Source: Bacteroidales bacterium
GTDB taxonomy: Bacteria > Bacteroidota > Bacteroidia > Bacteroidales > UBA932
DNA: 64,000 nucleotides
Direction of reading: 5' to 3'
Assembly (NCBI GenBank): GCA_017938925.1
Contig: JAGBAO010000017.1
Span: forward strand, 1-64,000
Part shown: positions 1-64,000 of the stretch, piece by piece
Layout of the letters: each line of letters opens with the position of its first letter
Position numbering within the stretch: position 1 is the first letter of the stretch
The notes under the pieces: generated by a model
The model's input: the letters and a program-made list of their open reading frames with translations, nothing else
What the model was told of the DNA's origin: nothing
Database searches by the model: none
Program-made: the position numbers and the translations under genes

Positions 1-61
1 CTAACAATTCCGATGGGAACATCAACTTTGCCAATGAAAGCATCAACTCTTCCTGTTTCAT
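1..61 (-). CDS. 5' end of a leftward gene cut by the window edge
   Basis: Read leftward from the ATG at 59-61, twenty codons stay open to the window edge and give MKQEELMLSLAKLMFPSELL. A textbook Bacteroidetes promoter stands just upstream (see 89-119), so this is very likely a real gene start. The short stretch resembles the first residues of the ISAon1-family transposase N-terminal region proteins (a Leu-rich start followed by a P-x-x-L-L pattern), but 20 residues cannot prove that. The product is otherwise unknown. Confidence 0.55.
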   Translation of the reverse strand, partial: MKQEELMLSLAKLMFPSELL

Positions 62-88
62 AAATTAAGGTGTCTCTGATTTATATTA

Positions 89-119
89 CAAAGATACCTC
101 ATGATTATTTAATCGCAAA
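89..119 (-). promoter_or_regulatory. Bacteroidetes-type promoter of the left-edge gene
   Basis: On the minus strand TTTG (116-119) is followed after 19 bases by TATCTTTG (89-96). This matches the Bacteroidetes primary sigma-factor consensus TTTG-N19-TAnnTTTG. It points left into the gene that starts at 61, with a leader of about 25 bases. Confidence 0.7.
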
Positions 120-183
120 CACAGGGTTTTGCAGGTGAGCCCAGGTGAGCCCTTATATCCGAGATATTGATGTAGACATAAAC

Positions 184-218
184 AAAAAGAGATTCCAGAT
201 GTCTCTGAAATCTCTTTT
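184..218 (-). terminator. Terminator after the tRNA-Asp/tRNA-Val unit
   Basis: Read leftward, AAAAGAGATT (209-218) pairs with AATCTCTTTT (starting at 194 and running down to 184), and the right arm runs into a T-rich tail. It begins five bases past the end of tRNA-Val, where a factor-independent terminator for the two-tRNA transcript is expected. Confidence 0.65.
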
Positions 219-222
219 CTTG

Positions 223-297
223 TGGGAGCGGAGGGATTCGAACCCCCGACCCTCTGCTTGTAAGGCAGACGCTCTGAACCAACTGAGCTACGCTCCC
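223..297 (-). tRNA. tRNA-Val (anticodon UAC)
   Basis: The reverse complement folds as a full cloverleaf. The acceptor strand GGGAGCG pairs with CGCTCCC, the anticodon stem TCTGC/GCAGA closes the loop CTTACAA with anticodon UAC at positions 34-36, and the T-arm carries TTCGAAT. CCA is not encoded. It lies 5 bases downstream of tRNA-Asp and shares its promoter. Confidence 0.96.
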
Positions 298-302
298 TTT
301 TG

Positions 303-376
303 CGGTGCGGACGGGACTCGAACCCGCGACCCCCGGCGTGACAGGCCGGTATTCTAACCAGCTGAACTACCGCACC
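303..376 (-). tRNA. tRNA-Asp (anticodon GUC)
   Basis: The reverse complement folds as a cloverleaf with acceptor GGTGCGG/CCGCACC, anticodon stem and loop around CCTGTCACG (anticodon GUC), and T-loop TTCGAGT. G73 is the discriminator base expected for tRNA-Asp. CCA is not encoded. It is the first gene of a leftward two-tRNA operon. Confidence 0.96.
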
Positions 377-414
377 ATTTGTTCAGACTTTATGCGTTTT
401 TGTCGAACGCGGAT

Positions 415-446
415 GCAAAGGTACTCATTTTTTTGAAACCTGCAAA
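415..446 (-). promoter_or_regulatory. Promoter of the tRNA-Asp/tRNA-Val operon
   Basis: On the minus strand TTTG (443-446) is followed after 19 bases by TACCTTTGC (415-423), an exact match to the Bacteroidetes consensus. It lies about 40 bases upstream of the mature tRNA-Asp. Confidence 0.75.
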
Positions 447-484
447 CTTTTTGGTAATTTTTTCTTCGAAAAATGCAAGATAGT

Positions 485-516
485 GATGGCGGCTCCCATC
501 ACTGCGAACCGCCATC
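485..516. other. Stem-loop between the hsp20 stop and the tRNA promoter
   Basis: GATGGCGG (485-492) pairs perfectly with CCGCCATC (509-516) around a 16-base loop. It lies downstream of the leftward hsp20 gene. No U-run follows directly, so a terminator role is only a guess; a 3'-end stabilising hairpin is equally possible. Confidence 0.35.
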
Positions 517-569
517 GGATGCTCATAAAAACCAAAACCAATGAAAACCAATCTGTTGAGCATGTTTTA

Positions 570-1010
570 CTATTTCACTTCGATTACTCTCTTTCCTTTC
601 TCCACATTCTCGTTCATGAGCTTAGGAATCTGAACGTTAAGAACTCCGTTCTCGACGCATGCTTCTATCTTGTCCTTTTCTGCATTTTCAGGAAGGATGA
701 GAGTCTGATGGAATTTCGTATAAGCGAACTCCTTCCTGATATATCTTCCTTCCTTTTTCTCGTCCTTCTCCTCTGATTCTTTCTTTTTCTCCATCTCGAT
801 CACGAGGTTCCCCTCCTTGTTGACATGGACCTTGAAGTCCTCCTTTGTCAAGCCTGGAGCCGCCACTTCGATCTTGTATTGCTTGTCGTCCTCTATGACG
901 TTTATTGCCGGTGCCTTTGCGCTGACCCTGTCGATAACTCCGCCGTCGAAGAAATCACTGAAGAAATCAGGCAGGCTGCTTAGCCCGTTGAATTTTCTTG
1001 CTGGTAACAT
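570..1010 (-). CDS. Hsp20/alpha-crystallin small heat-shock protein
   Basis: This is a 146-residue ATP-independent holdase of the cytoplasm that binds unfolding proteins. The N-terminus (MLPARKFNGLSSLPDFF) is typical of Bacteroidetes Hsp20. The alpha-crystallin domain spans about residues 40-146, with the signature pattern ending in a variable stretch, a GVL motif (ENGVLNVQIPK) and the C-terminal VIEVK. A Lys/Glu-rich loop (MEKKKESEEKDEKKEG) sits in the middle of the domain, where family members differ in length. I chose the ATG at 1010 because AGGAGAACAGAAT precedes it; the frame is open further upstream but without a better start. No consensus promoter is evident, so another sigma factor may be used. 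It is divergent from manA. Confidence 0.9.
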   Translation of the reverse strand: MLPARKFNGLSSLPDFFSDFFDGGVIDRVSAKAPAINVIEDDKQYKIEVAAPGLTKEDFKVHVNKEGNLVIEMEKKKESEEKDEKKEGRYIRKEFAYTKFHQTLILPENAEKDKIEACVENGVLNVQIPKLMNENVEKGKRVIEVK

Positions 1011-1101
1011 ATTCTGTTCTCCTATATTTAATTTTACTTTACCCTGCCAATGCAGGCTGCTCCAGACAAAGTCAATATCCATACCAAAATCCCTCGTTAC
1101 G

Positions 1102-1136
1102 TTTGCAGACGGAACCGATATTTTCAGTATCTTTGC
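1102..1136 (+). promoter_or_regulatory. Promoter of manA
   Basis: TTTGC (1102-1106) and TATCTTTGC (1128-1136) form a Bacteroidetes-type promoter with a slightly long spacer of 22 bases. The manA ATG follows at 1160, so the leader is only about 20 bases. Confidence 0.65.
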
Positions 1137-1159
1137 ACGGATATACAAGTACTTATAAT

Positions 1160-2515
1160 ATGGAGAAGAAATTATACCCTTTTAAGTTTATTCCTGTGGC
1201 TTCCAGAAGGCCTTGGGGAGGAGATGCACTTGTCAAGAAACTTGGAAAGCATTTCGTGGAGTGTGACGAAGACGGAAACGAGACCGTGCTGGGAACAGAC
1301 GTCAGGATCGGGGAAAGCTGGGAACTCGCCGACATGGGTGTCGAAGATTCAGTGATCGGCAACGGATGGCTGGCGGGCAATACCATCAGCGAAATCATGG
1401 AGACTTATCTTGAAAGGGTAGTGGGTGAAGATGTGTATAATTATTATGGACGTCAGTTCCCGCTTCTCATCAAGTTCCTTGATATCAATGACAAGCTTTC
1501 CGTTCAGGTGCATCCTGATGATGAGGTGGCTGCTGAAAGATACGACTCTCTCGGAAAGGCGGAGATATGGTATGTCATGGATGCTCAGCCGGGTGCAAAG
1601 ATGTATTGTGGCTTCAAGCGGGACGTGACTGCGCAGGAGTTCTATGACAGGTGCAAGAACGGGACAGTCGACGAGATCCTGAACGTAATTACTCCGAGAA
1701 AAGGGGATGCCATATATATCACTCCTGGCACGGTTCACGCTGCTGATGGAGGCCTTCTGATTGCCGAGATTCAGGAGTCTTCTGACATGACGTTCCGTCT
1801 TTACGACTGGGGAAGGGAATTTGACCCGGCGACAGCGCGCAAGACCCATCTTGAGGAGGCTATCGATCTGATCGATTTCAGGGCTTTCGATGAGGGCCTG
1901 TACCGGAAGGGACCGCTCTGGGGAGACGAGGCTTCTTATGCGCCATGCAAGGCCCGCGAGTGTCATTGCGGTGAGGAGTGTCATTGCGGTGAGGAGTGTC
2001 ATTGCCATGAGGAAGGCCATGAGTGCCATTGCCACGAAGAGAGCCACGAATGCCACTGCCACGCCCATGAGTCTCACGCCCATGAGGGAGACGTTGTGGA
2101 GACTCTCGTGGAGTCGCCTCAGTTCAACGTGACAAAGCTGAACCTCACCGATCCGCTTCATATCTACACTGAAAAGTTCGGTAGCTTCATAGTATATATA
2201 TGTCTTGAAGGTGCTGCGTCAATCCAGGTTCCGTCAGAAAAGGACGGCAAGCCTGTGATGGAGAATTATGAGTTCGCCAAGGGTGAGACCATCCTCGTGC
2301 CTGCAGATATGGAGGACTTCTATCTCGTGCCTCGCGACACCAAGACAGTCCTTCTTGAGGCTGTGACGCGTCCGGTGGATGAGGTTGATGCCTATATAGA
2401 TCCGGAAACAGAGGCCTTCCTTGAAAACGAGGACTATGAAGGTCTCGAGGACGGTGCCTTCGATGATGAGGATCAGGCTCCCAAGGGTGCGAGTCCTTTG
2501 AAATACTTCAGCTAA
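1160..2515 (+). CDS. manA: Mannose-6-phosphate isomerase with a Cys/His-rich insertion
   Basis: This 451-residue type I phosphomannose isomerase interconverts mannose 6-phosphate and fructose 6-phosphate in the cytoplasm. Family motifs include the zinc-site segment SVQVHPDDE, KAEIWYVMDAQPGAKMYCGF, and PGTVHAADGGLLIAEIQES followed by an Arg that belongs to the active site. The C-terminal cupin part (about residues 320-430) is present. Between the two halves, residues 268-310 hold an insert with about 10 Cys and 13 His in CHC and CHCH patterns, built from degenerate 18-27 bp DNA repeats and not part of the usual family. It may bind metal, possibly zinc that the enzyme needs. I chose the ATG at 1160 because it follows the promoter and begins with the family's own N-terminus. 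Confidence 0.93.
   Translation: MEKKLYPFKFIPVASRRPWGGDALVKKLGKHFVECDEDGNETVLGTDVRIGESWELADMGVEDSVIGNGWLAGNTISEIMETYLERVVGEDVYNYYGRQFPLLIKFLDINDKLSVQVHPDDEVAAERYDSLGKAEIWYVMDAQPGAKMYCGFKRDVTAQEFYDRCKNGTVDEILNVITPRKGDAIYITPGTVHAADGGLLIAEIQESSDMTFRLYDWGREFDPATARKTHLEEAIDLIDFRAFDEGLYRKGPLWGDEASYAPCKARECHCGEECHCGEECHCHEEGHECHCHEESHECHCHAHESHAHEGDVVETLVESPQFNVTKLNLTDPLHIYTEKFGSFIVYICLEGAASIQVPSEKDGKPVMENYEFAKGETILVPADMEDFYLVPRDTKTVLLEAVTRPVDEVDAYIDPETEAFLENEDYEGLEDGAFDDEDQAPKGASPLKYFS
1959..2094 (+). repeat. Degenerate tandem repeat coding the Cys/His-rich insert of ManA
   Basis: An 18-base unit of the form GAGTGTCATTGCGGTGAG occurs three times in a row with small changes, then lengthens to 24-27 base units with CATGAG/CACGAA endings. 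The frame is kept throughout. Each unit encodes E-C-H-C plus a Gly/His/Glu spacer. This is the pattern expected from slippage expansion of a metal-binding motif. Confidence 0.85.
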
Positions 2516-2530
2516 AGATCCAGACAGGCA

Positions 2531-2977
2531 ATGGAGGAACTGAGAATAGACAAATATCTGTGGGCGATCCGGGTCTATAAGACCAGGACAGATGCAACGG
2601 ATGCGTGCAAGGGGGGAAAGGTGCGTGTCAACGGTGCGGACACCAAGCCTTCCAAGTCAGTGAAGGTCGGGGATACTATCGTGGCGCGCAAGGGTACCGT
2701 CACATATACATATAAGGTCCTGCAGCTGATAGACAAGCGGCAGGGTGCGAAACTGGTTCCGAATTATGCCGAAAATCTCACCCCGCAGGAAGAACTTGAC
2801 AAGCTGCGTGCTCCGGTGGAGACCTTCTTTCTCAAACGAGACAGGGGAGCGGGACGTCCGACCAAGAAGGACCGTCGCCAGATGGAGGACCTGTGGGACA
2901 ATCTCAGTTTCGATGTGCCGGATGACATAGCGGAGCGCTTCGCCTTTGATTTCGGAATGGAAGACCTTGACGACTGA
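2531..2977 (+). CDS. hslR: S4-domain RNA-binding protein, Hsp15/HslR type
   Basis: This is a 148-residue cytoplasmic protein with an S4 RNA-binding domain at residues 4-65 (RIDKYLWAIRVYKTRT, then GKVRVNG and a VGDTI turn), followed by a basic and then acidic tail. Members of this family, such as E. coli Hsp15, rescue stalled 50S subunits that carry a nascent chain. The tail segment GAGRPTKKDRRQ matches the family. It starts 15 bases after manA and ends 14 bases before uup, so the three genes are probably one transcript. Pairing with an ABC-F protein supports a link to ribosome rescue. Confidence 0.85.
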   Translation: MEELRIDKYLWAIRVYKTRTDATDACKGGKVRVNGADTKPSKSVKVGDTIVARKGTVTYTYKVLQLIDKRQGAKLVPNYAENLTPQEELDKLRAPVETFFLKRDRGAGRPTKKDRRQMEDLWDNLSFDVPDDIAERFAFDFGMEDLDD

Positions 2978-2991
2978 AAACGGATACCGAG

Positions 2992-4809
2992 ATGGCAAGT
3001 TACCTCCAGATAGAGAATATATCGAAGTCGTACGGTCATAAAGTTCTTTTTGAGAACATAGGCTTCAATATAAATGAAGGGGACAAGATCGCCCTGATCG
3101 CTCCCAACGGAACGGGAAAGACTTCTCTGATGAAGATATTGGCAGGGAAGGACAAGTCCGACTCGGGCGGAAAGATCATGTTCCTGAAGGATATCAGGAT
3201 AGCCTTTCTTGAGCAGGACTATCCCTTCGATCCCCAGAAGACGATCTTTCAGCAGATAATGTCTTCCAGCACGGAATTCACCAGGGGACTCGACCAGGAA
3301 CATCTCTGGGAATACGAGCGCAGGGTGGTGAAGTTCCTTTCTAACTTCAATCTTCCTGACCCCGACCAGCTGATGAAGGAACTCTCGGGTGGAGAGGTCA
3401 AGAGAGTGGCTCTGACGCAGATGCTGGCCTCCGAGGCGGAATTCTTCATCATGGACGAGCCGACCAACCATCTGGACATCGACGCAATCGAGTTTCTGGA
3501 AGGCTATCTGAGCCGTTCCCGCTGCACCTTGCTCATGGTTACTCATGATAGATACTTCCTGGACAGGGTCTGCAATATAGTCATGGAGATGGACCGTGGC
3601 GCCGTATATACATATAAAGGTAACTATCAGAACTATCTCGAAAAACGCGAGGAACGCATAGCCAATTACAACGCCGAGACAGACAAGGTAAGGAATATCC
3701 TGCGTCGCGAACTTGAGTGGATAAGGAGCACTCCGTGCGCGCGTACAGGCAAGGCGCGCTATCGTATAAACGCCTTCTATGACCTCAAGGACAGGGCTTC
3801 CCAGGTATATACCCAGAAGCAGGTCAGCATGGAGGGAGTCAAGGGCTCGGCCAGGCTGGGCACCAAGATAATCAACTGCAAGGACCTGAGTTTCTTCTAT
3901 GGCGACAAATGCTATCTGGACAGGTTCACATATAATTTCCAGAGGTACGAGAAGGTAGGTATCGTCGGACGCAACGGCGCCGGAAAGTCCACCTTCCTCA
4001 ATATCTTGACAGGCAGGTTCTTCGATGATGATCCGGGAGTGCTTGACGGCGTGATCGAACGTGGCGAGTCACTTAAGATAGGATATTACCACCAGAGCGG
4101 CATGTCTTTCAATCCGGATGAGACGGTGCTTGACATCGTCAACGACACCTGGCTCCTGAACCGTTTCCTGTTTCCGCATGAAATGCTCAACAGCAAGGTC
4201 GGAACCCTCAGCGGTGGTGAAAGGAGAAGACTATACCTTCTGACCATCCTTATGCAGCAGCCGAACCTGCTGATCCTGGATGAGCCGACCAACGACCTGG
4301 ATATCGTCACTCTCAATATCCTGGAAGAGTATCTGAAGGAGTTCGCCGGTTCACTGATAATCGTTTCGCATGACCGTCATTTTCTCGACAAGCTCGTGGA
4401 CCACCTCTTTGTCTTCTGCGGGGATGGAGTCGTGAAGGACTTTGTCGGAAGCTACAGTGAATATAGGGAATATATAAAGGAGTACGAGGCAGAGCAGCGG
4501 TCGCAGGCCCGTGCTCAGGAGAAGGCTGAAAAGGAAAAGGCGGCGAAGGAGGCGGCAAAGACCGGTGCATGTCAGGCTGGGGCACCTGCCAAAAAGAAGA
4601 AGCTTACATATAAGGAACAGAAGGAGCTGGAACAGATTGAAAAGGATCTGGAAGCATTGGCTTTGGAAAAGGAGGAACTTGAGTCTCAGCTCGGCAGCGG
4701 GGACCTGCCTTTTGACAGGCTTCAGGCGGCATCTGAAAGGATAGGCGTGATTATGGCGGAGACGGATGAGAAGGAGATGCGCTGGCTTGAACTGACTGAC
4801 GGTCTATAG
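2992..4809 (+). CDS. uup: ABC-F ATPase, Uup type
   Basis: This 605-residue soluble protein has two ABC ATPase domains and no membrane part. ABC-F proteins act on the ribosome. Domain 1 has Walker A NGTGKTS (residues 39-45), signature LSGGEVKR and Walker B DEPTNHLD. Domain 2 has RNGAGKST, LSGGERRR and DEPTNDLD. A linker with ELEWIRSTPCARTGKAR joins them, and the end is an Ala/Lys-rich stretch followed by a coiled coil (KEQKELEQIEKDLEAL). This C-terminal coiled coil is what separates Uup from EttA; the EttA homologue is at 61493. Uup-type proteins have been linked to branched-DNA intermediates and to ribosome function. The start codon lies 14 bases after hslR. Confidence 0.9.
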   Translation: MASYLQIENISKSYGHKVLFENIGFNINEGDKIALIAPNGTGKTSLMKILAGKDKSDSGGKIMFLKDIRIAFLEQDYPFDPQKTIFQQIMSSSTEFTRGLDQEHLWEYERRVVKFLSNFNLPDPDQLMKELSGGEVKRVALTQMLASEAEFFIMDEPTNHLDIDAIEFLEGYLSRSRCTLLMVTHDRYFLDRVCNIVMEMDRGAVYTYKGNYQNYLEKREERIANYNAETDKVRNILRRELEWIRSTPCARTGKARYRINAFYDLKDRASQVYTQKQVSMEGVKGSARLGTKIINCKDLSFFYGDKCYLDRFTYNFQRYEKVGIVGRNGAGKSTFLNILTGRFFDDDPGVLDGVIERGESLKIGYYHQSGMSFNPDETVLDIVNDTWLLNRFLFPHEMLNSKVGTLSGGERRRLYLLTILMQQPNLLILDEPTNDLDIVTLNILEEYLKEFAGSLIIVSHDRHFLDKLVDHLFVFCGDGVVKDFVGSYSEYREYIKEYEAEQRSQARAQEKAEKEKAAKEAAKTGACQAGAPAKKKKLTYKEQKELEQIEKDLEALALEKEELESQLGSGDLPFDRLQAASERIGVIMAETDEKEMRWLELTDGL

Positions 4810-4879
4810 CGTCGGTGCTGACAGAGTCACTGTCTGTTCTGCCATAATGGCAGATTTTCCCGGGTGGCAGATTATTTGT

Positions 4880-4888
4880 TATCTTTGC
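4880..4888 (+). promoter_or_regulatory. -7 element of the grpE-dnaJ promoter
   Basis: TATCTTTGC at 4880-4888 matches the Bacteroidetes -7 consensus. A T-rich -33 region lies near 4855. The leader to the grpE start is about 110 bases. No CIRCE-type inverted repeat is visible, so heat-shock control, if any, works another way. Confidence 0.6.
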
Positions 4889-5004
4889 GGCCGGATTTCG
4901 TTTTGATTAGGGCGGAGTCCGACCGGATATGTTGATAATGTTATGCATTGCGGCAGTGCTGACACTGCTGTTTGGCAAGATAAGTTATAAGGAGATTAAA
5001 GAAT

Positions 5005-5619
5005 ATGTCAGAAAACACACAGAAGGACATGGAAAAGAATGTCCAGGAGGAGAATGTGCAGGAGACTCCCGTGACAGAGGAGAAGAAGGAGACTGCTCAG
5101 GAGGAAAAGAAGGAGAAGAAAGGGTTCCTGAAGAAGGATCCGAAGAAGGAGAAGATGGCACAGCTGGAGAAGAAGGTTGAGGAACTGGAAGGCAAGGTTG
5201 CAAAGGAGAAGGATGACTATATAAGACTCATGGCGGAGTTTGATAACTTCCGCAGACGCACTTCGCAGGAGAAGCTCGAACTTGTGAGCGTGGCTGCGAT
5301 GGATACGATAAAGGGCCTTCTTCCTGTGCTTGATGACTGTGAAAGGGCGCTGAACGTGTTGAAGGAGTCAGACGACAGTGCTGCAGCCAAGGAAGGCACG
5401 GAACTCATATATCATAAGCTCATGGCCTACCTCCAGAGCAAGGGACTTGCAGTGATCGATGCTGCAGGCAAGGAGTTCGATACGGATCTTCACGAGGCTG
5501 TGGCTCAGTTCCCTGTTCCTGAAGAGGAAAAGAAAGGCAAGGTGTTCGACGTGGTTCAGACCGGCTACACATTGAACGGCAAGGTGATCCGCTTTGCCAA
5601 GGTAGTTGTGGGAATTTAA
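5005..5619 (+). CDS. grpE: GrpE, nucleotide exchange factor of DnaK
   Basis: This 204-residue cytoplasmic co-chaperone drives ADP release from DnaK. The first 55 residues are highly charged (Glu/Lys). A long coiled coil with the GrpE core follows ([16 protein letters not shown] at about residues 76-91), and the beta-wing region at the end carries the family signature [16 protein letters not shown]. The start is supported by AAGGAGATTAAAGAAT directly before the ATG. dnaJ begins 13 bases downstream, so both share one transcript and act with DnaK, which is not in this window. Confidence 0.95.
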
Positions 5620-5632
5620 TTGCTTGTATACA

Positions 5633-6805
5633 ATGGCAAACAAGAGAGACTACTATGAGGTGCTGGGCGTTGACAAGAACGCATCGGCAGACGAAATAAA
5701 GAAGGCCTACAGGAAACTGGCGGTCAAGTACCATCCGGACAAGAATCCCGGTGACAAGGCTGCAGAAGAGAAGTTCAAGGAGGCGGCTGAGGCTTATTCA
5801 GTCCTCAGTGATGCGGACAAGAAGGCTCGCTACGACCAGTTCGGTCATGCGGGTGTCGAGGGAGCAGCCCCTGATTTCAGTGGTGGCTTCGGCAACCTGA
5901 ACGATATCCTCAATGACCTCTTCGGAGGTGCCTTCGGTGGCGGCTTCGGAGGCTTCGGCGGCTTCGGTGGCGGCTTTGGAGGTGGACGTGGCGGTCATTC
6001 CCAGCAGAGAGTATATCGCGGCCGCGACATCAGGGTACGCGTCAAACTGACTCTCGAAGAAATTGCACGTGGAGTCGAGAAGGAGATCAGCATTGAGAAG
6101 AGTGTGCCTTGCTCGGAGTGTGGAGGAAAGGGTGCAAGGAATAGTTCCGACATCAAGACCTGTCCGGCCTGCAACGGATCCGGCCAGGTTCAGAGGGTGG
6201 TGAATTCCTTCCTTGGACAGACTGTCACATATTCGACATGCCAGCAGTGTGGCGGAGAGGGAAAGATCATCTCCAATCCTTGTCGTAGCTGCGGCGGAAC
6301 CGGACTTGTACGCAAGCGTGAGACCATCAAGGTGAAGATTCCTGCAGGAGTCGAGGCGGGAATGCAGCTCACCATCCAGGGAGAAGGTCATGCTGCAAAG
6401 AACAACGGAATCAACGGAGACCTTCTCGTCGTGATCGAGGAACAGGAGCACAAGGATCTTAAGCGAGAGGGAAACAACCTCTTCTATACAAAGGTGATTT
6501 CCATGCCGGACGCTGTCCTTGGAGCAGAGGTCGAAGTACCATGTCTGGACGGAGCATATAAGATAAAGGTAGAACCTGGTACTCAGTCCGGAACTGTGGT
6601 CAGACTCAGGAATAAGGGACTCCCTACAGTCAATGGTTATGGCGGAGTGGGAGACATGTATGTGAAGATTGCAGTCTGGATTCCTAAGAAACTGGATCGC
6701 GAAGATAAGGAGATTATGGAATCTCTTCGCAAGAAGGAGGCTTTCAAACCGAATCCGACCAAGGAAGACAAGAGCTTTTTCGACAAATTGAAGGATTTGT
6801 TCTAA
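5633..6805 (+). CDS. dnaJ: DnaJ (Hsp40) co-chaperone
   Basis: This is a 390-residue type I J-protein. The order is a J domain (residues 1-70, with the HPD motif in VKYHPDKNP), a Gly/Phe-rich linker (about residues 85-125, runs of GGFGG), a zinc-binding domain with four CxxCxGxG-like repeats ([32 protein letters not shown]), and the C-terminal substrate-binding domains. It delivers clients to DnaK and stimulates its ATPase. I chose the ATG at 5633 because the protein then begins [12 protein letters not shown] as in the family; an in-frame ATG at 5606 would overlap the end of grpE. Confidence 0.97.
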
Positions 6806-6820
6806 AAAAGTTCAAAAAAG

Positions 6821-6852
6821 TTTGGAGGTTTAAAATTTATTCCTACCTTTGC
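6821..6852 (+). promoter_or_regulatory. Promoter of rplS
   Basis: TTTG (6821-6824), 19 bases, then TACCTTTGC (6844-6852) is a perfect Bacteroidetes consensus promoter. The leader of about 80 bases before rplS is long enough to hold a regulatory structure. L19 leader motifs are known in related bacteria, but I could not fold this one with certainty. Confidence 0.8.
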
Positions 6853-6932
6853 AGTCCCAAAATCAAAGCAACCTCTCGCGCAGGGTGAAAAAGTAACGTG
6901 ATGTTGCCAATAAACTTAATTGAATTACAGAA

Positions 6933-7307
6933 ATGGATCTTATTAAAGTAGTAGAGCAGGCTTTCGCAAACGAGAAAGTAGCCACTTACCCAAAGTTCAA
7001 GGCCGGTGACACAATCACCGTTACATACAGAATCAAGGAGGGTGACAAGGAGAGACTTCAGAAGTTCAGAGGAACAGTTATCCAGCTTCGTGGAGCATCA
7101 GCAGCAACAAGAACCTTCACAGTTCGCAAGGTTGCCAGCGGAGTAGGTGTTGAGAGAATTTTCCCATTTGAGTCACCATTCATCGAGTCAATCGAGCTCA
7201 ACAAGGTAGGTAAGGTTCGCCGCGCTCGCATCTTCTACCTCCGCGACCTCTCAGGTAAGAAGGCTCGCATCAAGGAGAAGAAGGTCGCTACTGTAAAGGA
7301 GGCCTAA
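6933..7307 (+). CDS. rplS: 50S ribosomal protein L19
   Basis: This 124-residue protein sits at the 30S-50S interface of the ribosome. The family segments FKAGDTITVTYRIKEGDKER, RKVASGVGVERIFP and KVGKVRRARIFYLRDL are all present at the expected positions, and the C-terminal basic tail is Lys-rich. The codon choice is more biased than in its neighbours, as expected of a ribosomal gene. It has its own strong promoter and is the last core gene before tRNA-Arg and the putative island. Confidence 0.97.
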   Translation: MDLIKVVEQAFANEKVATYPKFKAGDTITVTYRIKEGDKERLQKFRGTVIQLRGASAATRTFTVRKVASGVGVERIFPFESPFIESIELNKVGKVRRARIFYLRDLSGKKARIKEKKVATVKEA

Positions 7308-7332
7308 GGAAATAGCAGCTTAGCTGCAAATC

Positions 7333-7409
7333 GGCTCCGTAGCTCAACTGAATAGAGCATCTGACTACGGATCAGAAGGTTACAGGTTTGAATCCTGTCG
7401 GAGTCACCA
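7333..7409 (+). tRNA. tRNA-Arg (anticodon ACG), with encoded CCA
   Basis: The sequence folds as a cloverleaf with acceptor GGCTCCG/CGGAGTC (one G-U pair), anticodon stem TCTGA/TCAGA around loop CTACGGA (anticodon ACG, read ICG), and T-loop TTTGAAT. The discriminator is A7406 and CCA is encoded at 7407-7409. It follows rplS by 25 bases. Its last 17 bases before the CA end recur at 7597-7613, which suggests that it served as an integration site. Confidence 0.95.
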
Positions 7410-7428
7410 GAGCAGAGCAATCTGTACA

Positions 7429-7460
7429 AACGCCCCGCAATTTGCGGGGCGTTCTGTTTT
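7429..7460 (+). terminator. Terminator after tRNA-Arg
   Basis: ACGCCCCGCAA pairs with TTGCGGGGCGT (7430-7452) and is followed by TCTGTTTTTT. This GC-rich hairpin with a U-run ends the rplS/tRNA-Arg transcript. Its right arm overlaps the left arm of the 64-base hairpin that follows. Confidence 0.8.
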
Positions 7461-7511
7461 TTAGTGCAGTCGAAAGCTTGCTTTCGTAACTGCACTAAAA
7501 AACAGAACGCC
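7448..7511. repeat. Near-perfect 64-base hairpin (inverted repeat)
   Basis: A 23-base arm (7448-7470) is exactly complementary to 7489-7511. Between them CGAAAGC and GCTTTCG (7471-7477 and 7480-7486) extend the stem around a TT loop, with only two unpaired bases (TA, 7487-7488). It is much longer than an ordinary terminator. The right half recurs at 32721-32742 without the left half. Confidence 0.85.
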
Positions 7512-7558
7512 AAAGGCGCGATAGCGCCTGGGCGTTTGCAGCTCTGAATGCTATGCCG
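7487..7558. repeat. Dispersed repeat, copy 1 (left end of the putative island)
   Basis: This copy consists of TAACTGCACTAAAAAACAG, an 18-base segment missing from the other copy that includes the hairpin GGCGC-gata-GCGCC, and a 35-base block (7524-7558). The 35-base block matches 32739-32773 at 34 of 35 positions. The second copy lies 25 kb away on the far side of the glycan locus and AbiE pair, in the same orientation. Confidence 0.8.
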
Positions 7559-7596
7559 TGACGAACATCAGGAAAAGGCATCGCGCAGCGATGGCT

Positions 7597-7613
7597 AATC
7601 CTGTCGGAGTCAC
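7597..7613 (+). repeat. Partial copy of the tRNA-Arg 3' end (attachment-site-like)
   Basis: The 17 bases AATCCTGTCGGAGTCAC are identical to 7391-7407, the T-arm and acceptor end of tRNA-Arg. No tRNA body precedes them. Such a duplicated tRNA 3' end is the usual trace of site-specific integration, or of a decayed tandem tRNA. A terminator follows at 7619. Confidence 0.6.
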
Positions 7614-7618
7614 TACAG

Positions 7619-7650
7619 ACCGCATTCCAGATATCTGGAATGCGGTTTTG
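7619..7650 (+). terminator. Terminator after the tRNA-Arg fragment
   Basis: Bases 7619-7646 form a perfect 28-base palindrome (ACCGCATTCCAGAT and its complement) followed by TTTT. The hairpin may be the original terminator that once followed the complete tRNA. Confidence 0.75.
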
Positions 7651-7692
7651 CTTTCATCGTGTTCCTTTGGATTGCGTTTGAGATAAATTTTC

Positions 7693-7701
7693 TAACTTTG
7701 C
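7693..7701 (+). promoter_or_regulatory. -7 element of the LacI-family gene
   Basis: TAACTTTGC matches TAnnTTTGC, with TTTGG at 7666-7670 as a possible -33 element (spacer about 23). It lies 33 bases upstream of the ATG at 7735. Confidence 0.55.
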
Positions 7702-7734
7702 ATCCATTATTTCTCATAAGCGATTCTAACTGCA

Positions 7735-8760
7735 ATGAAATCGAATAAGGTGACCATTAGGGATTTAGCGAAAGCACTTGGTGTTTCAACGACACTGGTG
7801 TCTTTTGCAATGAGTGACTCTCCTAAGAAATATCGAGTCAGTGATGAGATGATCGCCAAGATACGGGCAAAGGCCAAGGAGATGGACTATCAGCCGAATA
7901 ATGCTGCACGAAGTCTTCGTTCCGGCAAGAGCAACACTATCGGTGTTATTCTTTCCGACATCTCGAACCGTTTCTTTGCCGATATTACACGTTGTATTGA
8001 AGATCAGGCTTCTCAAAACGGGTATACCGTTCTCGTTGGTAGTACAGATGAGAAGCCGGAGCGACTTGCTAATCTTATAAAGGTCTTTCAGAATAAAGGC
8101 GTGGACGGTCTGATCATTGTTCCATGCGAGGGAGCAGAGTCTTCGATATCTGAATTGGTTGCGTCAGGATTTCCTCTTGTGCTTATTGACAGGTCGTTTG
8201 ATAATATCAATGTGAGTAGCGTCACCTTGAATAATATAAAGGCCACTTCACTTGCTGTTAATGAGTTGGTTGCTTCAGGATACAGGAAGATAGCATTTGT
8301 TTCTTATAAGACCAGTCTCACCAACATACTTGACCGTGAGATGGGTTATAGAAAAGCAATGCGCCTTAATGACTTGAAGGAACACATCTGTGCTAATGAA
8401 ATAGATTATTCGTCAATCAACAATGAATTGCTATCCCTCCTTCCGAAACTCATAAAACAAGGCACAGAGGCATTGATATTCTCTACGAACAGGCTTGCTA
8501 TTGAAGCTTTGATAGTCATTCAATCAATGGGGATGACTGTGCCGGAGGATGTCGCCTTTATCGGATTCGACGGTAGTGAGACTTTTGCCTTTAATCTTTA
8601 TCCTAAAGGTATAACATACATAAAACAGCCTATAGAACAATTCGGTTATGAGGCATTCAATCTTCTGGTTGCCAACATCATAGCTGGAGGAAAGACCGAC
8701 ATCGTCAACATCGAGCTCAATCCGGAGCTGGTCGTAAAAGAATCTTCTAAAAAATCTTAG
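7735..8760 (+). CDS. LacI-family transcriptional regulator
   Basis: This 341-residue DNA-binding protein has a LacI helix-turn-helix at residues 5-27 (VTIRDLAKALGVSTTLVSFA) and a hinge helix with the PNNAARSLRSG segment. A periplasmic-binding-like ligand domain follows (about residues 60-338, starting SNTIGVILSDISNRFF and including IGFDGSE). It heads the putative glycan locus and probably senses a sugar or sugar phosphate made by it. Two palindromes with a central CG, at 8806-8821 and 11282-11295, are candidate operators. The gene is separated from the aldolase gene by 91 bases that hold a new promoter. Whether it represses or activates cannot be told. Confidence 0.9.
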   Translation: MKSNKVTIRDLAKALGVSTTLVSFAMSDSPKKYRVSDEMIAKIRAKAKEMDYQPNNAARSLRSGKSNTIGVILSDISNRFFADITRCIEDQASQNGYTVLVGSTDEKPERLANLIKVFQNKGVDGLIIVPCEGAESSISELVASGFPLVLIDRSFDNINVSSVTLNNIKATSLAVNELVASGYRKIAFVSYKTSLTNILDREMGYRKAMRLNDLKEHICANEIDYSSINNELLSLLPKLIKQGTEALIFSTNRLAIEALIVIQSMGMTVPEDVAFIGFDGSETFAFNLYPKGITYIKQPIEQFGYEAFNLLVANIIAGGKTDIVNIELNPELVVKESSKKS

Positions 8761-8805
8761 AAAAAATGGGAAAAATTCTTGTTAAAGGTAAAATTTCTCT
8801 TGTAT

Positions 8806-8821
8806 GTTAAAACGATTTAGC
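8806..8821. promoter_or_regulatory. Candidate LacI-family operator 1
   Basis: GTTAAAACGATTTAGC is nearly palindromic around a central CG. It lies immediately upstream of the -7 element at 8823 and would block RNA polymerase if occupied. It shares the pattern T-x-AA-x-CG-x-TTTA with the site at 11282. LacI-family operators commonly have this shape; the assignment is an inference. Confidence 0.4.
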
Positions 8822-8822
8822 T

Positions 8823-8831
8823 TAAATTTGC
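8823..8831 (+). promoter_or_regulatory. -7 element of the aldolase/transporter operon
   Basis: TAAATTTGC fits TAnnTTTGC and lies 21 bases before the ATG at 8852. No clear -33 element is seen, as is common in regulated Bacteroidetes promoters. A candidate operator abuts it. Confidence 0.5.
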
Positions 8832-8851
8832 TGCAAATCAATTGTAATATA

Positions 8852-9766
8852 ATGAAAAAGTTACATGGAATAGTAGTGCCAATGGTTACTCCGTTGACAA
8901 CATTAAATGCGGAAATTGACTACAAAGCGACTGAGAAACTTGTCGAACACTTGATCTCCGGTGGAGTACATGGTATTTTCGTACTTGGTACAACTGGTGA
9001 AGCTCAAAGCCTTTCTGCAGCTCAGAGAGAATCCTTTGTAAAGTTTGTAGGAAAGCAGATTAATGGTCGGACTAGATACATTGTTGGCGTATCGGATACA
9101 AGTATCTCGGACTCAGTAAGACTTGCATCTGTGGCAAAGGATGCTGGTGCCGAGGGCGTAGTTGCTACTCCTCCATATTATTTTGCTCCATCTCAGTCAG
9201 ATATGGTAAATTGGTTCACAGCTCTGGCGGATGCTTCACCGCTTCCGGTCTATATGTACAACATGCCATCGCATGTAAAGGTGAATGTTGACCCTTCGAC
9301 TGTAGTTAAGCTTGCTTCTCATCCGAATATCAAGGGACTCAAGGACAGCTCACACAATATGACATATTTTCAGACGCTCGCATACCTTACTAAGGATGAG
9401 GAAGATTTTGTGTTATTAGTCGGACCGGAAGAGCAGACAGCTCAGGCAGTCCTTCTCGGTGGAGCTGGCGGAGTAAACGGTGGAGCGAATATGTTCCCGG
9501 AACTTTATGTGAAGTCGTATAATGCAGCAGCGGCAGGTAATCTTGAGACAGTAAGGAAATGCCAGGAGGCTATTCTGCATATTGCAACAGCTATTTATAC
9601 AGTAGGAGACGGCCCTTCAAGCTATCTTCAGGGACTCAAGGGCGCTCTTGAACTTCTCGGCCTTTGCAACAGGACTCTGGCCCTTCCTTATACAGCAATG
9701 TCTGATGAGAAGATGGTTGTTCTCAAGGAAGCGCTGGGTGGAATATCAACAGATGAATGGAGGTAA
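8852..9766 (+). CDS. NAL/DHDPS-family aldolase, probably N-acetylneuraminate lyase
   Basis: This 304-residue class I (Schiff-base) aldolase of the DapA/NanA family is cytoplasmic. It has the pyruvate-binding motif GTTGE, the catalytic Tyr136 in YNMP and the Schiff-base Lys164 in GLKDSS, spaced 28 residues as in E. coli NanA (Tyr137, Lys165). Context with a sodium symporter, BNR proteins and an O-acetylesterase favours cleavage of sialic acid to pyruvate and N-acetylmannosamine. No NanE epimerase or ManNAc kinase of the usual type is nearby, so a 2-keto-3-deoxy-sugar-acid aldolase remains possible. The ATG at 8852 was chosen because the family begins there (MKKLHGIVVPMVTP); an upstream in-frame ATG at 8804 overlaps the promoter. 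Confidence 0.85.
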   Translation: MKKLHGIVVPMVTPLTTLNAEIDYKATEKLVEHLISGGVHGIFVLGTTGEAQSLSAAQRESFVKFVGKQINGRTRYIVGVSDTSISDSVRLASVAKDAGAEGVVATPPYYFAPSQSDMVNWFTALADASPLPVYMYNMPSHVKVNVDPSTVVKLASHPNIKGLKDSSHNMTYFQTLAYLTKDEEDFVLLVGPEEQTAQAVLLGGAGGVNGGANMFPELYVKSYNAAAAGNLETVRKCQEAILHIATAIYTVGDGPSSYLQGLKGALELLGLCNRTLALPYTAMSDEKMVVLKEALGGISTDEWR

Positions 9767-9769
9767 GTT

Positions 9770-11218
9770 ATGGAACTTACAATATTAGACTATATCGTAT
9801 TCTTCATTTTTGTCGGAGGTGTCGCGCTTTTTGGCTGTAGCTTTTATTTCAAGAGCAAGTCGAGCGCATCCGCTTTCACAAAGGCAGAAGGTGAACTTCC
9901 TACTTGGGTAGTCGGAATGTCTATTTTTGCGACATTCGTCAGCAGCATCTCCTTTCTCGGACTTCCGGGAGGCGCATACGCAGGCAACTGGAACCAGCTT
10001 GTGTTCAGTCTTTCCATACCATTTGCTACATGGCTTGCCGCAAAGATCTTCATTCCGCTTTACCGAAGCATGAACAGCGTCTCGGCATATCACTATCTTG
10101 AGACAAAGTTCGGCTATTGGGCAAGGGCATACGTTGGTGTCTGCTATCTGCTTACCCAGCTTGCAAGGATAGGCTCGATCCTCCTTCTTCTTGCCATCCC
10201 GATCAATACAATGTTCGGATGGGATATCAGCACGATAATCATAGTGACAGGTGTGATAACACTTGTTTATTCACTTCTCGGAGGTATTGCTGCCGTAGTA
10301 TGGACAGATGCTATCCAGGGTATCATCCTGATTGTAGGAGCCGTAGTATGTGCTGCGCTCCTTACATTCGATATGCCAGAAGGACCAAAGCAGCTTTTCG
10401 AGATTGCAGCAGAACATAAGAAGTTCAGCCTTGGAAGCTTCGGTCTTTCACTCAACCAGCCTACATTCTGGGTGGTATTCATCTATGGTCTGTTCACCAA
10501 TCTTCAGAACTATGGGGTCGATCAGAACTATGTACAGAGATATATGACAGCCAAGACAACAGGTGAAGCAGTGAAGTCAACACTCTTCGGAGGACTCCTC
10601 TATATTCCTGTTTCTCTTGTATTTGTCTATATCGGAACAGCTCTGTTCTCTTACTACACAGCTCAGCCGGATCTTCTTCCTGCGGGTATTACAGGTGACA
10701 AGGTCTTCCCATATTTCATCGTACATGGTCTTCCAACCGGTCTTACCGGACTTGTGATTGCCTCTCTCTTCTCCGCAGGTATGAGTACGATTGCAACCAG
10801 CATCAACTCTTCGGCTACAATCGTACTTACAGACTTCTTCAAGAAGTTCCATAAGGGACAGAGCAGCAACAGGAAGGATATGACGGTGTTATATACCACT
10901 TCATTCCTGGTGGGAGCGATCGGTATTGTCGTAGGACTCCTGATGATGAAGGTAGAGGGAGTCCTCGATGCATGGTGGAAGCTTGCATCCATCTTCAGCG
11001 GCGGTATGCTGGGGCTCTTCCTTCTCGGTCTTGTGTGCAAGAATGTCAAGAAGACAAACGCAGTTGTCGCAGTCGCTGTAGGACTTGCAGTAATCGCGTG
11101 GATGAGTTTCCTTGCTCCATTCCACACGTATCTCACTATTGTATTCGGTACATCAGCTATCTTCCTTACCGGATTTGTGCTGACTAAACTTAGCGGACTA
11201 GTAAATAAAAAATCATAG
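9770..11218 (+). CDS. Sodium:solute symporter (SSS/SSF family)
   Basis: This 482-residue inner-membrane protein with about 13 hydrophobic helices imports a solute with Na+. The family signature is clear: VYSLLGGIAAVVWTDAIQG at about residues 166-184, and the conserved GLPTGLTGLVIASLFSAGMST region where the Na+ site lies. The start ATG follows GGAGGTAAGTT and comes three bases after the aldolase stop, so the pair is translationally close. SSS proteins carry sialic acid, sugars, amino acids and others; sitting next to a NAL-type aldolase suggests a sialic acid or related sugar acid. Base composition here is closer to the core genome than that of the SusCD region. Confidence 0.88.
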   Translation: MELTILDYIVFFIFVGGVALFGCSFYFKSKSSASAFTKAEGELPTWVVGMSIFATFVSSISFLGLPGGAYAGNWNQLVFSLSIPFATWLAAKIFIPLYRSMNSVSAYHYLETKFGYWARAYVGVCYLLTQLARIGSILLLLAIPINTMFGWDISTIIIVTGVITLVYSLLGGIAAVVWTDAIQGIILIVGAVVCAALLTFDMPEGPKQLFEIAAEHKKFSLGSFGLSLNQPTFWVVFIYGLFTNLQNYGVDQNYVQRYMTAKTTGEAVKSTLFGGLLYIPVSLVFVYIGTALFSYYTAQPDLLPAGITGDKVFPYFIVHGLPTGLTGLVIASLFSAGMSTIATSINSSATIVLTDFFKKFHKGQSSNRKDMTVLYTTSFLVGAIGIVVGLLMMKVEGVLDAWWKLASIFSGGMLGLFLLGLVCKNVKKTNAVVAVAVGLAVIAWMSFLAPFHTYLTIVFGTSAIFLTGFVLTKLSGLVNKKS

Positions 11219-11281
11219 CATTAAATATATATACTGTATGGATTCAAAAGGATCAATCAGATTATAGAGTTTGCCATAATT

Positions 11282-11295
11282 ATGAACCGGTTTAT
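11282..11295. promoter_or_regulatory. Candidate LacI-family operator 2
   Basis: ATGAACCGGTTTAT is palindromic with one mismatch around a central CG. It shares T-x-AA-x-CG-x-TTTA with the site at 8806-8821. It lies 10 bases before the start of the BNR lipoprotein gene, in an 86-base gap that has no exact TAnnTTTG element (TAGAGTTTG is one base off in spacing). Confidence 0.4.
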
Positions 11296-11304
11296 AAGTA
11301 GGGT

Positions 11305-12516
11305 ATGAAGAAATTTTTGTACATAATATCACTGTTTTTGTTACAACTTACCGCCTGTGCCAGCGATGTGATGTCAGAAAATCCTCTTCCTGAAAAGGAT
11401 ACAGGAAACAAGAGGCAAAAAAAGGTAAATGTATCACTTGATCTATCTTTATTGGATTCTTCAAAAAAGGATACATTTGGGCTGCCCTATCCTGAAGGTA
11501 TTCAGAGGATTCCAATATTTGAGCCATCTAATGAAGGTGATATGAAATTCAACAACCACCCGCAGCTTGTGGTATTTAAAGGTAAATTGTATGCTACATG
11601 GGTCGGGCATCCGATACATGAGCCGAGTCCAGAATCATGGGTTTACTATAGCTATTCGGATGATGGTGTGAATTGGGTCGCTCCCATAAGAGTCGGTCCG
11701 GATGGCAGAGCCAGTGGGGGTTGGATTACAGATGGAAAGGTTCTCGGATGTATGCTTATAGTTGGTGACAAGGCAAATAAAACATCAAACACCGAGGTCA
11801 TTTATACTACTGATGGAATAAATTGGTCTGCACCGAGATTGCTCTTGACTAATGCAGCTCCAAGTGAGAGTGCTCGTGTACTCCCGTCAGGACGGCAGAT
11901 CATTGTGTGTCATGGATTAGGTAAAGGCGAATTTGCCGGAGTACGGAAGACTCGTGTGATGTACACAGATGCAGAGGATATCTTTACTGGCTGGAAAGAA
12001 GCTGCTCTACCGGATCTATTGCCTTATAATGCAAATCAGAAAGAGAAGGTGGCTCGCCCTGTCGAAGCTAGTTGGTATAGAAGGAAGGATGGAATTTTAG
12101 TCATGTTATTCCGTGATTTATGGTTTGAAGCGAAGGACAGGACTTGGAAACTGTTATATTCTGTAAGTTATGATGATGGTGCATCTTGGACAGTCCCAGT
12201 GCTTACAAACATCCCTGATTCAGACTCCATGCAATGTGCCGGATCATTCGGCAAAGTTTGTTATTTTGTCAATAATCCCACGCCAACTCGCCGTCGTGTA
12301 CCGTTGACCATTGGTGTGAGTAGTGATGGAGAATTCTTTGACAAAATGTATTTGATCAGGAGTACACCTCAGCCTCGCCGTTACGAGGGTATAAGCAAGA
12401 CTGAAGGATATAGTTATCCGGGTTCTGTTGTGTGGGGAGATTATCTATATGTTTCATATGCGACAAATAAAGAGGATATCGAGGTGTCTCGCATACCATT
12501 ATCCTCGCTGAAATAG
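11305..12516 (+). CDS. BNR/Asp-box lipoprotein, sialidase-like
   Basis: This is a 403-residue lipoprotein: a signal peptide with lipobox LTAC (Cys18), then a mostly beta protein with Asp-box motifs SDDGVNW, TDGINW and YDDGASW. This indicates a sialidase-type beta-propeller. The Arg triad of true sialidases cannot be confirmed by eye, so it may be a sialidase, a related glycosidase or a surface glycan-binding propeller. Being the first gene after the symporter and 9 bases upstream of susC, it is probably part of the outer-membrane glycan machinery. It is AT-rich compared with flanking core genes. Confidence 0.8.
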   Translation: MKKFLYIISLFLLQLTACASDVMSENPLPEKDTGNKRQKKVNVSLDLSLLDSSKKDTFGLPYPEGIQRIPIFEPSNEGDMKFNNHPQLVVFKGKLYATWVGHPIHEPSPESWVYYSYSDDGVNWVAPIRVGPDGRASGGWITDGKVLGCMLIVGDKANKTSNTEVIYTTDGINWSAPRLLLTNAAPSESARVLPSGRQIIVCHGLGKGEFAGVRKTRVMYTDAEDIFTGWKEAALPDLLPYNANQKEKVARPVEASWYRRKDGILVMLFRDLWFEAKDRTWKLLYSVSYDDGASWTVPVLTNIPDSDSMQCAGSFGKVCYFVNNPTPTRRRVPLTIGVSSDGEFFDKMYLIRSTPQPRRYEGISKTEGYSYPGSVVWGDYLYVSYATNKEDIEVSRIPLSSLK

Positions 12517-12525
12517 AACATACCC

Positions 12526-15500
12526 ATGAAGAAAATAATATCATATTTGGTGTTGGCATTCTCTTTCTTTATTCAGTTGTCGGCACAACCGAGTGATGTC
12601 AAGGGAAAAGTGGTTGATGAAGACAATCAACCTGTGGTTGGAGCTTTTGTTTCTGTTAGGGAAGGTACGATATCAGAATCCACAATGACAGATAATAAAG
12701 GTGAGTTTGTTCTTAAAGTGCGTGACAAGAAGAGTGCGATTGTGGACATCTCTATGATCGGGTACCTTCCGGCTGAGACTAGAATAACTACTGATGCAAT
12801 ATTTGTCCGATTGAAAGAGGAACCTTTGAAACTGGATGATGTTGTCGTAGTTGCTTATGGTTCTATGAATAAGAAAGATTTGACAGGTTCTGTAGCCCGC
12901 GTTGATGTCGAGAGTATATCTGACTCTCCAGTAGCATCATTAGCGGAAGCATTGGCTGGACGTGTGGCAGGTGTCGTCGTTACAGCCAATGATGGCCAGC
13001 CGGGTTCGGAACTTAATATGATTATCAGGGGTGCCAACTCCATAACTCAAGAAAATTCCCCGCTATATATTATAGATGGATTTCCGGTAGAAAACTTTTC
13101 AACAGCCAGTATAAGTCCTGAAGATATCAAGACATTTAACATTTTGAAAGACGCTTCCGCTACGGCATTGTATGGTGCACGTGGAGCAAACGGTGTTGTC
13201 GTCATTGAAACAAAGGGAGGAACAGTAGGACGCCCGGTTGTCAATTTCAGCACGAAGCTTGGACTTGCTACAGTTGCGAACCGGATTGAAATGATGAATC
13301 CTTATGAGTTTGTAAAGTATCAGTTGGAACTCTATCCGACTACAGCAAAACCTAATTATCTATCGAATGGCAGAACCCTTGATACATATCGTACTATTCA
13401 GGGATTGGATTGGCAGAATGAGATATTCCGTGAAACATTTGTACAAACTTACAATCTGTCACTGCGTGGTGGAACAGAGAGTACGAAGTATTCAATATCT
13501 GGATCAGCAGCCATACATCCAGGAGTCATACTTAATACTGGAACTGATAAATATCTGTTGAATGCTTCTTTAGAGCAGAATATAGGTAAGAAGGTCAAAG
13601 CTATATTCAATATAGGTGGTAGTCATATAACAAATTACGGGCAGATAGTATCATCTGGCGATGGAGGAACAACCTCTTCATACTTATTGTATAGGACATG
13701 GGGATTTCGTCCTGTTACAGGTGATGACGAGGTCAATCTCATGGATCAACTCGCAGATCCGGACAATGTGTCAAATTCAGACATACGATTTAATCCTGTC
13801 ATAACAAGTGAGAACGATGGTACCAGGAATGCGACTTTAGCGTTAAATGGTAATGTGGGTATCAGATATTCGATAGCTCGTGGACTTCAACTGAAACTGA
13901 CAGGAGGACTTCGATATAGTTCTGAAAAGAGGACAATATTCAATAATTCCAAGACAACCTCCGGTTCTCCGTATAATCCAACCAACACATTAGGTGTTAA
14001 TGGCTTAGTAAGAATTTCTGATTCATTTACATGGAATGCTGAGGCGACTTTGTCTTATGAGAAAAAACTCAAGGGTAGACATCGCTTGGGTGTCATGGCA
14101 GGAACTTCTCTTCAGGATAGACAATATGACCAATACGGATATACGGGTTACCAGTTGGATGAATATGAATCATTGGGTATGGCTGCTTTGGATAATGGAT
14201 TGATTCAGTCTGCGATAGCCAATGCCATGGAGTATTCAATGGCTTCCTTCTTTACTAGATTCAATTACGCTTATCTGTCCAGATATATGCTGACTGTTAC
14301 TCTTAGAGCCGACGGCTCGTCCAAGTTTCCGGCACACAAATGGGGACTGTTCCCATCTTGCGCTTTTGCATGGAATATCTCTGAGGAGAGGTGGATGAGT
14401 GACGCGTGGTGGATTTCGGGCATGAAACTGAGAGCTACATACGGAGTTACAGGTAACAACAGGGTTGGAGATTATGATGCCTATGCCTCTTTGAATGTTC
14501 CGATAGCTTCGTCATACTCCTTTGGTGGAAGTGAGCCGATCCGAGGTATGATTCCGGTATCTATGGGTAACTATGACCTGAAATGGGAGACCACCTATCA
14601 GGCAGACATAGGTGTAGATGTGTCACTGTTTGATGAACGTGTCAATCTGACTATTGACCTTTACGATAAACAGACTAAGAATCTTTTGTTACTGACAGAT
14701 GCTCCAAGAACAACTGGATATCCATCAATAATGAAGAATGCCGGTGAAGTAAGAAACAGAGGTTTGGAAATATCTTTAAATACAATAAATATTCAGAGAA
14801 AGAATTTTGAGTGGTCATCATCTTTCAATATAGCATTCAATAGAAACATGGTTGAGAAATTGTATGATGATACACAAAATATGTTTACAACCGTAAGTTT
14901 CTTTACTTCATATAAGGCATCACCATTATATCTCGCCAGTGTAGGACGCCCTTTAGGACTTTTGTATGGCTATGTGTTTGATGGCGTTTATCAATATGAA
15001 GATTTTGACAATCCATCTCCTGGAGTATATGTCTTGAAAAAGGGAATACCAAGCAATGCATCGTCTGCGGAAAGGGCTTCCATTCAGCCAGGTGACATTA
15101 AGTACAAGGACTTGAATGGAGATGGAGTTGTAGATGACTACGATACTACTATTATCGGAAATGCGAATCCGTTGCACACAGGAGGTTTTACAAATGATTT
15201 TCGTTGGAAGGGGTTTGATTTGAGTGTTCTCTTGCAGTGGTCCTGCGGCAATGATATTTATAATGCCAACCGCCTGCTGTTTGAGGGTAATGCCATAATG
15301 GCAAAGGACCTTAATCAATATGCCACCTATAGCAAGAGGTGGACGCCAGAGAATCCGTCAAATGAGTATTATAGAGCAGGAGGTGGAGGCCCAGAAGGAA
15401 GACACTCCTCAAGAGTCGTTGAAGATGGCTCATATTTGAGGCTGAAGACATTGACATTCGGATATTCTTTTCCTCGAAAGTTACTCCAACGGACAGGACT

Positions 15501-15672
15501 ATCCGCATTGCGTTTGAGTTGTTCAGCTCAAAATTTATGGACCTGGACAAATTATTCAGGTATGGATCCGGAAGTATCTACAAGGGGACGTAGTCCGCTA
15601 ACCCCGGGTTTTGATTATTCTGCGTATCCGATTGCCCGTACTTATGTTTTCTCTCTTCAAATTACATTTTAA
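12526..15672 (+). CDS. SusC-like TonB-dependent outer-membrane transporter
   Basis: This is a 1048-residue outer-membrane beta-barrel that imports oligosaccharides with energy from TonB. A signal peptide ends near LSAQ. Next comes a carboxypeptidase-regulatory-like domain (residues 22-100), the SusC marker LDDVVVVAYGSMNKKDLTGS, and a plug domain with the typical PLYIIDGFPVENFS and NILKDASATALYGARGANG. The rest is barrel, ending in the aromatic TYVFSLQITF. It begins 9 bases after the BNR gene and is followed two bases later by susD, the standard SusCD pair. The pair defines this locus as a polysaccharide-utilisation locus. Confidence 0.96.
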   Translation: MKKIISYLVLAFSFFIQLSAQPSDVKGKVVDEDNQPVVGAFVSVREGTISESTMTDNKGEFVLKVRDKKSAIVDISMIGYLPAETRITTDAIFVRLKEEPLKLDDVVVVAYGSMNKKDLTGSVARVDVESISDSPVASLAEALAGRVAGVVVTANDGQPGSELNMIIRGANSITQENSPLYIIDGFPVENFSTASISPEDIKTFNILKDASATALYGARGANGVVVIETKGGTVGRPVVNFSTKLGLATVANRIEMMNPYEFVKYQLELYPTTAKPNYLSNGRTLDTYRTIQGLDWQNEIFRETFVQTYNLSLRGGTESTKYSISGSAAIHPGVILNTGTDKYLLNASLEQNIGKKVKAIFNIGGSHITNYGQIVSSGDGGTTSSYLLYRTWGFRPVTGDDEVNLMDQLADPDNVSNSDIRFNPVITSENDGTRNATLALNGNVGIRYSIARGLQLKLTGGLRYSSEKRTIFNNSKTTSGSPYNPTNTLGVNGLVRISDSFTWNAEATLSYEKKLKGRHRLGVMAGTSLQDRQYDQYGYTGYQLDEYESLGMAALDNGLIQSAIANAMEYSMASFFTRFNYAYLSRYMLTVTLRADGSSKFPAHKWGLFPSCAFAWNISEERWMSDAWWISGMKLRATYGVTGNNRVGDYDAYASLNVPIASSYSFGGSEPIRGMIPVSMGNYDLKWETTYQADIGVDVSLFDERVNLTIDLYDKQTKNLLLLTDAPRTTGYPSIMKNAGEVRNRGLEISLNTINIQRKNFEWSSSFNIAFNRNMVEKLYDDTQNMFTTVSFFTSYKASPLYLASVGRPLGLLYGYVFDGVYQYEDFDNPSPGVYVLKKGIPSNASSAERASIQPGDIKYKDLNGDGVVDDYDTTIIGNANPLHTGGFTNDFRWKGFDLSVLLQWSCGNDIYNANRLLFEGNAIMAKDLNQYATYSKRWTPENPSNEYYRAGGGGPEGRHSSRVVEDGSYLRLKTLTFGYSFPRKLLQRTGLSALRLSCSAQNLWTWTNYSGMDPEVSTRGRSPLTPGFDYSAYPIARTYVFSLQITF

Positions 15673-15674
15673 AA

Positions 15675-17489
15675 ATGAATAGGATATTAATCATATTGAT
15701 GTCGCTATGTATAGTCGTCTCTTGTGATAAGTTTCTGACTCAGGAACCGAAGGATTCTTTGTCTCCGGAAACATCATATGAGACGGAAGATGCTTTGGAA
15801 AAAGCTTTGGCCGGTGTATATGACATGCTTGGGCATCAGAATCTATATGGCGGCTATTTCCTGTATAATTGCGGATTTGATGCAGATGATGGTCACTTCG
15901 CCAGGAATTCTCCGTCCACTGGGCCCGCTGTATATAATTTCTCCTCTACAGATATTACTGTATATTATGTATGGGAATCTTTATACAAAGGAGTCAGCAG
16001 GGCTAATATGCTTTTGGCGAATGTGGATAATAATGCAGAAATTGAAGAGGATTTCCGTAATTGTATAAGGGGAGAAGCCTTGGCTCTTAGGGCATATTAT
16101 TATTTCCTCCTGGTCACGCTATATGGGGATGTCCCATTATTGACAGAACCAGTGGATAATCCTAACGATATTTTTGTTGCAAGGACGGATAGCAGGCTGG
16201 TTTACGCCCAGATATTAAAGGATCTTACAACAGCAGAACCATTAGTCAAGAATATTGACGAAATCGGTCACGGAGGAAGAATAAGTAAGTCAGCAGTAAG
16301 GGGCATTGCGGCAAGAGTTTGTCTGCATAAGGCCGGTTTTCCACTCTGTGATGAATCTGGATATGCAGAAGCCAGGGCTTGGGCTTTGAAAATAATTGAA
16401 GGAGAAAGTGTTCATAGTCTGAACCCATCTTATTCTGGAGTTTTTATCAATTATGCTCAGGATAAGTACGACCCAAAGGAGAGTATCTGGGAGGTAGAGT
16501 TTTATGGAACAGATTCTTCGGTTTATAAAGAGACTACGATGAACGGACGATATACCGGTCCGACAAGCAATTCCGGGCTCATCGGGAAATGTTTGGGAAT
16601 GGTGTTCGCTACAGGAAGATTGTGGGATAGATATCCTTCTGACAATGCAATGGATGTAAGGAAATTCTGGAATATTTCTGCATTTAGTTATAATCTGGAT
16701 GGTACTAAGAAGTTTTCGAATTCAACCTCTTATCCTTCGTTGTTCAGTCGTTTTATGGGAAAGGTCCGTAGAGAGTATTGGCCAGGCAAGGATTCGGATA
16801 ATACCAGCATCAATGTTCCTCTTCTTCGTTATTCAGATGTGTTGCTCATGTTTGCTGAAGCAGAAAATGCAATCAACGGCCCTACTGAGGCAGCAATCAA
16901 TGCAGTCAACGAGGTGAGACGAAGAGCTCTAAGTACTGGTATTCGTGAAGTTAAAGTTGTTAATGGTGGTTCTGGATATACATCTGTGCCAACCTTGAAC
17001 TTTGTGGGTAATTGTACTGTACTTCCGATTCCAATTGTAAAAGTATCAAATGGAAGCATTGTGTCAGTCACATTTGAAAGAGATGCAGTCTATGGATTAA
17101 GCAATGGAACGGGATATTCTGTGCCACCGTCTGTTACTATAACGGGAGGGGGCGGAACCAACGCTGAACTTGTATGCAGTTTATATGATCCGGATGCTAT
17201 GGATGTCCCCGAAGAATATACTGTAACTAAAGAAAAATTCTTGAGTTTTATCAAAGAGGAGCGTTCTCGTGAATTGTGTTTTGAGACATTGAGACGAGGA
17301 GATTTGATCAGGTGGGGTGATTTCTATAAGGAAATGAGTGCTACATATAATCTTCTTCTCCAATATGCTCCTGATTATTATTTTACGAAGACATATCGTA
17401 ATGTGACAGATGGCAAGCACCTGCTTTGGCCGATACCTGCTCAGGAAATAGCTGTGAATCCACTATTAAAACAAAATCCATACTGGTAA
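15675..17489 (+). CDS. SusD-like glycan-binding lipoprotein with an inserted domain
   Basis: This is a 604-residue outer-membrane lipoprotein (lipobox IVVSC) of the SusD/RagB family that caps SusC and binds the glycan. The N-terminus (FLTQEPKDSLSPETSYET), the TPR-like core and the C-terminal LLWPIPAQEIAVNP are typical. Between the AINAVNEVRRRA helix and the conserved ERSRELCFE segment, residues about 425-505 hold an extra Gly-rich beta module with two related motifs, GGSGYTSVPT and GTGYSVPPSVTITGGG. Such motifs occur in beta-helical and tail-type proteins and are not part of the usual SusD fold. It may add a glycan contact. Confidence 0.94.
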   Translation: MNRILIILMSLCIVVSCDKFLTQEPKDSLSPETSYETEDALEKALAGVYDMLGHQNLYGGYFLYNCGFDADDGHFARNSPSTGPAVYNFSSTDITVYYVWESLYKGVSRANMLLANVDNNAEIEEDFRNCIRGEALALRAYYYFLLVTLYGDVPLLTEPVDNPNDIFVARTDSRLVYAQILKDLTTAEPLVKNIDEIGHGGRISKSAVRGIAARVCLHKAGFPLCDESGYAEARAWALKIIEGESVHSLNPSYSGVFINYAQDKYDPKESIWEVEFYGTDSSVYKETTMNGRYTGPTSNSGLIGKCLGMVFATGRLWDRYPSDNAMDVRKFWNISAFSYNLDGTKKFSNSTSYPSLFSRFMGKVRREYWPGKDSDNTSINVPLLRYSDVLLMFAEAENAINGPTEAAINAVNEVRRRALSTGIREVKVVNGGSGYTSVPTLNFVGNCTVLPIPIVKVSNGSIVSVTFERDAVYGLSNGTGYSVPPSVTITGGGGTNAELVCSLYDPDAMDVPEEYTVTKEKFLSFIKEERSRELCFETLRRGDLIRWGDFYKEMSATYNLLLQYAPDYYFTKTYRNVTDGKHLLWPIPAQEIAVNPLLKQNPYW

Positions 17490-17490
17490 C

Positions 17491-18453
17491 ATGAACAAGA
17501 AAATACTGATATATGCAATTGGACTACTATTGCTTGTGGCTTGTGACAATAGCTTAAAATGCGTCGATGTTGACTTTTCAGTATCAGCATCTTCGGTTGT
17601 AGTCTGTCCGGGTGATACTGTAACCTTCAGTTTTGACGGCAATCCGGATTATATAGTATTCTGGTCTGGAGAGCAGTTTTCTGATTACGATTTCAGATAC
17701 GGAAGGACGCTGAGTGCAGGTGTGGAGTATGATCTGGTCTTTAACTCTCAAGTATTGAAAGGAAGTCAGCCTGGTCAGTTGTCCTTATTGGTCTCCAATG
17801 ATTTTAATGGAGATTATGATGATTATGAGAATATAATCAGGACCAAGTGGATAGATATGACACCAGAGATGGCATGGGCATCAGGAAAAGATGGGGTGTC
17901 TTCCGGAAAACTGTCTTTGACAGATTATCTGACTGATGATCAGAATCTTTATCTCGCATTCAGATATAGGACAAAGAATCAAGCAGAATATGGAGTTGCA
18001 TCAAATTGGGTTATAGGCGATTTAAATATATCCAATGAGACCGAGGACTTCGGTAATGTAGTTTTATATGATATGTCCAATGCAGGTTTCAGAGTAGTGG
18101 ATCCATTTATGCGGACAGAAGCTGCGGGAAACTGTGCTGTAAGCGGTTCATTGTTGTCATTTATGGGCCCTTTGGGTGTAGAAGATCCTTCTGGGCAGTT
18201 GGTATATCCTCTCATGGAATCTGAACAGTGGATAATATCATCTCCATTGAAACCTTCAGATATAATCGAGATGGGCCCGGACCGGCCAAAGGCTATAAAA
18301 GGATTTACTCAAAAACGAGTATCGACATATACACATGTGTATAATGAACCAGGAGTTTATAAAGCGGTTTTTGTCGCATCCACGCAGACCATTCGTGATA
18401 AGTCTGAAGTGATAAAGAGCATAGAAATAGAGGTTAGTGATGAAATCTATTAG
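17491..18453 (+). CDS. DUF5017-like surface lipoprotein (probable glycan-binding protein)
   Basis: This 320-residue lipoprotein has a signal peptide ending at LLVAC and then a PKD/Ig-like start (VVVCPGDTVTFSFDGNPDYIVFWSGE is split by strand turns) typical of DUF5017 proteins encoded after susD. The C-terminus (TYTHVYNEPGVYKAVFVAS) is again PKD-like. The position one base after the susD stop fits a SusE/SGBP-like role: a surface protein that holds the glycan. No catalytic residues are recognised. Its end overlaps the start of the next gene. Confidence 0.75.
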   Translation: MNKKILIYAIGLLLLVACDNSLKCVDVDFSVSASSVVVCPGDTVTFSFDGNPDYIVFWSGEQFSDYDFRYGRTLSAGVEYDLVFNSQVLKGSQPGQLSLLVSNDFNGDYDDYENIIRTKWIDMTPEMAWASGKDGVSSGKLSLTDYLTDDQNLYLAFRYRTKNQAEYGVASNWVIGDLNISNETEDFGNVVLYDMSNAGFRVVDPFMRTEAAGNCAVSGSLLSFMGPLGVEDPSGQLVYPLMESEQWIISSPLKPSDIIEMGPDRPKAIKGFTQKRVSTYTHVYNEPGVYKAVFVASTQTIRDKSEVIKSIEIEVSDEIY

Positions 18454-20443
18454 TCTTAAAATATTCATTTGTAGCATACTGGCAGTTTCGTTCCATTTGA
18501 TGCTGTTTGCCTCTGACCGAACTGAAATTCCTCATATTGATATGGTGAGAGTCAGTTCAGGTAGTTTTTTGATGGGGGCAAGCGGTACAGGCATTCATCG
18601 TGATGAGAGTCCGGCTCACAAGGTCACCTTGACATACGATTTTATGATTTCAGCCAATGAGATTACCAATGCCCAATACGAGATGTATGATCCGTCACAC
18701 AAAGCATACAGGGGCAAAAACGGTTTCTCAATGAATGACGATGAGGCAGTTATATATGTGAGCTATAATGATGCATTAGGTTTTTGTTCATGGCTTTCCG
18801 CCAGGACTGGAAGGATATATCGTCTTCCGACTGAGGCTGAATGGGAATATGCCTGTCGTGCGGGAAGTATGGGACCATATGCTATTGGAGACCGCGCTTT
18901 GCCTAAATCAATGCTGAAGTCGCAGATCCATTCAGAACAACCTAAGCCGGTTTCTCTTGTTGTAGGGAAAGGTCTTCCTAATGCCTGGGGACTTTTTGAC
19001 ATGCATGGTAATGTGGAGGAATGGTGTATGGATTACTATTCCGCATATAATGATGCCCCTGCTGTCAATCCTGGTGGTCCTGAGAGGGGAGAGACTCGTG
19101 TGGTAAGAGGTGGAAGTCATAATACTCCAGTGGAGTTCTTAAGGTCGTCAAACCGTAGTGCATTGTTGCCGGCGGATAGAAATCTCTTCACTGGCTTTAG
19201 AGTGGTGGAGGTTATTCAAGATTGTAATCTGAACTATACTTCTGTGGATGTATGCAAAATCAGGAAGTGCAGGGTAAATAATTGGAAACCGGTCAAAGAT
19301 GCGGTTTTTATGGAGCCTATCAGTTTTGTCACATGCGAGGGAGATCGGACTATTGACGGGATGTATGATCACAATCATTGTCCTACAGTGACTTGGCTGC
19401 CGAATGGGGATATACTGGCAGCATGGTTTTCTACGATGGATGAGAAAGGACGTGAGATGACGATTCTTCAAAGTCGTTTGAAAAGTGGAACTGCAAAGTG
19501 GACAGAACCGGAATTGTTTTACAAAGTTGCCGATAGAAATATGACAGGATCCGCTTTATTCTTCGATAACGAGACAGGAATATTGTATCATTTTAACGGT
19601 GTAGAACAGGCTGGTACATGGAGAAACCTCGCTTTGACAATGCGGACAAGTAAGGATTGTGGGCAGTCATGGTCTGTCCCGATTTATGCGAACCCAGAGC
19701 ATGAAACAGGAAATCAGGTTATTACAGGGACAGTAAAGACTAAAGACGGTAGAATCATTCAACCATGTGATGCGACTCCCACAGTTCGTGGGGGAACAAT
19801 ACTTCATGTATCCTCAGACTGTGGAAAGACCTGGCAGCGCTCTGACGAGGGAAAGGAGGATATCGTACCTGAATATGTGGAAGGGGGCGAAGGACATCGT
19901 ATAGCAGGAATCCATGCATGCGTAGTCGAATTGGAAGATGGCCGTCTTATGGCGTTAGGTAGAGATAATAATATTTACCGCAATGGAGTCCCATATATGC
20001 CGATGAGTCTTTCTCATGATGGAGGTAATACATGGAAGTATTCAGCATCTTGCTTTCCCCCGATATCAAGCGGCCAGAGGGCAGTGATGTTGCGTCTGGC
20101 AGAGGGCCCTCTGCTGTTGGTTTCTTTCACGGATGCTAGGATTGATCATAAGAACATCAAGGGTAAACGCTTTATGCGTAGAGGTGAGGAATATGTAGGA
20201 TATGGTATGTTTGCTTCTTTGTCCTTTGATGATGGAAAGACATGGACCGAAGGGAAACTGCTGACGGATGGAGTTGAGAGATATCTTTATGGCGGCGCTT
20301 TTACCGGATGGTTCAAAATGGATGCAGATCATGCCGAACCAAAAGGATATCTTGCAATTACTCAAAGTCCGGATGGTATCATACACCTGCTGTCAAGTGC
20401 ATTGCACTACAGATTCAATCTTGAATGGTTAATGGCGGAATAA
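18440..20443 (+). CDS. Secreted fusion: SUMF1-like domain plus sialidase-like BNR propeller
   Basis: The 667-residue protein begins with a signal peptide. Residues about 30-255 are an FGE/SUMF1 fold (PTEAEWEYACRAG, NAWGLFDMHGNVEEW, VVRGGSHNT, TGFRVV). The active-site Cys pair that follows RGGS in true formylglycine-generating enzymes is absent here (RGGSHNTPVEFLRSSNR), so sulfatase activation is unlikely and a binding role is more plausible. From about residue 285 there is a sialidase-like propeller with four Asp boxes (SKDCGQSW, SSDCGKTW, SHDGGNTW, SFDDGKTW). The ATG at 18440 overlaps the previous stop; a GTG at 18437 is possible. Function in the locus: likely a sialidase or other exo-acting hydrolase with a targeting domain. 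Confidence 0.82.
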   Translation: MKSISLKIFICSILAVSFHLMLFASDRTEIPHIDMVRVSSGSFLMGASGTGIHRDESPAHKVTLTYDFMISANEITNAQYEMYDPSHKAYRGKNGFSMNDDEAVIYVSYNDALGFCSWLSARTGRIYRLPTEAEWEYACRAGSMGPYAIGDRALPKSMLKSQIHSEQPKPVSLVVGKGLPNAWGLFDMHGNVEEWCMDYYSAYNDAPAVNPGGPERGETRVVRGGSHNTPVEFLRSSNRSALLPADRNLFTGFRVVEVIQDCNLNYTSVDVCKIRKCRVNNWKPVKDAVFMEPISFVTCEGDRTIDGMYDHNHCPTVTWLPNGDILAAWFSTMDEKGREMTILQSRLKSGTAKWTEPELFYKVADRNMTGSALFFDNETGILYHFNGVEQAGTWRNLALTMRTSKDCGQSWSVPIYANPEHETGNQVITGTVKTKDGRIIQPCDATPTVRGGTILHVSSDCGKTWQRSDEGKEDIVPEYVEGGEGHRIAGIHACVVELEDGRLMALGRDNNIYRNGVPYMPMSLSHDGGNTWKYSASCFPPISSGQRAVMLRLAEGPLLLVSFTDARIDHKNIKGKRFMRRGEEYVGYGMFASLSFDDGKTWTEGKLLTDGVERYLYGGAFTGWFKMDADHAEPKGYLAITQSPDGIIHLLSSALHYRFNLEWLMAE

Positions 20444-20456
20444 ATAGAAAAATGGT

Positions 20457-22727
20457 ATGAATAGAAAGATTTTCTTGTTTTTGGTTTTATTGACATCATT
20501 GATTAATGTCAATATGTATGCTCAAATCAAGTATAGCAAAACCCCTTCAAAGAAGGCTTGTTTTGATTTGATTGAAAGAGTTGTCCCTGGCTCTTCAAGG
20601 CATTTTGAAGTAGATTTCATACCGCCAGAGGATGGGAAGGATGTGTTTGAAGTGAGTTCGGACGGTAAAAAAATCAAGCTGTCAGGTAATAATGGCGTAT
20701 CAGTGGCCTCCGCTTTGAATTATTACTTGAAGAACTACTGCAATTTTGAACTGACATGGAATGGACCAGGCAACGGAATTCCCGCTGCTTTCCCTCTTGA
20801 AGTGGATGCAGTCCGTAAGGTGTCCCCACATACATATCGATATTATCTGAACTATTGCACCTTTTCATACTCAATGGCATGGTGGGATTGGGAGCGTTGG
20901 GAAAGAGAAATAGACTGGATGGCTCTCAATGGAATCAATATGCCCTTGGCAATTACCGGGCAGGAAGCTATCTGGAAAAGAGTGTATGCCAGAATGGGGC
21001 TTTCAGACGAGGGTCTCAAGGACTTCTTTACGGGCCCGGCTTATTTCGGTTGGTTCTATATGAATAATATGGACGGGTGGGGCGGTCCGCTTCCGCAGTC
21101 TTGGATTGATAGCCATGAGGAACTTCAGAAAAAGATCCTGAAACGCGAGAGTGAACTCGGAATGAAGCCGGTGCTGCCTGCTTTTACCGGTCATGTGCCA
21201 AAGAGTTATGTAAGGCATAATCCGGAGGCTTTGGTGGACAGTGTGTATTGGCATGGACAGATCGGATATAATACATACATGCTGAATCCTAATGATCCTC
21301 GTTTTGCTGAGATAGGAAAGGCTTTTCTTGAGGAGCAGACAAGGACATATGGTACAAGTCATTATTATTCTTCAGATATATTCAATGAAATGATGCCACC
21401 GTCCAACGAACCGGAATATCTTGCTAAGACGAGTAAGGCAGTATATTCGTCCATGCAGTCGGCAGATCCTTCTGCGGTGTGGGTCATGCAGGGATGGCTC
21501 TTCGTCAGCGCTGATGGAAGGAAGTTCTGGACACCGGAGAGGATGAATGCATTTTTAGGAGCGGTACCTGATGATAATATGATAATTCTTGAATTGTACT
21601 CGGAAAATCGCCCGAGATGGAGGGACACTCAGGCATACTACGGTAAGCCATGGATATGGAATATGCTGCATAATTTCGGAGGCAATACGGGACTATATGG
21701 AAAAGCCAGATTCATTGCCTATGAGCCAGCACGGATGCTGAAGGAAAAGAAAAAGGGAAATCTGAGCGGCATAGGTCTGACCATGGAGGCGATAGAACAG
21801 AATGCTGTCATATATCATCTTATGCTGGAACATGTCTGGAATACGGATCCTATAAATGTTGATGAATGGATAAAAGGATGGATATCAAGACGATATGGTG
21901 CTTGTAGCGAATCTGCAGCTGAGGCTTGGAAGGTAATGCTCAATACTGTATATCGGAATAACAAGAAAGATCAGGGGCCGGCAGAGTCTATGTTGTCAGG
22001 ACGGCCGACTTTCAATGAGAATTCAGCATGGACATGGACAGATCTCAATTACTATTCCAATAGGGACTTTGTGCCTGCATGGAAGCACATGGTAGAAGCT
22101 GCTGATGATTTGGCGGGAAGTAATGGATTTGAGTATGACCTGGTTGATGTGACAAGGCAGGCAATGGCAAATTATGCGACTGCTTTGCATCGTCAGGCAG
22201 CATATACTTATTGGGCTGGTGACTTGGAAACTTATGAGGCTGTGGCCAAGAGATTCCTTGACCTGATAGACGATATGGACAGGCTTCTAGCAACACGCGA
22301 GGAATTCCTTTTGGGAAAATGGATTTCAGATGCGAAGAAATGGGCTTCAAGTGAGGATGAGAAGATCCTTTATGAGATGAATGCAAGAGATCTTGTGACA
22401 GTCTGGGGACGTCGCGATTGTCCCGAGATAAGCGATTATTCCTGTCGTCACTGGAATGGCCTCATGAGTTCATATTATAAGGAAAGATGGGCAAGATTCT
22501 TCAAGATGACGGCTGAGGCGTTACGAGAGGGTAAACCATGGGACCAGAAATCTTTTTATGAGTATATACGTCAGTGGGGATGGTCATGGGTAAATGACGT
22601 GGAGAACACCTTTATTGTTGAACCGGTTGGAGATCCTGTGGCGGTTTCTAAAGAGATGTATGCTAAATATTATGATGTAATATCACGGAGTGATGTTAGA
22701 AAACAGCATAGAAATGAATTGGAATAA
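20457..22727 (+). CDS. Alpha-N-acetylglucosaminidase, glycoside hydrolase family 89
   Basis: This 756-residue exported enzyme removes terminal alpha-linked N-acetylglucosamine, as in gastric-type mucin O-glycans or heparan sulfate. The three GH89 parts are present: an N-terminal alpha/beta domain, the TIM barrel beginning RYYLNYCTFSYSMAWWDWER, and an all-helical C-terminus. Catalytic residues by family comparison are Glu311 in DIFNEM (acid/base) and Glu444 in GLTMEAIEQN (nucleophile), close to Glu316 and Glu446 of human NAGLU. A signal peptide ends near MYAQ, so the enzyme is periplasmic or surface-bound. It follows the BNR fusion by 13 bases. It is the one gene of the locus whose substrate is well defined. 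Confidence 0.94.
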   Translation: MNRKIFLFLVLLTSLINVNMYAQIKYSKTPSKKACFDLIERVVPGSSRHFEVDFIPPEDGKDVFEVSSDGKKIKLSGNNGVSVASALNYYLKNYCNFELTWNGPGNGIPAAFPLEVDAVRKVSPHTYRYYLNYCTFSYSMAWWDWERWEREIDWMALNGINMPLAITGQEAIWKRVYARMGLSDEGLKDFFTGPAYFGWFYMNNMDGWGGPLPQSWIDSHEELQKKILKRESELGMKPVLPAFTGHVPKSYVRHNPEALVDSVYWHGQIGYNTYMLNPNDPRFAEIGKAFLEEQTRTYGTSHYYSSDIFNEMMPPSNEPEYLAKTSKAVYSSMQSADPSAVWVMQGWLFVSADGRKFWTPERMNAFLGAVPDDNMIILELYSENRPRWRDTQAYYGKPWIWNMLHNFGGNTGLYGKARFIAYEPARMLKEKKKGNLSGIGLTMEAIEQNAVIYHLMLEHVWNTDPINVDEWIKGWISRRYGACSESAAEAWKVMLNTVYRNNKKDQGPAESMLSGRPTFNENSAWTWTDLNYYSNRDFVPAWKHMVEAADDLAGSNGFEYDLVDVTRQAMANYATALHRQAAYTYWAGDLETYEAVAKRFLDLIDDMDRLLATREEFLLGKWISDAKKWASSEDEKILYEMNARDLVTVWGRRDCPEISDYSCRHWNGLMSSYYKERWARFFKMTAEALREGKPWDQKSFYEYIRQWGWSWVNDVENTFIVEPVGDPVAVSKEMYAKYYDVISRSDVRKQHRNELE

Positions 22728-24063
22728 ACATATCAGAACGCTGATTTTTACAGTTTTACCTGTTTTTATTGCGTCTTGTACGCCTGAGTCGTATGATTCT
22801 TCAGTACAGGATTATGGGCAACTAAAGGTGTCAGTTACAGGTGCGGAACAGCTTACGCATGTACTTTTGATACCGGAAGTCGATACCATTGCTTTTGATG
22901 GCCCGGAAGTGCAAGTTGACTCTATACCTGGTGGAAATCATAGAATAATATTGTATTCGAAGTCGGATGGCTTTTTCTATGACGGAAGTGTGGCGTCTTG
23001 CGTGACAACAGAGGCGGATATATATGTGGAATCTACTATGTTTAATATACGCCCCTCTGTTGTAAACGAAATTCATCTTCAACCACGAAAGTTTAATCGT
23101 GTTGTACATTTGGAACTGCAGAATGCTGAAACTGTGACATCTGCAACTGCAATTATGGGTAATGTGGCATCGGCTGTCGACATGGAGTTCAACAGACTCA
23201 TGAACCCTCAGAATATCATAATGCCGTTGACATGTCTTGAAGCGGATGATTCATATGAAAAACAAGAGAAGGTACTGGGCTTTATCGGGGATTATCTTCA
23301 GATCAGACTTGAGCTCGCCGGAGAGGAAGAAAATGCTCTTCAGATATCGGTTGACTTGTCTGAAATCGGATACAATCCGTACGAAGTTTGCGATCTGAAT
23401 ATTGTCATAGATATGTCAGTCAAACCTTTGGTGGCAGAAGTTACACTTGGAGAGCGGACGTGTTCAGTAGACATAAGGGAAAGTTATCGGGTCGGAGATT
23501 ATTATCCGAATCCGAATGTAGATATAACGGACCCCATATCAGTCTCAAAAATTGAAGGGATTGTTCTTGAAGTGGGGCCTGACGGCTTTCACGGCAAGAT
23601 GTTGAGTCTGCAGGAGGGCTCGTCTTTGGCTTGGAATACTACCGGTGCAGCAGACTATACAGATGATGAAGATGATGGGATGGCCAATTTTACAACGGTC
23701 AAGGCTAAAGATCCTTCATTTGCCTCATACCCGGCCTTTGCCTGGTGTGCCTCTTTGGGAGAAGGATGGTATATACCGGCTGTCAATGAGGTGATGTTGA
23801 TAAGAAGCGTTTGGAAGGACAATAAAACTTTGCTGGACAATAAGTTCGCAGCAATTGGCGCGACGCCTTTATCCGCCACGAAATATGTATCATCCAAAGG
23901 TAAGGATCAGGCATCATACTACTACTCATCTACAGAATATGCGAATTCTCGAAATAAGATATTGAGTGTAAGTTTTAATGGTACCTCTGCTGCGGGTTCC
24001 GGACTTAAGAAGTCATCCGGCACGCAGGAGAACCTTTTGTTCAGAGCAGTGAAATTATTTTAA
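22714..24063 (+). CDS. Lipoprotein: Mfa2/DUF5119-like N-terminus plus DUF1566-like C-terminal module
   Basis: This 449-residue lipoprotein has a signal with lipobox FIASC. The N-terminal half (about residues 25-255) resembles FimB/Mfa2 (DUF5119-like) fimbrial anchor proteins. The C-terminal module (about residues 260-449, from YRVGDYYPNPN to LLFRAVKLF) has the marks of a DUF1566/Lcl-type domain, which is related to the FGE and C-type lectin folds: AWCASLGEGWYIPAVNEV and YYYSSTEY. The next two large genes end in the same module. I chose the ATG at 22714, which overlaps the GH89 stop; one at 22690 is in frame. The role is probably surface adhesion or glycan binding. Confidence 0.7.
   Translation: MNWNKHIRTLIFTVLPVFIASCTPESYDSSVQDYGQLKVSVTGAEQLTHVLLIPEVDTIAFDGPEVQVDSIPGGNHRIILYSKSDGFFYDGSVASCVTTEADIYVESTMFNIRPSVVNEIHLQPRKFNRVVHLELQNAETVTSATAIMGNVASAVDMEFNRLMNPQNIIMPLTCLEADDSYEKQEKVLGFIGDYLQIRLELAGEEENALQISVDLSEIGYNPYEVCDLNIVIDMSVKPLVAEVTLGERTCSVDIRESYRVGDYYPNPNVDITDPISVSKIEGIVLEVGPDGFHGKMLSLQEGSSLAWNTTGAADYTDDEDDGMANFTTVKAKDPSFASYPAFAWCASLGEGWYIPAVNEVMLIRSVWKDNKTLLDNKFAAIGATPLSATKYVSSKGKDQASYYYSSTEYANSRNKILSVSFNGTSAAGSGLKKSSGTQENLLFRAVKLF
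23583..24063 (+). repeat. Intragenic repeat copy A (C-terminal module)
   Basis: About 480 bases that code for the last 160 residues of the lipoprotein are nearly identical to 25207-25687, including many synonymous positions and the stop codon. Differences are scattered and amount to roughly one base in twenty by eye. The regions upstream are unrelated in sequence, so this is recent duplication or gene conversion of the module only. Confidence 0.85.
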
Positions 24064-24074
24064 CCAATTATATT

Positions 24075-24200
24075 ATGAAACAGAAAAATTATGAGTCTCC
24101 ATTATTTATGGAGTGGGAATTTATTCCCGAGGGAACTTTATGCCAAAGTTCGGTCCCAGAAGCATTGAAAGATTGGGAAATTGTACAAGAAACATGGTAA
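24075..24200 (+). CDS. 41-residue peptide of the Bacteroidales fimbrillin-associated type
   Basis: The frame starting at ATG 24075 codes for MKQKNYESPLFMEWEF, then IPEGTLCQSSVPEALKDWEI and a short end (VQETW) before TAA at 24200. Small proteins with the pattern Y-x-x-P, an E-G-x-L-C-x-S motif and a Trp near the end are common beside fimbrillin-like and surface-lipoprotein genes in Bacteroidales, but I know of no assigned function. It lies 11 bases after one lipoprotein stop and 5 bases before the start of the next, which fits translational coupling. It has no signal peptide and a single Cys. Confidence 0.6.
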   Translation: MKQKNYESPLFMEWEFIPEGTLCQSSVPEALKDWEIVQETW

Positions 24201-24205
24201 TTAAA

Positions 24206-25687
24206 ATGATTAAGAAAATGAAAAAGACTCTTTTGTTTACAACTGCCATTGCCATGTGCTTTGCAGTCTCATGTGCAGAATTTGAGGATGATATGAATGT
24301 CAATTCCGGTGAGGGAATGACTGTGACAGCCAGTCTGGAGGAAATTACAAGAACTCATCTTGATGGGGTAAGTATGTACTGGAAACAGTCAGATGCAATC
24401 AATGTGGCTATTGATCCTGCTGTTTCTTCAAAACCATACTCCGTGACATTAGATAGATTTGACCTTCAGTCTGGAGCAGACACAAAAAGTGCGGTGTTCA
24501 AATCAGAAACAGCCTCTCCAGGAAATGTATATCACGCAGCTTACCCTGCCACTTCCTATGTGAAAGAAGGGGAAAGATATATCTTTTTTGATTTTCCTTA
24601 CGAGCAGGAATATGTGGAGAATGGAATTAAAGACGGTTATGTACCGATGTATGCATATGGTGTGGATGATCCTTCAAAACTTAGTTTCATGTATGGAAGC
24701 GGTATTGTAAGACTGAATCTTTATGATGCACAGTCTGCAAATCCTGTAAGCATTTCTAAGATAGAGGTGACTACTGATCAGCCGGCATCTGGGTTGATGG
24801 TTGCTTCATTGAATCTTAACAGGTTCCCTGCATACAGAATGAATACCAACAAGCAATATACTATTACCTATGATGTGCCGGATGTTGTCTTGAGTAAAGA
24901 TCAGACACAGCCAACTTCATTCAACATTTGCCTTGCAAATACTATAAGTAATGGCGCCAAATTATTAACTGACGGTGTATATGCTTCAGTTACATTCAAG
25001 GTTTACGCTTCCGACGGAAGTGTGTTTACAAAGACCAAGCAGAATCAGACGATCGAAGGTGGAAAGATATATGACTTCCCGGCTGTTCAGTATGAGGGTG
25101 CGGTTACATATAAGGTAGGTGACTACTACCCGAACCCATCTGTGGATGTCAATGATCCTGAAGAAGTCGCTAAGGTTGAAGGAATTGTATTTGCGGTGAG
25201 TGAAGATGGCTTTCACGGCAAGATATTGAGTCTGCAGGAGGGCTCGTCTTTGGCTTGGAATACTACCGGTGCAGCAGACAATACAAATGATGAAGATGAT
25301 GGGATGGCCAATTTTACAACGGTCAAGGCTAAAGATCCTTCATTTGCCTCATACCCGGCCTTTGCCTGGTGTGCCTCTTTGGGAGAAGGATGGTATATAC
25401 CAGCTGTTAATGAGGTGTTGTTGATAAGAACCGTATGGCAGGCCAATAAAACTTTGCTGGACAATAAGTTCGCAGCAATTGGCGCGACGCCATTGTCTGC
25501 CACGAAATATGTCTCATCCAAAGGTAAGGATCAGGCATCATACTACTACTCATCTACAGAATATGCGGATTCTCCAAATAAGATATTGAGTGTAAGTTTT
25601 AATAGTACCTCTGATGCGGGTTCCGGACTTAAGAAGTCATCCGGCACGCAAGAGAACCTTTTATTCCGAGCAGTGAAATTATTTTAA
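24206..25687 (+). CDS. Fimbrillin-like lipoprotein with the DUF1566-like C-terminal module
   Basis: This 493-residue lipoprotein has a signal with lipobox FAVSC. The N-terminal half has the fimbrillin-like pattern (TASLEEITRTHLDGVSMYWK, YHAAYPAT, FDFPYEQEY). These proteins form surface fibres or adhesive layers. The C-terminal module (YKVGDYYPNPS to LLFRAVKLF) is nearly identical to that of the gene before. I chose the ATG at 24206 (or 24218), since the longer frame from 24113 overlaps the 41-residue peptide in another frame and adds a non-signal leader. The combination of fibre-type and lectin-like domains in a glycan locus suggests attachment to the glycan. Confidence 0.72.
   Translation: MIKKMKKTLLFTTAIAMCFAVSCAEFEDDMNVNSGEGMTVTASLEEITRTHLDGVSMYWKQSDAINVAIDPAVSSKPYSVTLDRFDLQSGADTKSAVFKSETASPGNVYHAAYPATSYVKEGERYIFFDFPYEQEYVENGIKDGYVPMYAYGVDDPSKLSFMYGSGIVRLNLYDAQSANPVSISKIEVTTDQPASGLMVASLNLNRFPAYRMNTNKQYTITYDVPDVVLSKDQTQPTSFNICLANTISNGAKLLTDGVYASVTFKVYASDGSVFTKTKQNQTIEGGKIYDFPAVQYEGAVTYKVGDYYPNPSVDVNDPEEVAKVEGIVFAVSEDGFHGKILSLQEGSSLAWNTTGAADNTNDEDDGMANFTTVKAKDPSFASYPAFAWCASLGEGWYIPAVNEVLLIRTVWQANKTLLDNKFAAIGATPLSATKYVSSKGKDQASYYYSSTEYADSPNKILSVSFNSTSDAGSGLKKSSGTQENLLFRAVKLF
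25207..25687 (+). repeat. Intragenic repeat copy B (C-terminal module)
   Basis: This is the partner of 23583-24063. The DNA stays almost identical up to the stop codon and the AACC just after it, then diverges. A third, older relative of the module forms the whole of the next gene (25706-26356) and is clearly different at DNA level. Confidence 0.85.
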
Positions 25688-25705
25688 CCCTACAATTATA
25701 AGATT

Positions 25706-26356
25706 ATGAGAAGATTTGTTTTGGTTGCGACCATGATCGTTTCGCTTATGCCGGCAATGGCTCAGACTTTTAAGGTCGGGGATTTTTATCCGGATCCGAA
25801 TGTAAATCTTGATGATGCTGGTGCGGTAGCAGCAATTGAGGGGGTTGTCTTCCTGGTGTCAGAAGATGGTAAAAGCGGAAAGATATTCAGCCTGAAAGAA
25901 GGCAAAGGTCTGAAATGGAGTGTGACCGGCGATGTCGACTATACAGAAGATACCGATGACGGAATGTCAAACTTCAATACTGTGCGCGCTATGGAACCAG
26001 ACTTCTATAGTTATCCGGCTTTTGCTTGGTGTGCGTCTTTGGGCGAAGGATGGTATATCCCGGCTATTAATGAATTGGTAGCAATGCGTGAGGCTTGGGG
26101 TATGACTCAGGCAAAGCGTCGCGCCTTGAATTCCCGAATTCAGAAAGCCGGAGGAGATCCTATCCAGCAGTCTATCTTCGTTCAATCGCGCGGCAGCAAT
26201 ATGAGCGCGATCTACTATTCTTCTACTGAACATCCAGAGAAAAGGAATAAAGTGCTCTCACTTAGTTTCAATAGTACAGGTGGCGCGGGGGATGGCCTGA
26301 AGAAGCTGTCAGACTCTATGGAAAATCTGTTGTATAGAGCAGTTAAGCAGTTCTAA
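25706..26356 (+). CDS. Secreted single-module DUF1566-like protein
   Basis: This 216-residue protein has a signal peptide ending at MAMAQ (cut before TFKVGDFYPDPN) and consists only of the module that ends the two previous proteins: SYPAFAWCASLGEGWYIPAI, YYSSTEHPE, ENLLYRAVKQF. It is not a lipoprotein, so it would be periplasmic or released. About half the residues match the module of its neighbours. It may be the ancestral stand-alone form. The ligand is unknown. Confidence 0.7.
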   Translation: MRRFVLVATMIVSLMPAMAQTFKVGDFYPDPNVNLDDAGAVAAIEGVVFLVSEDGKSGKIFSLKEGKGLKWSVTGDVDYTEDTDDGMSNFNTVRAMEPDFYSYPAFAWCASLGEGWYIPAINELVAMREAWGMTQAKRRALNSRIQKAGGDPIQQSIFVQSRGSNMSAIYYSSTEHPEKRNKVLSLSFNSTGGAGDGLKKLSDSMENLLYRAVKQF

Positions 26357-26359
26357 TAG

Positions 26360-27781
26360 ATGAAAAGATTAGCGCTGATTATAGTAACGCTGCTGGGCTT
26401 TTATTCGTTATCTGGTGCGAAAATCATCCTATCTCCTTTGTATGGGGATGGGATGGTTCTTCAGCAGCAGAGCGAAACTATTATTGCAGGCTACGCATCA
26501 GGAAAAGAATTGACGGTGACTATTCCGTGGGTGGAAACTCCTTTTATAGTACCAGTAAAGAATGGTAAGTTTGAAGTGGCGATAAATACGCCGGTTGCAT
26601 CTCGCCAGTCGTATTCTATGACATTTAAGGATAAAGACTCTGAAGTTGTTTTAAAGGATGTGTTGGTTGGAGATGTTTGGATCTGCTCAGGACAGTCAAA
26701 TATGGAAATGACGATGAAAGGCTATAATGGGCAGCCGATAAAGCATTCCGTTGAGATGGCGATGCAGTCAGCAAAATATTCTGATTTAGTCCATATGTTT
26801 ACTGTAGGAAGATGTGTGGCAGAAAAACCTCGTCCAACAGTTAGAGGTACATGGAGAAAGTCGTCGCCTGAAAATGTAATGACAATGAGTGCAACTGCTT
26901 ATTGCTTTGCCGTAGCTCTGGCAGATGCACTTCAGATTCCAATAGGAATAATTTCCGCAAGTCGCTCGTCTTCCAAGATTGAAGTCTGGATGCCACAGGA
27001 TTTACTGAAAGAGAAACATGGGTATGATGTTGAAAAAATCAACTCGGACGCGAATATTCGCGATATCTCTAAATGTGGCCTCTATTACAATGGTATGATT
27101 GCGCCATTGTTTAATTATAAGGCTAAAGGATTTTTATGGTATCAGGGTGAGTCTAATAGAGACAATCCTGAGAAGTATCCGGAACTTCTGGCCAGTATGG
27201 TGAACCATTGGCGTACAAGTTGGGGTGACACTGAAAATCGGATGCCTTTTGTTTATGTGCAAATTGCTCCTTATAGATATACGGATAAGAGAGGATTGGA
27301 AGTTCCGGTCTTTGTTGAAGCTCAGAGCAAGGCATTGGAAATTATTCCTAATAGCGCTATGACCGTTACAACAGATATTGGTGAGATGAATTGTATCCAT
27401 CCGTCCGATAAAAAGACTGTAGGTCAGCGAGCTGCAATTGAAGCAATGCGTCTTGCATATGGTGTGGATATTACAAACGCCTCGGGAATGCGCCCTATAG
27501 AATGTGTATTTGCCGAAGGTAAAGTGGATGTGTCATTCTCTAATGCGTCATATGGTTTTATGCCAGTCGAGCCAGTCTATGGTTTCGAATTAGCTGGCGC
27601 TGATGGCGTATTCTATGCCGCCGATGCTGTAATTGTGAAGAATAAGCCGGTTGTTACAGTGAGTTCATTAAAAGTTACAGATCCGGTTACGGTGAGATAT
27701 GCTTATAGAAATTACCCCGGCTGTAACCTTGTAAATACATTAGGATTTCCTGCATACCCGTTCTCTCGTAGTAAAGAATAA
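26360..27781 (+). CDS. Sialate O-acetylesterase (SASA/SGNH family)
   Basis: This 473-residue exported SGNH-type esterase has a signal peptide (ends near LSGA). The nucleophile Ser is in the block GDVWICSGQSNMEM, the oxyanion Gly/Asn lie in GFLWYQGESN, and the catalytic His is in IHPSDKK. The family removes O-acetyl groups from sialic acid, or from other sugars such as xylan units. Beside a GH89 enzyme and sialidase-like proteins, mucin sialic acid is the likeliest target. It starts three bases after the previous stop and is the last gene of the long AT-rich block. Confidence 0.86.
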   Translation: MKRLALIIVTLLGFYSLSGAKIILSPLYGDGMVLQQQSETIIAGYASGKELTVTIPWVETPFIVPVKNGKFEVAINTPVASRQSYSMTFKDKDSEVVLKDVLVGDVWICSGQSNMEMTMKGYNGQPIKHSVEMAMQSAKYSDLVHMFTVGRCVAEKPRPTVRGTWRKSSPENVMTMSATAYCFAVALADALQIPIGIISASRSSSKIEVWMPQDLLKEKHGYDVEKINSDANIRDISKCGLYYNGMIAPLFNYKAKGFLWYQGESNRDNPEKYPELLASMVNHWRTSWGDTENRMPFVYVQIAPYRYTDKRGLEVPVFVEAQSKALEIIPNSAMTVTTDIGEMNCIHPSDKKTVGQRAAIEAMRLAYGVDITNASGMRPIECVFAEGKVDVSFSNASYGFMPVEPVYGFELAGADGVFYAADAVIVKNKPVVTVSSLKVTDPVTVRYAYRNYPGCNLVNTLGFPAYPFSRSKE

Positions 27782-28131
27782 TTGCGGATTATACGATAGA
27801 CTATCACCATTAACTCAACTCGTTATTAGGGAATTTGTTATAGTTCAAGAGTATGTGACACGACAAAGTATGAAGTCCATAGGATATATATAGATGTCCA
27901 ATGGGTCATTTCATTGATGTATGCACCTTATGTGAGGCTAAGAATCGAGTTGCAGACTATGATGAAAGCACTGATGTTGAGTTTTATGAAGAAGCCGCAG
28001 AATTTAAAATGCTTCTTGCCAACTATGATAATCCTGTTGTGCCATTGCCGGGTGAAGTACACCAACCATGTGTATCTACGGAGAGATGGGAAAGTATAGC
28101 AATTTACAGACTTCTTTTAATGAATAATAAA
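27782..28131. other. Intergenic stretch before the kinase cassette
   Basis: These 350 bases carry no gene I can support. The frame of the kinase is open upstream to an ATG at 27901, but the 77 extra residues match nothing I recognise and are not part of the PfkB fold. No TAnnTTTG promoter or strong hairpin is evident. The stretch may hold a decayed gene, since a run of 77 open codons is only mildly unusual by chance. Confidence 0.5.
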
Positions 28132-29121
28132 ATGAGCAAACCAAGAATTCTAGTAGTCGGAAGTTTCGTGATGGACCTCGTGGCGTCGGCCAGAAGAACT
28201 CCCGACTTGGGTGAAACCGTGATCGGTTTCGCCTTCAGGACGGCTCCGGGAGGCAAAGGAGCCAATCAGGCTGTGCAGGCGGCAAGGCTCGGAGCCATAA
28301 CTGATATGGCCGGTTGTGTGGGGAGCGATTCTTTTGGAAGAGAGATGATCCAGGCCTTGAAATCTTCCGGTGTAGACACAAGCCATGTGAAGGTCAGTCA
28401 GGAGCTTCCTACCGGTGTGGGACATATCGAGATCCAGGACAGTCCGGAAGGAGTACAGAACAGGATCATTGTGGTTCCTGGCGCCAACTATGACCTGAAG
28501 CCATCTGACCTCGACTGGCTCAAGGAAGGAATAAAATCCTATGACATGGTCATCATGCAGCTTGAGCTGGAAATGGAGACAATCGAATATGTCGCTCGTC
28601 TTGCTCATGATGCCGGGGTTCCGGTGATGCTTAACCCTGCCCCTGCGGCAGCTCTGTCTGACGAACTTCTCTCTTGTGTGACATACCTTACTCCTAACGA
28701 GACAGAGGCGGCTATCCTTGCGGGTATAAAGACCGACGCTGAAGGCAGACTTTCTGAAGATATTCTGAAGAATGCAGCTTCAGTACTCATGAGCAAAGGT
28801 GTAGAGAATGTGATCATTACCCTTGGTGATCAGGGTGCAGCTTTATGTACTGAAGATGGAGTCCGGATCATACCTTGCGTGAAGATGACAGATGTGAAAG
28901 ACCCGACAGCTGCCGGAGATTCATTTGTGGGAGGATTTTGTGCAGGAATATCTGCAGGGCTGTCTATGCAGGAAGCATTGCAGCTCGCAGTCCATACAGC
29001 TGCCATCACCGTCTGTGGTTACGGAGCTATACCTTCCCTACCTGTTCTCGAGCAGGTCGAGGCCCTTATGAAGGAAAGAAATTTCAAAGAACTGAACGAT
29101 AAACTGAATAATCTGAAATGA
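28132..29121 (+). CDS. PfkB-family sugar kinase, ribokinase-like
   Basis: This 329-residue cytoplasmic kinase has the PfkB folds and signatures: APGGKGANQAVQAARLG near residue 42 (substrate and dimer region) and DPTAAGDSFVGGF (ATP site with the catalytic Asp) near residue 259. Ribokinase is its closest well-known relative, but PfkB kinases act on many sugars and nucleosides, and a product of this locus could be the substrate. An ATG at 28120 is an alternative start; I prefer 28132 because the protein then begins SKPRILVVGSFVMDLV like its family. It overlaps the next gene by ATGA. The base composition resembles the core genome more than the SusCD block. Confidence 0.86.
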   Translation: MSKPRILVVGSFVMDLVASARRTPDLGETVIGFAFRTAPGGKGANQAVQAARLGAITDMAGCVGSDSFGREMIQALKSSGVDTSHVKVSQELPTGVGHIEIQDSPEGVQNRIIVVPGANYDLKPSDLDWLKEGIKSYDMVIMQLELEMETIEYVARLAHDAGVPVMLNPAPAAALSDELLSCVTYLTPNETEAAILAGIKTDAEGRLSEDILKNAASVLMSKGVENVIITLGDQGAALCTEDGVRIIPCVKMTDVKDPTAAGDSFVGGFCAGISAGLSMQEALQLAVHTAAITVCGYGAIPSLPVLEQVEALMKERNFKELNDKLNNLK

Positions 29122-29732
29122 TACAAGAAAAAAGTATAGATACCTTGAAGAATTTTCTTGCTTCGGCTAAGGAAAATTTCTCTTCATCCATTGACAGCGT
29201 AGACTTGGATGCTTGTAAAAAAGCAGCAGAACTGATACTTGCTGCTCAAGCAAATGGTGGTCGCATACATGTAACAGGCATCGGAAAGCCAGGACATGTT
29301 GCAGCATATGCAGCATCGCTCCTTTCTTCAACCGGTAACCCGGCAGCCTTCCTCCATGGTACGGAGGCAGTGCACGGATCATGCGGACAGCTTGTTGCTG
29401 GAGACGTGGTGATAGCCATTTCAAATTCAGGCGAAACAGTCGAACTGAAAGCTACGGTAAATGCAATTCATAATAACGGATGCAAGGTCATCGCTGTGAC
29501 AGGAAATCCTGACAGCTGGCTGTCAAAGAATTCCGAATGCACTCTACTTGCCGGCGTTTCGGAAGAGGGCGGTCCTCTGAATCGTGCACCGCGTAACTCG
29601 GTAAATGCTGAAATGCTTATTCTTGAGGCTCTGAGTGTGGTTCTTCAAGTGGAGAAGGACTGGGATCCTGAAAAGTATGTAAGATGCCACCCAGGTGGTA
29701 AGTTGGGCGAACTAAGGGAGAATGAGAAATGA
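29118..29732 (+). CDS. SIS-domain sugar-phosphate isomerase (KpsF/GutQ-like, no CBS domains)
   Basis: This 204-residue protein has one SIS domain (about residues 30-185: HVTGIGKPGHVAAYAASLLS, AISNSGETVELKATV). KpsF/GutQ arabinose-5-phosphate isomerases share this domain and the HPGGKLGE end, but they carry two CBS domains afterwards; here the protein stops right there. It would isomerise an aldose phosphate and a ketose phosphate. ATGA overlaps with both the kinase before and the mutarotase after point to tight coupling, so its substrate is probably the kinase product. The true sugar is unknown. Confidence 0.83.
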   Translation: MIQEKSIDTLKNFLASAKENFSSSIDSVDLDACKKAAELILAAQANGGRIHVTGIGKPGHVAAYAASLLSSTGNPAAFLHGTEAVHGSCGQLVAGDVVIAISNSGETVELKATVNAIHNNGCKVIAVTGNPDSWLSKNSECTLLAGVSEEGGPLNRAPRNSVNAEMLILEALSVVLQVEKDWDPEKYVRCHPGGKLGELRENEK

Positions 29733-30136
29733 ATAAAGGTAAATGTATAAATCCATGCATTCTCGCGGCGGTCAGCCGTCTTGGTCATGGTGACAAGATT
29801 CTGATTGCTGACGGCAATTATCCACTTAACAGCAAAACCGGAGATGCCGAGAAGATATGGGTGTCTCTTATTCCCGGACTTCCGACTGTGACTGATGTCC
29901 TTGATGCTCTTCAGTCTATCATCAATGTTGAGGCGGCAGCAGTAATGCAACCCTCTGAAGGACCTGAACCAGAAATCTTCAAGGAATTTGAAGCAAGGCT
30001 CCAGGAAATGGAACTTAAGAGACTTGGCAGATTCGAGTTCTACGACGAATGTACCAAGCAACCGCTCAGCTTAGCCATTGCGACCGGAGAGAAACGTACT
30101 TTTGCAAACATTCTGTTAACAGTGGGTTGTGCATAA
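29729..30136 (+). CDS. RbsD/FucU-family sugar mutarotase
   Basis: This 135-residue cytoplasmic protein has the RbsD/FucU fold, which speeds exchange between anomers or ring forms of a free sugar. The motifs LGHGDKILIADGNYP (conserved His and Asp) and ATGEKRTFANILLTVG at the end fit FucU better than RbsD. It is the third gene of the coupled cassette (ATGA overlap with the isomerase). It would act on the sugar before phosphorylation. A strong hairpin follows directly. Confidence 0.85.
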   Translation: MNKGKCINPCILAAVSRLGHGDKILIADGNYPLNSKTGDAEKIWVSLIPGLPTVTDVLDALQSIINVEAAAVMQPSEGPEPEIFKEFEARLQEMELKRLGRFEFYDECTKQPLSLAIATGEKRTFANILLTVGCA

Positions 30137-30140
30137 ATTG

Positions 30141-30175
30141 AAAACGGCAGTAGATTTGACTCTATTGCCGTTTTT
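30141..30175. terminator. Bidirectional terminator between the converging operons
   Basis: AAACGGCAGTAGA pairs with TCTATTGCCGTTT (one G-U pair) around TTTGAC, followed by a T-run on the plus strand and preceded by an A-run for the minus strand. It ends the rightward glycan locus. The leftward gene's stop codon lies inside the right arm, so both directions use it. Confidence 0.8.
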
Positions 30176-30503
30176 CTAATAGATTGAGTCCGCTCCATTC
30201 TTTCTTGCCCTTGACCTTCGTTTCAATCTCCACTTTGGTAACGACACCTTCCGGAGTGGTATGAATCCGATAGTTGACATTTTTATCTGTTGAAGGATGA
30301 AAGCATACAAGGCGAGCCAGTTGCTCATCCTTTATGTTCACTTTATGTTTTCTCACCTCCAACTCTTCCTCGGTGTAGTCTGACAGAACCCCTTCAAGCT
30401 TCTTGATGTACCGTGCATCGGACTCCATTACCTCAATTCGATCCTTTACCCTCTCTATATCTAACTTTGAGTGCTGAAATACCCCAAATACGACAAGATT
30501 CAA
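30162..30503 (-). CDS. Hypothetical 113-residue protein
   Basis: The protein is soluble and charged, with a Lys/Glu-rich start (KLDIERVKDRIEVMESDARY), a stretch ESDARYIKKLEGVLSDYTEE and a C-terminus rich in alternating Lys/Val. I recognise no family. The start is uncertain: a TTG at 30503 allows the full frame, and an ATG at 30428 gives 88 residues. It follows the DUF4325 gene by 16 bases on the same strand, so the two may work together. The gap between the two genes is too small for a promoter. Confidence 0.5.
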   Translation of the reverse strand: MNLVVFGVFQHSKLDIERVKDRIEVMESDARYIKKLEGVLSDYTEEELEVRKHKVNIKDEQLARLVCFHPSTDKNVNYRIHTTPEGVVTKVEIETKVKGKKEWSGLNLLEKRQ

Positions 30504-30519
30504 TAAGGTTCGCTTCTTC

Positions 30520-30885
30520 TTACAAACAGATTGTCTTCATCCAGTCTGTCATTTCTTTTACAGTCTGGAATCTATGAGTAGTCGTATTAGCAGGCTCTTC
30601 ATAGAGTTTTTTGCCAGTCTGTGTCTGACTTACAACATTAAGCATATATTGGATATCCTCAGGCAGATTGATAGACTCTACCTTTATTCCATTCAGCTTA
30701 CCATGGTCATTTACGAATGTGTTGTAATACTCATCCATGAAGCTACGAGTAGCAAACAAGACCTTAGCAAAATCTATCTGAATCTCCTGTTCGTTGGAGT
30801 TCAGAACATAGAGCAGAAGATCCGCCACAGTAGAGCGTGACTTCAAATCAGGGCTCAATACAGTTGTGATATCTATTGTTTTCAT
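30520..30885 (-). CDS. DUF4325 (STAS-like) protein
   Basis: This 121-residue soluble protein resembles DUF4325, a STAS-like domain: SRSTVADLLLYVLN near the start and DFAKVLFATRSFMDEYYNTFVN in the middle. STAS-like domains often act as switches that bind partner proteins or nucleotides. The family frequently occurs near defence or mobile genes. GGAGGAACAGAAT precedes the ATG, so the start is good. The AbiE pair lies upstream on the same strand, about 140 bases away. Confidence 0.7.
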   Translation of the reverse strand: MKTIDITTVLSPDLKSRSTVADLLLYVLNSNEQEIQIDFAKVLFATRSFMDEYYNTFVNDHGKLNGIKVESINLPEDIQYMLNVVSQTQTGKKLYEEPANTTTHRFQTVKEMTDWMKTICL

Positions 30886-31024
30886 ATTCTGTTCCTCCGT
30901 TATTCTACGTAATTGATATAGTTAAAATCTTTGTTATCAAAAGGCAGTTCATTCCGCATTAATTTTGAAAAATAGACTTAACCTACCCATGTAAACCTAA
31001 TCCATCTGCCTTGACAATGAGATT

Positions 31025-31834
31025 TTATTTTTCCCTTTTCCCCGGCATTCTGTCTATAAATGTATTTTTGACTAAATCATAAGCCAACGTTGCATCGAAT
31101 TTATCGGCATCTGAACGGAGCAGAATCTCTGTATCTCCGATGAACTCCGGATCTACAAGCTTAGCCTCCATATTGGCAACAAACTGCTTATAGGTCGGAG
31201 CCTTCTCAACAACAAACTCCATATATGCATTATAGCATTTCAGGACGTTGTCAACATTGATATCCTTCTGCTGTAATGCAATCTGAAGATCGTAAAGATC
31301 TCTGCCCTTCTTTCGCTGATATAATGCTCGTATCTTTGTCCCTATGAGTTCGTCAAGGTGATATGTGGTTATTTCACACGAGCCCGAAAACCATTTATTA
31401 TTGACAGAGAATGGGACTTTAGTAAGTCCTAAAACATTGAAATGCTCATAACAGTTGATCTCTACCTTGAGTCTGATCTGTTGCACCGGAGGAATCTCTG
31501 ACTCCATCCTGAAAAGCATTGTATTGTTGTATCTCTTCTGCTTTGTCACTTTTCCCGGCATCCACGAAAGAACCTCACCTAAACGTTCCATTATAGGCTT
31601 GATTGGTCCCGGGTGTATCTGCACGAGATCAATATCTTCACTATAACGTGGCTGAGGATGCAGATACAACTTATGTAGTGCTGTTCCACCACGAAATGCT
31701 AACTGACTTGCCAGGAACTCATCGCCAAATATGCAGACTAACGCTTTACAGATAATAAGGTCTTGTTCTATCATAAATGGCTCAGACCATGGCGCATGTT
31801 CGCTCCATGCTAAAATAGATGCCCTGTCAATCAT
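31025..31834 (-). CDS. AbiEii/AbiGii-type nucleotidyltransferase toxin
   Basis: This 269-residue toxin of a type IV toxin-antitoxin abortive-infection system is a nucleotidyltransferase that modifies RNA, often tRNA. It has the family's four motifs: GGTALHKLYL, RYSEDIDLV (metal-binding Asp), the segment RLKVEIN, and KKGRDLYDL near residue 180. It overlaps the antitoxin gene by four bases. AbiE pairs are frequent on phage-defence islands and conjugative elements. Here the pair closes the right side of the putative island. Confidence 0.9.
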   Translation of the reverse strand: MIDRASILAWSEHAPWSEPFMIEQDLIICKALVCIFGDEFLASQLAFRGGTALHKLYLHPQPRYSEDIDLVQIHPGPIKPIMERLGEVLSWMPGKVTKQKRYNNTMLFRMESEIPPVQQIRLKVEINCYEHFNVLGLTKVPFSVNNKWFSGSCEITTYHLDELIGTKIRALYQRKKGRDLYDLQIALQQKDINVDNVLKCYNAYMEFVVEKAPTYKQFVANMEAKLVDPEFIGDTEILLRSDADKFDATLAYDLVKNTFIDRMPGKREK

Positions 31835-32631
31835 AACTCATCAATTTCTATATCTATGTTAAAGTCTATATTCCAACGATTAGACTGGCAATATTCACTT
31901 TTTGCGTGACTGTTACTAAATAGCAAAGTATTCCAAACCCTTTTCTTCTTTGTCGCTGCGATCGTATACAATTCATCTGACATGCCCTTTTCGTCCAGAA
32001 CGAATTCCAACATAAACCCTAATCTACGAATCGAAGACATTGTTGTATATGGAATTACATCCTTCATCTTGGCTATGTCTAAACGCTCGCACAGTTCAGA
32101 GAGAACAGTTGCCGCTCTTTGGTATCCGCCAACCTTAGAAGCATATTGAACCAGATCGACCGCAGTCAATTCTGGACAAGAATACAGCATGGTTCCTGTT
32201 TCTGTATTTATTTTATATAGTAGGCCTGATGGTATCTCACTGCGATAATTCCAATCGAGACTCCTGTTTCTATCTGAAACGCGGCTTCTTGGCAGAACTG
32301 TCATCACTTGAGTGGACATCGCTCTTTGATGAGTGGCACCATGCATGGCTGCTGCTGTAAGAAGACACACGTAATAAGGCTTCCCCAACACTACCATCAA
32401 TTGATCAATATAATAAGATGGTGGGATATTCCCTTTCAATGCATATTGAGGGGGAATAACAACATAAAATCCGCGATAAGGGGACATGATCAACCTACCC
32501 TTTATGAGTCTGGCCAATTCTATCCTTATCCCATCATCTGAAAACGATGGGAATGCATTAGCGACGTCTGCTATGCAAAAGGTTGCTTGTCCGCGAATTT
32601 CGCGATTCCTTATCCATTCTCTAATTGTCAT
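31831..32631 (-). CDS. AbiEi-type antitoxin
   Basis: This 266-residue protein belongs to the AbiEi antitoxin/regulator group, with a winged helix-turn-helix at the N-terminus (FCIADVANAFPSFSDDGI, LARLIKGRLIMSPYRGFYVV) and a C-terminal domain that counters the toxin. The family usually represses its own operon. I chose the ATG at 32631 because a promoter element (TATTTTTGC, minus strand, 32647-32655) lies just upstream; a longer frame runs through it. It is coupled to the toxin by a four-base overlap. Confidence 0.85.
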   Translation of the reverse strand: MTIREWIRNREIRGQATFCIADVANAFPSFSDDGIRIELARLIKGRLIMSPYRGFYVVIPPQYALKGNIPPSYYIDQLMVVLGKPYYVCLLTAAAMHGATHQRAMSTQVMTVLPRSRVSDRNRSLDWNYRSEIPSGLLYKINTETGTMLYSCPELTAVDLVQYASKVGGYQRAATVLSELCERLDIAKMKDVIPYTTMSSIRRLGFMLEFVLDEKGMSDELYTIAATKKKRVWNTLLFSNSHAKSEYCQSNRWNIDFNIDIEIDEL

Positions 32632-32646
32632 AGTCACTATTTTGTT

Positions 32647-32655
32647 GCAAAAATA
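32647..32655 (-). promoter_or_regulatory. -7 element of the abiE operon
   Basis: On the minus strand TATTTTTGC fits TAnnTTTGC and lies 16 bases before the antitoxin start. No clear -33 TTTG is found at the right distance. Confidence 0.5.
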
Positions 32656-32720
32656 AGCATTTTTTGTATATTTATGCAATAAAATGATGATTTTTATAAA
32701 TCCAGCAGATTTACACTTAG

Positions 32721-32773
32721 TAACTGCACTAAAACAGAGCGCCTGGGCGTTTGCAGCTCCGAATGCTATGCCG
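32721..32773. repeat. Dispersed repeat, copy 2 (right end of the putative island)
   Basis: TAACTGCACTAAAA (14 bases), CAGAGCGCC, and a 35-base block (32739-32773) match 7487-7500, 7503-7511 and 7524-7558. The inner hairpin of copy 1 is missing. It lies between the diverging abiE and addB genes. The matching orientation with copy 1 makes the two direct repeats that bracket 25 kb. Confidence 0.8.
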
Positions 32774-32798
32774 CAACTTTTTTTCTCCTGTGCTACAC

Positions 32799-32825
32799 TT
32801 TGGCAAAAGAACATGCTATCTTTGC
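32799..32825 (+). promoter_or_regulatory. Promoter of the addB-addA operon
   Basis: TTTGG (32799-32803) and TATCTTTGC (32817-32825). The spacing is 14 bases, shorter than the consensus, so the -7 element is the firmer part. The ATG follows 19 bases later. Confidence 0.55.
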
Positions 32826-32843
32826 AAGGAAATAAAGATAGTT

Positions 32844-35783
32844 ATGACGCCATTCTTAAAACAGGTCGCCGACCATTATTATAATATAGGTGATATCAGC
32901 AGCAGGTGCTTCGTGTTCCCGAACCGTCGTTCGATGGTCTTCTTCTGCAAGTACCTGTGCGAAGCCGTCAAGGGGAATTCCCCAGTGGTGGCTCCAGCAA
33001 TGCTTACCATAAATGACCTCTTTTATAAGGCGGCAGGCCTGGTGTCCTCCGACCGTGTGAGACTCCTTCTCGAACTGTATGACTGTTACAGGGAGCTCAA
33101 TCCTATGGCTGAGTCTCTGGATGAGTTCATCTTCTGGGGTGATGTCATTCTGGGAGACTTCGACGATGTTGACAAGTATCTTGTGGATGCGAAGCAGTTA
33201 TTCACCAATGTCGCTGACTATAAATCTCTTCAGGACACTTTCGAATATCTGACTGAGACTCAGAGAAAGGCGATCGAGGGTTTTCTCAGTCATTTCAACG
33301 AACTCTCCGGAAAGCTTACTGTCGATATCGGCAGCGACAGGAATGAGATCAAGAGACGGTTTCTTCAGATATGGAACATTCTTCTCCCGCTGTATGAGAG
33401 ATTCCGCGAGTCGCTCAGTGCCAAGGGAATGGCCTATGAAGGAATGGTGTATAGGAAACTGGCGGAAAACTTAAGGTCAGGTGCAGTCGAAGATGTCTTC
33501 AAGGGAGTGTTTTCCGAAAAGGTTTCCTTCGTATTCGTAGGACTAAATGCCTTGAATGAGTGTGAGAAGGCTCTTCTGAGGAAACTCCGCGATTCCTCCA
33601 AGGCTGAGTTCTGCTGGGACTGGTCTGGAAAGATGATTCAGGATCCTCAGAACAGGTCCTCGTTCTTTATGGCTGATAATGTGAATGAGTTCAGGCAGGC
33701 ATTCACTCTTGATGCCCAGGGACTTTGTGTCCCGAAAATCAAGGTGGTCAGCGTGTCGTCCTCTGTCGGCCAGGCAAAGCGTCTGCCTGACATTCTGAAG
33801 AATGTCGCAGATTCCGAAAATGAGGCGATATCGGCTTTGGGCTCGGACTGTGCAGTCGTTCTTCCCGATGAGAATCTTCTTCGCCCTGTGCTTAATTCCA
33901 TTCCGGAGGATATCAAGGATATAAATGTGACCATGGGCCTTCCGATGACGGGAAGTCTGTTCCACTCCCTCATGTCTGATGTCGCTTCCATCCAGCTGCA
34001 TTCTCTTTTTCGCAATGGTATGTGGTATTTCTATCACAAGCAGGTCTGGGACCTGTTCTCCAGCGAGGTGTTCAGAAAGGTTGCCGATGAACAGACCAAG
34101 GAGGTGGTTGCAAGTGTCAGAAAGGATGCAAGGTATTATATACCTCAGAAGGATCTGGTCGGAACTGAACTTCTTAGGGCAGTCTTCAGGCCGGTGGTGA
34201 CCGATCCGAAACTTGCTTCCGCAGCTCAGGTAAGAACCTTTGCGGAATATCAGAAGGAAGTCGTGAGGGCATTCGCTCCTGCACTGGCCGGGGATAGGGA
34301 ACTTGCTCTTGAACTGGAGTTCGCAAAGGAGTATTACAGAAGCGTAAATCTGCTTCAGGAAATTGGCCTTGAGGTGCTTCCGCTGACATATATCCGTCTT
34401 CTCAATCAACTGCTGTCTGCCGTGTCTGTGCCGTTCCGAGGCGAGCCTCTAAGGGGACTCCAGATCATGGGACCTCTGGAAACACGTGCCCTGGATTTCA
34501 GGAATCTGGTCATAATGTCTGCCAATGAGGGTGTCTTCCCGCGCCGCAGCGTGAGTTCTTCATTCATCCCGCCAGAACTCAGACGGGGATTCGGCATGCC
34601 GACGTATGAATATCAGGATGCCGTGTGGGCATACTACTTCTATAGGATGATATCCCGCGCGGAATGTGTCTGGATGCTGGTGGATTCCCGTACGGAAGGC
34701 TTGAAGTCCGGTGAGGAAAGCAGATATATCAAGCAGCTGGAATATCATTTCGGGGTTCCGCTTGAGCGATATGTCGTAAAGTTTGACGGAATGAAGACAG
34801 CTCAGCCGGCAGAGATAGCAAAGACTGAGGAGGATGTGAGGACAATCAGGGAAACTGAACTGTCTGCGACGACTCTGCAGAACTATCTGGCCTGCCCTGC
34901 AAAGTTTTATTATTCCACTGTCAAGGGACTGAAACCTGAAGAGGAGGTTGCCGAATCGCTTGATTACGGAATGTTCGGAACTGTCTATCACGACACCATG
35001 AGGGCCTTGTACTCCTCGGAGGAGGCCATGTCTGTGGACTTCTTCTTCAACGACAGGGAACCGAACGCCGGCCTGAAGGATGAACCGATGAAAGTGATCA
35101 CAAAGGAATATATAAATTCTTGGATACATAGGGAGAAACAGATCCGGGACAAGGTCAAGGCTCTTATCAAGGCACAGCTGAATACGATAGAGGTGTCCGG
35201 AAGAAACCTTGTTGTGGCAGATGTCATCGTGAAGTATGTGATAGAGACTCTCAACAGGGATCTGGAGCTTCTGGGAAACTCGGACAGGGGAACCTTGGAG
35301 ATTCTCGGCCGTGAGGTCAAGGTGAAGGGGGAGTTCTGCGGCCAGAAGTTCAAGGGATTCATAGACAGGCTGGACAGCCTGCAGGAAGGCCATGTGAGGG
35401 TGGTGGACTATAAGACCGGAAAGGTGCTTGAGAATGACGAGAATATCGATGATTCCAATGCAGAGGAGATCGCAGATATGATATTTGCTCCTGAAACAAA
35501 GGAGAGGCCGAAGATTGCCCTGCAGTTCTATATATATGACATGCTTCTGAAGCAGAAGTCCTGGATGGAAGGTAAGGAGATATCAAACTGCGTATATTCT
35601 ACAGCGCACCTTTTCAAGGCTCCTCCTGTGACCGTCCCCCTGAGCCGGAAATTCTATGATGCAGTTTCGGAGCGTCTTGAGACCATGCTCGGGGAAATGT
35701 ATGATACGGAAATCCCGTTCAGGAGAACGGATGATGAAAAGGCCTGTGCCTATTGTGACTTCAAGATGATATGCGGACGATGA
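32844..35783 (+). CDS. addB: AddB-like PD-(D/E)XK nuclease subunit
   Basis: This 979-residue subunit of the AddAB-type helicase-nuclease is for repair of double-strand breaks. The N-terminal inactive helicase half opens with FPNRRSMVFFCKYL. The C-terminal nuclease has the PD-(D/E)XK core with RVVDYKTGKVLEN at about residue 860, and the protein ends with CAYCDFKMICGR, part of the Cys set that holds an iron-sulfur cluster in AddB (an upstream Cys lies in YLACPAKFYYSTVKG). The start at 32844 was chosen because an in-frame ATG at 32751 lies within the repeat and upstream of the promoter. It overlaps addA by ATGA. Confidence 0.88.
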   Translation: MTPFLKQVADHYYNIGDISSRCFVFPNRRSMVFFCKYLCEAVKGNSPVVAPAMLTINDLFYKAAGLVSSDRVRLLLELYDCYRELNPMAESLDEFIFWGDVILGDFDDVDKYLVDAKQLFTNVADYKSLQDTFEYLTETQRKAIEGFLSHFNELSGKLTVDIGSDRNEIKRRFLQIWNILLPLYERFRESLSAKGMAYEGMVYRKLAENLRSGAVEDVFKGVFSEKVSFVFVGLNALNECEKALLRKLRDSSKAEFCWDWSGKMIQDPQNRSSFFMADNVNEFRQAFTLDAQGLCVPKIKVVSVSSSVGQAKRLPDILKNVADSENEAISALGSDCAVVLPDENLLRPVLNSIPEDIKDINVTMGLPMTGSLFHSLMSDVASIQLHSLFRNGMWYFYHKQVWDLFSSEVFRKVADEQTKEVVASVRKDARYYIPQKDLVGTELLRAVFRPVVTDPKLASAAQVRTFAEYQKEVVRAFAPALAGDRELALELEFAKEYYRSVNLLQEIGLEVLPLTYIRLLNQLLSAVSVPFRGEPLRGLQIMGPLETRALDFRNLVIMSANEGVFPRRSVSSSFIPPELRRGFGMPTYEYQDAVWAYYFYRMISRAECVWMLVDSRTEGLKSGEESRYIKQLEYHFGVPLERYVVKFDGMKTAQPAEIAKTEEDVRTIRETELSATTLQNYLACPAKFYYSTVKGLKPEEEVAESLDYGMFGTVYHDTMRALYSSEEAMSVDFFFNDREPNAGLKDEPMKVITKEYINSWIHREKQIRDKVKALIKAQLNTIEVSGRNLVVADVIVKYVIETLNRDLELLGNSDRGTLEILGREVKVKGEFCGQKFKGFIDRLDSLQEGHVRVVDYKTGKVLENDENIDDSNAEEIADMIFAPETKERPKIALQFYIYDMLLKQKSWMEGKEISNCVYSTAHLFKAPPVTVPLSRKFYDAVSERLETMLGEMYDTEIPFRRTDDEKACAYCDFKMICGR

Positions 35784-38700
35784 AAAGTAACCTACAGATA
35801 ATGAAGGCCTCGGCAGGTTCGGGAAAGACCTATACGCTGGCACGTAAATATATAAGCCTTCTGCTTGAAAGCCCGGACAGGTATGCATACAGGCATATTC
35901 TTGCAGTGACATTCACCAATAAGGCGACTGATGAGATGAAGAGCAGGATTCTCAAGGAACTCCATGTGCTCGCGACAGATCCTGCTGCCTCGGATTATCA
36001 CGGTTTCTTTGTGCCGGAAAGGATTCCGACAGATTCGGACCTGCGTGAGAAGGCCCGTGCCGTGTTGAGCGACATGCTTCATGACTACAGTGCCTTTGCT
36101 GTCAGCACCATAGACCGTTTCTTTCAGCAGACCCTGAAGGCATTTTCCAGGGAGATAGGTCAGTTTGCCTCATATCAGGTGGAGCTGGACAAGGATTCCC
36201 TTGTGGCAGAGAGTGTCGACCGTGTGCTGGATTCGCTCACTGAAGAGGATTCCAGCCTGCTTTCATGGCTCACCGAGAACGTTCTCGAACAGATCGAGAT
36301 GGGTGGCAGATACAGCATGGATGCCAATCTTCTGGATATGGCCAAGCGGCTCAAGTCGGTTCAGCGTCAGGAGGTGATGGAGAGTTGCGGTATGAATGAT
36401 GACAAGGAATATCCTAAAGATGAACTGATGAAGATCAGGGAGGAGTGTCGCAGGATAGTGGCTTCGTTCACTTCCGCTGTGCGGGACAAGGCTGCGGCGG
36501 CTCTCAGGATAATGACTGAGGCAGGAGTGGACCCTGCTGAGAGTAACAGGGGTTTTCTCAAGGCCCTTGACGTGTATGCAAGGCTGGAAGACGGTGACAG
36601 GGTGGAGGCTCCGACGCCTTCCTTCATGTCCAAGGCTCTTGACAGCGGTCAGTGGTTTTCCAGGTCAAAGGCGAAAACACTGCTCAAGAAGGTAAGTCCT
36701 TTCCTGGAGGCCCCTCTGGAGGATTTCTGTGAACTTTTCGGTAAGGACTTCAAAGTGTATAACACAGCTCTCATACTTGATAATCAATTGTATGGACTAG
36801 GTGTGTCCGGCGAACTGAGCCGTGCGTTCAAGGAACTGATGAAGGAGAAGAATGTCCTGTGCATAGATGATTCGAACACGATTCTGCGTGATATAATAGA
36901 CAAGTCTGATGCTCCTTTTGTATATGAGAAGCTTGGAGTCCGCTATGAACATTTCCTGCTTGACGAGTTTCAGGATACGGCGGGAGTCCAGTGGAGCAAC
37001 TTCAGGGCGCTCCTTCGTGAAAGCGATTCTAACGGAAGGGATAATCTTATCGTGGGTGATGTCAAGCAGAGCATATACAGATGGAGGGGCTCTGACTGGA
37101 AGTTGCTTGATGAGACTGTGCCTGCGGAATTTCCGGATCACGAAGTCAAGGTGCTTGACACCAATTACAGAAGCCTGGCCAACATAGTGAATTTCAACAA
37201 CTGCTTCTTTGCCTCTGCGGCTCAGATCCTCGATGCTATGGACGAAGCAGGTGATGATGGCCCGATGGCAAGGATATATTCGGATGTGAGGCAGAAAGTC
37301 GGGAAGCGGTCGGATGCTGCCGGAAGTGTGAGCCTGACTTTCTGTGAAAGGGACAAAGAACTGTTCCAGGTGCTGGATTCAGTACGGAATGCCGTCGAAC
37401 ATGGTGCGAAACTCTCGGAGATTGCAGTTCTTGTGAGGAGCAATGCAATAGGTGAAGCTGTAGCTTCTTACCTGATTGATAATGGAGTGGCAGTCATCAC
37501 GGATGACTCCCTGCGTGTCAGGAGTTCGGTCACTGTCAGGCGCATCGTCTCTCTGATGTCTTATGTGGACAATCCTCAGGATACGGTGAACGGATACCTT
37601 GCAGGAACACTCGACATATCGGTGCCGGACGGCAGCACAAGTCTGATGGATCTTGCGGAAACCATATTCCGAAACCTTAAGGAAAAGGACGAGGATGGCA
37701 TCTGGAAGGGAGAGGTGCTTCATGTCCAGTCATTTATGGATCATCTTCAGGACTATGTCTCGACGGAAGGAAACAGCCTGAGAGGCTTCCTGAAACATTG
37801 GGAGGAACAGAATCCCTCGATCAGTTCCCCTTCTTCCGGAGAAAGTGTCCGTGTGATGACCATCCATAAATCCAAGGGACTGGACTTCCCGTATGTGATA
37901 ATTCCTTTTGTGGAGAATATAACCCTATACAAGGCCGGGAAATACTGGTGTGCTCCTGATCTGGAAGGAACTTCTCTGTCCGGAGTTGCTGACGGAGTCT
38001 ATGATGTGACTCTTTCCAAGTCATCGGAGAACACCCTTTTTGCAGATGACTATGCCAAGGAAAGCTTTCTCCAGCAGGTGGATAACATCAATACCATATA
38101 TGTAGCTATGACCAGGGCTGCCTTGGGAATGCATCTTATAGCCAAGACACCTTCCGCCAAATGTCTGAAGGCCGTGGAAGCCGGTGACGTCACTCAGTTC
38201 TCGGATTTCTCACAGTTCCTGTACTGGTTTGCAAGTGCCTCTTGCCTGGGAGGAGACGTCCCTGGAAATAATGAGCTGGTCCCTCCATTCAGTGTCAGGA
38301 GAATTGCGGCGGAGGACGGAAGCGAATATTTCGAGGTAGGAGAAATCGTGGATTTTTCTGCTCATAGGAAATCCAGGACAGGGGAGCCGGATGCCTTCCC
38401 GATCTGTTTCGGAGATGAACTTCCGTCGATCCCTTTGAATCCGGTCGAAGATGAATCCGGTGAGGATGTACGTGAAAGAGGACGTCTGAAGTTCTCCGCG
38501 GATTCCATAGACTTCTTTTCAGAGGATGGTCATGCCGGAATCGCGGCCTCAAACAGAATAAGAGGAGTGGTGCTCCATGATGTGCTTTCGATGATGAAGG
38601 TGCCGGAAGACCTGGACAAGGCGGTGAATGCTTTTGTCGAGAGGGGAGATCTCACCATGCAGGAAGGAGCGGAGGTCAGCAGCCTGCTTAAGGAACGTCT

Positions 38701-38980
38701 GGCCCGGGTGAGCGGTCGCGGATGGTTCAATGCCTCAGACACCGAAATCCTGAATGAAACGTCTCTCATTGATTCGGATGGAACTATATGCCGTCCAGAC
38801 AGGGTGGTGATAAGAGATGGACGTGTCGTCATCATAGACTACAAGTTCGGAGAGCATCGTCCGGGATATGAAAGACAGATGAAGAAATATGCCGGAATAT
38901 GGAAAAGTATGGGCTATGAGCACGTAGAAGCCTTCCTGTGGTATGTGCAGAATGGTGAGGTGAAGGAGGTCGCCATCTGA
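35780..38980 (+). CDS. addA: AddA-like UvrD/Rep helicase with C-terminal nuclease
   Basis: This 1066-residue helicase-nuclease has Walker A KASAGSGKTYTLARK (motif I), LLDEFQDT (motif II), VGDVKQSIYRWRGSDW (motif III), and HKSKGLDFPYVIIPF followed by YVAMTRA (motifs V-VI). A RecB-type nuclease at the end has VVIIDYKFGEHRPGYERQMKKY (its catalytic Asp and Lys lie in DYKFG). It acts with AddB in resection and recombination. ATG 35780 overlaps the addB stop, a typical coupling. Confidence 0.92.
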   Translation: MKSNLQIMKASAGSGKTYTLARKYISLLLESPDRYAYRHILAVTFTNKATDEMKSRILKELHVLATDPAASDYHGFFVPERIPTDSDLREKARAVLSDMLHDYSAFAVSTIDRFFQQTLKAFSREIGQFASYQVELDKDSLVAESVDRVLDSLTEEDSSLLSWLTENVLEQIEMGGRYSMDANLLDMAKRLKSVQRQEVMESCGMNDDKEYPKDELMKIREECRRIVASFTSAVRDKAAAALRIMTEAGVDPAESNRGFLKALDVYARLEDGDRVEAPTPSFMSKALDSGQWFSRSKAKTLLKKVSPFLEAPLEDFCELFGKDFKVYNTALILDNQLYGLGVSGELSRAFKELMKEKNVLCIDDSNTILRDIIDKSDAPFVYEKLGVRYEHFLLDEFQDTAGVQWSNFRALLRESDSNGRDNLIVGDVKQSIYRWRGSDWKLLDETVPAEFPDHEVKVLDTNYRSLANIVNFNNCFFASAAQILDAMDEAGDDGPMARIYSDVRQKVGKRSDAAGSVSLTFCERDKELFQVLDSVRNAVEHGAKLSEIAVLVRSNAIGEAVASYLIDNGVAVITDDSLRVRSSVTVRRIVSLMSYVDNPQDTVNGYLAGTLDISVPDGSTSLMDLAETIFRNLKEKDEDGIWKGEVLHVQSFMDHLQDYVSTEGNSLRGFLKHWEEQNPSISSPSSGESVRVMTIHKSKGLDFPYVIIPFVENITLYKAGKYWCAPDLEGTSLSGVADGVYDVTLSKSSENTLFADDYAKESFLQQVDNINTIYVAMTRAALGMHLIAKTPSAKCLKAVEAGDVTQFSDFSQFLYWFASASCLGGDVPGNNELVPPFSVRRIAAEDGSEYFEVGEIVDFSAHRKSRTGEPDAFPICFGDELPSIPLNPVEDESGEDVRERGRLKFSADSIDFFSEDGHAGIAASNRIRGVVLHDVLSMMKVPEDLDKAVNAFVERGDLTMQEGAEVSSLLKERLARVSGRGWFNASDTEILNETSLIDSDGTICRPDRVVIRDGRVVIIDYKFGEHRPGYERQMKKYAGIWKSMGYEHVEAFLWYVQNGEVKEVAI

Positions 38981-39001
38981 TGGCTTAATCCAAATATTTT
39001 G

Positions 39002-39010
39002 TATATTTGC
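39002..39010 (+). promoter_or_regulatory. -7 element upstream of the DUF4290-ftsK operon
   Basis: TATATTTGC matches TAnnTTTGC; a -33 element is not clear. The leader to the ATG at 39070 is about 55 bases, with GAGGAGAACA directly before the start. Confidence 0.55.
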
Positions 39011-39069
39011 AAGTTGTGCGGCCGAAGGCTGACGATGATATGAATAACATCAAATAGAAGAGGAGAACA

Positions 39070-39726
39070 ATGGAAACGAACGATACCTGCAAACTGCTTT
39101 ACAACACGGAGAGAGTGACACTTCACATTCCTGAATACGGACGTAATGTCCAGAAGATGGTGGCTTATCTCAAGACCATCGAGGATCGTGAAAAGAGAAA
39201 CGAGCAGGCCAGGGCTATAATCAAGGTCATGGAGATTCTGAATCCTGCTGTTCATCTTCAGGAAAATTATGAGCAGAAGCTTTGGGACCATCTTTATATC
39301 ATCGCAGACTTCGAACTCGATGTGGATTCGCCATATCCTATGCCTGAAAGAGAGAGTCTCAATACCCGTCCTGAACCGGTTCCGATCGAGAAGAAGCCGA
39401 TCAAGGCATCCCATTATGGAAGGAATATCGAGAATATGATCGATCTGGTTGCCCAGAAGGAGGATGGGGAACAGAAGACCTCGATGATACGCACCCTTGC
39501 AGTATATATGAGGCAGCAGTATCTGATCTGGAACAAGGACACCGTGAGTGATGAAACAATATTCCAGGATATAGAGAAGCTTTCTGAATATAGGATTAAG
39601 GTTCCGGAAGGACTCCAGCTCAGCAAGGTTCAGCATGAGGCGGGATTCAACAGGTCAGGACAGAACAGGTTCAAGGGTCAGAATCAGAAGAGGAACAATC
39701 AGAAAATGAGGAAACAGCATAAGTAG
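39070..39726 (+). CDS. DUF4290 protein
   Basis: This 218-residue soluble protein belongs to DUF4290, a family of unknown function found in Bacteroidetes. The start (CKLLYNTERVTLHIPEYGRN) and the repeated phrase HYGRNIENMIDLV give it away. Two similar halves (YGRNVQKMVAYLKTIEDREKR and YGRNIENMIDLVAQKEDGE) suggest an internal duplication. The C-terminal 25 residues are basic and Gln/Asn-rich. It is two bases upstream of ftsK, so a role linked to division or DNA is conceivable but not shown. Confidence 0.85.
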   Translation: METNDTCKLLYNTERVTLHIPEYGRNVQKMVAYLKTIEDREKRNEQARAIIKVMEILNPAVHLQENYEQKLWDHLYIIADFELDVDSPYPMPERESLNTRPEPVPIEKKPIKASHYGRNIENMIDLVAQKEDGEQKTSMIRTLAVYMRQQYLIWNKDTVSDETIFQDIEKLSEYRIKVPEGLQLSKVQHEAGFNRSGQNRFKGQNQKRNNQKMRKQHK

Positions 39727-39727
39727 G

Positions 39728-42196
39728 ATGGCAGCAAAGAAAAAAATAAATGATATCCGGATCGATGAGGACAAGAAGTCCACGATTCTGAAATACTCAG
39801 GAATTGCGGTTCTTGTGTTTGCACTGTTCAGTCTTGTGGCAGTGCTTTCTTATCTTTTCACGTGGCAGGCGGACCAGAGCCTGATGAGCCATCCCGACAT
39901 GATGGACAAGGGAGTGGAGGTTTCCAACTGGGCTGGAAAGCTTGGTTACAGATGGGCTTCGTTCCTGGTTGCGCGCTGCTTCGGTCTGGGAAGCTTTGCG
40001 CTTGTCTTCCTTTTGGGAGCCTGTGCATACAGACTCTATTACTGGAACAGGAGCATCGGCCTGCTCCGTCTGTCATTGCTGGCGATAACCGGTACATTCC
40101 TGTCTTCGCTCTTCCTGTCGTACTGCTCGATTCAGTTTACTGCGGATACCTTCTTCGGAGGCGGTCTCGGTGGTGATGCCGGTCATGCAGTGGTGCTTTG
40201 GATGGAGAATCTGTTCGGTCCGATAGTCTCGGCTCTCATTCTTATAGCTTTGATTGTGGCCTGGATGATCATGGCAAGCGGACGTTTTGCCCATTGGTTT
40301 GCAGCCGTTCAGGAACCGTCGAAGCCTCTTCCTGTTCCCGAGGAACAGGATGAAGCGGAGCAGGATCCTGTCGTTGATGATGAAGGTGGGAATGAAGACG
40401 AATCAGATGGAGGTCATGTCCCTGGTGACGATGTGACTCCTGCCGTGGATGGTGGTTCGGAGGTGGCTGAACCTTCTGATCCTGCACAGGAAGAGGAACC
40501 GCAGACTCCGAAACCTGAAGATGCACCTGATCCTGATCCGGTTGCAGACCCGCAGACAAGCGATGAGGATTTTGAACTGGAAGTTATCGAGGGAGAAAAC
40601 TTTGCGGAGGATATTCAGGAGGAACTTCCCCGTATAGACAACAGATCGGAACTGGAAAGATTTGAATTCCCGTCTCTTGATCTGCTCAAGGACTATGCTG
40701 AAGGCCGGCATAAGGTCAGTCAGCAGGAACTTGACATCAACAATAACCGCATCCGCGCGACTTTGCAGAACTATCGCATTGAGATTGAGAAGGTGACGGC
40801 AGTTGTCGGTCCGACAGTGACTCTTTATAAGGTCGTCCCTGCCCCGGGCGTGCGTGTGGCTGCAATCGAAAATCTTCACAGGGAGATCGCTATGTCCCTT
40901 GGGGCCAGCGGCGTCAGAGTTGTGACGCTCCCGGACAGCGTGGGAATCGAGGTGCCGAACAGCACACCGTCAATCGTGCCTCTCAAGTTCATGCTTAACG
41001 ATGACTCATTCCGTAACAGCACGGCAGAACTGCCGGTGGCTATCGGATATACCATAACCCAGGAAGTCAAGACCTTTGACCTTACGGATGCTCCACACCT
41101 TCTCGTGGCCGGTGCTACGAAGCAGGGTAAGTCTGTGGGACTGAATGTGATAATATCATCACTTCTCTATGCCAAGCATCCGACAGAGCTCAAGTTTGTC
41201 TTCATAGACCCTAAGATGGTCGAGTTTACCTCATATAACTCCCTTCTCAAGCACTATCTTGCAGTTCTTCCTATGGCGGCAAACGAAGAGGAGGAACGCA
41301 AGAATGCAATCGTCAAGACCCCTAAGCAGGCCGAGCAGATCCTCAATTCGCTCTGCATAGAGATGGATGAACGATATAATCTGCTTGCATCTGCCGGCGT
41401 GAATGACTTCAAGCTGTATAATGAGAAATATAAGGACCGCCATCTCCTTCCGACAGACGGACATAAGTTCCTTCCATATCTGGTGGTTGTAATCGATGAG
41501 TACGCTGACCTTATCATGGCCGGAGGCCCTGGTCAGGATGCCAAGAAGTCTGCAAAGAACATCGAGGCCTCGATCATCCGTCTGGCTCAGAAGGGCAGGG
41601 CAGCGGGTATCCATGTGATCATTGCAACTCAGCGTCCTTCCGTGAATGTCATCACAGGTCTCATCAAGGCCAACTTCCCTACGAGAATCGCCTTCCGCGT
41701 GCTTTCCGGTGCGGACTCCAAGACCATTCTGGACTCTACGGGAGCGGAGAACCTGATAGGTAAGGGAGATATGCTCTATTATGCCGGAGTCAAGATGGAG
41801 CGAATACAGTGTGCTCTGGTCAGCATGTCTGAAATCAACAAGATAACCAAGTTCATCGGTGACCAGACCGGATGGAAGAAGTGCTGCAACACTCCGTATT
41901 ATCTTCCTATGCCGGAGTCCCAGGATGGTGAATCCGGTGGTGGTACTATCGATATGCAGAACATCGATCCTCTCTTTGAGGATGCTGCGCGCATGGTCGT
42001 GAACACCCGGAAAGGCTCGACCTCCGATCTTCAGAGAAGGCTTGGCATGGGATATGCGAGGGCAGGAAGGGTTATGGACCAGCTTGAGGCGGCAGGCATC
42101 GTCGGCCCGCAGGAGGGATCCAAGCCTCGTCAGGTACTCGTCACCGATATTCTTGAACTGGATGAGATCCTGTCTGCATTTGTAAAGGATAATTAG
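39728..42196 (+). CDS. ftsK: DNA translocase FtsK
   Basis: This 822-residue protein has four N-terminal transmembrane helices (about residues 20-190) and an acidic, Pro-rich linker (residues 200-290). A RecA-like motor follows with Walker A LVAGATKQGKSVGLN (about residue 460), then VVIDEYADLIMAGG and RPSVNVITGLIKANFP. The C-terminal winged-helix gamma domain (STSDLQRRLGMGYARAGRVM) is present. It pumps DNA at the septum and works with Xer at dif. It begins two bases after DUF4290. Confidence 0.95.
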   Translation: MAAKKKINDIRIDEDKKSTILKYSGIAVLVFALFSLVAVLSYLFTWQADQSLMSHPDMMDKGVEVSNWAGKLGYRWASFLVARCFGLGSFALVFLLGACAYRLYYWNRSIGLLRLSLLAITGTFLSSLFLSYCSIQFTADTFFGGGLGGDAGHAVVLWMENLFGPIVSALILIALIVAWMIMASGRFAHWFAAVQEPSKPLPVPEEQDEAEQDPVVDDEGGNEDESDGGHVPGDDVTPAVDGGSEVAEPSDPAQEEEPQTPKPEDAPDPDPVADPQTSDEDFELEVIEGENFAEDIQEELPRIDNRSELERFEFPSLDLLKDYAEGRHKVSQQELDINNNRIRATLQNYRIEIEKVTAVVGPTVTLYKVVPAPGVRVAAIENLHREIAMSLGASGVRVVTLPDSVGIEVPNSTPSIVPLKFMLNDDSFRNSTAELPVAIGYTITQEVKTFDLTDAPHLLVAGATKQGKSVGLNVIISSLLYAKHPTELKFVFIDPKMVEFTSYNSLLKHYLAVLPMAANEEEERKNAIVKTPKQAEQILNSLCIEMDERYNLLASAGVNDFKLYNEKYKDRHLLPTDGHKFLPYLVVVIDEYADLIMAGGPGQDAKKSAKNIEASIIRLAQKGRAAGIHVIIATQRPSVNVITGLIKANFPTRIAFRVLSGADSKTILDSTGAENLIGKGDMLYYAGVKMERIQCALVSMSEINKITKFIGDQTGWKKCCNTPYYLPMPESQDGESGGGTIDMQNIDPLFEDAARMVVNTRKGSTSDLQRRLGMGYARAGRVMDQLEAAGIVGPQEGSKPRQVLVTDILELDEILSAFVKDN

Positions 42197-42210
42197 AATC
42201 AATTCAGCAT

Positions 42211-42723
42211 ATGTCTTTATTGTCAATCTGTCTGTCATGGATAATGTCGGCTGTTGCCCTCCAGCAGCCGTCAGTTCTTGATGCCTTGCGTAGCACATCT
42301 GACTCAGCAAGCATTCAGATTGACTATGAGTTCACAGCCGTGACCTCGGGAATCAGGTCTTTTGGTGATGGCAGGATAGAGCTCCAGGGGAATTCATATC
42401 ATATGAACGGGAACGGAATTGAGATATTCTGTGACGGAAAGACTACATGGATGCTGGATGAACAGGCCAAGGAAGTGATAATTGAATCTGCAGAATCGAA
42501 TTCAGCAGGTTATCTGGCCAACCCGGTCCTTCTTCTTATGAATCTTGAGGAGAATTCTGTCTCATATGACGTTGAGGGAAACCTGATCAGGATTTCGCTT
42601 CCGGACGGCACTCGGCTGGATGTCACCGTCAAGGGTATGAAACCGCTTGAAACAATAAAACCGGAAGCCTTCCGGCCTCCGGTTGAATTCGGTTCTGACT
42701 GGATTGTCACCGACCTCCGTTAG
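42211..42723 (+). CDS. LolA-like outer-membrane lipoprotein carrier
   Basis: This 170-residue exported protein (signal peptide ending near AVAL) has the LolA-type beta fold: SIQIDYEFTAVTSG, GIEIFCDGKTTWMLDEQAKEV and PDGTRLDVTVKGMK. Such proteins ferry lipoproteins through the periplasm, or act as related outer-membrane factors. It follows ftsK by 14 bases, an arrangement often seen in Bacteroidetes. The stop codons of this gene and the converging esterase overlap. Confidence 0.75.
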   Translation: MSLLSICLSWIMSAVALQQPSVLDALRSTSDSASIQIDYEFTAVTSGIRSFGDGRIELQGNSYHMNGNGIEIFCDGKTTWMLDEQAKEVIIESAESNSAGYLANPVLLLMNLEENSVSYDVEGNLIRISLPDGTRLDVTVKGMKPLETIKPEAFRPPVEFGSDWIVTDLR

Positions 42724-43679
42724 TTTCCGTACATTTCCTTCCTTGACTGCGGGCCGGCTCCCTTATATACGTCCGGGTCTGAAATCCAGGCCTCGACTAT
42801 CCTCTTCTTTCCCTGCATGACGTTGGTCTCGATGAATTTGAGCTGGAGATCAAGTGTCGTGTCCATTGAGCCGGCGATTTCATGTCCGTAATCCACGAAG
42901 TGGTACATGTTGAAGTTGAAATCGTATTTCCTGAATCTGTCCACGAGCTTTCCGCCTCCGAAGAAGCCGAGGTTGAAGAATGCAATCTGCTCGTAAGGGA
43001 CAAGCTCGTCAGATGTTCCGTGCAGCATGAGTGTAGGACAGACATTCTTTTTGAAGTCAACCTTTCCTTCACGCGAAAGGATAGCTCCAGAGAATGACAT
43101 CACTCCCACATAGTTGAATCCCTGGGGAAGAACTGAAGCCCATGAAGTTTCGTTTGCTATTTCATACTCGGCCTGCATCACTGTTATAGCTCCGGCAGAG
43201 GACCCGCTGATAATCATGTTGTCGGGGTCAATTCCCAGTTCGGCTGCATTGTCGATGAGGAATGTAGTGGCACTGAACAGGTCCTCCACAGCCATATGTA
43301 TGGCCTTGTCAAGAACGTTCACCTGAGCCACTCCCACCTTTGTCGAGCCTTTCAGACCGAGACGGTAGTCTATGGATACTACCCTGTAGCCGTTGTCGGT
43401 CAGCTGCCTGAACCAGGTGTTGTAGCTTTCGTCATCTCTGGTTCCTCTGATGAATCCTCCGCCGAACATGAATATGACTGTCGGCTTTTCCTTCCCTTCG
43501 AATGTGGTCCGGCTGTCCTTGGCCGGATTATATACGTCCAGGAAAAGGTCGCAGGTGTCCCTTTGTGCAAACATGTATGTCCCGTCAGGAGTCAGAAAAC
43601 TGTTGTCCATAGTCTTTGATGATGCTGCAAGGCTGAAGGCCAGGGCAGCGATGATGATTGTTAATGTCTTTTTGATCAT
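42720..43679 (-). CDS. Secreted alpha/beta-hydrolase, esterase-like
   Basis: This 319-residue hydrolase has a signal peptide ending near LAASS. The catalytic set is the nucleophile Ser in ISGSSAGAI, a HGTSDELVPYEQ segment (the acid), and His in FVDYGHEIAG. FMFGGGFIRGTRDD contributes the oxyanion region. It resembles BD-FAE or carboxylesterase proteins. The substrate is unknown. It lies four bases after the permease gene on the same strand, so they share a transcript. Confidence 0.8.
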   Translation of the reverse strand: MIKKTLTIIIAALAFSLAASSKTMDNSFLTPDGTYMFAQRDTCDLFLDVYNPAKDSRTTFEGKEKPTVIFMFGGGFIRGTRDDESYNTWFRQLTDNGYRVVSIDYRLGLKGSTKVGVAQVNVLDKAIHMAVEDLFSATTFLIDNAAELGIDPDNMIISGSSAGAITVMQAEYEIANETSWASVLPQGFNYVGVMSFSGAILSREGKVDFKKNVCPTLMLHGTSDELVPYEQIAFFNLGFFGGGKLVDRFRKYDFNFNMYHFVDYGHEIAGSMDTTLDLQLKFIETNVMQGKKRIVEAWISDPDVYKGAGPQSRKEMYGN

Positions 43680-43683
43680 ATTA

Positions 43684-44850
43684 TTAATCTTTATCGTCGT
43701 CCGTTATGAGCTTTTCAGACGGGATCAGCCTTCTTATGGCCTTGTACTGTCTGAAGAATCTGAAAGCGACTACTCTCATCACCGTGTAGCTCGGGATCGC
43801 GATGATCATTCCCAGAGGACCTGCCAGATGTCCGGCAATCAGCAGGACAATGAATATTTCAAGTGGCTTCGCCTTGATGCTGGTGGAATAGATGACAGGC
43901 TGATAGAGTATGTTGTCTATCAGCTGAGTGAAGCAGAATATCGCGATGAGGATGAGAGTGAATGCAATGAAGCTGACATCAAGTCCGATCGGTACGGAGC
44001 TGCTGTATTTGATCACAAGTCCCAATATAGTGCCCATTATTCCACCCATGAGTGGACCGACATATGGCATGATGTTCAGTATTCCTGTCATGAATGCTAT
44101 TCCTATTGCAGCGTTGAATCCCAGTCTGGCGATAAGGAAGAGCCCGAGGAAGTTGAGCAGTGCGACTCCAAGAACTTCCACCATCACTCCTGTGAAGTAT
44201 CTCGAGAGCAGATATCCGATGTCGTCGATGGCTTTGGCAACCTCTTTCTCGATTCTGTCGGGTACGACTGCACTTACCATTGATGTGAACAGCCCTTCGT
44301 CCTTGATGAAGAAGAAGCTTATGAATACAACAGAGAATATACCAATCCCGAGGTCAGTCATGATGGAGGCAGCCGAGCCTATGACTGATGGGAAGATGCT
44401 TGGATCTAACATCTTCTGAAGCTCCTGGATGGCTGCAATCTCAATTCTGAATCCGCTGCCAAGCTTAGGGAAGCTTGTCCTTAGGTAGGTGTTCAGGTCG
44501 GCGAGAGGACCTGATATGTGTCTTGCGGCAGCCTCGATGCTTTCGAGAGAAATTCCCTTTATTATTCCGCTGACTATCGGAACTATCATGGTGATCACTG
44601 CCAGAAACACTGTCATCAGAACTATAAGAGTGAGCATGGTGAGAAGCCAGTCAGGAGCGTGCTTCCCTTTGATGTGTATCTTTCTCAGCAGCGTCATCAC
44701 AGGTTGGGCGACGAGTGAAACCACCACCGCAAGCAGTATATATATGAGTACGCTGCTGAAATACCAGCAGATTCCCCCGATAAGCCCGACTCCTGCTGCA
44801 ATCAGGATGTACTTGGCCAGCTTTTCTGTGTATTTTTCTGGATGTTCCAT
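43684..44850 (-). CDS. AI-2E family (PerM-like) inner-membrane permease
   Basis: This 388-residue membrane protein has the family pattern: two N-terminal helices (IAAGVGLIGGICWYFSSVL), a soluble stretch, and helices around FMTGILNIMPYVGPLMGGI, the signature region. The family includes transporters of autoinducer-2 and of sodium/proton exchange; the substrate here cannot be assigned. The end is basic and acidic without a helix. It is upstream of the esterase and divergent from the small gene at 45009. Confidence 0.85.
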   Translation of the reverse strand: MEHPEKYTEKLAKYILIAAGVGLIGGICWYFSSVLIYILLAVVVSLVAQPVMTLLRKIHIKGKHAPDWLLTMLTLIVLMTVFLAVITMIVPIVSGIIKGISLESIEAAARHISGPLADLNTYLRTSFPKLGSGFRIEIAAIQELQKMLDPSIFPSVIGSAASIMTDLGIGIFSVVFISFFFIKDEGLFTSMVSAVVPDRIEKEVAKAIDDIGYLLSRYFTGVMVEVLGVALLNFLGLFLIARLGFNAAIGIAFMTGILNIMPYVGPLMGGIMGTILGLVIKYSSSVPIGLDVSFIAFTLILIAIFCFTQLIDNILYQPVIYSTSIKAKPLEIFIVLLIAGHLAGPLGMIIAIPSYTVMRVVAFRFFRQYKAIRRLIPSEKLITDDDKD

Positions 44851-44961
44851 TATCTGTTGTCCGGCTCTGATGCCGCGTATGCAAAGTTAGTCTTTATTCT
44901 TTTTTTTCAATGATTGTGCTGAAAAAAATATGGTGTGCCATGGATTGGCACATCAGTGATA

Positions 44962-44970
44962 TACCTTTGC
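44962..44970 (+). promoter_or_regulatory. -7 element of the 40-residue gene
   Basis: TACCTTTGC matches the consensus. The ATG at 45009 follows after about 38 bases. The promoter cannot serve any other gene, since clpC lies on the opposite strand immediately downstream. Confidence 0.6.
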
Positions 44971-45008
44971 ATCAACAAAATGAAGGAAAACTTTTAAAAC
45001 ATAAGGTT

Positions 45009-45131
45009 ATGAATACAGACAACACTCTCGCACGCATCAGCTCAATGATCACTTCAGAGTCCTCTTACATGACTCTCATCGACATGATCAATGAAATGGA
45101 CCTCGAGCTTATGGACATCAGCCTTGCCTAA
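45009..45131 (+). CDS. Small 40-residue protein of unknown function
   Basis: The frame codes MNTDNTLARISSMITSESSY, then a Met/Leu/Ile/Asp-rich end (MTLIDMINEMDLELMDISLA). It has no Cys, no signal peptide and no membrane helix, but the second half can form an amphipathic acidic helix. A consensus promoter lies upstream, and its stop overlaps that of clpC. It lies at the 3' end of clpC and converges with it. I know no family for it. It could be a regulator or client of the Clp machine, but that is only position-based. Confidence 0.55.
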   Translation: MNTDNTLARISSMITSESSYMTLIDMINEMDLELMDISLA

Positions 45132-47452
45132 ACCCACTCGACCAGTGTGCTCTCCTTGTCCTTCGAGAGGGAAATGCGGAGCTTTCCACCGCCATGTCCG
45201 CTTCCGAACATCCTGTCTGTGATGATGTGCTCGGACACAGGATCCTCGATATATTTCTGAATGGCACGCTTGAGCGGTCTGGCCCCATAATTAGGGTCAT
45301 ATCCGGCATCTGCAACGAATCTCTTGGCTCCAGCGGTGATGCTGAGTTCGAATCCGGCCTCCTGGACCCTTTGCTTGAGTCCCTTGAGCTCGATGTCGAT
45401 GATCTTTCCGATATCCTCCTTGGTCAGAGGATTGAAGAACACCTGCTCATCCACACGGTTGATGAACTCTGGCGGAAAAGCCTTTTTGACAGCCTTTTCC
45501 AGCACGCTCTTGCGGTTCACCTGCACATTCCTTCCGGCAGTATTGAAGCCGACTCCGCTTCCGTATTCGTCGAGTTCGCGGCTGCCGACATTGGATGTCA
45601 TGATAAGGATAGTGTTCCGGAAACTTACGGTCCTTCCGTTGCTGTCAGTCAGACGTCCCTCATCCATGACCTGAAGGAGAAGGTTGAACACATCGGGATG
45701 TGCCTTCTCGATCTCGTCCAGCAGGACGACGCAGTACGGTTTGCGTCTCACTCTCTCGCTCAGCTGGCCGCCCTCCTCGAAGCCGACATATCCCGGAGGA
45801 GCTCCGATAAGTCTGGAAACGTTGAACTTCTCCATATATTCGCTCATGTCGAGACGGATCAGATTCTCTTCTGAATCAAAGAGAAACTCGGCAAGCGACT
45901 TTGCAAGCTGGGTCTTTCCCACTCCGGTGGGACCAAAGAACATGAATGTGCCGATAGGTTTTCCCGGGTCCTTGATTCCGGCTCTGTTCCTCTGTATGGC
46001 ACGCACCACCTTGTCGATCGCGTCATCCTGGCCTATTATCCTTCTGCTTATCTTCTCTCTCATCTTCACCAGTCTGGCGCTTTCTCCTTCGGCGACACGT
46101 CCGGACGGAATGCCTGTCATCTTTGATATCACCTCGGCAACGTCTTCCGCCGTGACGATTCCTATCCTTTTCGGATTCTTGAGTCTCACCATGCTGCCGG
46201 CTTCATCCATGGCATCAATTGCCTTGTCTGGGAGGCACCTGTCCGATATGTATCTTTCAGACATGCGCACGCAGGCCTCCAGAGCCTCGTCCGTGTATGC
46301 GACATTGTGGTGCTTCTCATAATTCGCCTTCAGCTTTCCAAGAATGGAGATGGTCTGCTGTATGTCAGTATGCTCGACGACGATCTTCTGGAATCTTCTG
46401 TCCAGGGCGCCATCCTTCTCCACTATCTTTCTGAACTCGTCCATAGTGGTGGCTCCGATGCACTGGATGTCTCCTCTTGCAAGTGCCGGTTTGAGCATGT
46501 TGGCTGCGTCAAGACTTCCCGATGCCCCTCCTGCTCCGACTATAGTGTGGAATTCGTCTATGAACAGAATCACGTCGGGGCTTGCGGCCACTTCGTTGAT
46601 TATGGACTTGAGCCTCTTCTCGAAGTCTCCGCGGTATTTCGTGCCGGCCACGATCGAGCCAAGATCCAGCGAAATGAGTCTCTTGTCAGCAAGTGCCGGC
46701 GGAATGTCTCCGTTTGTTATCTTGATGGCGATGCCTTCCACTATGGCTGACTTTCCGACTCCGGGATCTCCCACCAGCATAGGGTTGTTCTTGCGTCTTC
46801 TTCCCAGAATCTGTATCACTCTCTGGATTTCATCCTCCCTTCCCACAAGCGGGTCCAGCTTGCCTTCCCTGGCAGCCTTTGTGATGTCATATCCGAACTC
46901 CTCCAGTGCGGATACAGCCTTCTCATCATCTTTCTGTTCCTCTTCCCGGACAGCCCTGATGCGTATCTGAGGTGCCTCCTCGTCCTGCTGCGTTTCCTCC
47001 GGCCCCTTCTCTATCATGGAGTTCTTTTCCATGTAGCGATAAACCATTCCATAGTCTATCCCGTTGTCCCTGAGGTAGGTGACTCCGTATGAATCTCCTG
47101 CTCTGAACAGAGCCAGGATAAGATGCTCTACTCCAGCCTGTCTGTTCCTGAGCTTTGTGGCTTCCAGAATGGTGAAGCTCAGGACGTTCTGCACTCCGCG
47201 GGAGAAGGTGATGCTGTCTATTTCCGAATACGGGATGTGCTCGTTTGTGAATATCCTGCTGTCGATGAACTGTTTGAGCTCCTCCACGTCTGTTCCGAGG
47301 CCTCTCAGGGCATCGACTGCGGAGTTCTCCTTATGACGCAGCAGGCCGAGCATCAGGTGGTCCGGAGCTATGCCGTAGCTGCCTGTCCTCATCGCCTCTT
47401 CGCGTGAGTAGTTGATGACTGAATGGAGCTGGTCTGATATGGTGATTTCCAT
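45128..47452 (-). CDS. clpC: ClpC/ClpA-type AAA+ chaperone of the Clp protease
   Basis: This 774-residue protein has an N-terminal Clp repeat domain (residues 1-145), two AAA+ modules with Walker A GDPGVGKSA and GPTGVGKTQ, and the ClpP-docking loop VGFNT in the second (GVGFNTAGRN). The middle (coiled-coil) domain between the AAA modules is short or missing (CLPDKAIDAMDEAGSMVRLKNP runs directly to the next AAA module), so it is nearer ClpA in build. It unfolds proteins for ClpP, which is not in this window. It is divergent from gyrA, with 105 bases between them. Confidence 0.9.
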   Translation of the reverse strand: MEITISDQLHSVINYSREEAMRTGSYGIAPDHLMLGLLRHKENSAVDALRGLGTDVEELKQFIDSRIFTNEHIPYSEIDSITFSRGVQNVLSFTILEATKLRNRQAGVEHLILALFRAGDSYGVTYLRDNGIDYGMVYRYMEKNSMIEKGPEETQQDEEAPQIRIRAVREEEQKDDEKAVSALEEFGYDITKAAREGKLDPLVGREDEIQRVIQILGRRRKNNPMLVGDPGVGKSAIVEGIAIKITNGDIPPALADKRLISLDLGSIVAGTKYRGDFEKRLKSIINEVAASPDVILFIDEFHTIVGAGGASGSLDAANMLKPALARGDIQCIGATTMDEFRKIVEKDGALDRRFQKIVVEHTDIQQTISILGKLKANYEKHHNVAYTDEALEACVRMSERYISDRCLPDKAIDAMDEAGSMVRLKNPKRIGIVTAEDVAEVISKMTGIPSGRVAEGESARLVKMREKISRRIIGQDDAIDKVVRAIQRNRAGIKDPGKPIGTFMFFGPTGVGKTQLAKSLAEFLFDSEENLIRLDMSEYMEKFNVSRLIGAPPGYVGFEEGGQLSERVRRKPYCVVLLDEIEKAHPDVFNLLLQVMDEGRLTDSNGRTVSFRNTILIMTSNVGSRELDEYGSGVGFNTAGRNVQVNRKSVLEKAVKKAFPPEFINRVDEQVFFNPLTKEDIGKIIDIELKGLKQRVQEAGFELSITAGAKRFVADAGYDPNYGARPLKRAIQKYIEDPVSEHIITDRMFGSGHGGGKLRISLSKDKESTLVEWV

Positions 47453-47509
47453 GTGTATCTACGATGAAATTTAATTGACTATGATTGCACAAAATTACTA
47501 AATTTTTCG

Positions 47510-47518
47510 TAACTTTGC
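47510..47518 (+). promoter_or_regulatory. -7 element of the gyrA promoter
   Basis: TAACTTTGC matches TAnnTTTGC; the -33 element is weak (ATTGC near 47484). The ATG at 47558 is about 40 bases downstream. Confidence 0.6.
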
Positions 47519-47557
47519 CAAGATATATCATAAGTGTATAACGTTATTTTATAATAT

Positions 47558-50107
47558 ATGGAAAACGAAACAATAGATGTACCGACAGGAAGAATTGAGC
47601 AGGTGAATATCGACCAGCAGATGAGGAGTGCATATATCGACTACTCCATGTCTGTCATCGTCTCCCGTGCTCTCCCTGATGTCAGGGACGGTTTCAAGCC
47701 TGTGCATAGAAGAGTGCTGTTCGGTATGGACGGACTGGGACTCAGGCATACGAGCCAGACTAAGAAGTCTGCCCGTATCGTCGGAGAGGTCCTCGGAAAG
47801 TTCCATCCGCATGGAGACTTAAGCGTGTATGACGCAATGGCCAGAATGGCGCAGGACTGGAGCCTCAGATACCCTCTTGTCTTCGGACAGGGTAACTTCG
47901 GTTCGATGGACGGTGACCCGGTCGCTGCCATGCGATACACCGAGGCAAAGCTTTCCAAGCTCTCAGACGAGGTTCTTGCAGACCTCGAAAAGGATACTGT
48001 AGATTTTCAGAACAACTTCGACGACTCCCTTCAGGAGCCGACTGTGCTGCCTACGAAGGTTCCGCTTCTCCTGTTGAACGGATCGTCGGGTATTGCAGTC
48101 GGAATGGCGACAAACATGGCCCCTCACAATCTTTCGGAGTGCTGTGACGCCATCTGTGCATATATCGACAATCCAGAGATCACTGTCGAGGAACTCATGC
48201 ACTATGTCAAGGGACCTGACTTCCCGACGGGAGGTATCATCCAGGGACGTCAGGGCATCAAGGATGCGTTCGAGACAGGCCGCGGCCGTATCGTTATCCG
48301 TTCCAAGACCGACATCGAGGTCAGCGATTCAGGACGTGAGACTATAGTCGTGACAGAGATCCCGTACATGGTGAACAAGCGCGAGATGATCGAGAAGATC
48401 GCCGAGCTTGTGGAGAGCAAGAAGATAGAGGGAATATCATACATCAACGATGAGACCACCATGAAGGGTGTCCGCATCGTGATCAAGCTGAAGAAGGATG
48501 CGAACTCGAACGTGGTTCTCAACACCCTCTTCAAGTACACTCCTCTCCAGTCAAGCTTCTCAGTGAACAACGTGGCCCTTGTGAACGGCCGTCCGCGCAC
48601 GCTCAATCTCAAGGACCTCATCAAGTATTTCGTGAAGCACAGACATGAAGTGATCCTCCGCAGGACAAAGTTCGATCTGGACAAGGCCCAGAAGAGGGCA
48701 CATATTCTCGAAGGTCTGCTCAAGGCTCTTGACGTGATCGACCAGATCATCAACATCATCCGTGCATCCAAGAGCGTCGACGAGGCTAAGTCTCAGCTTA
48801 TGGAGACATTCGGATTCTCAGAGGCTCAGGCCACGGCAATCGTAGAGATGCGTCTGCGTCAGCTCACAGGACTCGAAAGAGAAAAGCTTCAGAGCGAATA
48901 TGACGAGCTCATGAAGTTCATCACCTACTGCCAGAATGTTCTTGCTGACGAGACTCTCCAGATGGGAATCATCAAGGATGAGACCATGGAGATGAAGGAG
49001 AAGTACGGAGACGAAAGACGCACGGAGATCGCTCTTTCTGCAGAGGAATTCAATCCTGAAGACTTCTATGCAGATGAGGATGTGGTCATCACCATCTCGC
49101 ACCTCGGATACATCAAGAGGACATCCCTCACCGAATACCGTCTCCAGAACAGGGGAGGAGTCGGAATGAAGGGAAGCGCGACCCGTGATGAGGACTTCAT
49201 CGAGCACATCTATGTGGCGAACATGCACAGCACCATGCTCCTCTTCACTCAGAACGGACGCTGCTACTGGCTCAAGGTCTACGAGATTCCGGAGGGCTCA
49301 CGTGCTTCGAAGGGACGTGCCATCCAGAACGTGATCAACATCGAGCCGGACGACAAGATCAAGACATATCTCAATGTCCGCAGTCTCAAGGACGAAGACT
49401 ATGTAAACAACACATATGTCGTTCTCGGAACCAAGAAGGGTATCATCAAGAAGACATCCCTCGAGGCTTATTCACGTCCTCGTACAAACGGTGTGATCGC
49501 TATCACCGTCCGTGACGGAGACGAGCTCCTTGAGGCGGTTCTCACTACCGGTCACAGCGAAATCCTCCTTGCGGGACGCAAGGGCCGCTGCTGCCGCTTC
49601 GACGAGACAGATGCAAGGGCTCTAGGACGTACTGCTTCCGGAGTTCGTGGTATAAATATTGATGAGGATGATGAGGTTGTGGGAATGATAACCTATGATC
49701 CTACAGCTGAAGATGCTGCAAACCACACGATTCTCGTTGTCAGCGAACACGGATACGGAAAGCGTACCGACTTCGATGAGTACCGCAAGACCAGCAGAGG
49801 TGGAAAGGGTGTGAAGACCTTGAATATCACGGATAAGACAGGTTCTCTTGTCGCAATCAAGAATGTCACGGACGAGAATGACCTGATGATCATCAACCGT
49901 TCCGGTCTCACAATCAGAATGGCAGTCTCAGGAATCAAGGTGGCAGGACGTGCAACTCAGGGCGTACGCCTCATCAACATCAAGGATGGTGACTCTATCG
50001 CAGCTGTTTCCGCAGTGAACAAGAGCGAAGATGAGAATGCAGAGGCTCAGGTGGCCGAGCAGGCAACAGAGCAGACTCCTCAGTCACAGGAACAGAATAA
50101 CGAATAA
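47558..50107 (+). CDS. gyrA: DNA gyrase subunit A, with Leu in the quinolone-resistance region
   Basis: This 849-residue subunit breaks and rejoins DNA by Tyr127 ([11 protein letters not shown]). The breakage-reunion domain spans residues 1-500 and the C-terminal wrapping domain follows, with the GyrA box SRGGKG near residue 750 and an acidic/Gln-rich tail. The quinolone-resistance region reads [12 protein letters not shown], so the residue equivalent to E. coli Ser83 is Leu (Leu88, codon TTA at 47819-47821). In E. coli and Bacteroides this exchange lowers fluoroquinolone binding. The following TPR gene is 21 bases downstream. Confidence 0.97.
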
Positions 50108-50128
50108 ACTACTTAATACCTATCAATT

Positions 50129-51484
50129 ATGAAGAGAATTTTGATTGCATTGGCAGTTATCCTGTCACTTCAGGTGGCCGATGCTCAGGTAAAGTCTCCT
50201 GAAGCAGTGAAGAAGGCTGTCGAGGGAGCTGAGGCAGCAGCCCAGAATCCAAAGAAGAACATCAAGCCTGCAACCTGGATCAAGCTTGCCGAGTCTTACA
50301 TGGAGGCATATAACAATCCGGCAGGTGCTGCCTGGGTAGGTGCTTCAAAGCAGGAACTCCAGCTCATCCTTGCAGGAGAGCAGCCTCTTTCAGTCGAGGT
50401 GGTTGAACTCAATGGCGTGCCTTACACAAAGGAATCATTCGCAACAAGAGATTATTACTTCAACCAGAACGGCGTTCTTGAGATCATCAAGGTTACAAAG
50501 CCTATCTATGAAAATGCTCTTGCAGAGGCAGTAAAGGCATATGCCAAGGCTAACGAGGTTGACCTCAAGCAGTCTAAGACAAAGGACATCAACGCCGGTC
50601 TTGAGAACATTGCAAGGAAATATCTTGACGAGGGTATGACAAGCTATATGCTCGGAGATCTCGCTGGCGCAAGCGTATGTTTCGAGAATGCTGTCAATGC
50701 ATCTGCAACGGCTCCTCTTTCAAAGGTGGACACTACTTCTCTCTACAATGCAGGTTTCACCGCATGGATGGTTCAGGACTATGAAAGGGCCAAGGGCTTC
50801 TTCGAGTCTTGCATCGAGAACGGCTACTACCATGAGGACGGTGATGCATTTGCAAAGCTTGCCGACACTTATGGAAAGCTCGGCGACAAGGAGAAGATGG
50901 TTGCTGTCCTTGAGAAGGGATTCGGACTTTATCCACAGAGCCAGAGCATCCTTATCGGACTCATCAACTACTATCTTGAGAACAAGCAGAATCCTGAGAG
51001 ACTCTTTGAACTGATTGCCATGGCCAAGACTAACGAGCCTGACAATGCTTCACTCTACTACGTTGAAGGAAACATCTACAACGAACTTCGTCAGGTGGAG
51101 AAGGATGAGGCAAAGGCTGAGGAGTACCTTGCAAAGGCAGTTGCAGCTTACGACGCATGCGAAGGTGTGAACGCAGAGTACGAGTATGGTCACATCGGTA
51201 AGGGCGTCATGTTCTACAACATCGCTATCGAGCTTCAGGACAAGGCTGCAAACGAACTTGATGACAAGAAGTACATGGCTCTCGTCGAGAAGTTCGAGCA
51301 GGCTCTCATGAGTGCTCTTGCACCATTTGAAAAGGCATATCAGGTGTCAAAGGACAATACACTCAGGGTGAATATCGCTGAGTACCTCAAGAACATCTAC
51401 TACCGTTTCAGCACAAAGGGTGCGGAGTATGAGACGGGATATGCAAAATATTCTGAAATAGTCAAGACTGGAGTGGCACAGTAA
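50129..51484 (+). CDS. Exported tetratricopeptide-repeat protein
   Basis: This 451-residue protein has a signal peptide ending near VADAQ and TPR helical repeats through most of its length (YMLGDLAGASVCFENAV, SLYNAGFTAWMVQDYERAKG, DAFAKLADTYGKLGDKEK, and later repeats). It has no enzymatic motif. TPR proteins bind other proteins; the partner is unknown. It lies 21 bases after gyrA on the same strand but is probably a separate function. A strong terminator follows. Confidence 0.85.
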   Translation: MKRILIALAVILSLQVADAQVKSPEAVKKAVEGAEAAAQNPKKNIKPATWIKLAESYMEAYNNPAGAAWVGASKQELQLILAGEQPLSVEVVELNGVPYTKESFATRDYYFNQNGVLEIIKVTKPIYENALAEAVKAYAKANEVDLKQSKTKDINAGLENIARKYLDEGMTSYMLGDLAGASVCFENAVNASATAPLSKVDTTSLYNAGFTAWMVQDYERAKGFFESCIENGYYHEDGDAFAKLADTYGKLGDKEKMVAVLEKGFGLYPQSQSILIGLINYYLENKQNPERLFELIAMAKTNEPDNASLYYVEGNIYNELRQVEKDEAKAEEYLAKAVAAYDACEGVNAEYEYGHIGKGVMFYNIAIELQDKAANELDDKKYMALVEKFEQALMSALAPFEKAYQVSKDNTLRVNIAEYLKNIYYRFSTKGAEYETGYAKYSEIVKTGVAQ

Positions 51485-51505
51485 TCCATTCCGTTGATAA
51501 AGACG

Positions 51506-51545
51506 AAAAGGGGAGCAGGTCTTAAGCCTGTTCCCCTTTTTCGAA
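51506..51545. terminator. Bidirectional terminator at the TPR/phoH junction
   Basis: AAAAGGGGAGCAGG pairs with CCTGTTCCCCTTTT around TCTTAAG (51506-51540), followed by T-rich bases. Both strands have a T-run after the stem. The phoH stop codon (TAA, minus strand, 51522-51524) sits in the loop. Confidence 0.85.
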
Positions 51546-52472
51546 TGCCTTCACGATCTTTGCCACAAGCGGGTGACGGACAATGTCTTCGTTCTTGAAC
51601 ACGATGGTCTTGATGCCCTTTATGTTCTTTGTGAGTTCGATGCCTTTGAGCAGTCCCGAGTCCTTTTTGTTAGGAAGGTCGATCTGGCTTGCATCTCCGG
51701 TGACGATGAACTTTGCATCACAACCCATGCGTGTAAGAAACATCTTCAGCTGACCCATATTGGTGTTCTGGGCTTCATCAAGAATCACGCAGGCCCTGTC
51801 CAATGTGCGTCCTCTCATGTATGCCAGTGGAGCGATCTGTATCGTGCCTTCCGCCATGAACTCCTGCAGTCTCTTTGCCGGAATCATGTCTCCGAGAGCA
51901 TCATATAGAGGCTGAAGGTACGGGTCGAGCTTATCCTTGAGGTCTCCAGGCAGGAATCCCAGCCTTTCGCCGGCCTCGACAGCAGGTCTGGTGAGGATGA
52001 TCCTCTTGATTTCCCTGTTCTTCAACGCTCTGACTGCCAGTGCGATTGCTATGTAGGTCTTGCCTGTTCCGGCTGGGCCGACAGCAAAGATGAGGTCGTT
52101 CTCGAAATAGGCCTTCACCATCTCTTCCTGCGTCCTGTTCCTTGCCTTTATCGGCTTGCCGTCATTCCCGTGGACTATGACGGAATTGCCGCAGAGCCTG
52201 TACCTATCGGGAGATGTTTCTCCATCAAACAGGTCTTCCACATCATACGGGGTTATGTTTCTCTTGTGCTGACGTCTTTCTATGAGACGGAAAAGCTTGA
52301 TCTCGAAGTCGGCGATGTCGGTCTCCTTTCCTTCAAGGATTATTTCTTCGCCTCTTGCAACTACTTTAAGTTCAGGATAGTAGCTGCATAATGACTCGAG
52401 GTTTCTGTTTGCTGCCCCATAGATTTCAATCGGGTCTATCGCTTCAAGTCTGATAATCTTTCTGCTATTCAT
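51522..52472 (-). CDS. phoH: PhoH-like ATPase (YbeZ family)
   Basis: This 316-residue cytoplasmic ATPase has an N-terminal KH-like part (about residues 1-70), then Walker A AVGPAGTGKTYIAIA (about residue 130), GFLPGDLKDK and Walker B VILDEAQNTN. PhoH/YbeZ acts with the YbeY nuclease in ribosome and RNA maturation. The start at 52472 overlaps the end of the upstream CapA-like gene by 8 bases. Its end is inside the terminator loop. Confidence 0.92.
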   Translation of the reverse strand: MNSRKIIRLEAIDPIEIYGAANRNLESLCSYYPELKVVARGEEIILEGKETDIADFEIKLFRLIERRQHKRNITPYDVEDLFDGETSPDRYRLCGNSVIVHGNDGKPIKARNRTQEEMVKAYFENDLIFAVGPAGTGKTYIAIALAVRALKNREIKRIILTRPAVEAGERLGFLPGDLKDKLDPYLQPLYDALGDMIPAKRLQEFMAEGTIQIAPLAYMRGRTLDRACVILDEAQNTNMGQLKMFLTRMGCDAKFIVTGDASQIDLPNKKDSGLLKGIELTKNIKGIKTIVFKNEDIVRHPLVAKIVKAFEKGEQA

Positions 52473-53589
52473 TATAATGTGTTTTTCTTATTCTGTCGTA
52501 GGTCGTCACCATCTTGTCGTATTCCCATCTGCCCAGCCATTTGTCCCGTCTGCCGATATATTCCTCGATCGGAATGACTGTGTAAGTGTCTGTCAGTCCT
52601 CCCGGACGTGAACACCAGAGGTGGGTCAGTTCCATTGGCAGCATTCTTATGTCTCCGTTTTCTTCGCGGATGATTCGCAAAGTGACCATCAGTCCCACCT
52701 GTGTGTTTGCGGCGCTCATGTTCGAAACAGCGTTTCCCAAGGAATATGCCACAGGCGTTCCGCAGACAGTCATCGTATCCTGGACTACATGCGGATGGGT
52801 GCCTATGATGACGTCAGCTCCTTTTTCTGCAAGCCATGCGGCAGTCTCTTCCTGCTGCCGTGAGTGGACCAGTTCATATTCGTTTCCCCAGTGAGGAAGT
52901 GCAATCGTTACATCCGATTCCTTCTGAGCCTTCTCAAATGCCCTCTCAAGCATCTCCTTCATACCGATGTAGTTCACTTTCGGCCACTTGTCAGTCGCTC
53001 CCAGATTGGTCCCGTATGTCATGTTTATGAACGAAACCCTGATGCCCTTTCTTGTGATCTCCAGAGGACAGTTCCGTTCCATGTCCTTCATGTCGGCTGC
53101 AAGTCCTGTGTAGTCAACACCATGCTTCCAGTTCAACTCCCGGTATGCGTCGAGCGTTCTTGATGCACCCTCGCTGCCCTTGTCCAGGATGTGGTTGTTG
53201 GCGCACAGGAATATGTCAAAACCGCATTCTGCAAGATATTCTGCGTAAGCCTCAGGTGCGGAAAAGGCAGGATATCCCGTGTATGGTTCACCGGCCAGAG
53301 TGAATTCCATATTCGCGACAGCAATGTCAGCCTCTTCTATCAAGTCTTTCAGATGGCAGAAGTATCCGGAGAAGTCGTAAGTCCCGTTCTTTCCGGCATG
53401 TGAAATCTGAGCGGAATGCATCATCATGTCACCGAAGAATCTCAGCGTGAGCGTGTCTTGTCTGAACAATGAAACGGCACGCGGACAATCATGCCTGAAA
53501 TCCAGATTCTGAGCATGACTGTCCGGAACAGCAGCGCAGCATAGGGCAGCGCCGATCAATGCAATCAGTGATATGTTCGCTCCTGACAT
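52465..53589 (-). CDS. CapA-family (poly-gamma-glutamate synthesis-like) metallophosphatase fold protein
   Basis: This 374-residue exported protein has a signal peptide (ALIGAALCCAAVPDSHA). The PGA_cap/CapA fold has the metal motifs LRFFGDMMMHS, VANMEFTLAG, CANNHILDKGSEG, LPHWGNEY and IGTHPHVVQ. Proteins of this group are linked to capsule polymers or phosphoesterase activity, and the true substrate is unknown. I prefer the ATG at 53589 because a -7 element (TATATTTG, minus strand, 53601-53608) lies just upstream; an ATG at 53613 is upstream of it. It is coupled to phoH. Confidence 0.8.
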   Translation of the reverse strand: MSGANISLIALIGAALCCAAVPDSHAQNLDFRHDCPRAVSLFRQDTLTLRFFGDMMMHSAQISHAGKNGTYDFSGYFCHLKDLIEEADIAVANMEFTLAGEPYTGYPAFSAPEAYAEYLAECGFDIFLCANNHILDKGSEGASRTLDAYRELNWKHGVDYTGLAADMKDMERNCPLEITRKGIRVSFINMTYGTNLGATDKWPKVNYIGMKEMLERAFEKAQKESDVTIALPHWGNEYELVHSRQQEETAAWLAEKGADVIIGTHPHVVQDTMTVCGTPVAYSLGNAVSNMSAANTQVGLMVTLRIIREENGDIRMLPMELTHLWCSRPGGLTDTYTVIPIEEYIGRRDKWLGRWEYDKMVTTYDRIRKTHYNE

Positions 53590-53619
53590 CTTATTATCTA
53601 CAAATATATTCAAAATTAT

Positions 53620-53651
53620 TTTGTCTCAGACCATTAAATGGTTAAATTTGC
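53620..53651 (+). promoter_or_regulatory. Promoter of the SPOR lipoprotein gene
   Basis: TTTG (53620-53623), 19 bases, then TAAATTTGC (53643-53651) is an exact consensus. The ATG at 53675 follows after about 23 bases. It is back to back with the weaker capA promoter. Confidence 0.75.
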
Positions 53652-53674
53652 ACAGATACATAGTTTTTGATAAT

Positions 53675-54193
53675 ATGAATAAATGTGTTCTGTCGGTTCT
53701 GCTTGTCAGCCTCATGCTGGCACTGACCGGATGTGACTTTATGAGAAAGCTTGCAGGACGTCCTACAAGCGAGGATATCGAGAAGGCGAGAGTGGAGATG
53801 CTGCTTGCCCAGGAGGCTGCCCTGAAACAGTCTCTTGATTCTCTCAAACAGGAAAAACAGGCAGTCCAGGATTCGATCGATGCTCTGGAACTCTTTGTGC
53901 AGCAGGGAGGTACAGTGCTGAATCCTTCAAAACTCGGTGGCTTGTATACGACAAAGCTTCAATACAGATATTATGTCATCATCGGCGCATTCCGCACCCG
54001 TTCCAACGCCGAGGCTCTGCTCATGAAGGCGGAGACAGCCGGCTATAAGCCTGCTCTGATCAGTTTCAGAAACGGCCTCCTTGCTGTGGGCCTCTGCCCT
54101 GTCGATGAATGCAGCAGTGCAGTCGAGATGGTGAAGAAGATAAGGCAGGAGTCTTTCTGTCCTTCCGATGTCTGGATTCTTGTGAATGAGTGA
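53675..54193 (+). CDS. SPOR-domain lipoprotein
   Basis: This 172-residue lipoprotein (lipobox LTGC) has a coiled coil at about residues 30-80 (Lys/Gln/Glu-rich) and a C-terminal SPOR domain (YYVIIGAFRTRSNAEALLMK, residues about 90-165), which binds peptidoglycan stripped of stem peptides at the division site. It overlaps the next gene by 8 bases. I chose the ATG at 53675 because it follows the promoter; the longer frame from 53573 covers it. Confidence 0.88.
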   Translation: MNKCVLSVLLVSLMLALTGCDFMRKLAGRPTSEDIEKARVEMLLAQEAALKQSLDSLKQEKQAVQDSIDALELFVQQGGTVLNPSKLGGLYTTKLQYRYYVIIGAFRTRSNAEALLMKAETAGYKPALISFRNGLLAVGLCPVDECSSAVEMVKKIRQESFCPSDVWILVNE

Positions 54194-55559
54194 TATGTGC
54201 AGACGTGTTGTTATGCTTCTGATGCTGGCACTCTTGCCGGCATTTTCTTCGTCAGCCCAGTACAGGGATGGTGCGGCTTATCGTGAGCTTGATGACAGTG
54301 AGACAGTTGCCTCCTTGAAGTCTCAGGTGAGATATCTGTCTTCCGCCATGCTGGAAGGCCGTAAGGCCGGATCTGAAGGTGAGAAGCTTGCTGCCGCATA
54401 TGTTACTCAGACACTCAGGTCGTATGGTGTCGATGTGCTTTCCCCGGCAGATGGCGAGGTCTTCGGGCTGAAGACGGAAAACGGAGATACCCTGACTTCG
54501 CGAAATGTCCTTGGTTTCGTGCAGGGATATGACAAGAACCTCAGAGACAGATATATAGTTGTCGGTGCCCGCCTTGACAATCTGGGATCGATGACCATGA
54601 CGGTGGATGGAAATCCTGTCGAGAAGATATTCTATGGAGCAAACGGCAATGCCACGGGGCTGTCGATGATGCTGGAACTTGCGAGGATGGTTCAGACAAA
54701 CTCGATCCTCTTCCGCCGCTCAGTTCTGTTCGTTGCCTTCGGAGCTTCAAACGAATCCTTTGCAGGCTCCTGGTACTTTCTTGAGAGATCTTTCTCGGAT
54801 GTTGCAAACATAGATGCAATGATAAATCTGGATATGCTCGGAACCGGATATAACGGATTCTATGCATATACATCTTCAAACGCCGATATGAATGCGCTTC
54901 TGAAAGGGCTCACAGCTGAACTTCAGCCAGTCCTTCCGGAAGTCGTGGCCACAGAGCCATATCCGTCGGACCACCGGATATTCTATTCTAAGGAGATTCC
55001 GTCCGTAATGTTCACGACAGGACGTTATCCTGAACATAATACGGAAAAGGACACTCAGGCCATCATTGATTATGAAATGATGGAACGTGAGCTTGAATAT
55101 ATATACAATTTCTCTCTTGCTTTGTCCAACACGCAGGCCAGCTTGTCGTTCAGACCGGATGAAGTCCCTGATAGAGGACCGAGCTTTGATGACGTGGTGT
55201 CCTTCTATGACTGTGATCAGAAACCTGTATTCCTTAATAGCCAGGACCCGAGACAGTTCCTCCAGAAATGGGTGTATCAGTATCTGAAATATCCTGCAGA
55301 GGCGATAAGGGATGGAGTACAAGGCAAGGTCATGGTTGAATTCATAGTCGAGAAGGATGGAAAGGTGACTGGAGCCAGGGTTGTGAAGGGAGTTTCTGAA
55401 GAACTGGATGCAGAGGCCCTGAGGGTAGTGTCAGCTTCTCCGAAGTGGAAACCTGGTAGGATGAACGGCAACAAGGTGCGCACCTCTTTGACCATACCGG
55501 TGGAATTCAGACTTGAGAAAAAGGGTGGAAAATCCAGTTTCGGAATAAAGAAATATTGA
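54186..55559 (+). CDS. M28 peptidase-like protein, active site degenerate, fused to a TonB C-terminal domain
   Basis: This 457-residue exported protein (signal ending near FSSSAQ) has an M28-type aminopeptidase fold (residues about 45-310) with most metal ligands replaced: GARLDNLG instead of GAHxDHxG, GANGNATG instead of GADDNASG, and FGASNES instead of the Glu-Glu pair. NLDMLG and SDH remain. The C-terminal 85 residues are a TonB-type domain (YPAEAIRDGVQGKVMVEFIV, SPKWKPGRMNG). It is likely a non-catalytic adaptor for the envelope. It starts within the SPOR gene's stop. Confidence 0.83.
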   Translation: MSDMCRRVVMLLMLALLPAFSSSAQYRDGAAYRELDDSETVASLKSQVRYLSSAMLEGRKAGSEGEKLAAAYVTQTLRSYGVDVLSPADGEVFGLKTENGDTLTSRNVLGFVQGYDKNLRDRYIVVGARLDNLGSMTMTVDGNPVEKIFYGANGNATGLSMMLELARMVQTNSILFRRSVLFVAFGASNESFAGSWYFLERSFSDVANIDAMINLDMLGTGYNGFYAYTSSNADMNALLKGLTAELQPVLPEVVATEPYPSDHRIFYSKEIPSVMFTTGRYPEHNTEKDTQAIIDYEMMERELEYIYNFSLALSNTQASLSFRPDEVPDRGPSFDDVVSFYDCDQKPVFLNSQDPRQFLQKWVYQYLKYPAEAIRDGVQGKVMVEFIVEKDGKVTGARVVKGVSEELDAEALRVVSASPKWKPGRMNGNKVRTSLTIPVEFRLEKKGGKSSFGIKKY

Positions 55560-55560
55560 T

Positions 55561-55568
55561 TACATTTG
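55561..55568 (+). promoter_or_regulatory. -7 element of the leuS promoter
   Basis: TACATTTG matches TAnnTTTG and is 20 bases before the leuS ATG. It begins one base after the stop codon of the gene before, and no -33 box is clear. Confidence 0.45.
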
Positions 55569-55588
55569 TAGGTTATTAGCATAATACC

Positions 55589-58354
55589 ATGGACTATAAT
55601 TTCAAAGAAATCGAGCAGAAATGGCAGGCCTACTGGGCTGCCAATCATACATTCAAGGCAGAGATAGACAGTTCAAAGCCAAAGTATTATGTCCTTGACA
55701 TGTTCCCGTATCCGTCAGGCGCGGGTCTTCATGTGGGACATCCTCTCGGATACATTGCAAGCGATATATACAGCCGCTACAAGAGACTCTGCGGATTCAA
55801 TGTCCTTCATCCTATGGGATATGATGCCTTCGGTCTTCCTGCCGAGCAGTATGCTATCCAGACCGGTCAGCATCCTGCGGTGACAACAGAAAAGAACATC
55901 GCCCGCTACCGTCAGCAGATGGACAGGATCGGTTTCTCATATGACTGGGATCGTGAGGTACGCACCTGTGATCCAGAGTATTACAAATGGACGCAGTGGG
56001 CGTTCCTGCAGATGTTCGCCAGCTGGTATGATAACGTGCAGCAGAAGGCACGTCCGATTTCGGAATTGGAAGAGATCTTTGCCAAGGAAGGAAATACAAA
56101 GGTCGATGCTGCATGCGGTGAGGTGGAGACCTTTACTGCAGAGCAGTGGAATGCATATGATGACGCTCGAAAGGCTGCTGTCCTGATGCAGTACAGGATC
56201 GCTTATCAGGGTGAGACGGCTGTGAACTGGTGCCCGGCATTGGGAACCGTACTTGCCAATGACGAGGTGAAGGAAGGATATTCGGTCCGTGGAGGACATC
56301 CTGTGGAGCAGAAGAAGATGACCCAGTGGCAACTTCGTGTTTCCGCCTATGCGGGACGTCTGCTCGATGATCTCGAAGAACTTGATTGGACAGATTCGCT
56401 CAAGGACATGCAGCGTAACTGGATCGGCAAGAGCCAGGGAGCTGAGATGGTCTTCAAGGTTTCCAACGGACAGCAGGAATATGACATGACCATCTTCACC
56501 ACGCGTGCGGACACTGTGTTCGGAGTGACATTCATGGTCCTTGCACCTGAAAGCGAGTGGGTGGATGTGCTCACCACTCCGGAGCAGAAGGAAGCAGTGG
56601 AGGCATATCTGATCCAGGCTAAGAAGAAGACTGAGCGTGAGAGAATGACGGAGACCAGGAAGGTGTCAGGCGTGTTCTCAGGATCATATGCAGTGAACCC
56701 TCTTACAGGAGACAAGGTGCCTGTATGGATTTCGGAATATGTGCTTGCGGGTTATGGAACAGGTGCCATCATGGCGGTTCCGGCTCACGACAGCCGTGAC
56801 TATGCCTTTGCAAGGCATTTCAATCTTCCTGTAATTCCTCTTATCGAAGGCTGCGACGTCAGCGAGTCAAGCTTCGATGCGAAGGAGGGAATCATGTGCA
56901 ATTCAGGGTTCCTCAACGGAATGACTGTCAAGGAGGCTATCCCTGCTGCAATCGATTATGTGGAGAAGCACGGAATAGGACGTCGCAAGGTGAATTACCG
57001 TCTTCGCGATGCCATATTCTCGCGTCAGAGATATTGGGGAGAACCGTTCCCTATGTACTTCAAGGACGGAATTGCGACTCCGATGCCGATGGACAAGCTC
57101 CCTCTGGAGCTTCCAGAGGTGGATAAGTTCCTTCCTACCGAGTCAGGAGAACCGCCTCTTGGACGTGCTGCAGACTGGACATATGAAGGCTATCCTATCG
57201 AGTTGAGCACCATGCCAGGCTTTGCAGGCAGCAGCGCCTACTATCTCCGTTATATGGATCCGCATAATTCTGAGGCACTGGTAGGACGCGAAGCGGACGA
57301 GTACTGGCGCGATGTGGACCTCTATATCGGTGGAACTGAGCATGCTACAGGTCACCTTATCTACTCGCGTTTCTGGAACAAGTTCCTCTTCGACCTTGGT
57401 TATGTGTGCGAGAAGGAACCGTTCAGAAAGCTGATCAACCAGGGTATGATCCAGGGACGCTCGAATTTCGTATATCGAATCATCAACACAAATACGTTCG
57501 TCTCTCTCGGACTGAAGGATCAGTATGAGACCACTGAGATTCATGTGGATGTGAACATAGTCCGCAACGACCGTCTTGACCTTGAGGCCTTCCGTAACTG
57601 GATGCCGGATTTCGCCGATGCGGAGTTCATCCTCGAAGATGGTGAATATATATGCGGATGGGCGATCGAGAAGATGTCCAAGTCCATGTTCAATGTCGTG
57701 AACCCGGATATGATCTGTGACACTTATGGTGCTGATACTCTGCGACTTTATGAGATGTTCCTCGGACCTCTCGAGCAGTCAAAGCCATGGGATACGAAGG
57801 GAATTGACGGCGTGAACCGCTTCCTCAGAAAAGTCTGGAGGATGTTCTATGACCGTGACGGACTGATTGTAAGTGATGAGAAGGCTTCACCGGATGAGCT
57901 GAAGGCTCTCCACAAGCTCATCGGCAAGGTCCGCACAGACATTGAGGCGTTCTCGTTCAACACGGCGGTCAGTGCATTCATGATTGCTGTCAACGAACTC
58001 ACTGACCTCAAGTGCAGCAAACGAGAGGTGCTCGAACCGCTCCTTATCCTCCTTGCTCCGTTTGCTCCTCACATAGCGGAGGAACTCTGGGAGGCCCTCG
58101 GACATAAGGACAGCATAACATACGCATCGTTCCCTGAATATGTCGAGGCTTATACCATTGAGAACAACTGCACATACGCAGTGTCTTTCAACGGAAAGAC
58201 CCGTTTCACAGTAGAACTTCCGCTTAACATGTCCCGTGAGGATGTCGATGCACACGTGCGTGGACTTGAACAGACATCCAGGTATGTGGGCGAAGGAAAC
58301 ATCGTGAAGGTGATAGTTGTTCCCGGAAAGATTGTGAATATAGTTGTGAAATAA
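55589..58354 (+). CDS. leuS: Leucyl-tRNA synthetase
   Basis: This 921-residue class I synthetase charges tRNA-Leu. The HIGH motif is HVGH in [11 protein letters not shown] (about residue 49) and KMSKS is in EKMSKSMFN (about residue 694). The CP1 editing domain lies between ([33 protein letters not shown] with the editing Asp). A stretch rich in charged residues after [14 protein letters not shown] is a Bacteroidetes-type insertion. The anticodon-binding domain and C-terminal domain are complete. Confidence 0.97.
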
Positions 58355-58365
58355 CCACTTATCAT

Positions 58366-59277
58366 ATGAAAACTAGTAACTTGCTGACTACAATCTGGGA
58401 TTATTTCCTGATGACGGTAGGTTCGCTCATCTTTGTGATGGCGTGGACTTCGTTCCTGATTCCTAACGGACTTGCCAGCGGCGGCCTGACCGGTCTTTGT
58501 ACGATCATTCAGTATGGAACAGGTATTCCGGTGGGATGGACTTATCCGACAATCAACATCATCCTCCTTATTCTCGGATTCCTCTCTTTGGGCAAGGCCT
58601 TCGGATTCAAGACCATATATGTGATCGTCCTTACATCCGTCCTCTTTGAGGTGATGCCTAAGTTTCCTCAGCTTCAGGTCTATATCAATGAGAAATTCTT
58701 TGTCGCCCTGGTGGGTTCTGCAATGGAGTCAGTCGGTATCGGCCTTGTGCTTCTTCGAGGCGGAAGTACCGGAGGAACCGACATTGTGGCCATGATGATA
58801 AACAAATACTGGCCAGTGTCGCCGGGACGTGTATATCTCTTTACAGATATATTCATCATTTCATCTCTGCTCTTCATTCCGGACAAGGGACTTGTGGATG
58901 TCATCTATGCATCTGTAGTGATGATCGGCTTCTCGATAGGAGTGGATTTCGTACTTCTTGGAAACAAGTCTTCAGTGCAGATCCTGGTGTTCTCGTCCAA
59001 GTATGAGCAGATAGCTGATCATATAATAAATGAAGTCAGACGAGGAGTTACCGCACTTCAGTCTGTCGGCTGGTACTCACAGAAGGAGAGCAAGGTTCTG
59101 CTTATCATTGCCAGAAAGCATCAGATGAACGACGTCGTGAATGCAGTGAAGGCGATCGACAAGAATGCGTTTATTTCTGTATCGACTGCCAAGAGTGTGT
59201 ATGGTGAGGGATTTGAGGAAGTCAAGTCCGGTTTGAAATTAAAGAAGAATCAGGAAACAGAAGACAATGGCCAATAA
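58366..59277 (+). CDS. YitT-family membrane protein (first of a tandem pair)
   Basis: This 303-residue inner-membrane protein of the YitT family has about five or six helices (residues 10-200) followed by a soluble DUF2179 domain (residues about 220-290, GVTALQSVGWYSQKESKVLL). The motif LLRGGSTGGTDIVAM is typical of the family. The function is not established. It is 11 bases after leuS and overlaps its paralogue by 11 bases. Confidence 0.85.
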   Translation: MKTSNLLTTIWDYFLMTVGSLIFVMAWTSFLIPNGLASGGLTGLCTIIQYGTGIPVGWTYPTINIILLILGFLSLGKAFGFKTIYVIVLTSVLFEVMPKFPQLQVYINEKFFVALVGSAMESVGIGLVLLRGGSTGGTDIVAMMINKYWPVSPGRVYLFTDIFIISSLLFIPDKGLVDVIYASVVMIGFSIGVDFVLLGNKSSVQILVFSSKYEQIADHIINEVRRGVTALQSVGWYSQKESKVLLIIARKHQMNDVVNAVKAIDKNAFISVSTAKSVYGEGFEEVKSGLKLKKNQETEDNGQ

Positions 59278-60226
59278 GCTTTTGAAGTCCGACTTGACCT
59301 CCATGGCCAGGGAATATGCTCTGGTTACATTCGGAGTCATATCATATGCATTGGGATGGACCATCTTCCTTCTCCCGAACAATCTGATCGGTGGAGGAGT
59401 TTCCGGTTTTGCATCCATCCTCTTCTATGCTACGGGAATTCCGATGGGTGTGACTTATTTCATCCTGAATATTCTCCTCCTTCTGATCGGAACAAAGATT
59501 CTCGGCACAGGATTCGGAGGCAAGACCATCTATGCGATAATCATGACTTCGATCATGCTCAGCATAATGCCGAAGATCGTTCCAGTGGACTTTATACATG
59601 AGTTTGCCCTTTCCAACGGAAAGATCATATGTACTTTCCTCGGAGGAATCATAGCAGGATTCGGTATAGGTCTGTCCATATCCCAAGGTGGAAGTACAGG
59701 AGGAACCGATATTGTTGCCCTTATATGGTGCAAGTTCCGTCCTGCTTCTCCGGGACGGGTCATACTCATCATTGATGTGGGAATCATCCTCTCGTCCCTC
59801 TGTTTCCCTTCCTACACCGAGACCGGAGAGCTTCTTCCGTTTACAGAGAAGCTGGCTGTAGTCGTATATGGTCTCATTCAGGTAACTGTGAGCGGCTATG
59901 CGATCGATCTTTATCTCTCTGGATCCAAGCAGTCAGTCCAGGCTTTCATCTTTACCAAGAAGGCTGAGGAAATGGCAGATGCCATAGCTTTCGATATGAA
60001 GAGGGGAGTTACGGTTATTCCGGCTAAGGGATGGTTCTCCAAAGAGGAGAAACAGGTGCTTATGGTGGTCACCAGAAAGACGGATCTCAACCTCCTTTTG
60101 AGGTATGTCAAGACCATCGATCCTGATGCTTTCCTCTCGGTTTCGTCTGTAATGGGAGTCTATGGTCAGGGCTTTGATACCATCAAGGTGAAGACAAAGG
60201 ATAGTCGGACACCCAAAAATGACTAA
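59267..60226 (+). CDS. YitT-family membrane protein (second of a tandem pair)
   Basis: This 319-residue paralogue of the preceding protein has the same build: helices (residues 15-215), SQGGSTGGTDIVALIWC, then a DUF2179 domain (GVTVIPAKGWFSKEEKQVLMV). The two are clearly related but not close in sequence, so the duplication is old. An overlap with the first gene suggests joint production; a heteromer is possible. Confidence 0.85.
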   Translation: MANKLLKSDLTSMAREYALVTFGVISYALGWTIFLLPNNLIGGGVSGFASILFYATGIPMGVTYFILNILLLLIGTKILGTGFGGKTIYAIIMTSIMLSIMPKIVPVDFIHEFALSNGKIICTFLGGIIAGFGIGLSISQGGSTGGTDIVALIWCKFRPASPGRVILIIDVGIILSSLCFPSYTETGELLPFTEKLAVVVYGLIQVTVSGYAIDLYLSGSKQSVQAFIFTKKAEEMADAIAFDMKRGVTVIPAKGWFSKEEKQVLMVVTRKTDLNLLLRYVKTIDPDAFLSVSSVMGVYGQGFDTIKVKTKDSRTPKND

Positions 60227-60268
60227 AAAAAAGAAAAAATTATAAAAAAAAGAAATTTGTGACGAATG

Positions 60269-60303
60269 ACCCCTTCTCAGAATGCACCGAGAAGGGGTTT
60301 TTC
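60269..60303 (+). terminator. Terminator after the YitT pair
   Basis: ACCCCTTCTC (60269-60278) pairs perfectly with GAGAAGGGGT (60289-60298) around a 10-base loop, and TTTTT follows. It lies 43 bases after the second yitT stop. The promoter of the AraC-type gene begins right behind it. Confidence 0.85.
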
Positions 60304-60305
60304 TA

Positions 60306-60313
60306 TATTTTTG
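60306..60313 (+). promoter_or_regulatory. -7 element of the AraC-type gene
   Basis: TATTTTTG fits TAnnTTTG and lies 23 bases before the ATG at 60337, immediately after the terminator hairpin. No separate -33 box is clear. The hairpin itself occupies that position. Confidence 0.45.
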
Positions 60314-60336
60314 TTTCCGGGAAAACAGAAAGGTTT

Positions 60337-61425
60337 ATGGTTTTGTTTATAGCAGCTTTGATTCTGATGGGCTTCTTGTCAATGGCCGTCTTTCAGATTT
60401 TCCGGAACCGAAGAATGCAGGAAATCCCAGATGAAAGGATGAAGTTCCTGCCTTATTATCTGATAGTCGATTCCGGATTCATTCTGTCGGACGTCCTTGC
60501 GGGAGGCCATCTGGACATGCGGTTGCCGATGGACATATATATGACTTTTCTGCCTCTTCTTTTCATGACATCATCCACCATGAATGAAGAGCATATGCGG
60601 TTAGCAGCGCGATCCGTGCTTGTGGCTGAGATTATGATTTCTCTCTACTATCTTTCCTGTGCATTGGGGTTCCTGCCTCTTCCGGACAGATTCAAGCTGA
60701 ACAAGATGCTCGGCTTTGGCTCCCTGTACCTATGTGCGACCTATGTCTTCACTATATTCATGCGTATAAGGGAGGTGCGTCTTGTCATGAAGGCCGGAAA
60801 TGTGTGGTCATGCCTGACTCTGGCTATTGATGGGGTCTATCTCTCCGTCATGATGTCACTGTTGCTTTCTCTTGTGATGTACTTTGATCATACATGGGCC
60901 AGACTGACTGTTTCTGTCTTCATGTGGCTGGAGGTAGTGGCGTTGTCTGCCCGCATTTCAAATGATTCCGTATTCATCTTCTGGAGCAGACAGGAACGGA
61001 GGATAGTGGAATCCATGAAGATATCGTCTGTCGAAATCTCACCGGGAGGCCTTAAGGCCGATGACGGATATAAGGAGATATATGAACGGATCGTCGCACT
61101 CTTTGAGAATGACAGGATGTACCTTAACAGCAGTCTCACCATCAACGATGTAGTAAAGGTCGTCTTTACCAACAAACTGTATATATCCCGAGCGATAAGT
61201 CAGTTCACCGGGCGTAACTTCTGCCAGTTCGTGAACTATTACCGGGTGACTTATTCAGTCCGGACCTTCCGGGATAACCCTGATCTGAAGGTCGCCGAAC
61301 TGGCACTTATGAGCGGATTCAACTCGGTTGTGTCCTTCAGCATGGCCTTCAGACTCTATATGGGTGAAAGCCCTAGCGACTGGTGCAGAAAAGAACGGAG
61401 CCGGCTGATAAGGAGGAAAAAATAA
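60337..61425 (+). CDS. Membrane-anchored AraC-family regulator
   Basis: This 362-residue protein begins with a membrane domain of about six or seven helices (residues 1-215: MVLFIAALILMGFLSMAVF, ILSDVLAGGHLDM, SLLLSLVMYFD) and ends in an AraC-type DNA-binding domain (residues about 260-360: TINDVVKVVFTNKLYISRAI, GRNFCQFVNYYRV, VAELALMSGFNSVVSFSMAFR). AraC proteins with membrane sensors occur in Bacteroidetes but no signal is known here. The longer frame from 60259 would overlap the terminator, so 60337 is preferred. Its targets are unknown. Confidence 0.83.
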   Translation: MVLFIAALILMGFLSMAVFQIFRNRRMQEIPDERMKFLPYYLIVDSGFILSDVLAGGHLDMRLPMDIYMTFLPLLFMTSSTMNEEHMRLAARSVLVAEIMISLYYLSCALGFLPLPDRFKLNKMLGFGSLYLCATYVFTIFMRIREVRLVMKAGNVWSCLTLAIDGVYLSVMMSLLLSLVMYFDHTWARLTVSVFMWLEVVALSARISNDSVFIFWSRQERRIVESMKISSVEISPGGLKADDGYKEIYERIVALFENDRMYLNSSLTINDVVKVVFTNKLYISRAISQFTGRNFCQFVNYYRVTYSVRTFRDNPDLKVAELALMSGFNSVVSFSMAFRLYMGESPSDWCRKERSRLIRRKK

Positions 61426-61449
61426 GTTGTGGATTCGGATTGTCCTGAT

Positions 61450-61457
61450 TATCTTTG
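61450..61457 (+). promoter_or_regulatory. -7 element of the ettA promoter
   Basis: TATCTTTG matches TAnnTTTG. The ATG at 61493 follows after 35 bases. Confidence 0.55.
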
Positions 61458-61492
61458 TATGTTTGTACAATTGAATCTAAACTTTAAGAAAT

Positions 61493-63172
61493 ATGGCAGA
61501 CGAGAAGATAATTTTTTCGATGAACGGGGTGGGCAAGATTCTGCCCCATAACAACAGGGTGATCCTCAAGGATATCTATCTTTCATTCTTCTATGGAGCA
61601 AAGATCGGTATCGTGGGTCTGAACGGCTCGGGAAAGTCAACCCTCATGAAGATCATTGCCGGAATCGAAACCGGATATCAGGGAGAGGTCGTATGGGCAC
61701 CCGGATACTCAGTGGGATACCTTGAGCAGGAGCCTCAGATGGATCCGGACAAGACCGTGATTGAGGTCGTTCAGGAAGGAGTCCAGGAAGTGATGGACAT
61801 CCTCAAGGAATACGAAGAGGTGAACATGAAGTTCTGCGAGCCTATGTCAGACGAAGAGATGACAGCTCTTATCGAGCGCCAGGGAGAGCTGACCGAAATG
61901 ATCGAGCACTGCGGGGGCTGGGAGATCGATTCAAAGCTTGAAAGAGCCATGGATGCCCTTCAGTGTCCTCCTTCCGATGCGAAGGTCAGCACGCTCAGTG
62001 GTGGAGAGCGCCGCCGTGTGGCTCTTTGCCGTCTTCTTCTGCGTCAGCCGGATGTCCTTCTGCTTGACGAGCCTACCAACCACCTCGACACCGAGAGTAT
62101 CCAGTGGCTTGAGGCCCACCTCCAGCAGTATAAGGGAACTGTAATTGCCGTGACCCATGACCGTTACTTCCTTGACAATGTGGCAGGATGGATCCTCGAA
62201 CTCGACAGGGGAGAGGGCATCCCTTGGAAGGGAAACTACTCTTCATGGCTGGATCAGAAGAGCACCCGTCTTGCACAGGAGGAAAAGCAGGAAAGCAAGC
62301 GCCGCAAGGCTCTGGAAAGGGAGCTCGAGTGGGTGCGTATGGCTCCTAAGGCACGTCATGCCAAGTCCAAGGCCCGTCTGGGTGCTTATGAAAAGCTCGC
62401 TGCCGATGACGGACGCGAGAAGGAGGCCAGCCTCGAGATCTTCATCCCTAACGGACCTCGTCTTGGAAACAAGGTCATCGAGTTCAAGAATGTTTCAAAG
62501 GCGTATGGCGACAAGCTTCTTTATGAAAACCTCAACTTCGTGCTTCCGCCAGCCGGAATCGTGGGCGTGATCGGACCTAACGGTGCAGGAAAGACCACTC
62601 TCTTCCGCCTTATCATGGGACTTGACACTCCGGATACGGGTGAGATCACCGTCGGTGAGACCGTCAAGCTTGCATATGTCGACCAGCAGCACAGGAGCAT
62701 AGATCCGGACAAGACCGTATATGAAACAATCGCGGAGAACTCCGAGTTCGTGAAGCTCGGCAAGAGGGAGGTGAATGCCCGTGCGTATGTGTCGCGCTTC
62801 AACTTCTCGGGAGCAGATCAGGAGAAACTCTGCGGCATTCTTTCCGGTGGTGAGAGAAACCGTCTCCACCTTGCCCTCACTCTCAAGGATGAAGGAAACG
62901 TGCTTCTTCTTGACGAGCCTACCAACGACGTGGATGTGAACACCATACGTGCGCTTGAGGAAGGTCTTGAGAACTTCGCCGGCTGTGCAGTTGTGATCTC
63001 ACACGACCGCTGGTTCCTGGACCGTATCGCAACACATATCCTTGCCTTCGAGGGAGATTCCCAGGTGTATTTCTTCGAAGGAACCTACAGCGAATACGAG
63101 GAGAACAAGAAACGCCGTCTCGGCAACGAAGAACCAAAGCGCTTCAAGTACAAGAAACTCATGGCTGAGTAG
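61493..63172 (+). CDS. ettA: ABC-F protein EttA (energy-dependent translational throttle)
   Basis: This 559-residue cytoplasmic protein binds the ribosomal E site and gates the first peptide bond according to ATP/ADP. Walker A motifs are GLNGSGKST (residue 42) and GPNGAGKTT; signatures are LSGGERRR and LSGGERNR; Walker B are DEPTNHLD and DEPTNDVD. The linker holds ELEWVRMAPKARHAKSKARL, typical of EttA, and the arm region between the Walker A and the signature of domain 1 is present. It lacks the C-terminal coiled coil of Uup. Confidence 0.93.
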   Translation: MADEKIIFSMNGVGKILPHNNRVILKDIYLSFFYGAKIGIVGLNGSGKSTLMKIIAGIETGYQGEVVWAPGYSVGYLEQEPQMDPDKTVIEVVQEGVQEVMDILKEYEEVNMKFCEPMSDEEMTALIERQGELTEMIEHCGGWEIDSKLERAMDALQCPPSDAKVSTLSGGERRRVALCRLLLRQPDVLLLDEPTNHLDTESIQWLEAHLQQYKGTVIAVTHDRYFLDNVAGWILELDRGEGIPWKGNYSSWLDQKSTRLAQEEKQESKRRKALERELEWVRMAPKARHAKSKARLGAYEKLAADDGREKEASLEIFIPNGPRLGNKVIEFKNVSKAYGDKLLYENLNFVLPPAGIVGVIGPNGAGKTTLFRLIMGLDTPDTGEITVGETVKLAYVDQQHRSIDPDKTVYETIAENSEFVKLGKREVNARAYVSRFNFSGADQEKLCGILSGGERNRLHLALTLKDEGNVLLLDEPTNDVDVNTIRALEEGLENFAGCAVVISHDRWFLDRIATHILAFEGDSQVYFFEGTYSEYEENKKRRLGNEEPKRFKYKKLMAE

Positions 63173-63180
63173 CTTTTACC

Positions 63181-64000
63181 ATGCTTTTCAGGAACATAAT
63201 CATTTCAGCAGTCATTCTGCTGCTGTCTTCCATATCGGCTTCCGCAGCCAGGGTGGGAGAAGGGGATTATGTCCCGGAAATCGGTAAAGGCGTCAGACCT
63301 GAAGTGCAGGTTCTCGAGAAGGAGCAGCGTGATGGCTATGAGTGCCGGATGATAGAATTTTCCGTAGAGGCGCAAGAAAGAATCAAGGCGTATCTTCTCG
63401 TCCCTGACGGTGCCTCTCGCAGGAACAGAAAACCGGCTATAGTGATGCTGCATGACCACGGGGCAAGATTTGACATAGGCAAGGAAAAGTTGGTGCGTCC
63501 CATGGGTGCGATGCTTCCTTTGGGAGAGGAAGATCATATTGCCCGCTCTTCCAGACAATGGGTAGATAAGAATTTCGACGGAGTATGGCTGGCCGACTCG
63601 CTGGCCTCTCTTGGGTATGTGGTCCTTGTGACTGATGCCCTGTATTGGGGTGACAGGTCGTCTGCCCAAGCGCAGCGCTGGTCTGAGCTGACCTATGGCG
63701 CGATCCCTGACAGGAAAATGGCCAAGACTTTGAAGACACAGGTGTACGAAGGGCAGCGCGATGTCTTTGCAGACCTCCAGTCCAAAGGAGTAATATGGGC
63801 TGAAAAGACGCTGCGTGATGATGTGGCGTCGGTGAAGCTGCTTGCAGCTCTGCCGTACGTCGATTCTGCCAGAATAGGTGCCTTCGGATTTTCCATGGGT
63901 GCTCACAGGTGCTGGCTTCTCTCTGCATTCTGCCAGGAGGTCAGATGTGGAGCGGTATTGTCCTGGATGACCACTCTGGAGGGATATGAGGGTAATAATG
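63181..64000 (+). CDS. Secreted dienelactone-hydrolase-like alpha/beta-hydrolase (cut by window edge)
   Basis: The frame runs open from ATG 63181 to the window end (273 residues visible). A signal peptide (IIISAVILLLSSISASAA) is followed by an alpha/beta-hydrolase fold: AIVMLHDHGARFD near the start and the nucleophile Ser in IGAFGFSMGAHRC at about residue 240. The Asp and His that complete the triad lie beyond the edge. It is related to dienelactone hydrolases and acetyl-xylan-type esterases. The start is eight bases after ettA, so they may be one transcript. Confidence 0.8.
   Translation, partial: MLFRNIIISAVILLLSSISASAARVGEGDYVPEIGKGVRPEVQVLEKEQRDGYECRMIEFSVEAQERIKAYLLVPDGASRRNRKPAIVMLHDHGARFDIGKEKLVRPMGAMLPLGEEDHIARSSRQWVDKNFDGVWLADSLASLGYVVLVTDALYWGDRSSAQAQRWSELTYGAIPDRKMAKTLKTQVYEGQRDVFADLQSKGVIWAEKTLRDDVASVKLLAALPYVDSARIGAFGFSMGAHRCWLLSAFCQEVRCGAVLSWMTTLEGYEGNN

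Follow-up and report, generated by a model that had tools for sequence, protein, structure and literature searches.

Cloverleaf-forming units without open reading frames at tRNA 3′ ends of Bacteroidota, and a 25-kb island beside tRNA-Arg

Introduction

How did some 25 kb of accessory genes come to lie between a tRNA-Arg gene and an addB-like gene, with similar repeats at either edge? The question is raised by a 64,000-nucleotide stretch of a Bacteroidales genome (contig JAGBAO010000017.1, positions 1–64,000; hereafter the window). Integration at tRNA ends plays a central part in the evolution of bacterial genomes, and tRNA-targeted islands have a duplicate of the tRNA end on their far side. 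The initial annotation read the segment as an inserted island bracketed by direct repeats.

Results

In the closest relative found (G159), the gap between rplS and addB measures 464 bp and holds tRNA-Arg and one repeat without the 25 kb, and the unique flanks of the window are colinear with this genome on both sides. The addB-like gene on the right flank (32844–35783, + strand; Pfam PDDEXK_1, E 9e-27; the name addB is taken from the first reading of the sequence) has its orthologue directly 3′ of the tRNA-Arg unit in G159. This empty site at the rplS–tRNA-Arg/addB junction, which the initial annotation had expected of an inserted island, confirms a gain of ∼25 kb between tRNA-Arg and addB; junction alignment with G159 and synteny place the missing segment at approximately 7616–32716. 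A foreign origin of the segment is indicated by its GC dip (∼0.40–0.48 in 2-kb windows inside, against mostly 0.46–0.54 outside, in agreement with the AT-richness noted earlier) together with its NAGLU protein, which is at most ∼51% identical to any protein in the 150 other genomes of the genus; among 151 genus genomes, its own included, only the island's own copy exceeds that value.

Most of the island is a glycan operon (7735–30136, + strand; Pfam, NCBIfam), in which a LacI regulator, DHDPS/NanA-like lyase, SSS symporter, BNR, SusC, SusD, DUF5017, FGE-BNR and NAGLU proteins are followed by three related proteins without a Pfam match, a SASA esterase, a ribokinase, a KpsF/GutQ-like SIS protein and RbsD; the NCBIfam cut-offs were passed by the ribokinase and sss models only. 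On the opposite strand (30162–32634, − strand; Pfam, PADLOC) lie a hypothetical gene, a DUF4325-like gene whose match is below the cut-off, and adjacent AbiEii and AbiEi genes forming an AbiE toxin-antitoxin system. The accessory gene content given by the initial annotation is thereby borne out, as is its failure to see an integrase, none being detected by Pfam among the 20 island ORFs scanned.

The hairpin-rich repeats described after tRNA-Arg(acg) (7333–7409, + strand; ARAGORN) and before addB are real and in the same orientation: 7523–7558 and 32738–32773 are identical at 35 of 36 nt, and the match extends to 7483–7559 and 32717–32774 if gaps of 2 and 17 nt are allowed. Searched across the 2.67-Mb genome with at most three mismatches, a 28-nt core pattern yields these two copies only, which settles the earlier suggestion of a genome-wide check for further copies. 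The two are not equivalent, copy 1 being complete and copy 2 truncated, with an internal 17-nt deletion besides. Alignment to copy 1 and to G159 identifies copy 2 (32717–32774, + strand) as a decayed partial second unit that retains the 3′ side of a cloverleaf without the hairpin that follows it; its core equals that of the G159 unit at 36/36 positions, whereas copy 1 does so at only 35/36. Right of the G159 unit, the sequence differs from both junctions of the window.

Copy 1 belongs to an intact unit of ∼206 bp that runs from the 3′ end of tRNA-Arg to a 17-bp duplicate of that end. The tRNA-Arg 3′ end AATCCTGTCGGAGTCAC (7391–7407, + strand; pattern search) recurs exactly at 7597–7613, these being the only two exact matches in the window and in the genome alike; two matches were reached in 0 of 100 shuffles, even with three mismatches allowed. 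Between the two cores lies a cloverleaf, or four-way junction, that includes repeat copy 1 (7408–7564, + strand; covariance model R1, covariation and fold). It scores 143.6 bits with R1, this copy being among the 24 sequences from which R1 was built, and the fold of 7410–7650 has a z-score of −14.7, with 0 of 200 shuffles equally stable. Arm A, a GC hairpin with a T-run behind it (7429–7453, + strand; fold and a self-complementary BLAST match), looks like an intrinsic terminator of tRNA-Arg and may serve as one. The cloverleaf is followed by a hairpin that mimics a tRNA T-arm (7558–7613, + strand; pattern GTGAC..CAGGA-[hairpin]-AATCCTG..GTCAC), ends in the core duplicate and is kept in relatives. 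Directly after the duplicate, a hairpin or terminator (7619–7646, + strand) resembles the tRNA-Arg terminator of another genome, G007; the match is weak, and this is the sole empty/occupied comparison for a unit. A search of 7200–7800 against Rfam in E-value mode placed the tRNA alone above its cut-off, and the sub-threshold matches in that interval look like chance hairpin likenesses.

Units behind tRNA-Arg are present in G159 and in at least 13 other species. No second copy was found in 11 orientable tRNA-Arg loci of other species (stretches of 0.3–10.9 kb), and no integrase was detected by Pfam in the 28 nearest ORFs of 11 tRNA-Arg loci with downstream ORFs, one of which (G335) has a remnant of the unit only. 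The inserted island of the initial annotation stands, with an empty site that carries one repeat, whereas a reading of the repeats as the island's att sites is unsupported: the unit to which the left repeat belongs also occurs without the island. The repeats do not look like att sites of the usual kind.

The same layout defines a family of ORF-less units of ∼180–220 bp. Their four-way junction is formed by arm A with its T-run, the long arm B, whose apex is conserved, arm C and a stem that closes the structure. It is followed by a hairpin that resembles the T-arm of the adjoining tRNA and whose 3′ strand repeats the host tRNA sequence from the T-loop onwards, in the direction of the 3′ end. 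Compensatory change supports the fold both in a set aligned with MAFFT (264 cells with double changes against 94.6 after shuffling; 52/64 pairs) and in 56 model-fitted sequences (1063 against 292 cells; 61/62 pairs). A further alignment, A4, omits loci L404, L008, L081 and L094 and adds L428 and L429, neither of which reached the cut-off. The mimic matches its own tRNA exactly over a mean of 8.6 nt, compared with 4.2 nt for tRNAs of another isotype; the means are 10.0 against 5.2 for controls at the order loci and 7.0 against 4.8 at the phylum loci, where only 7 of 22 loci show a match of at least 8 nt (34/452 in the control). G.U pairs exceed A.C pairs (84 against 37 in alignment A2), most strongly in arms A and B, and show no bias in the closing stem (21 against 18, again in A2); for those two arms the pattern suggests that selection acts on one strand, as on an RNA. 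The T-run constraint may itself bias arm B. At 17 loci the tRNA alone was matched by Rfam, and no family in it matched the unit; no published description was recognised among titles and the opening lines of abstracts, and the family is apparently undescribed so far.

Model matches occur in 180 of 300 genomes of the genus, 51 of 393 of the order and 24 of 395 of the phylum, the last two being samples; these tallies include the genome studied here and matches not inspected singly. Stricter filters were applied in searches over more than 40 genomes, and with R1 the opposite strand of a genuine unit obtains a score as well (∼60 bits for that of the window). We inspected 62 chosen genus matches (all E ≤ 2e-14, the strong end) with 29 order and 28 phylum loci, among the best-scoring. 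Directly behind a tRNA called by ARAGORN lay 104 of the 119 (57/62 in the genus, 25/29 in the order and 22/28 in the phylum), and the rest mostly lay behind a tmRNA or tRNA-like 3′ ends. No gene recurred beside the units in a clustering of 310 ORFs, drawn from as many as 94 loci; the only ones found in more than three loci were rplS and dnaJ, which adjoin the unit at tRNA-Arg, and a linked gene driving the units was rejected as a candidate. The conserved apex had no exact match in IMG/VR, and a looser apex pattern found one contig, with a unit 3′ of a tRNA-Pro-like 3′ fragment, which we read as a probable prophage junction.

In one genome (G842), unit and tRNA end are repeated together in tandem at steps of 177–179 bp, and cloverleafs 85–91% alike over ∼141–151 nt lie behind different tRNAs, some with mimics that fit each tRNA. 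The nearest neighbour of a unit lies at the same isoacceptor in 68 of 109 cases (chance 14%), so that most inheritance looks vertical. The genome of the window also carries likely tRNA-end islands at tRNA-Ser(tga), with an adjacent tyrosine integrase, and at tRNA-Met. Each of these separates the tRNA from its unit, which is left on the distal side of the island, preceded by a tRNA 3′ fragment; unlike them, the island of the window lies beyond the unit.

Discussion

Our results provide a basis for an explanation of this locus towards which we lean, in which the ORF-less unit, as a non-autonomous element, undergoes recombination at tRNA 3′ ends and the island was caught between an intact unit and a displaced, decayed one. 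The duplicated tRNA end would restore the tRNA, the built-in terminator (arm A and its T-run in place of that of the tRNA) would keep it functional, and recombination would be carried out by an enzyme supplied in trans. The island would then be trapped, the intact unit having kept its place at tRNA-Arg and the displaced one having decayed since; island and unit may have arrived jointly at the tRNA core, or else a new unit may have docked once the island was in. The unit's structure, tRNA linkage, tRNA-matched mimic and tandem array, and the presence or absence of the island, are observed directly, whereas the terminator role, mobility, the trans-acting enzyme and the order of events are inferred. 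A wider proposal, which we hold more tentatively, is that cloverleaf-forming, non-coding units of ∼200 bp make up a class of mobile elements spread across the phylum Bacteroidota, which integrate at tRNA or tmRNA 3′ ends, take the tRNA end over into a T-arm mimic of their own, bring a substitute terminator, build up in tandem and offer docking points at which cargo islands are trapped.

The unit could also be immobile, that is, a vertically inherited non-coding RNA or tRNA trailer combining a terminator with an antisense or mimic of the tRNA end, with concerted evolution of the tRNA-like end driven by selection or gene conversion. This is somewhat unlikely but accommodates the resemblance of arm A and its T-run to a tRNA terminator, the frequent sharing of an isoacceptor by nearest neighbours, the strong structural conservation and the excess of G.U over A.C in arms A and B; the last is absent from the closing stem and may mirror the T-run constraint. 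A tandem array with a repeated tRNA end, similar cloverleafs at different tRNAs and the many genomes without a match are harder to reconcile with immobility.

Rather doubtful is homologous recombination between unit/tRNA-Arg copies of donor and recipient, with no site-specific enzyme, which would leave copy 2 as the remaining recipient unit. The G159-like allele of copy 2 is as expected, as are the likeness of the sequence 3′ of the core duplicate to a native tRNA-Arg terminator, as in G007, and the rearrangement of the tRNA block relative to many relatives; the shared homology is short, however, and copies 1 and 2 differ at too few sites for origins to be assigned.

That a lost integrase used tRNA-Arg, with the repeats as attL and attR of a classical island, is unlikely, even though the neighbouring tRNA-Arg, direct repeats, AT-rich insert, empty site, tRNA-end duplicate at 7597–7613 and integrase at tRNA-Ser(tga) of the same genome would all fit. 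The repeat is part of a unit found without the island in G159, no second copy was seen in the orientable loci of other species, and the unit has kept its place beside tRNA-Arg, unlike the displaced units at tRNA-Ser and tRNA-Met. In addition to the lack of an integrase among the ORFs scanned, the right end shows no tRNA core above chance, the best candidate (32699–32716) scoring no higher than 227 of 2000 shuffled sequences and 233 of 609 windows within the island.

An ancestral island lost from G159 by recombination between two units is very improbable: two units would permit such a loss and G159 is a single genome, but no other sampled member of the genus (151 genomes) encodes a NAGLU above ∼51% identity and the G159 sequence right of the unit matches neither window junction. 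Still more remote is a chimeric assembly or binning join at the repeat, for although the genome is in 34 contigs, its close named relatives are metagenome-assembled and the edges lie near repeats, a 36-nt core with one mismatch is short, the contig spans 167 kb and both unique flanks are colinear with G159.

Units occupy tRNA-end sites in much of one genus and in scattered lineages of the phylum. If mobile, they would be minimal ORF-less tRNA-end elements with the target match written in base pairs, and one would have to ask what enzyme moves them; otherwise, they would make up a new and large RNA family linked to tRNAs. In both cases, repeats at tRNA ends can mislead as att evidence for islands where units occur, as here.

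Comparison with known systems

T-boxes and other tRNA-sensing RNAs are structured, complementary to tRNA ends and located before synthetase or amino-acid genes. The unit shares with them its structure and a sequence complementary to a tRNA end, but lies behind tRNA genes and has no Rfam match. Integron attC sites are imperfect palindromes in array-like arrangements; both they and the units could act as folded single strands, while the units have no linked gene found and no cassette ORFs, and their ends copy a tRNA. With REP/BIME sequences, which are mobilised by RAYT (Y1) transposases, the unit has in common that it is short, non-coding and palindromic. REP/BIME families, and the G-T pairs in them, are treated in PMC3733652. 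REPs are palindromes of 20–40 bp with a GTAG or CGTC tag, and the unit, with its four-way junction and tRNA-matched end, is not REP-like in size or architecture. In its target the unit resembles the tRNA/tmRNA islands and prophages with tyrosine integrases, which use the same tRNA or tmRNA 3′ end; from these the unit differs in being ∼200 bp long, ORF-less and free of a linked integrase, in its conserved cloverleaf with a terminator-like arm, and in its capacity to occur in tandem.

Results

Island and relatives

The region between the two repeats had been taken in the initial annotation as an inserted island, and the empty site is present in G159, the closest relative found: its rplS-addB gap measures 464 bp and holds tRNA-Arg and one full repeat unit, with both flanks colinear with the window (rplS, tRNA-Arg, unit, addB). 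The island is thus present in the window and absent from G159. With the region behind tRNA-Arg as query, 37 of 400 genus genomes matched (own included), G159 being the single near-identical match (97%) besides the own genome. The annotation's other observations hold as well: the direct repeats on both edges are real (7523-7558 and 32738-32773, 35/36 identical; 7483-7559 and 32717-32774 when extended with two gaps), the interior is AT-richer (GC about 0.40-0.48 inside versus mostly 0.46-0.54 outside), and Pfam detects no integrase among 20 island ORFs scanned. No other copy of the block occurs in the genome (28-nt core pattern, ≤3 mismatches).

The accessory genes between the repeats, also noted previously, comprise a glycan operon (LacI, DHDPS-family lyase, SSS symporter, SusC/SusD, NAGLU, SASA, ribokinase, KpsF/GutQ-like isomerase, RbsD) followed by a gene whose Pfam match to DUF4325 is sub-threshold and by AbiEii/AbiEi. 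The lyase falls under the cut-off of every NCBIfam model that it matched. Three adjacent ORFs without Pfam match (23485-26068) share 300-nt segments of 64-86% identity, likely a tandem duplication within the operon.

Since the island NAGLU lacks a close relative in the genus (matches in 76/151 genomes, none above ~51% identity except itself), the lineage of the window more likely gained the island than G159 lost it. rplS-tRNA-Arg lies upstream of addB in one of 80 addB loci from another set (L173, apparently the G159 locus), a comparison covering sequence near addB, to which several contigs end close. Because many relatives (among addB loci L155-L232) carry o998-o2531 at that position, the grpE-dnaJ-rplS-tRNA-Arg block probably came to lie beside addB in an ancestor shared by the window and G159.

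At the left junction, the 3' end of tRNA-Arg(acg) (7333-7409), AATCCTGTCGGAGTCAC (7391-7407), recurs exactly at 7597-7613, and repeat copy 1 is part of a hairpin-rich unit that spans the gap between both occurrences (z -14.7 when 7410-7650 is folded). Copy 2, beside addB, is a fragment from which the cloverleaf's 5' half, the terminal hairpin and 17 internal nt are missing. As its 36-nt core follows the G159 unit (36/36, versus 35/36 with copy 1) and its A-run length also agrees with G159, copy 2 may be the older, displaced unit, a reading that rests on a handful of sites.

A structured family

At least 13 more members of the genus carry the unit behind their tRNA-Arg, and tRNA-Ser and tRNA-Gly are likewise trailed by units of the same architecture. 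No integrase was found by Pfam in the 28 nearest ORFs of 11 of the fetched tRNA-Arg loci with downstream ORFs, one of which (G335) holds a mere unit remnant. All 24 sequences folded separately were strongly paired, mostly as a cloverleaf with a closing stem, an arm A leading into a T-run, a long arm B (conserved apex around CTTG/CTCG; internal loop CCGT../..TAAGG) and arm C. In a MAFFT alignment with majority structure (A2), double changes occur in 52/64 pairs, with 264 cells versus 94.6 when shuffled; none of 500 shuffles reached 264 and slid controls gave 61-103. A larger set of 56 sequences (A4) gave 61/62 pairs and 1063 versus 292 cells, although here sequences were aligned to the model and are hence biased towards its structure. 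In arms A and B, G.U cells outnumber A.C cells, with no such excess in the closing stem, so the selected form may be RNA or single-stranded DNA. No Rfam family matches the unit: tRNA alone passed the cut-off, both for the window stretch, searched by E-value, and for 17 loci searched at gathering thresholds.

Covariance model R1 matched 180/300 genus genomes (E ≤ 1e-3) and 51/393 order genomes in 34/206 genera (E ≤ 1e-6), and model R2 matched 24/395 phylum-sample genomes in 21/171 genera (E ≤ 1e-6), tallies that take in the own genome and matches not inspected individually. The unit being symmetric, R1 also matches its reverse strand at lower score, and tRNA linkage was therefore checked. Among 62 genus matches picked from those listed (all E ≤ 2e-14), 57 start ≤45 nt behind a same-strand tRNA; the others lie behind a contig-terminal tRNA-Ser 3' end (L351), tRNA-Ser-like 3' fragments (L347, L365, L376) or neither (L360). 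The same position is seen in 25/29 order loci (one, L409, from the genus of the window), the exceptions being L402 behind a tmRNA (ARAGORN), L417 with the same tmRNA-like end and no ARAGORN call, L418 behind a tRNA-Ser-like end, and L408 behind a tRNA-Pro-like fragment with the intact tRNA-Pro 1.2 kb upstream. For the phylum it is 22/28: L444, L446, L453 and L454 follow tRNA-like ends or fragments, as judged by eye, L460 is a second copy within a tandem array, and L455 is an apparent false positive. At about 10.4-10.8 kb on an IMG/VR viral contig (L463), a tRNA-Pro-like 3' fragment precedes a unit, which fits a prophage that has inserted between the tRNA and the unit.

The T-arm mimic

The cloverleaf is usually followed by a hairpin, NNGGA-[hairpin]-AATCCNN, whose 3' strand reproduces the adjacent tRNA from the T-loop onward, often for 6 to 18 nt: AATCCTG at tRNA-Arg, AATCTCG or AATCCC at tRNA-Ser, AATCCGAC at one tRNA-Ala. 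The longest exact match with the own tRNA has a mean of 8.6 nt across 116 tRNA-unit pairs, versus 4.2 with other isotypes and 3.2 when shuffled, the own score being lowered by some tRNAs that are upstream cluster members rather than the true neighbour; some shorter matches fall outside a recognisable mimic, and 7/116 pairs have no match ≥6. The corresponding values are 10.0 versus 5.2 for order loci (≥8 nt in 13/25) and 7.0 versus 4.8 for phylum loci (≥8 nt in 7/22, two of the 22 cut by contig ends).

Other tRNAs of the own genome also have repeated elements behind them. On contig C24 (2149-2530; L148/L430), a hairpin and four tandem repeats of ~61 bp stand behind tRNA-Ser(gga); every repeat combines a T-arm mimic (GGGATGTGCGAGC..GCGAGCAAATCC) with the tRNA end copied in inverted orientation. 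On C5 (232132-232450; L149/L431), what appears to be a reduced unit follows tRNA-Ser(gct): a perfect, long hairpin plus several T-arm mimics. At C32:33413 (L132/L432), the tRNA-His 3' end and terminator are duplicated ~110 bp downstream.

Discussion

The presence or absence of the island and the units' structure, tRNA linkage, tRNA-matched end and tandem array are direct observations; how units and island moved is a matter of interpretation. Among 109 cloverleafs from 85 genomes, the nearest neighbour sits at the same isoacceptor in 68 (chance 14%), a point in favour of vertical inheritance. The other 41 have theirs at a different isoacceptor, some pairs reaching 85-91% over 141-151 nt, such as Ser-tga in G189 with Ser-cga in G187 (90%) or with Ser-gct in G115 (85%; mimics AATCCC in G189 and AATCTCG in G115). 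In G842, unit and tRNA end form two blocks of head-to-tail repeats behind tRNA-Ser, in 177-179 bp steps. This cross-tRNA similarity and the tandem array suggest that units are acquired by recombination at the tRNA end; no precise recent gain was found between sister strains. Arm A with its T-run would act as a replacement terminator, and units would recombine at the tRNA core, helped in trans, the island having either come in with a unit or preceded docking of a second one. The island may equally have come in by homologous recombination between units.

Two further units of the own genome sit apart from intact tRNAs. On C8, a unit follows a 15-nt tRNA-Ser(tga) end, TCCCTCTCTCTCCGC, with the intact tRNA 42.6 kb upstream on the same strand beside a tyrosine integrase (PF00589, E 1.2e-14), delimiting a putative integrase island (13241-56053). 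On C10, a unit follows a 44-nt tRNA-Met piece 24.7 kb from the intact gene (putative island, 39038-63918); two ORFs beside that tRNA-Met have no Pfam match. From their ends, both stretches are read as putative DNA insertions between tRNA and unit. Since the window's unit has kept its place at the tRNA, with the island on its far side, this island does not belong to that simple type.

No publication recognisable as describing such units was found in the open-access literature searched. PMC8040213 mentions candidate RNAs of palindromic form in Bacteroidetes, whose neighbours are phage genes, TPR genes, ruvA or tonB; the passages concerned describe none of them as positioned behind tRNA genes. 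The REP families set out in PMC3733652 differ from the unit in design.
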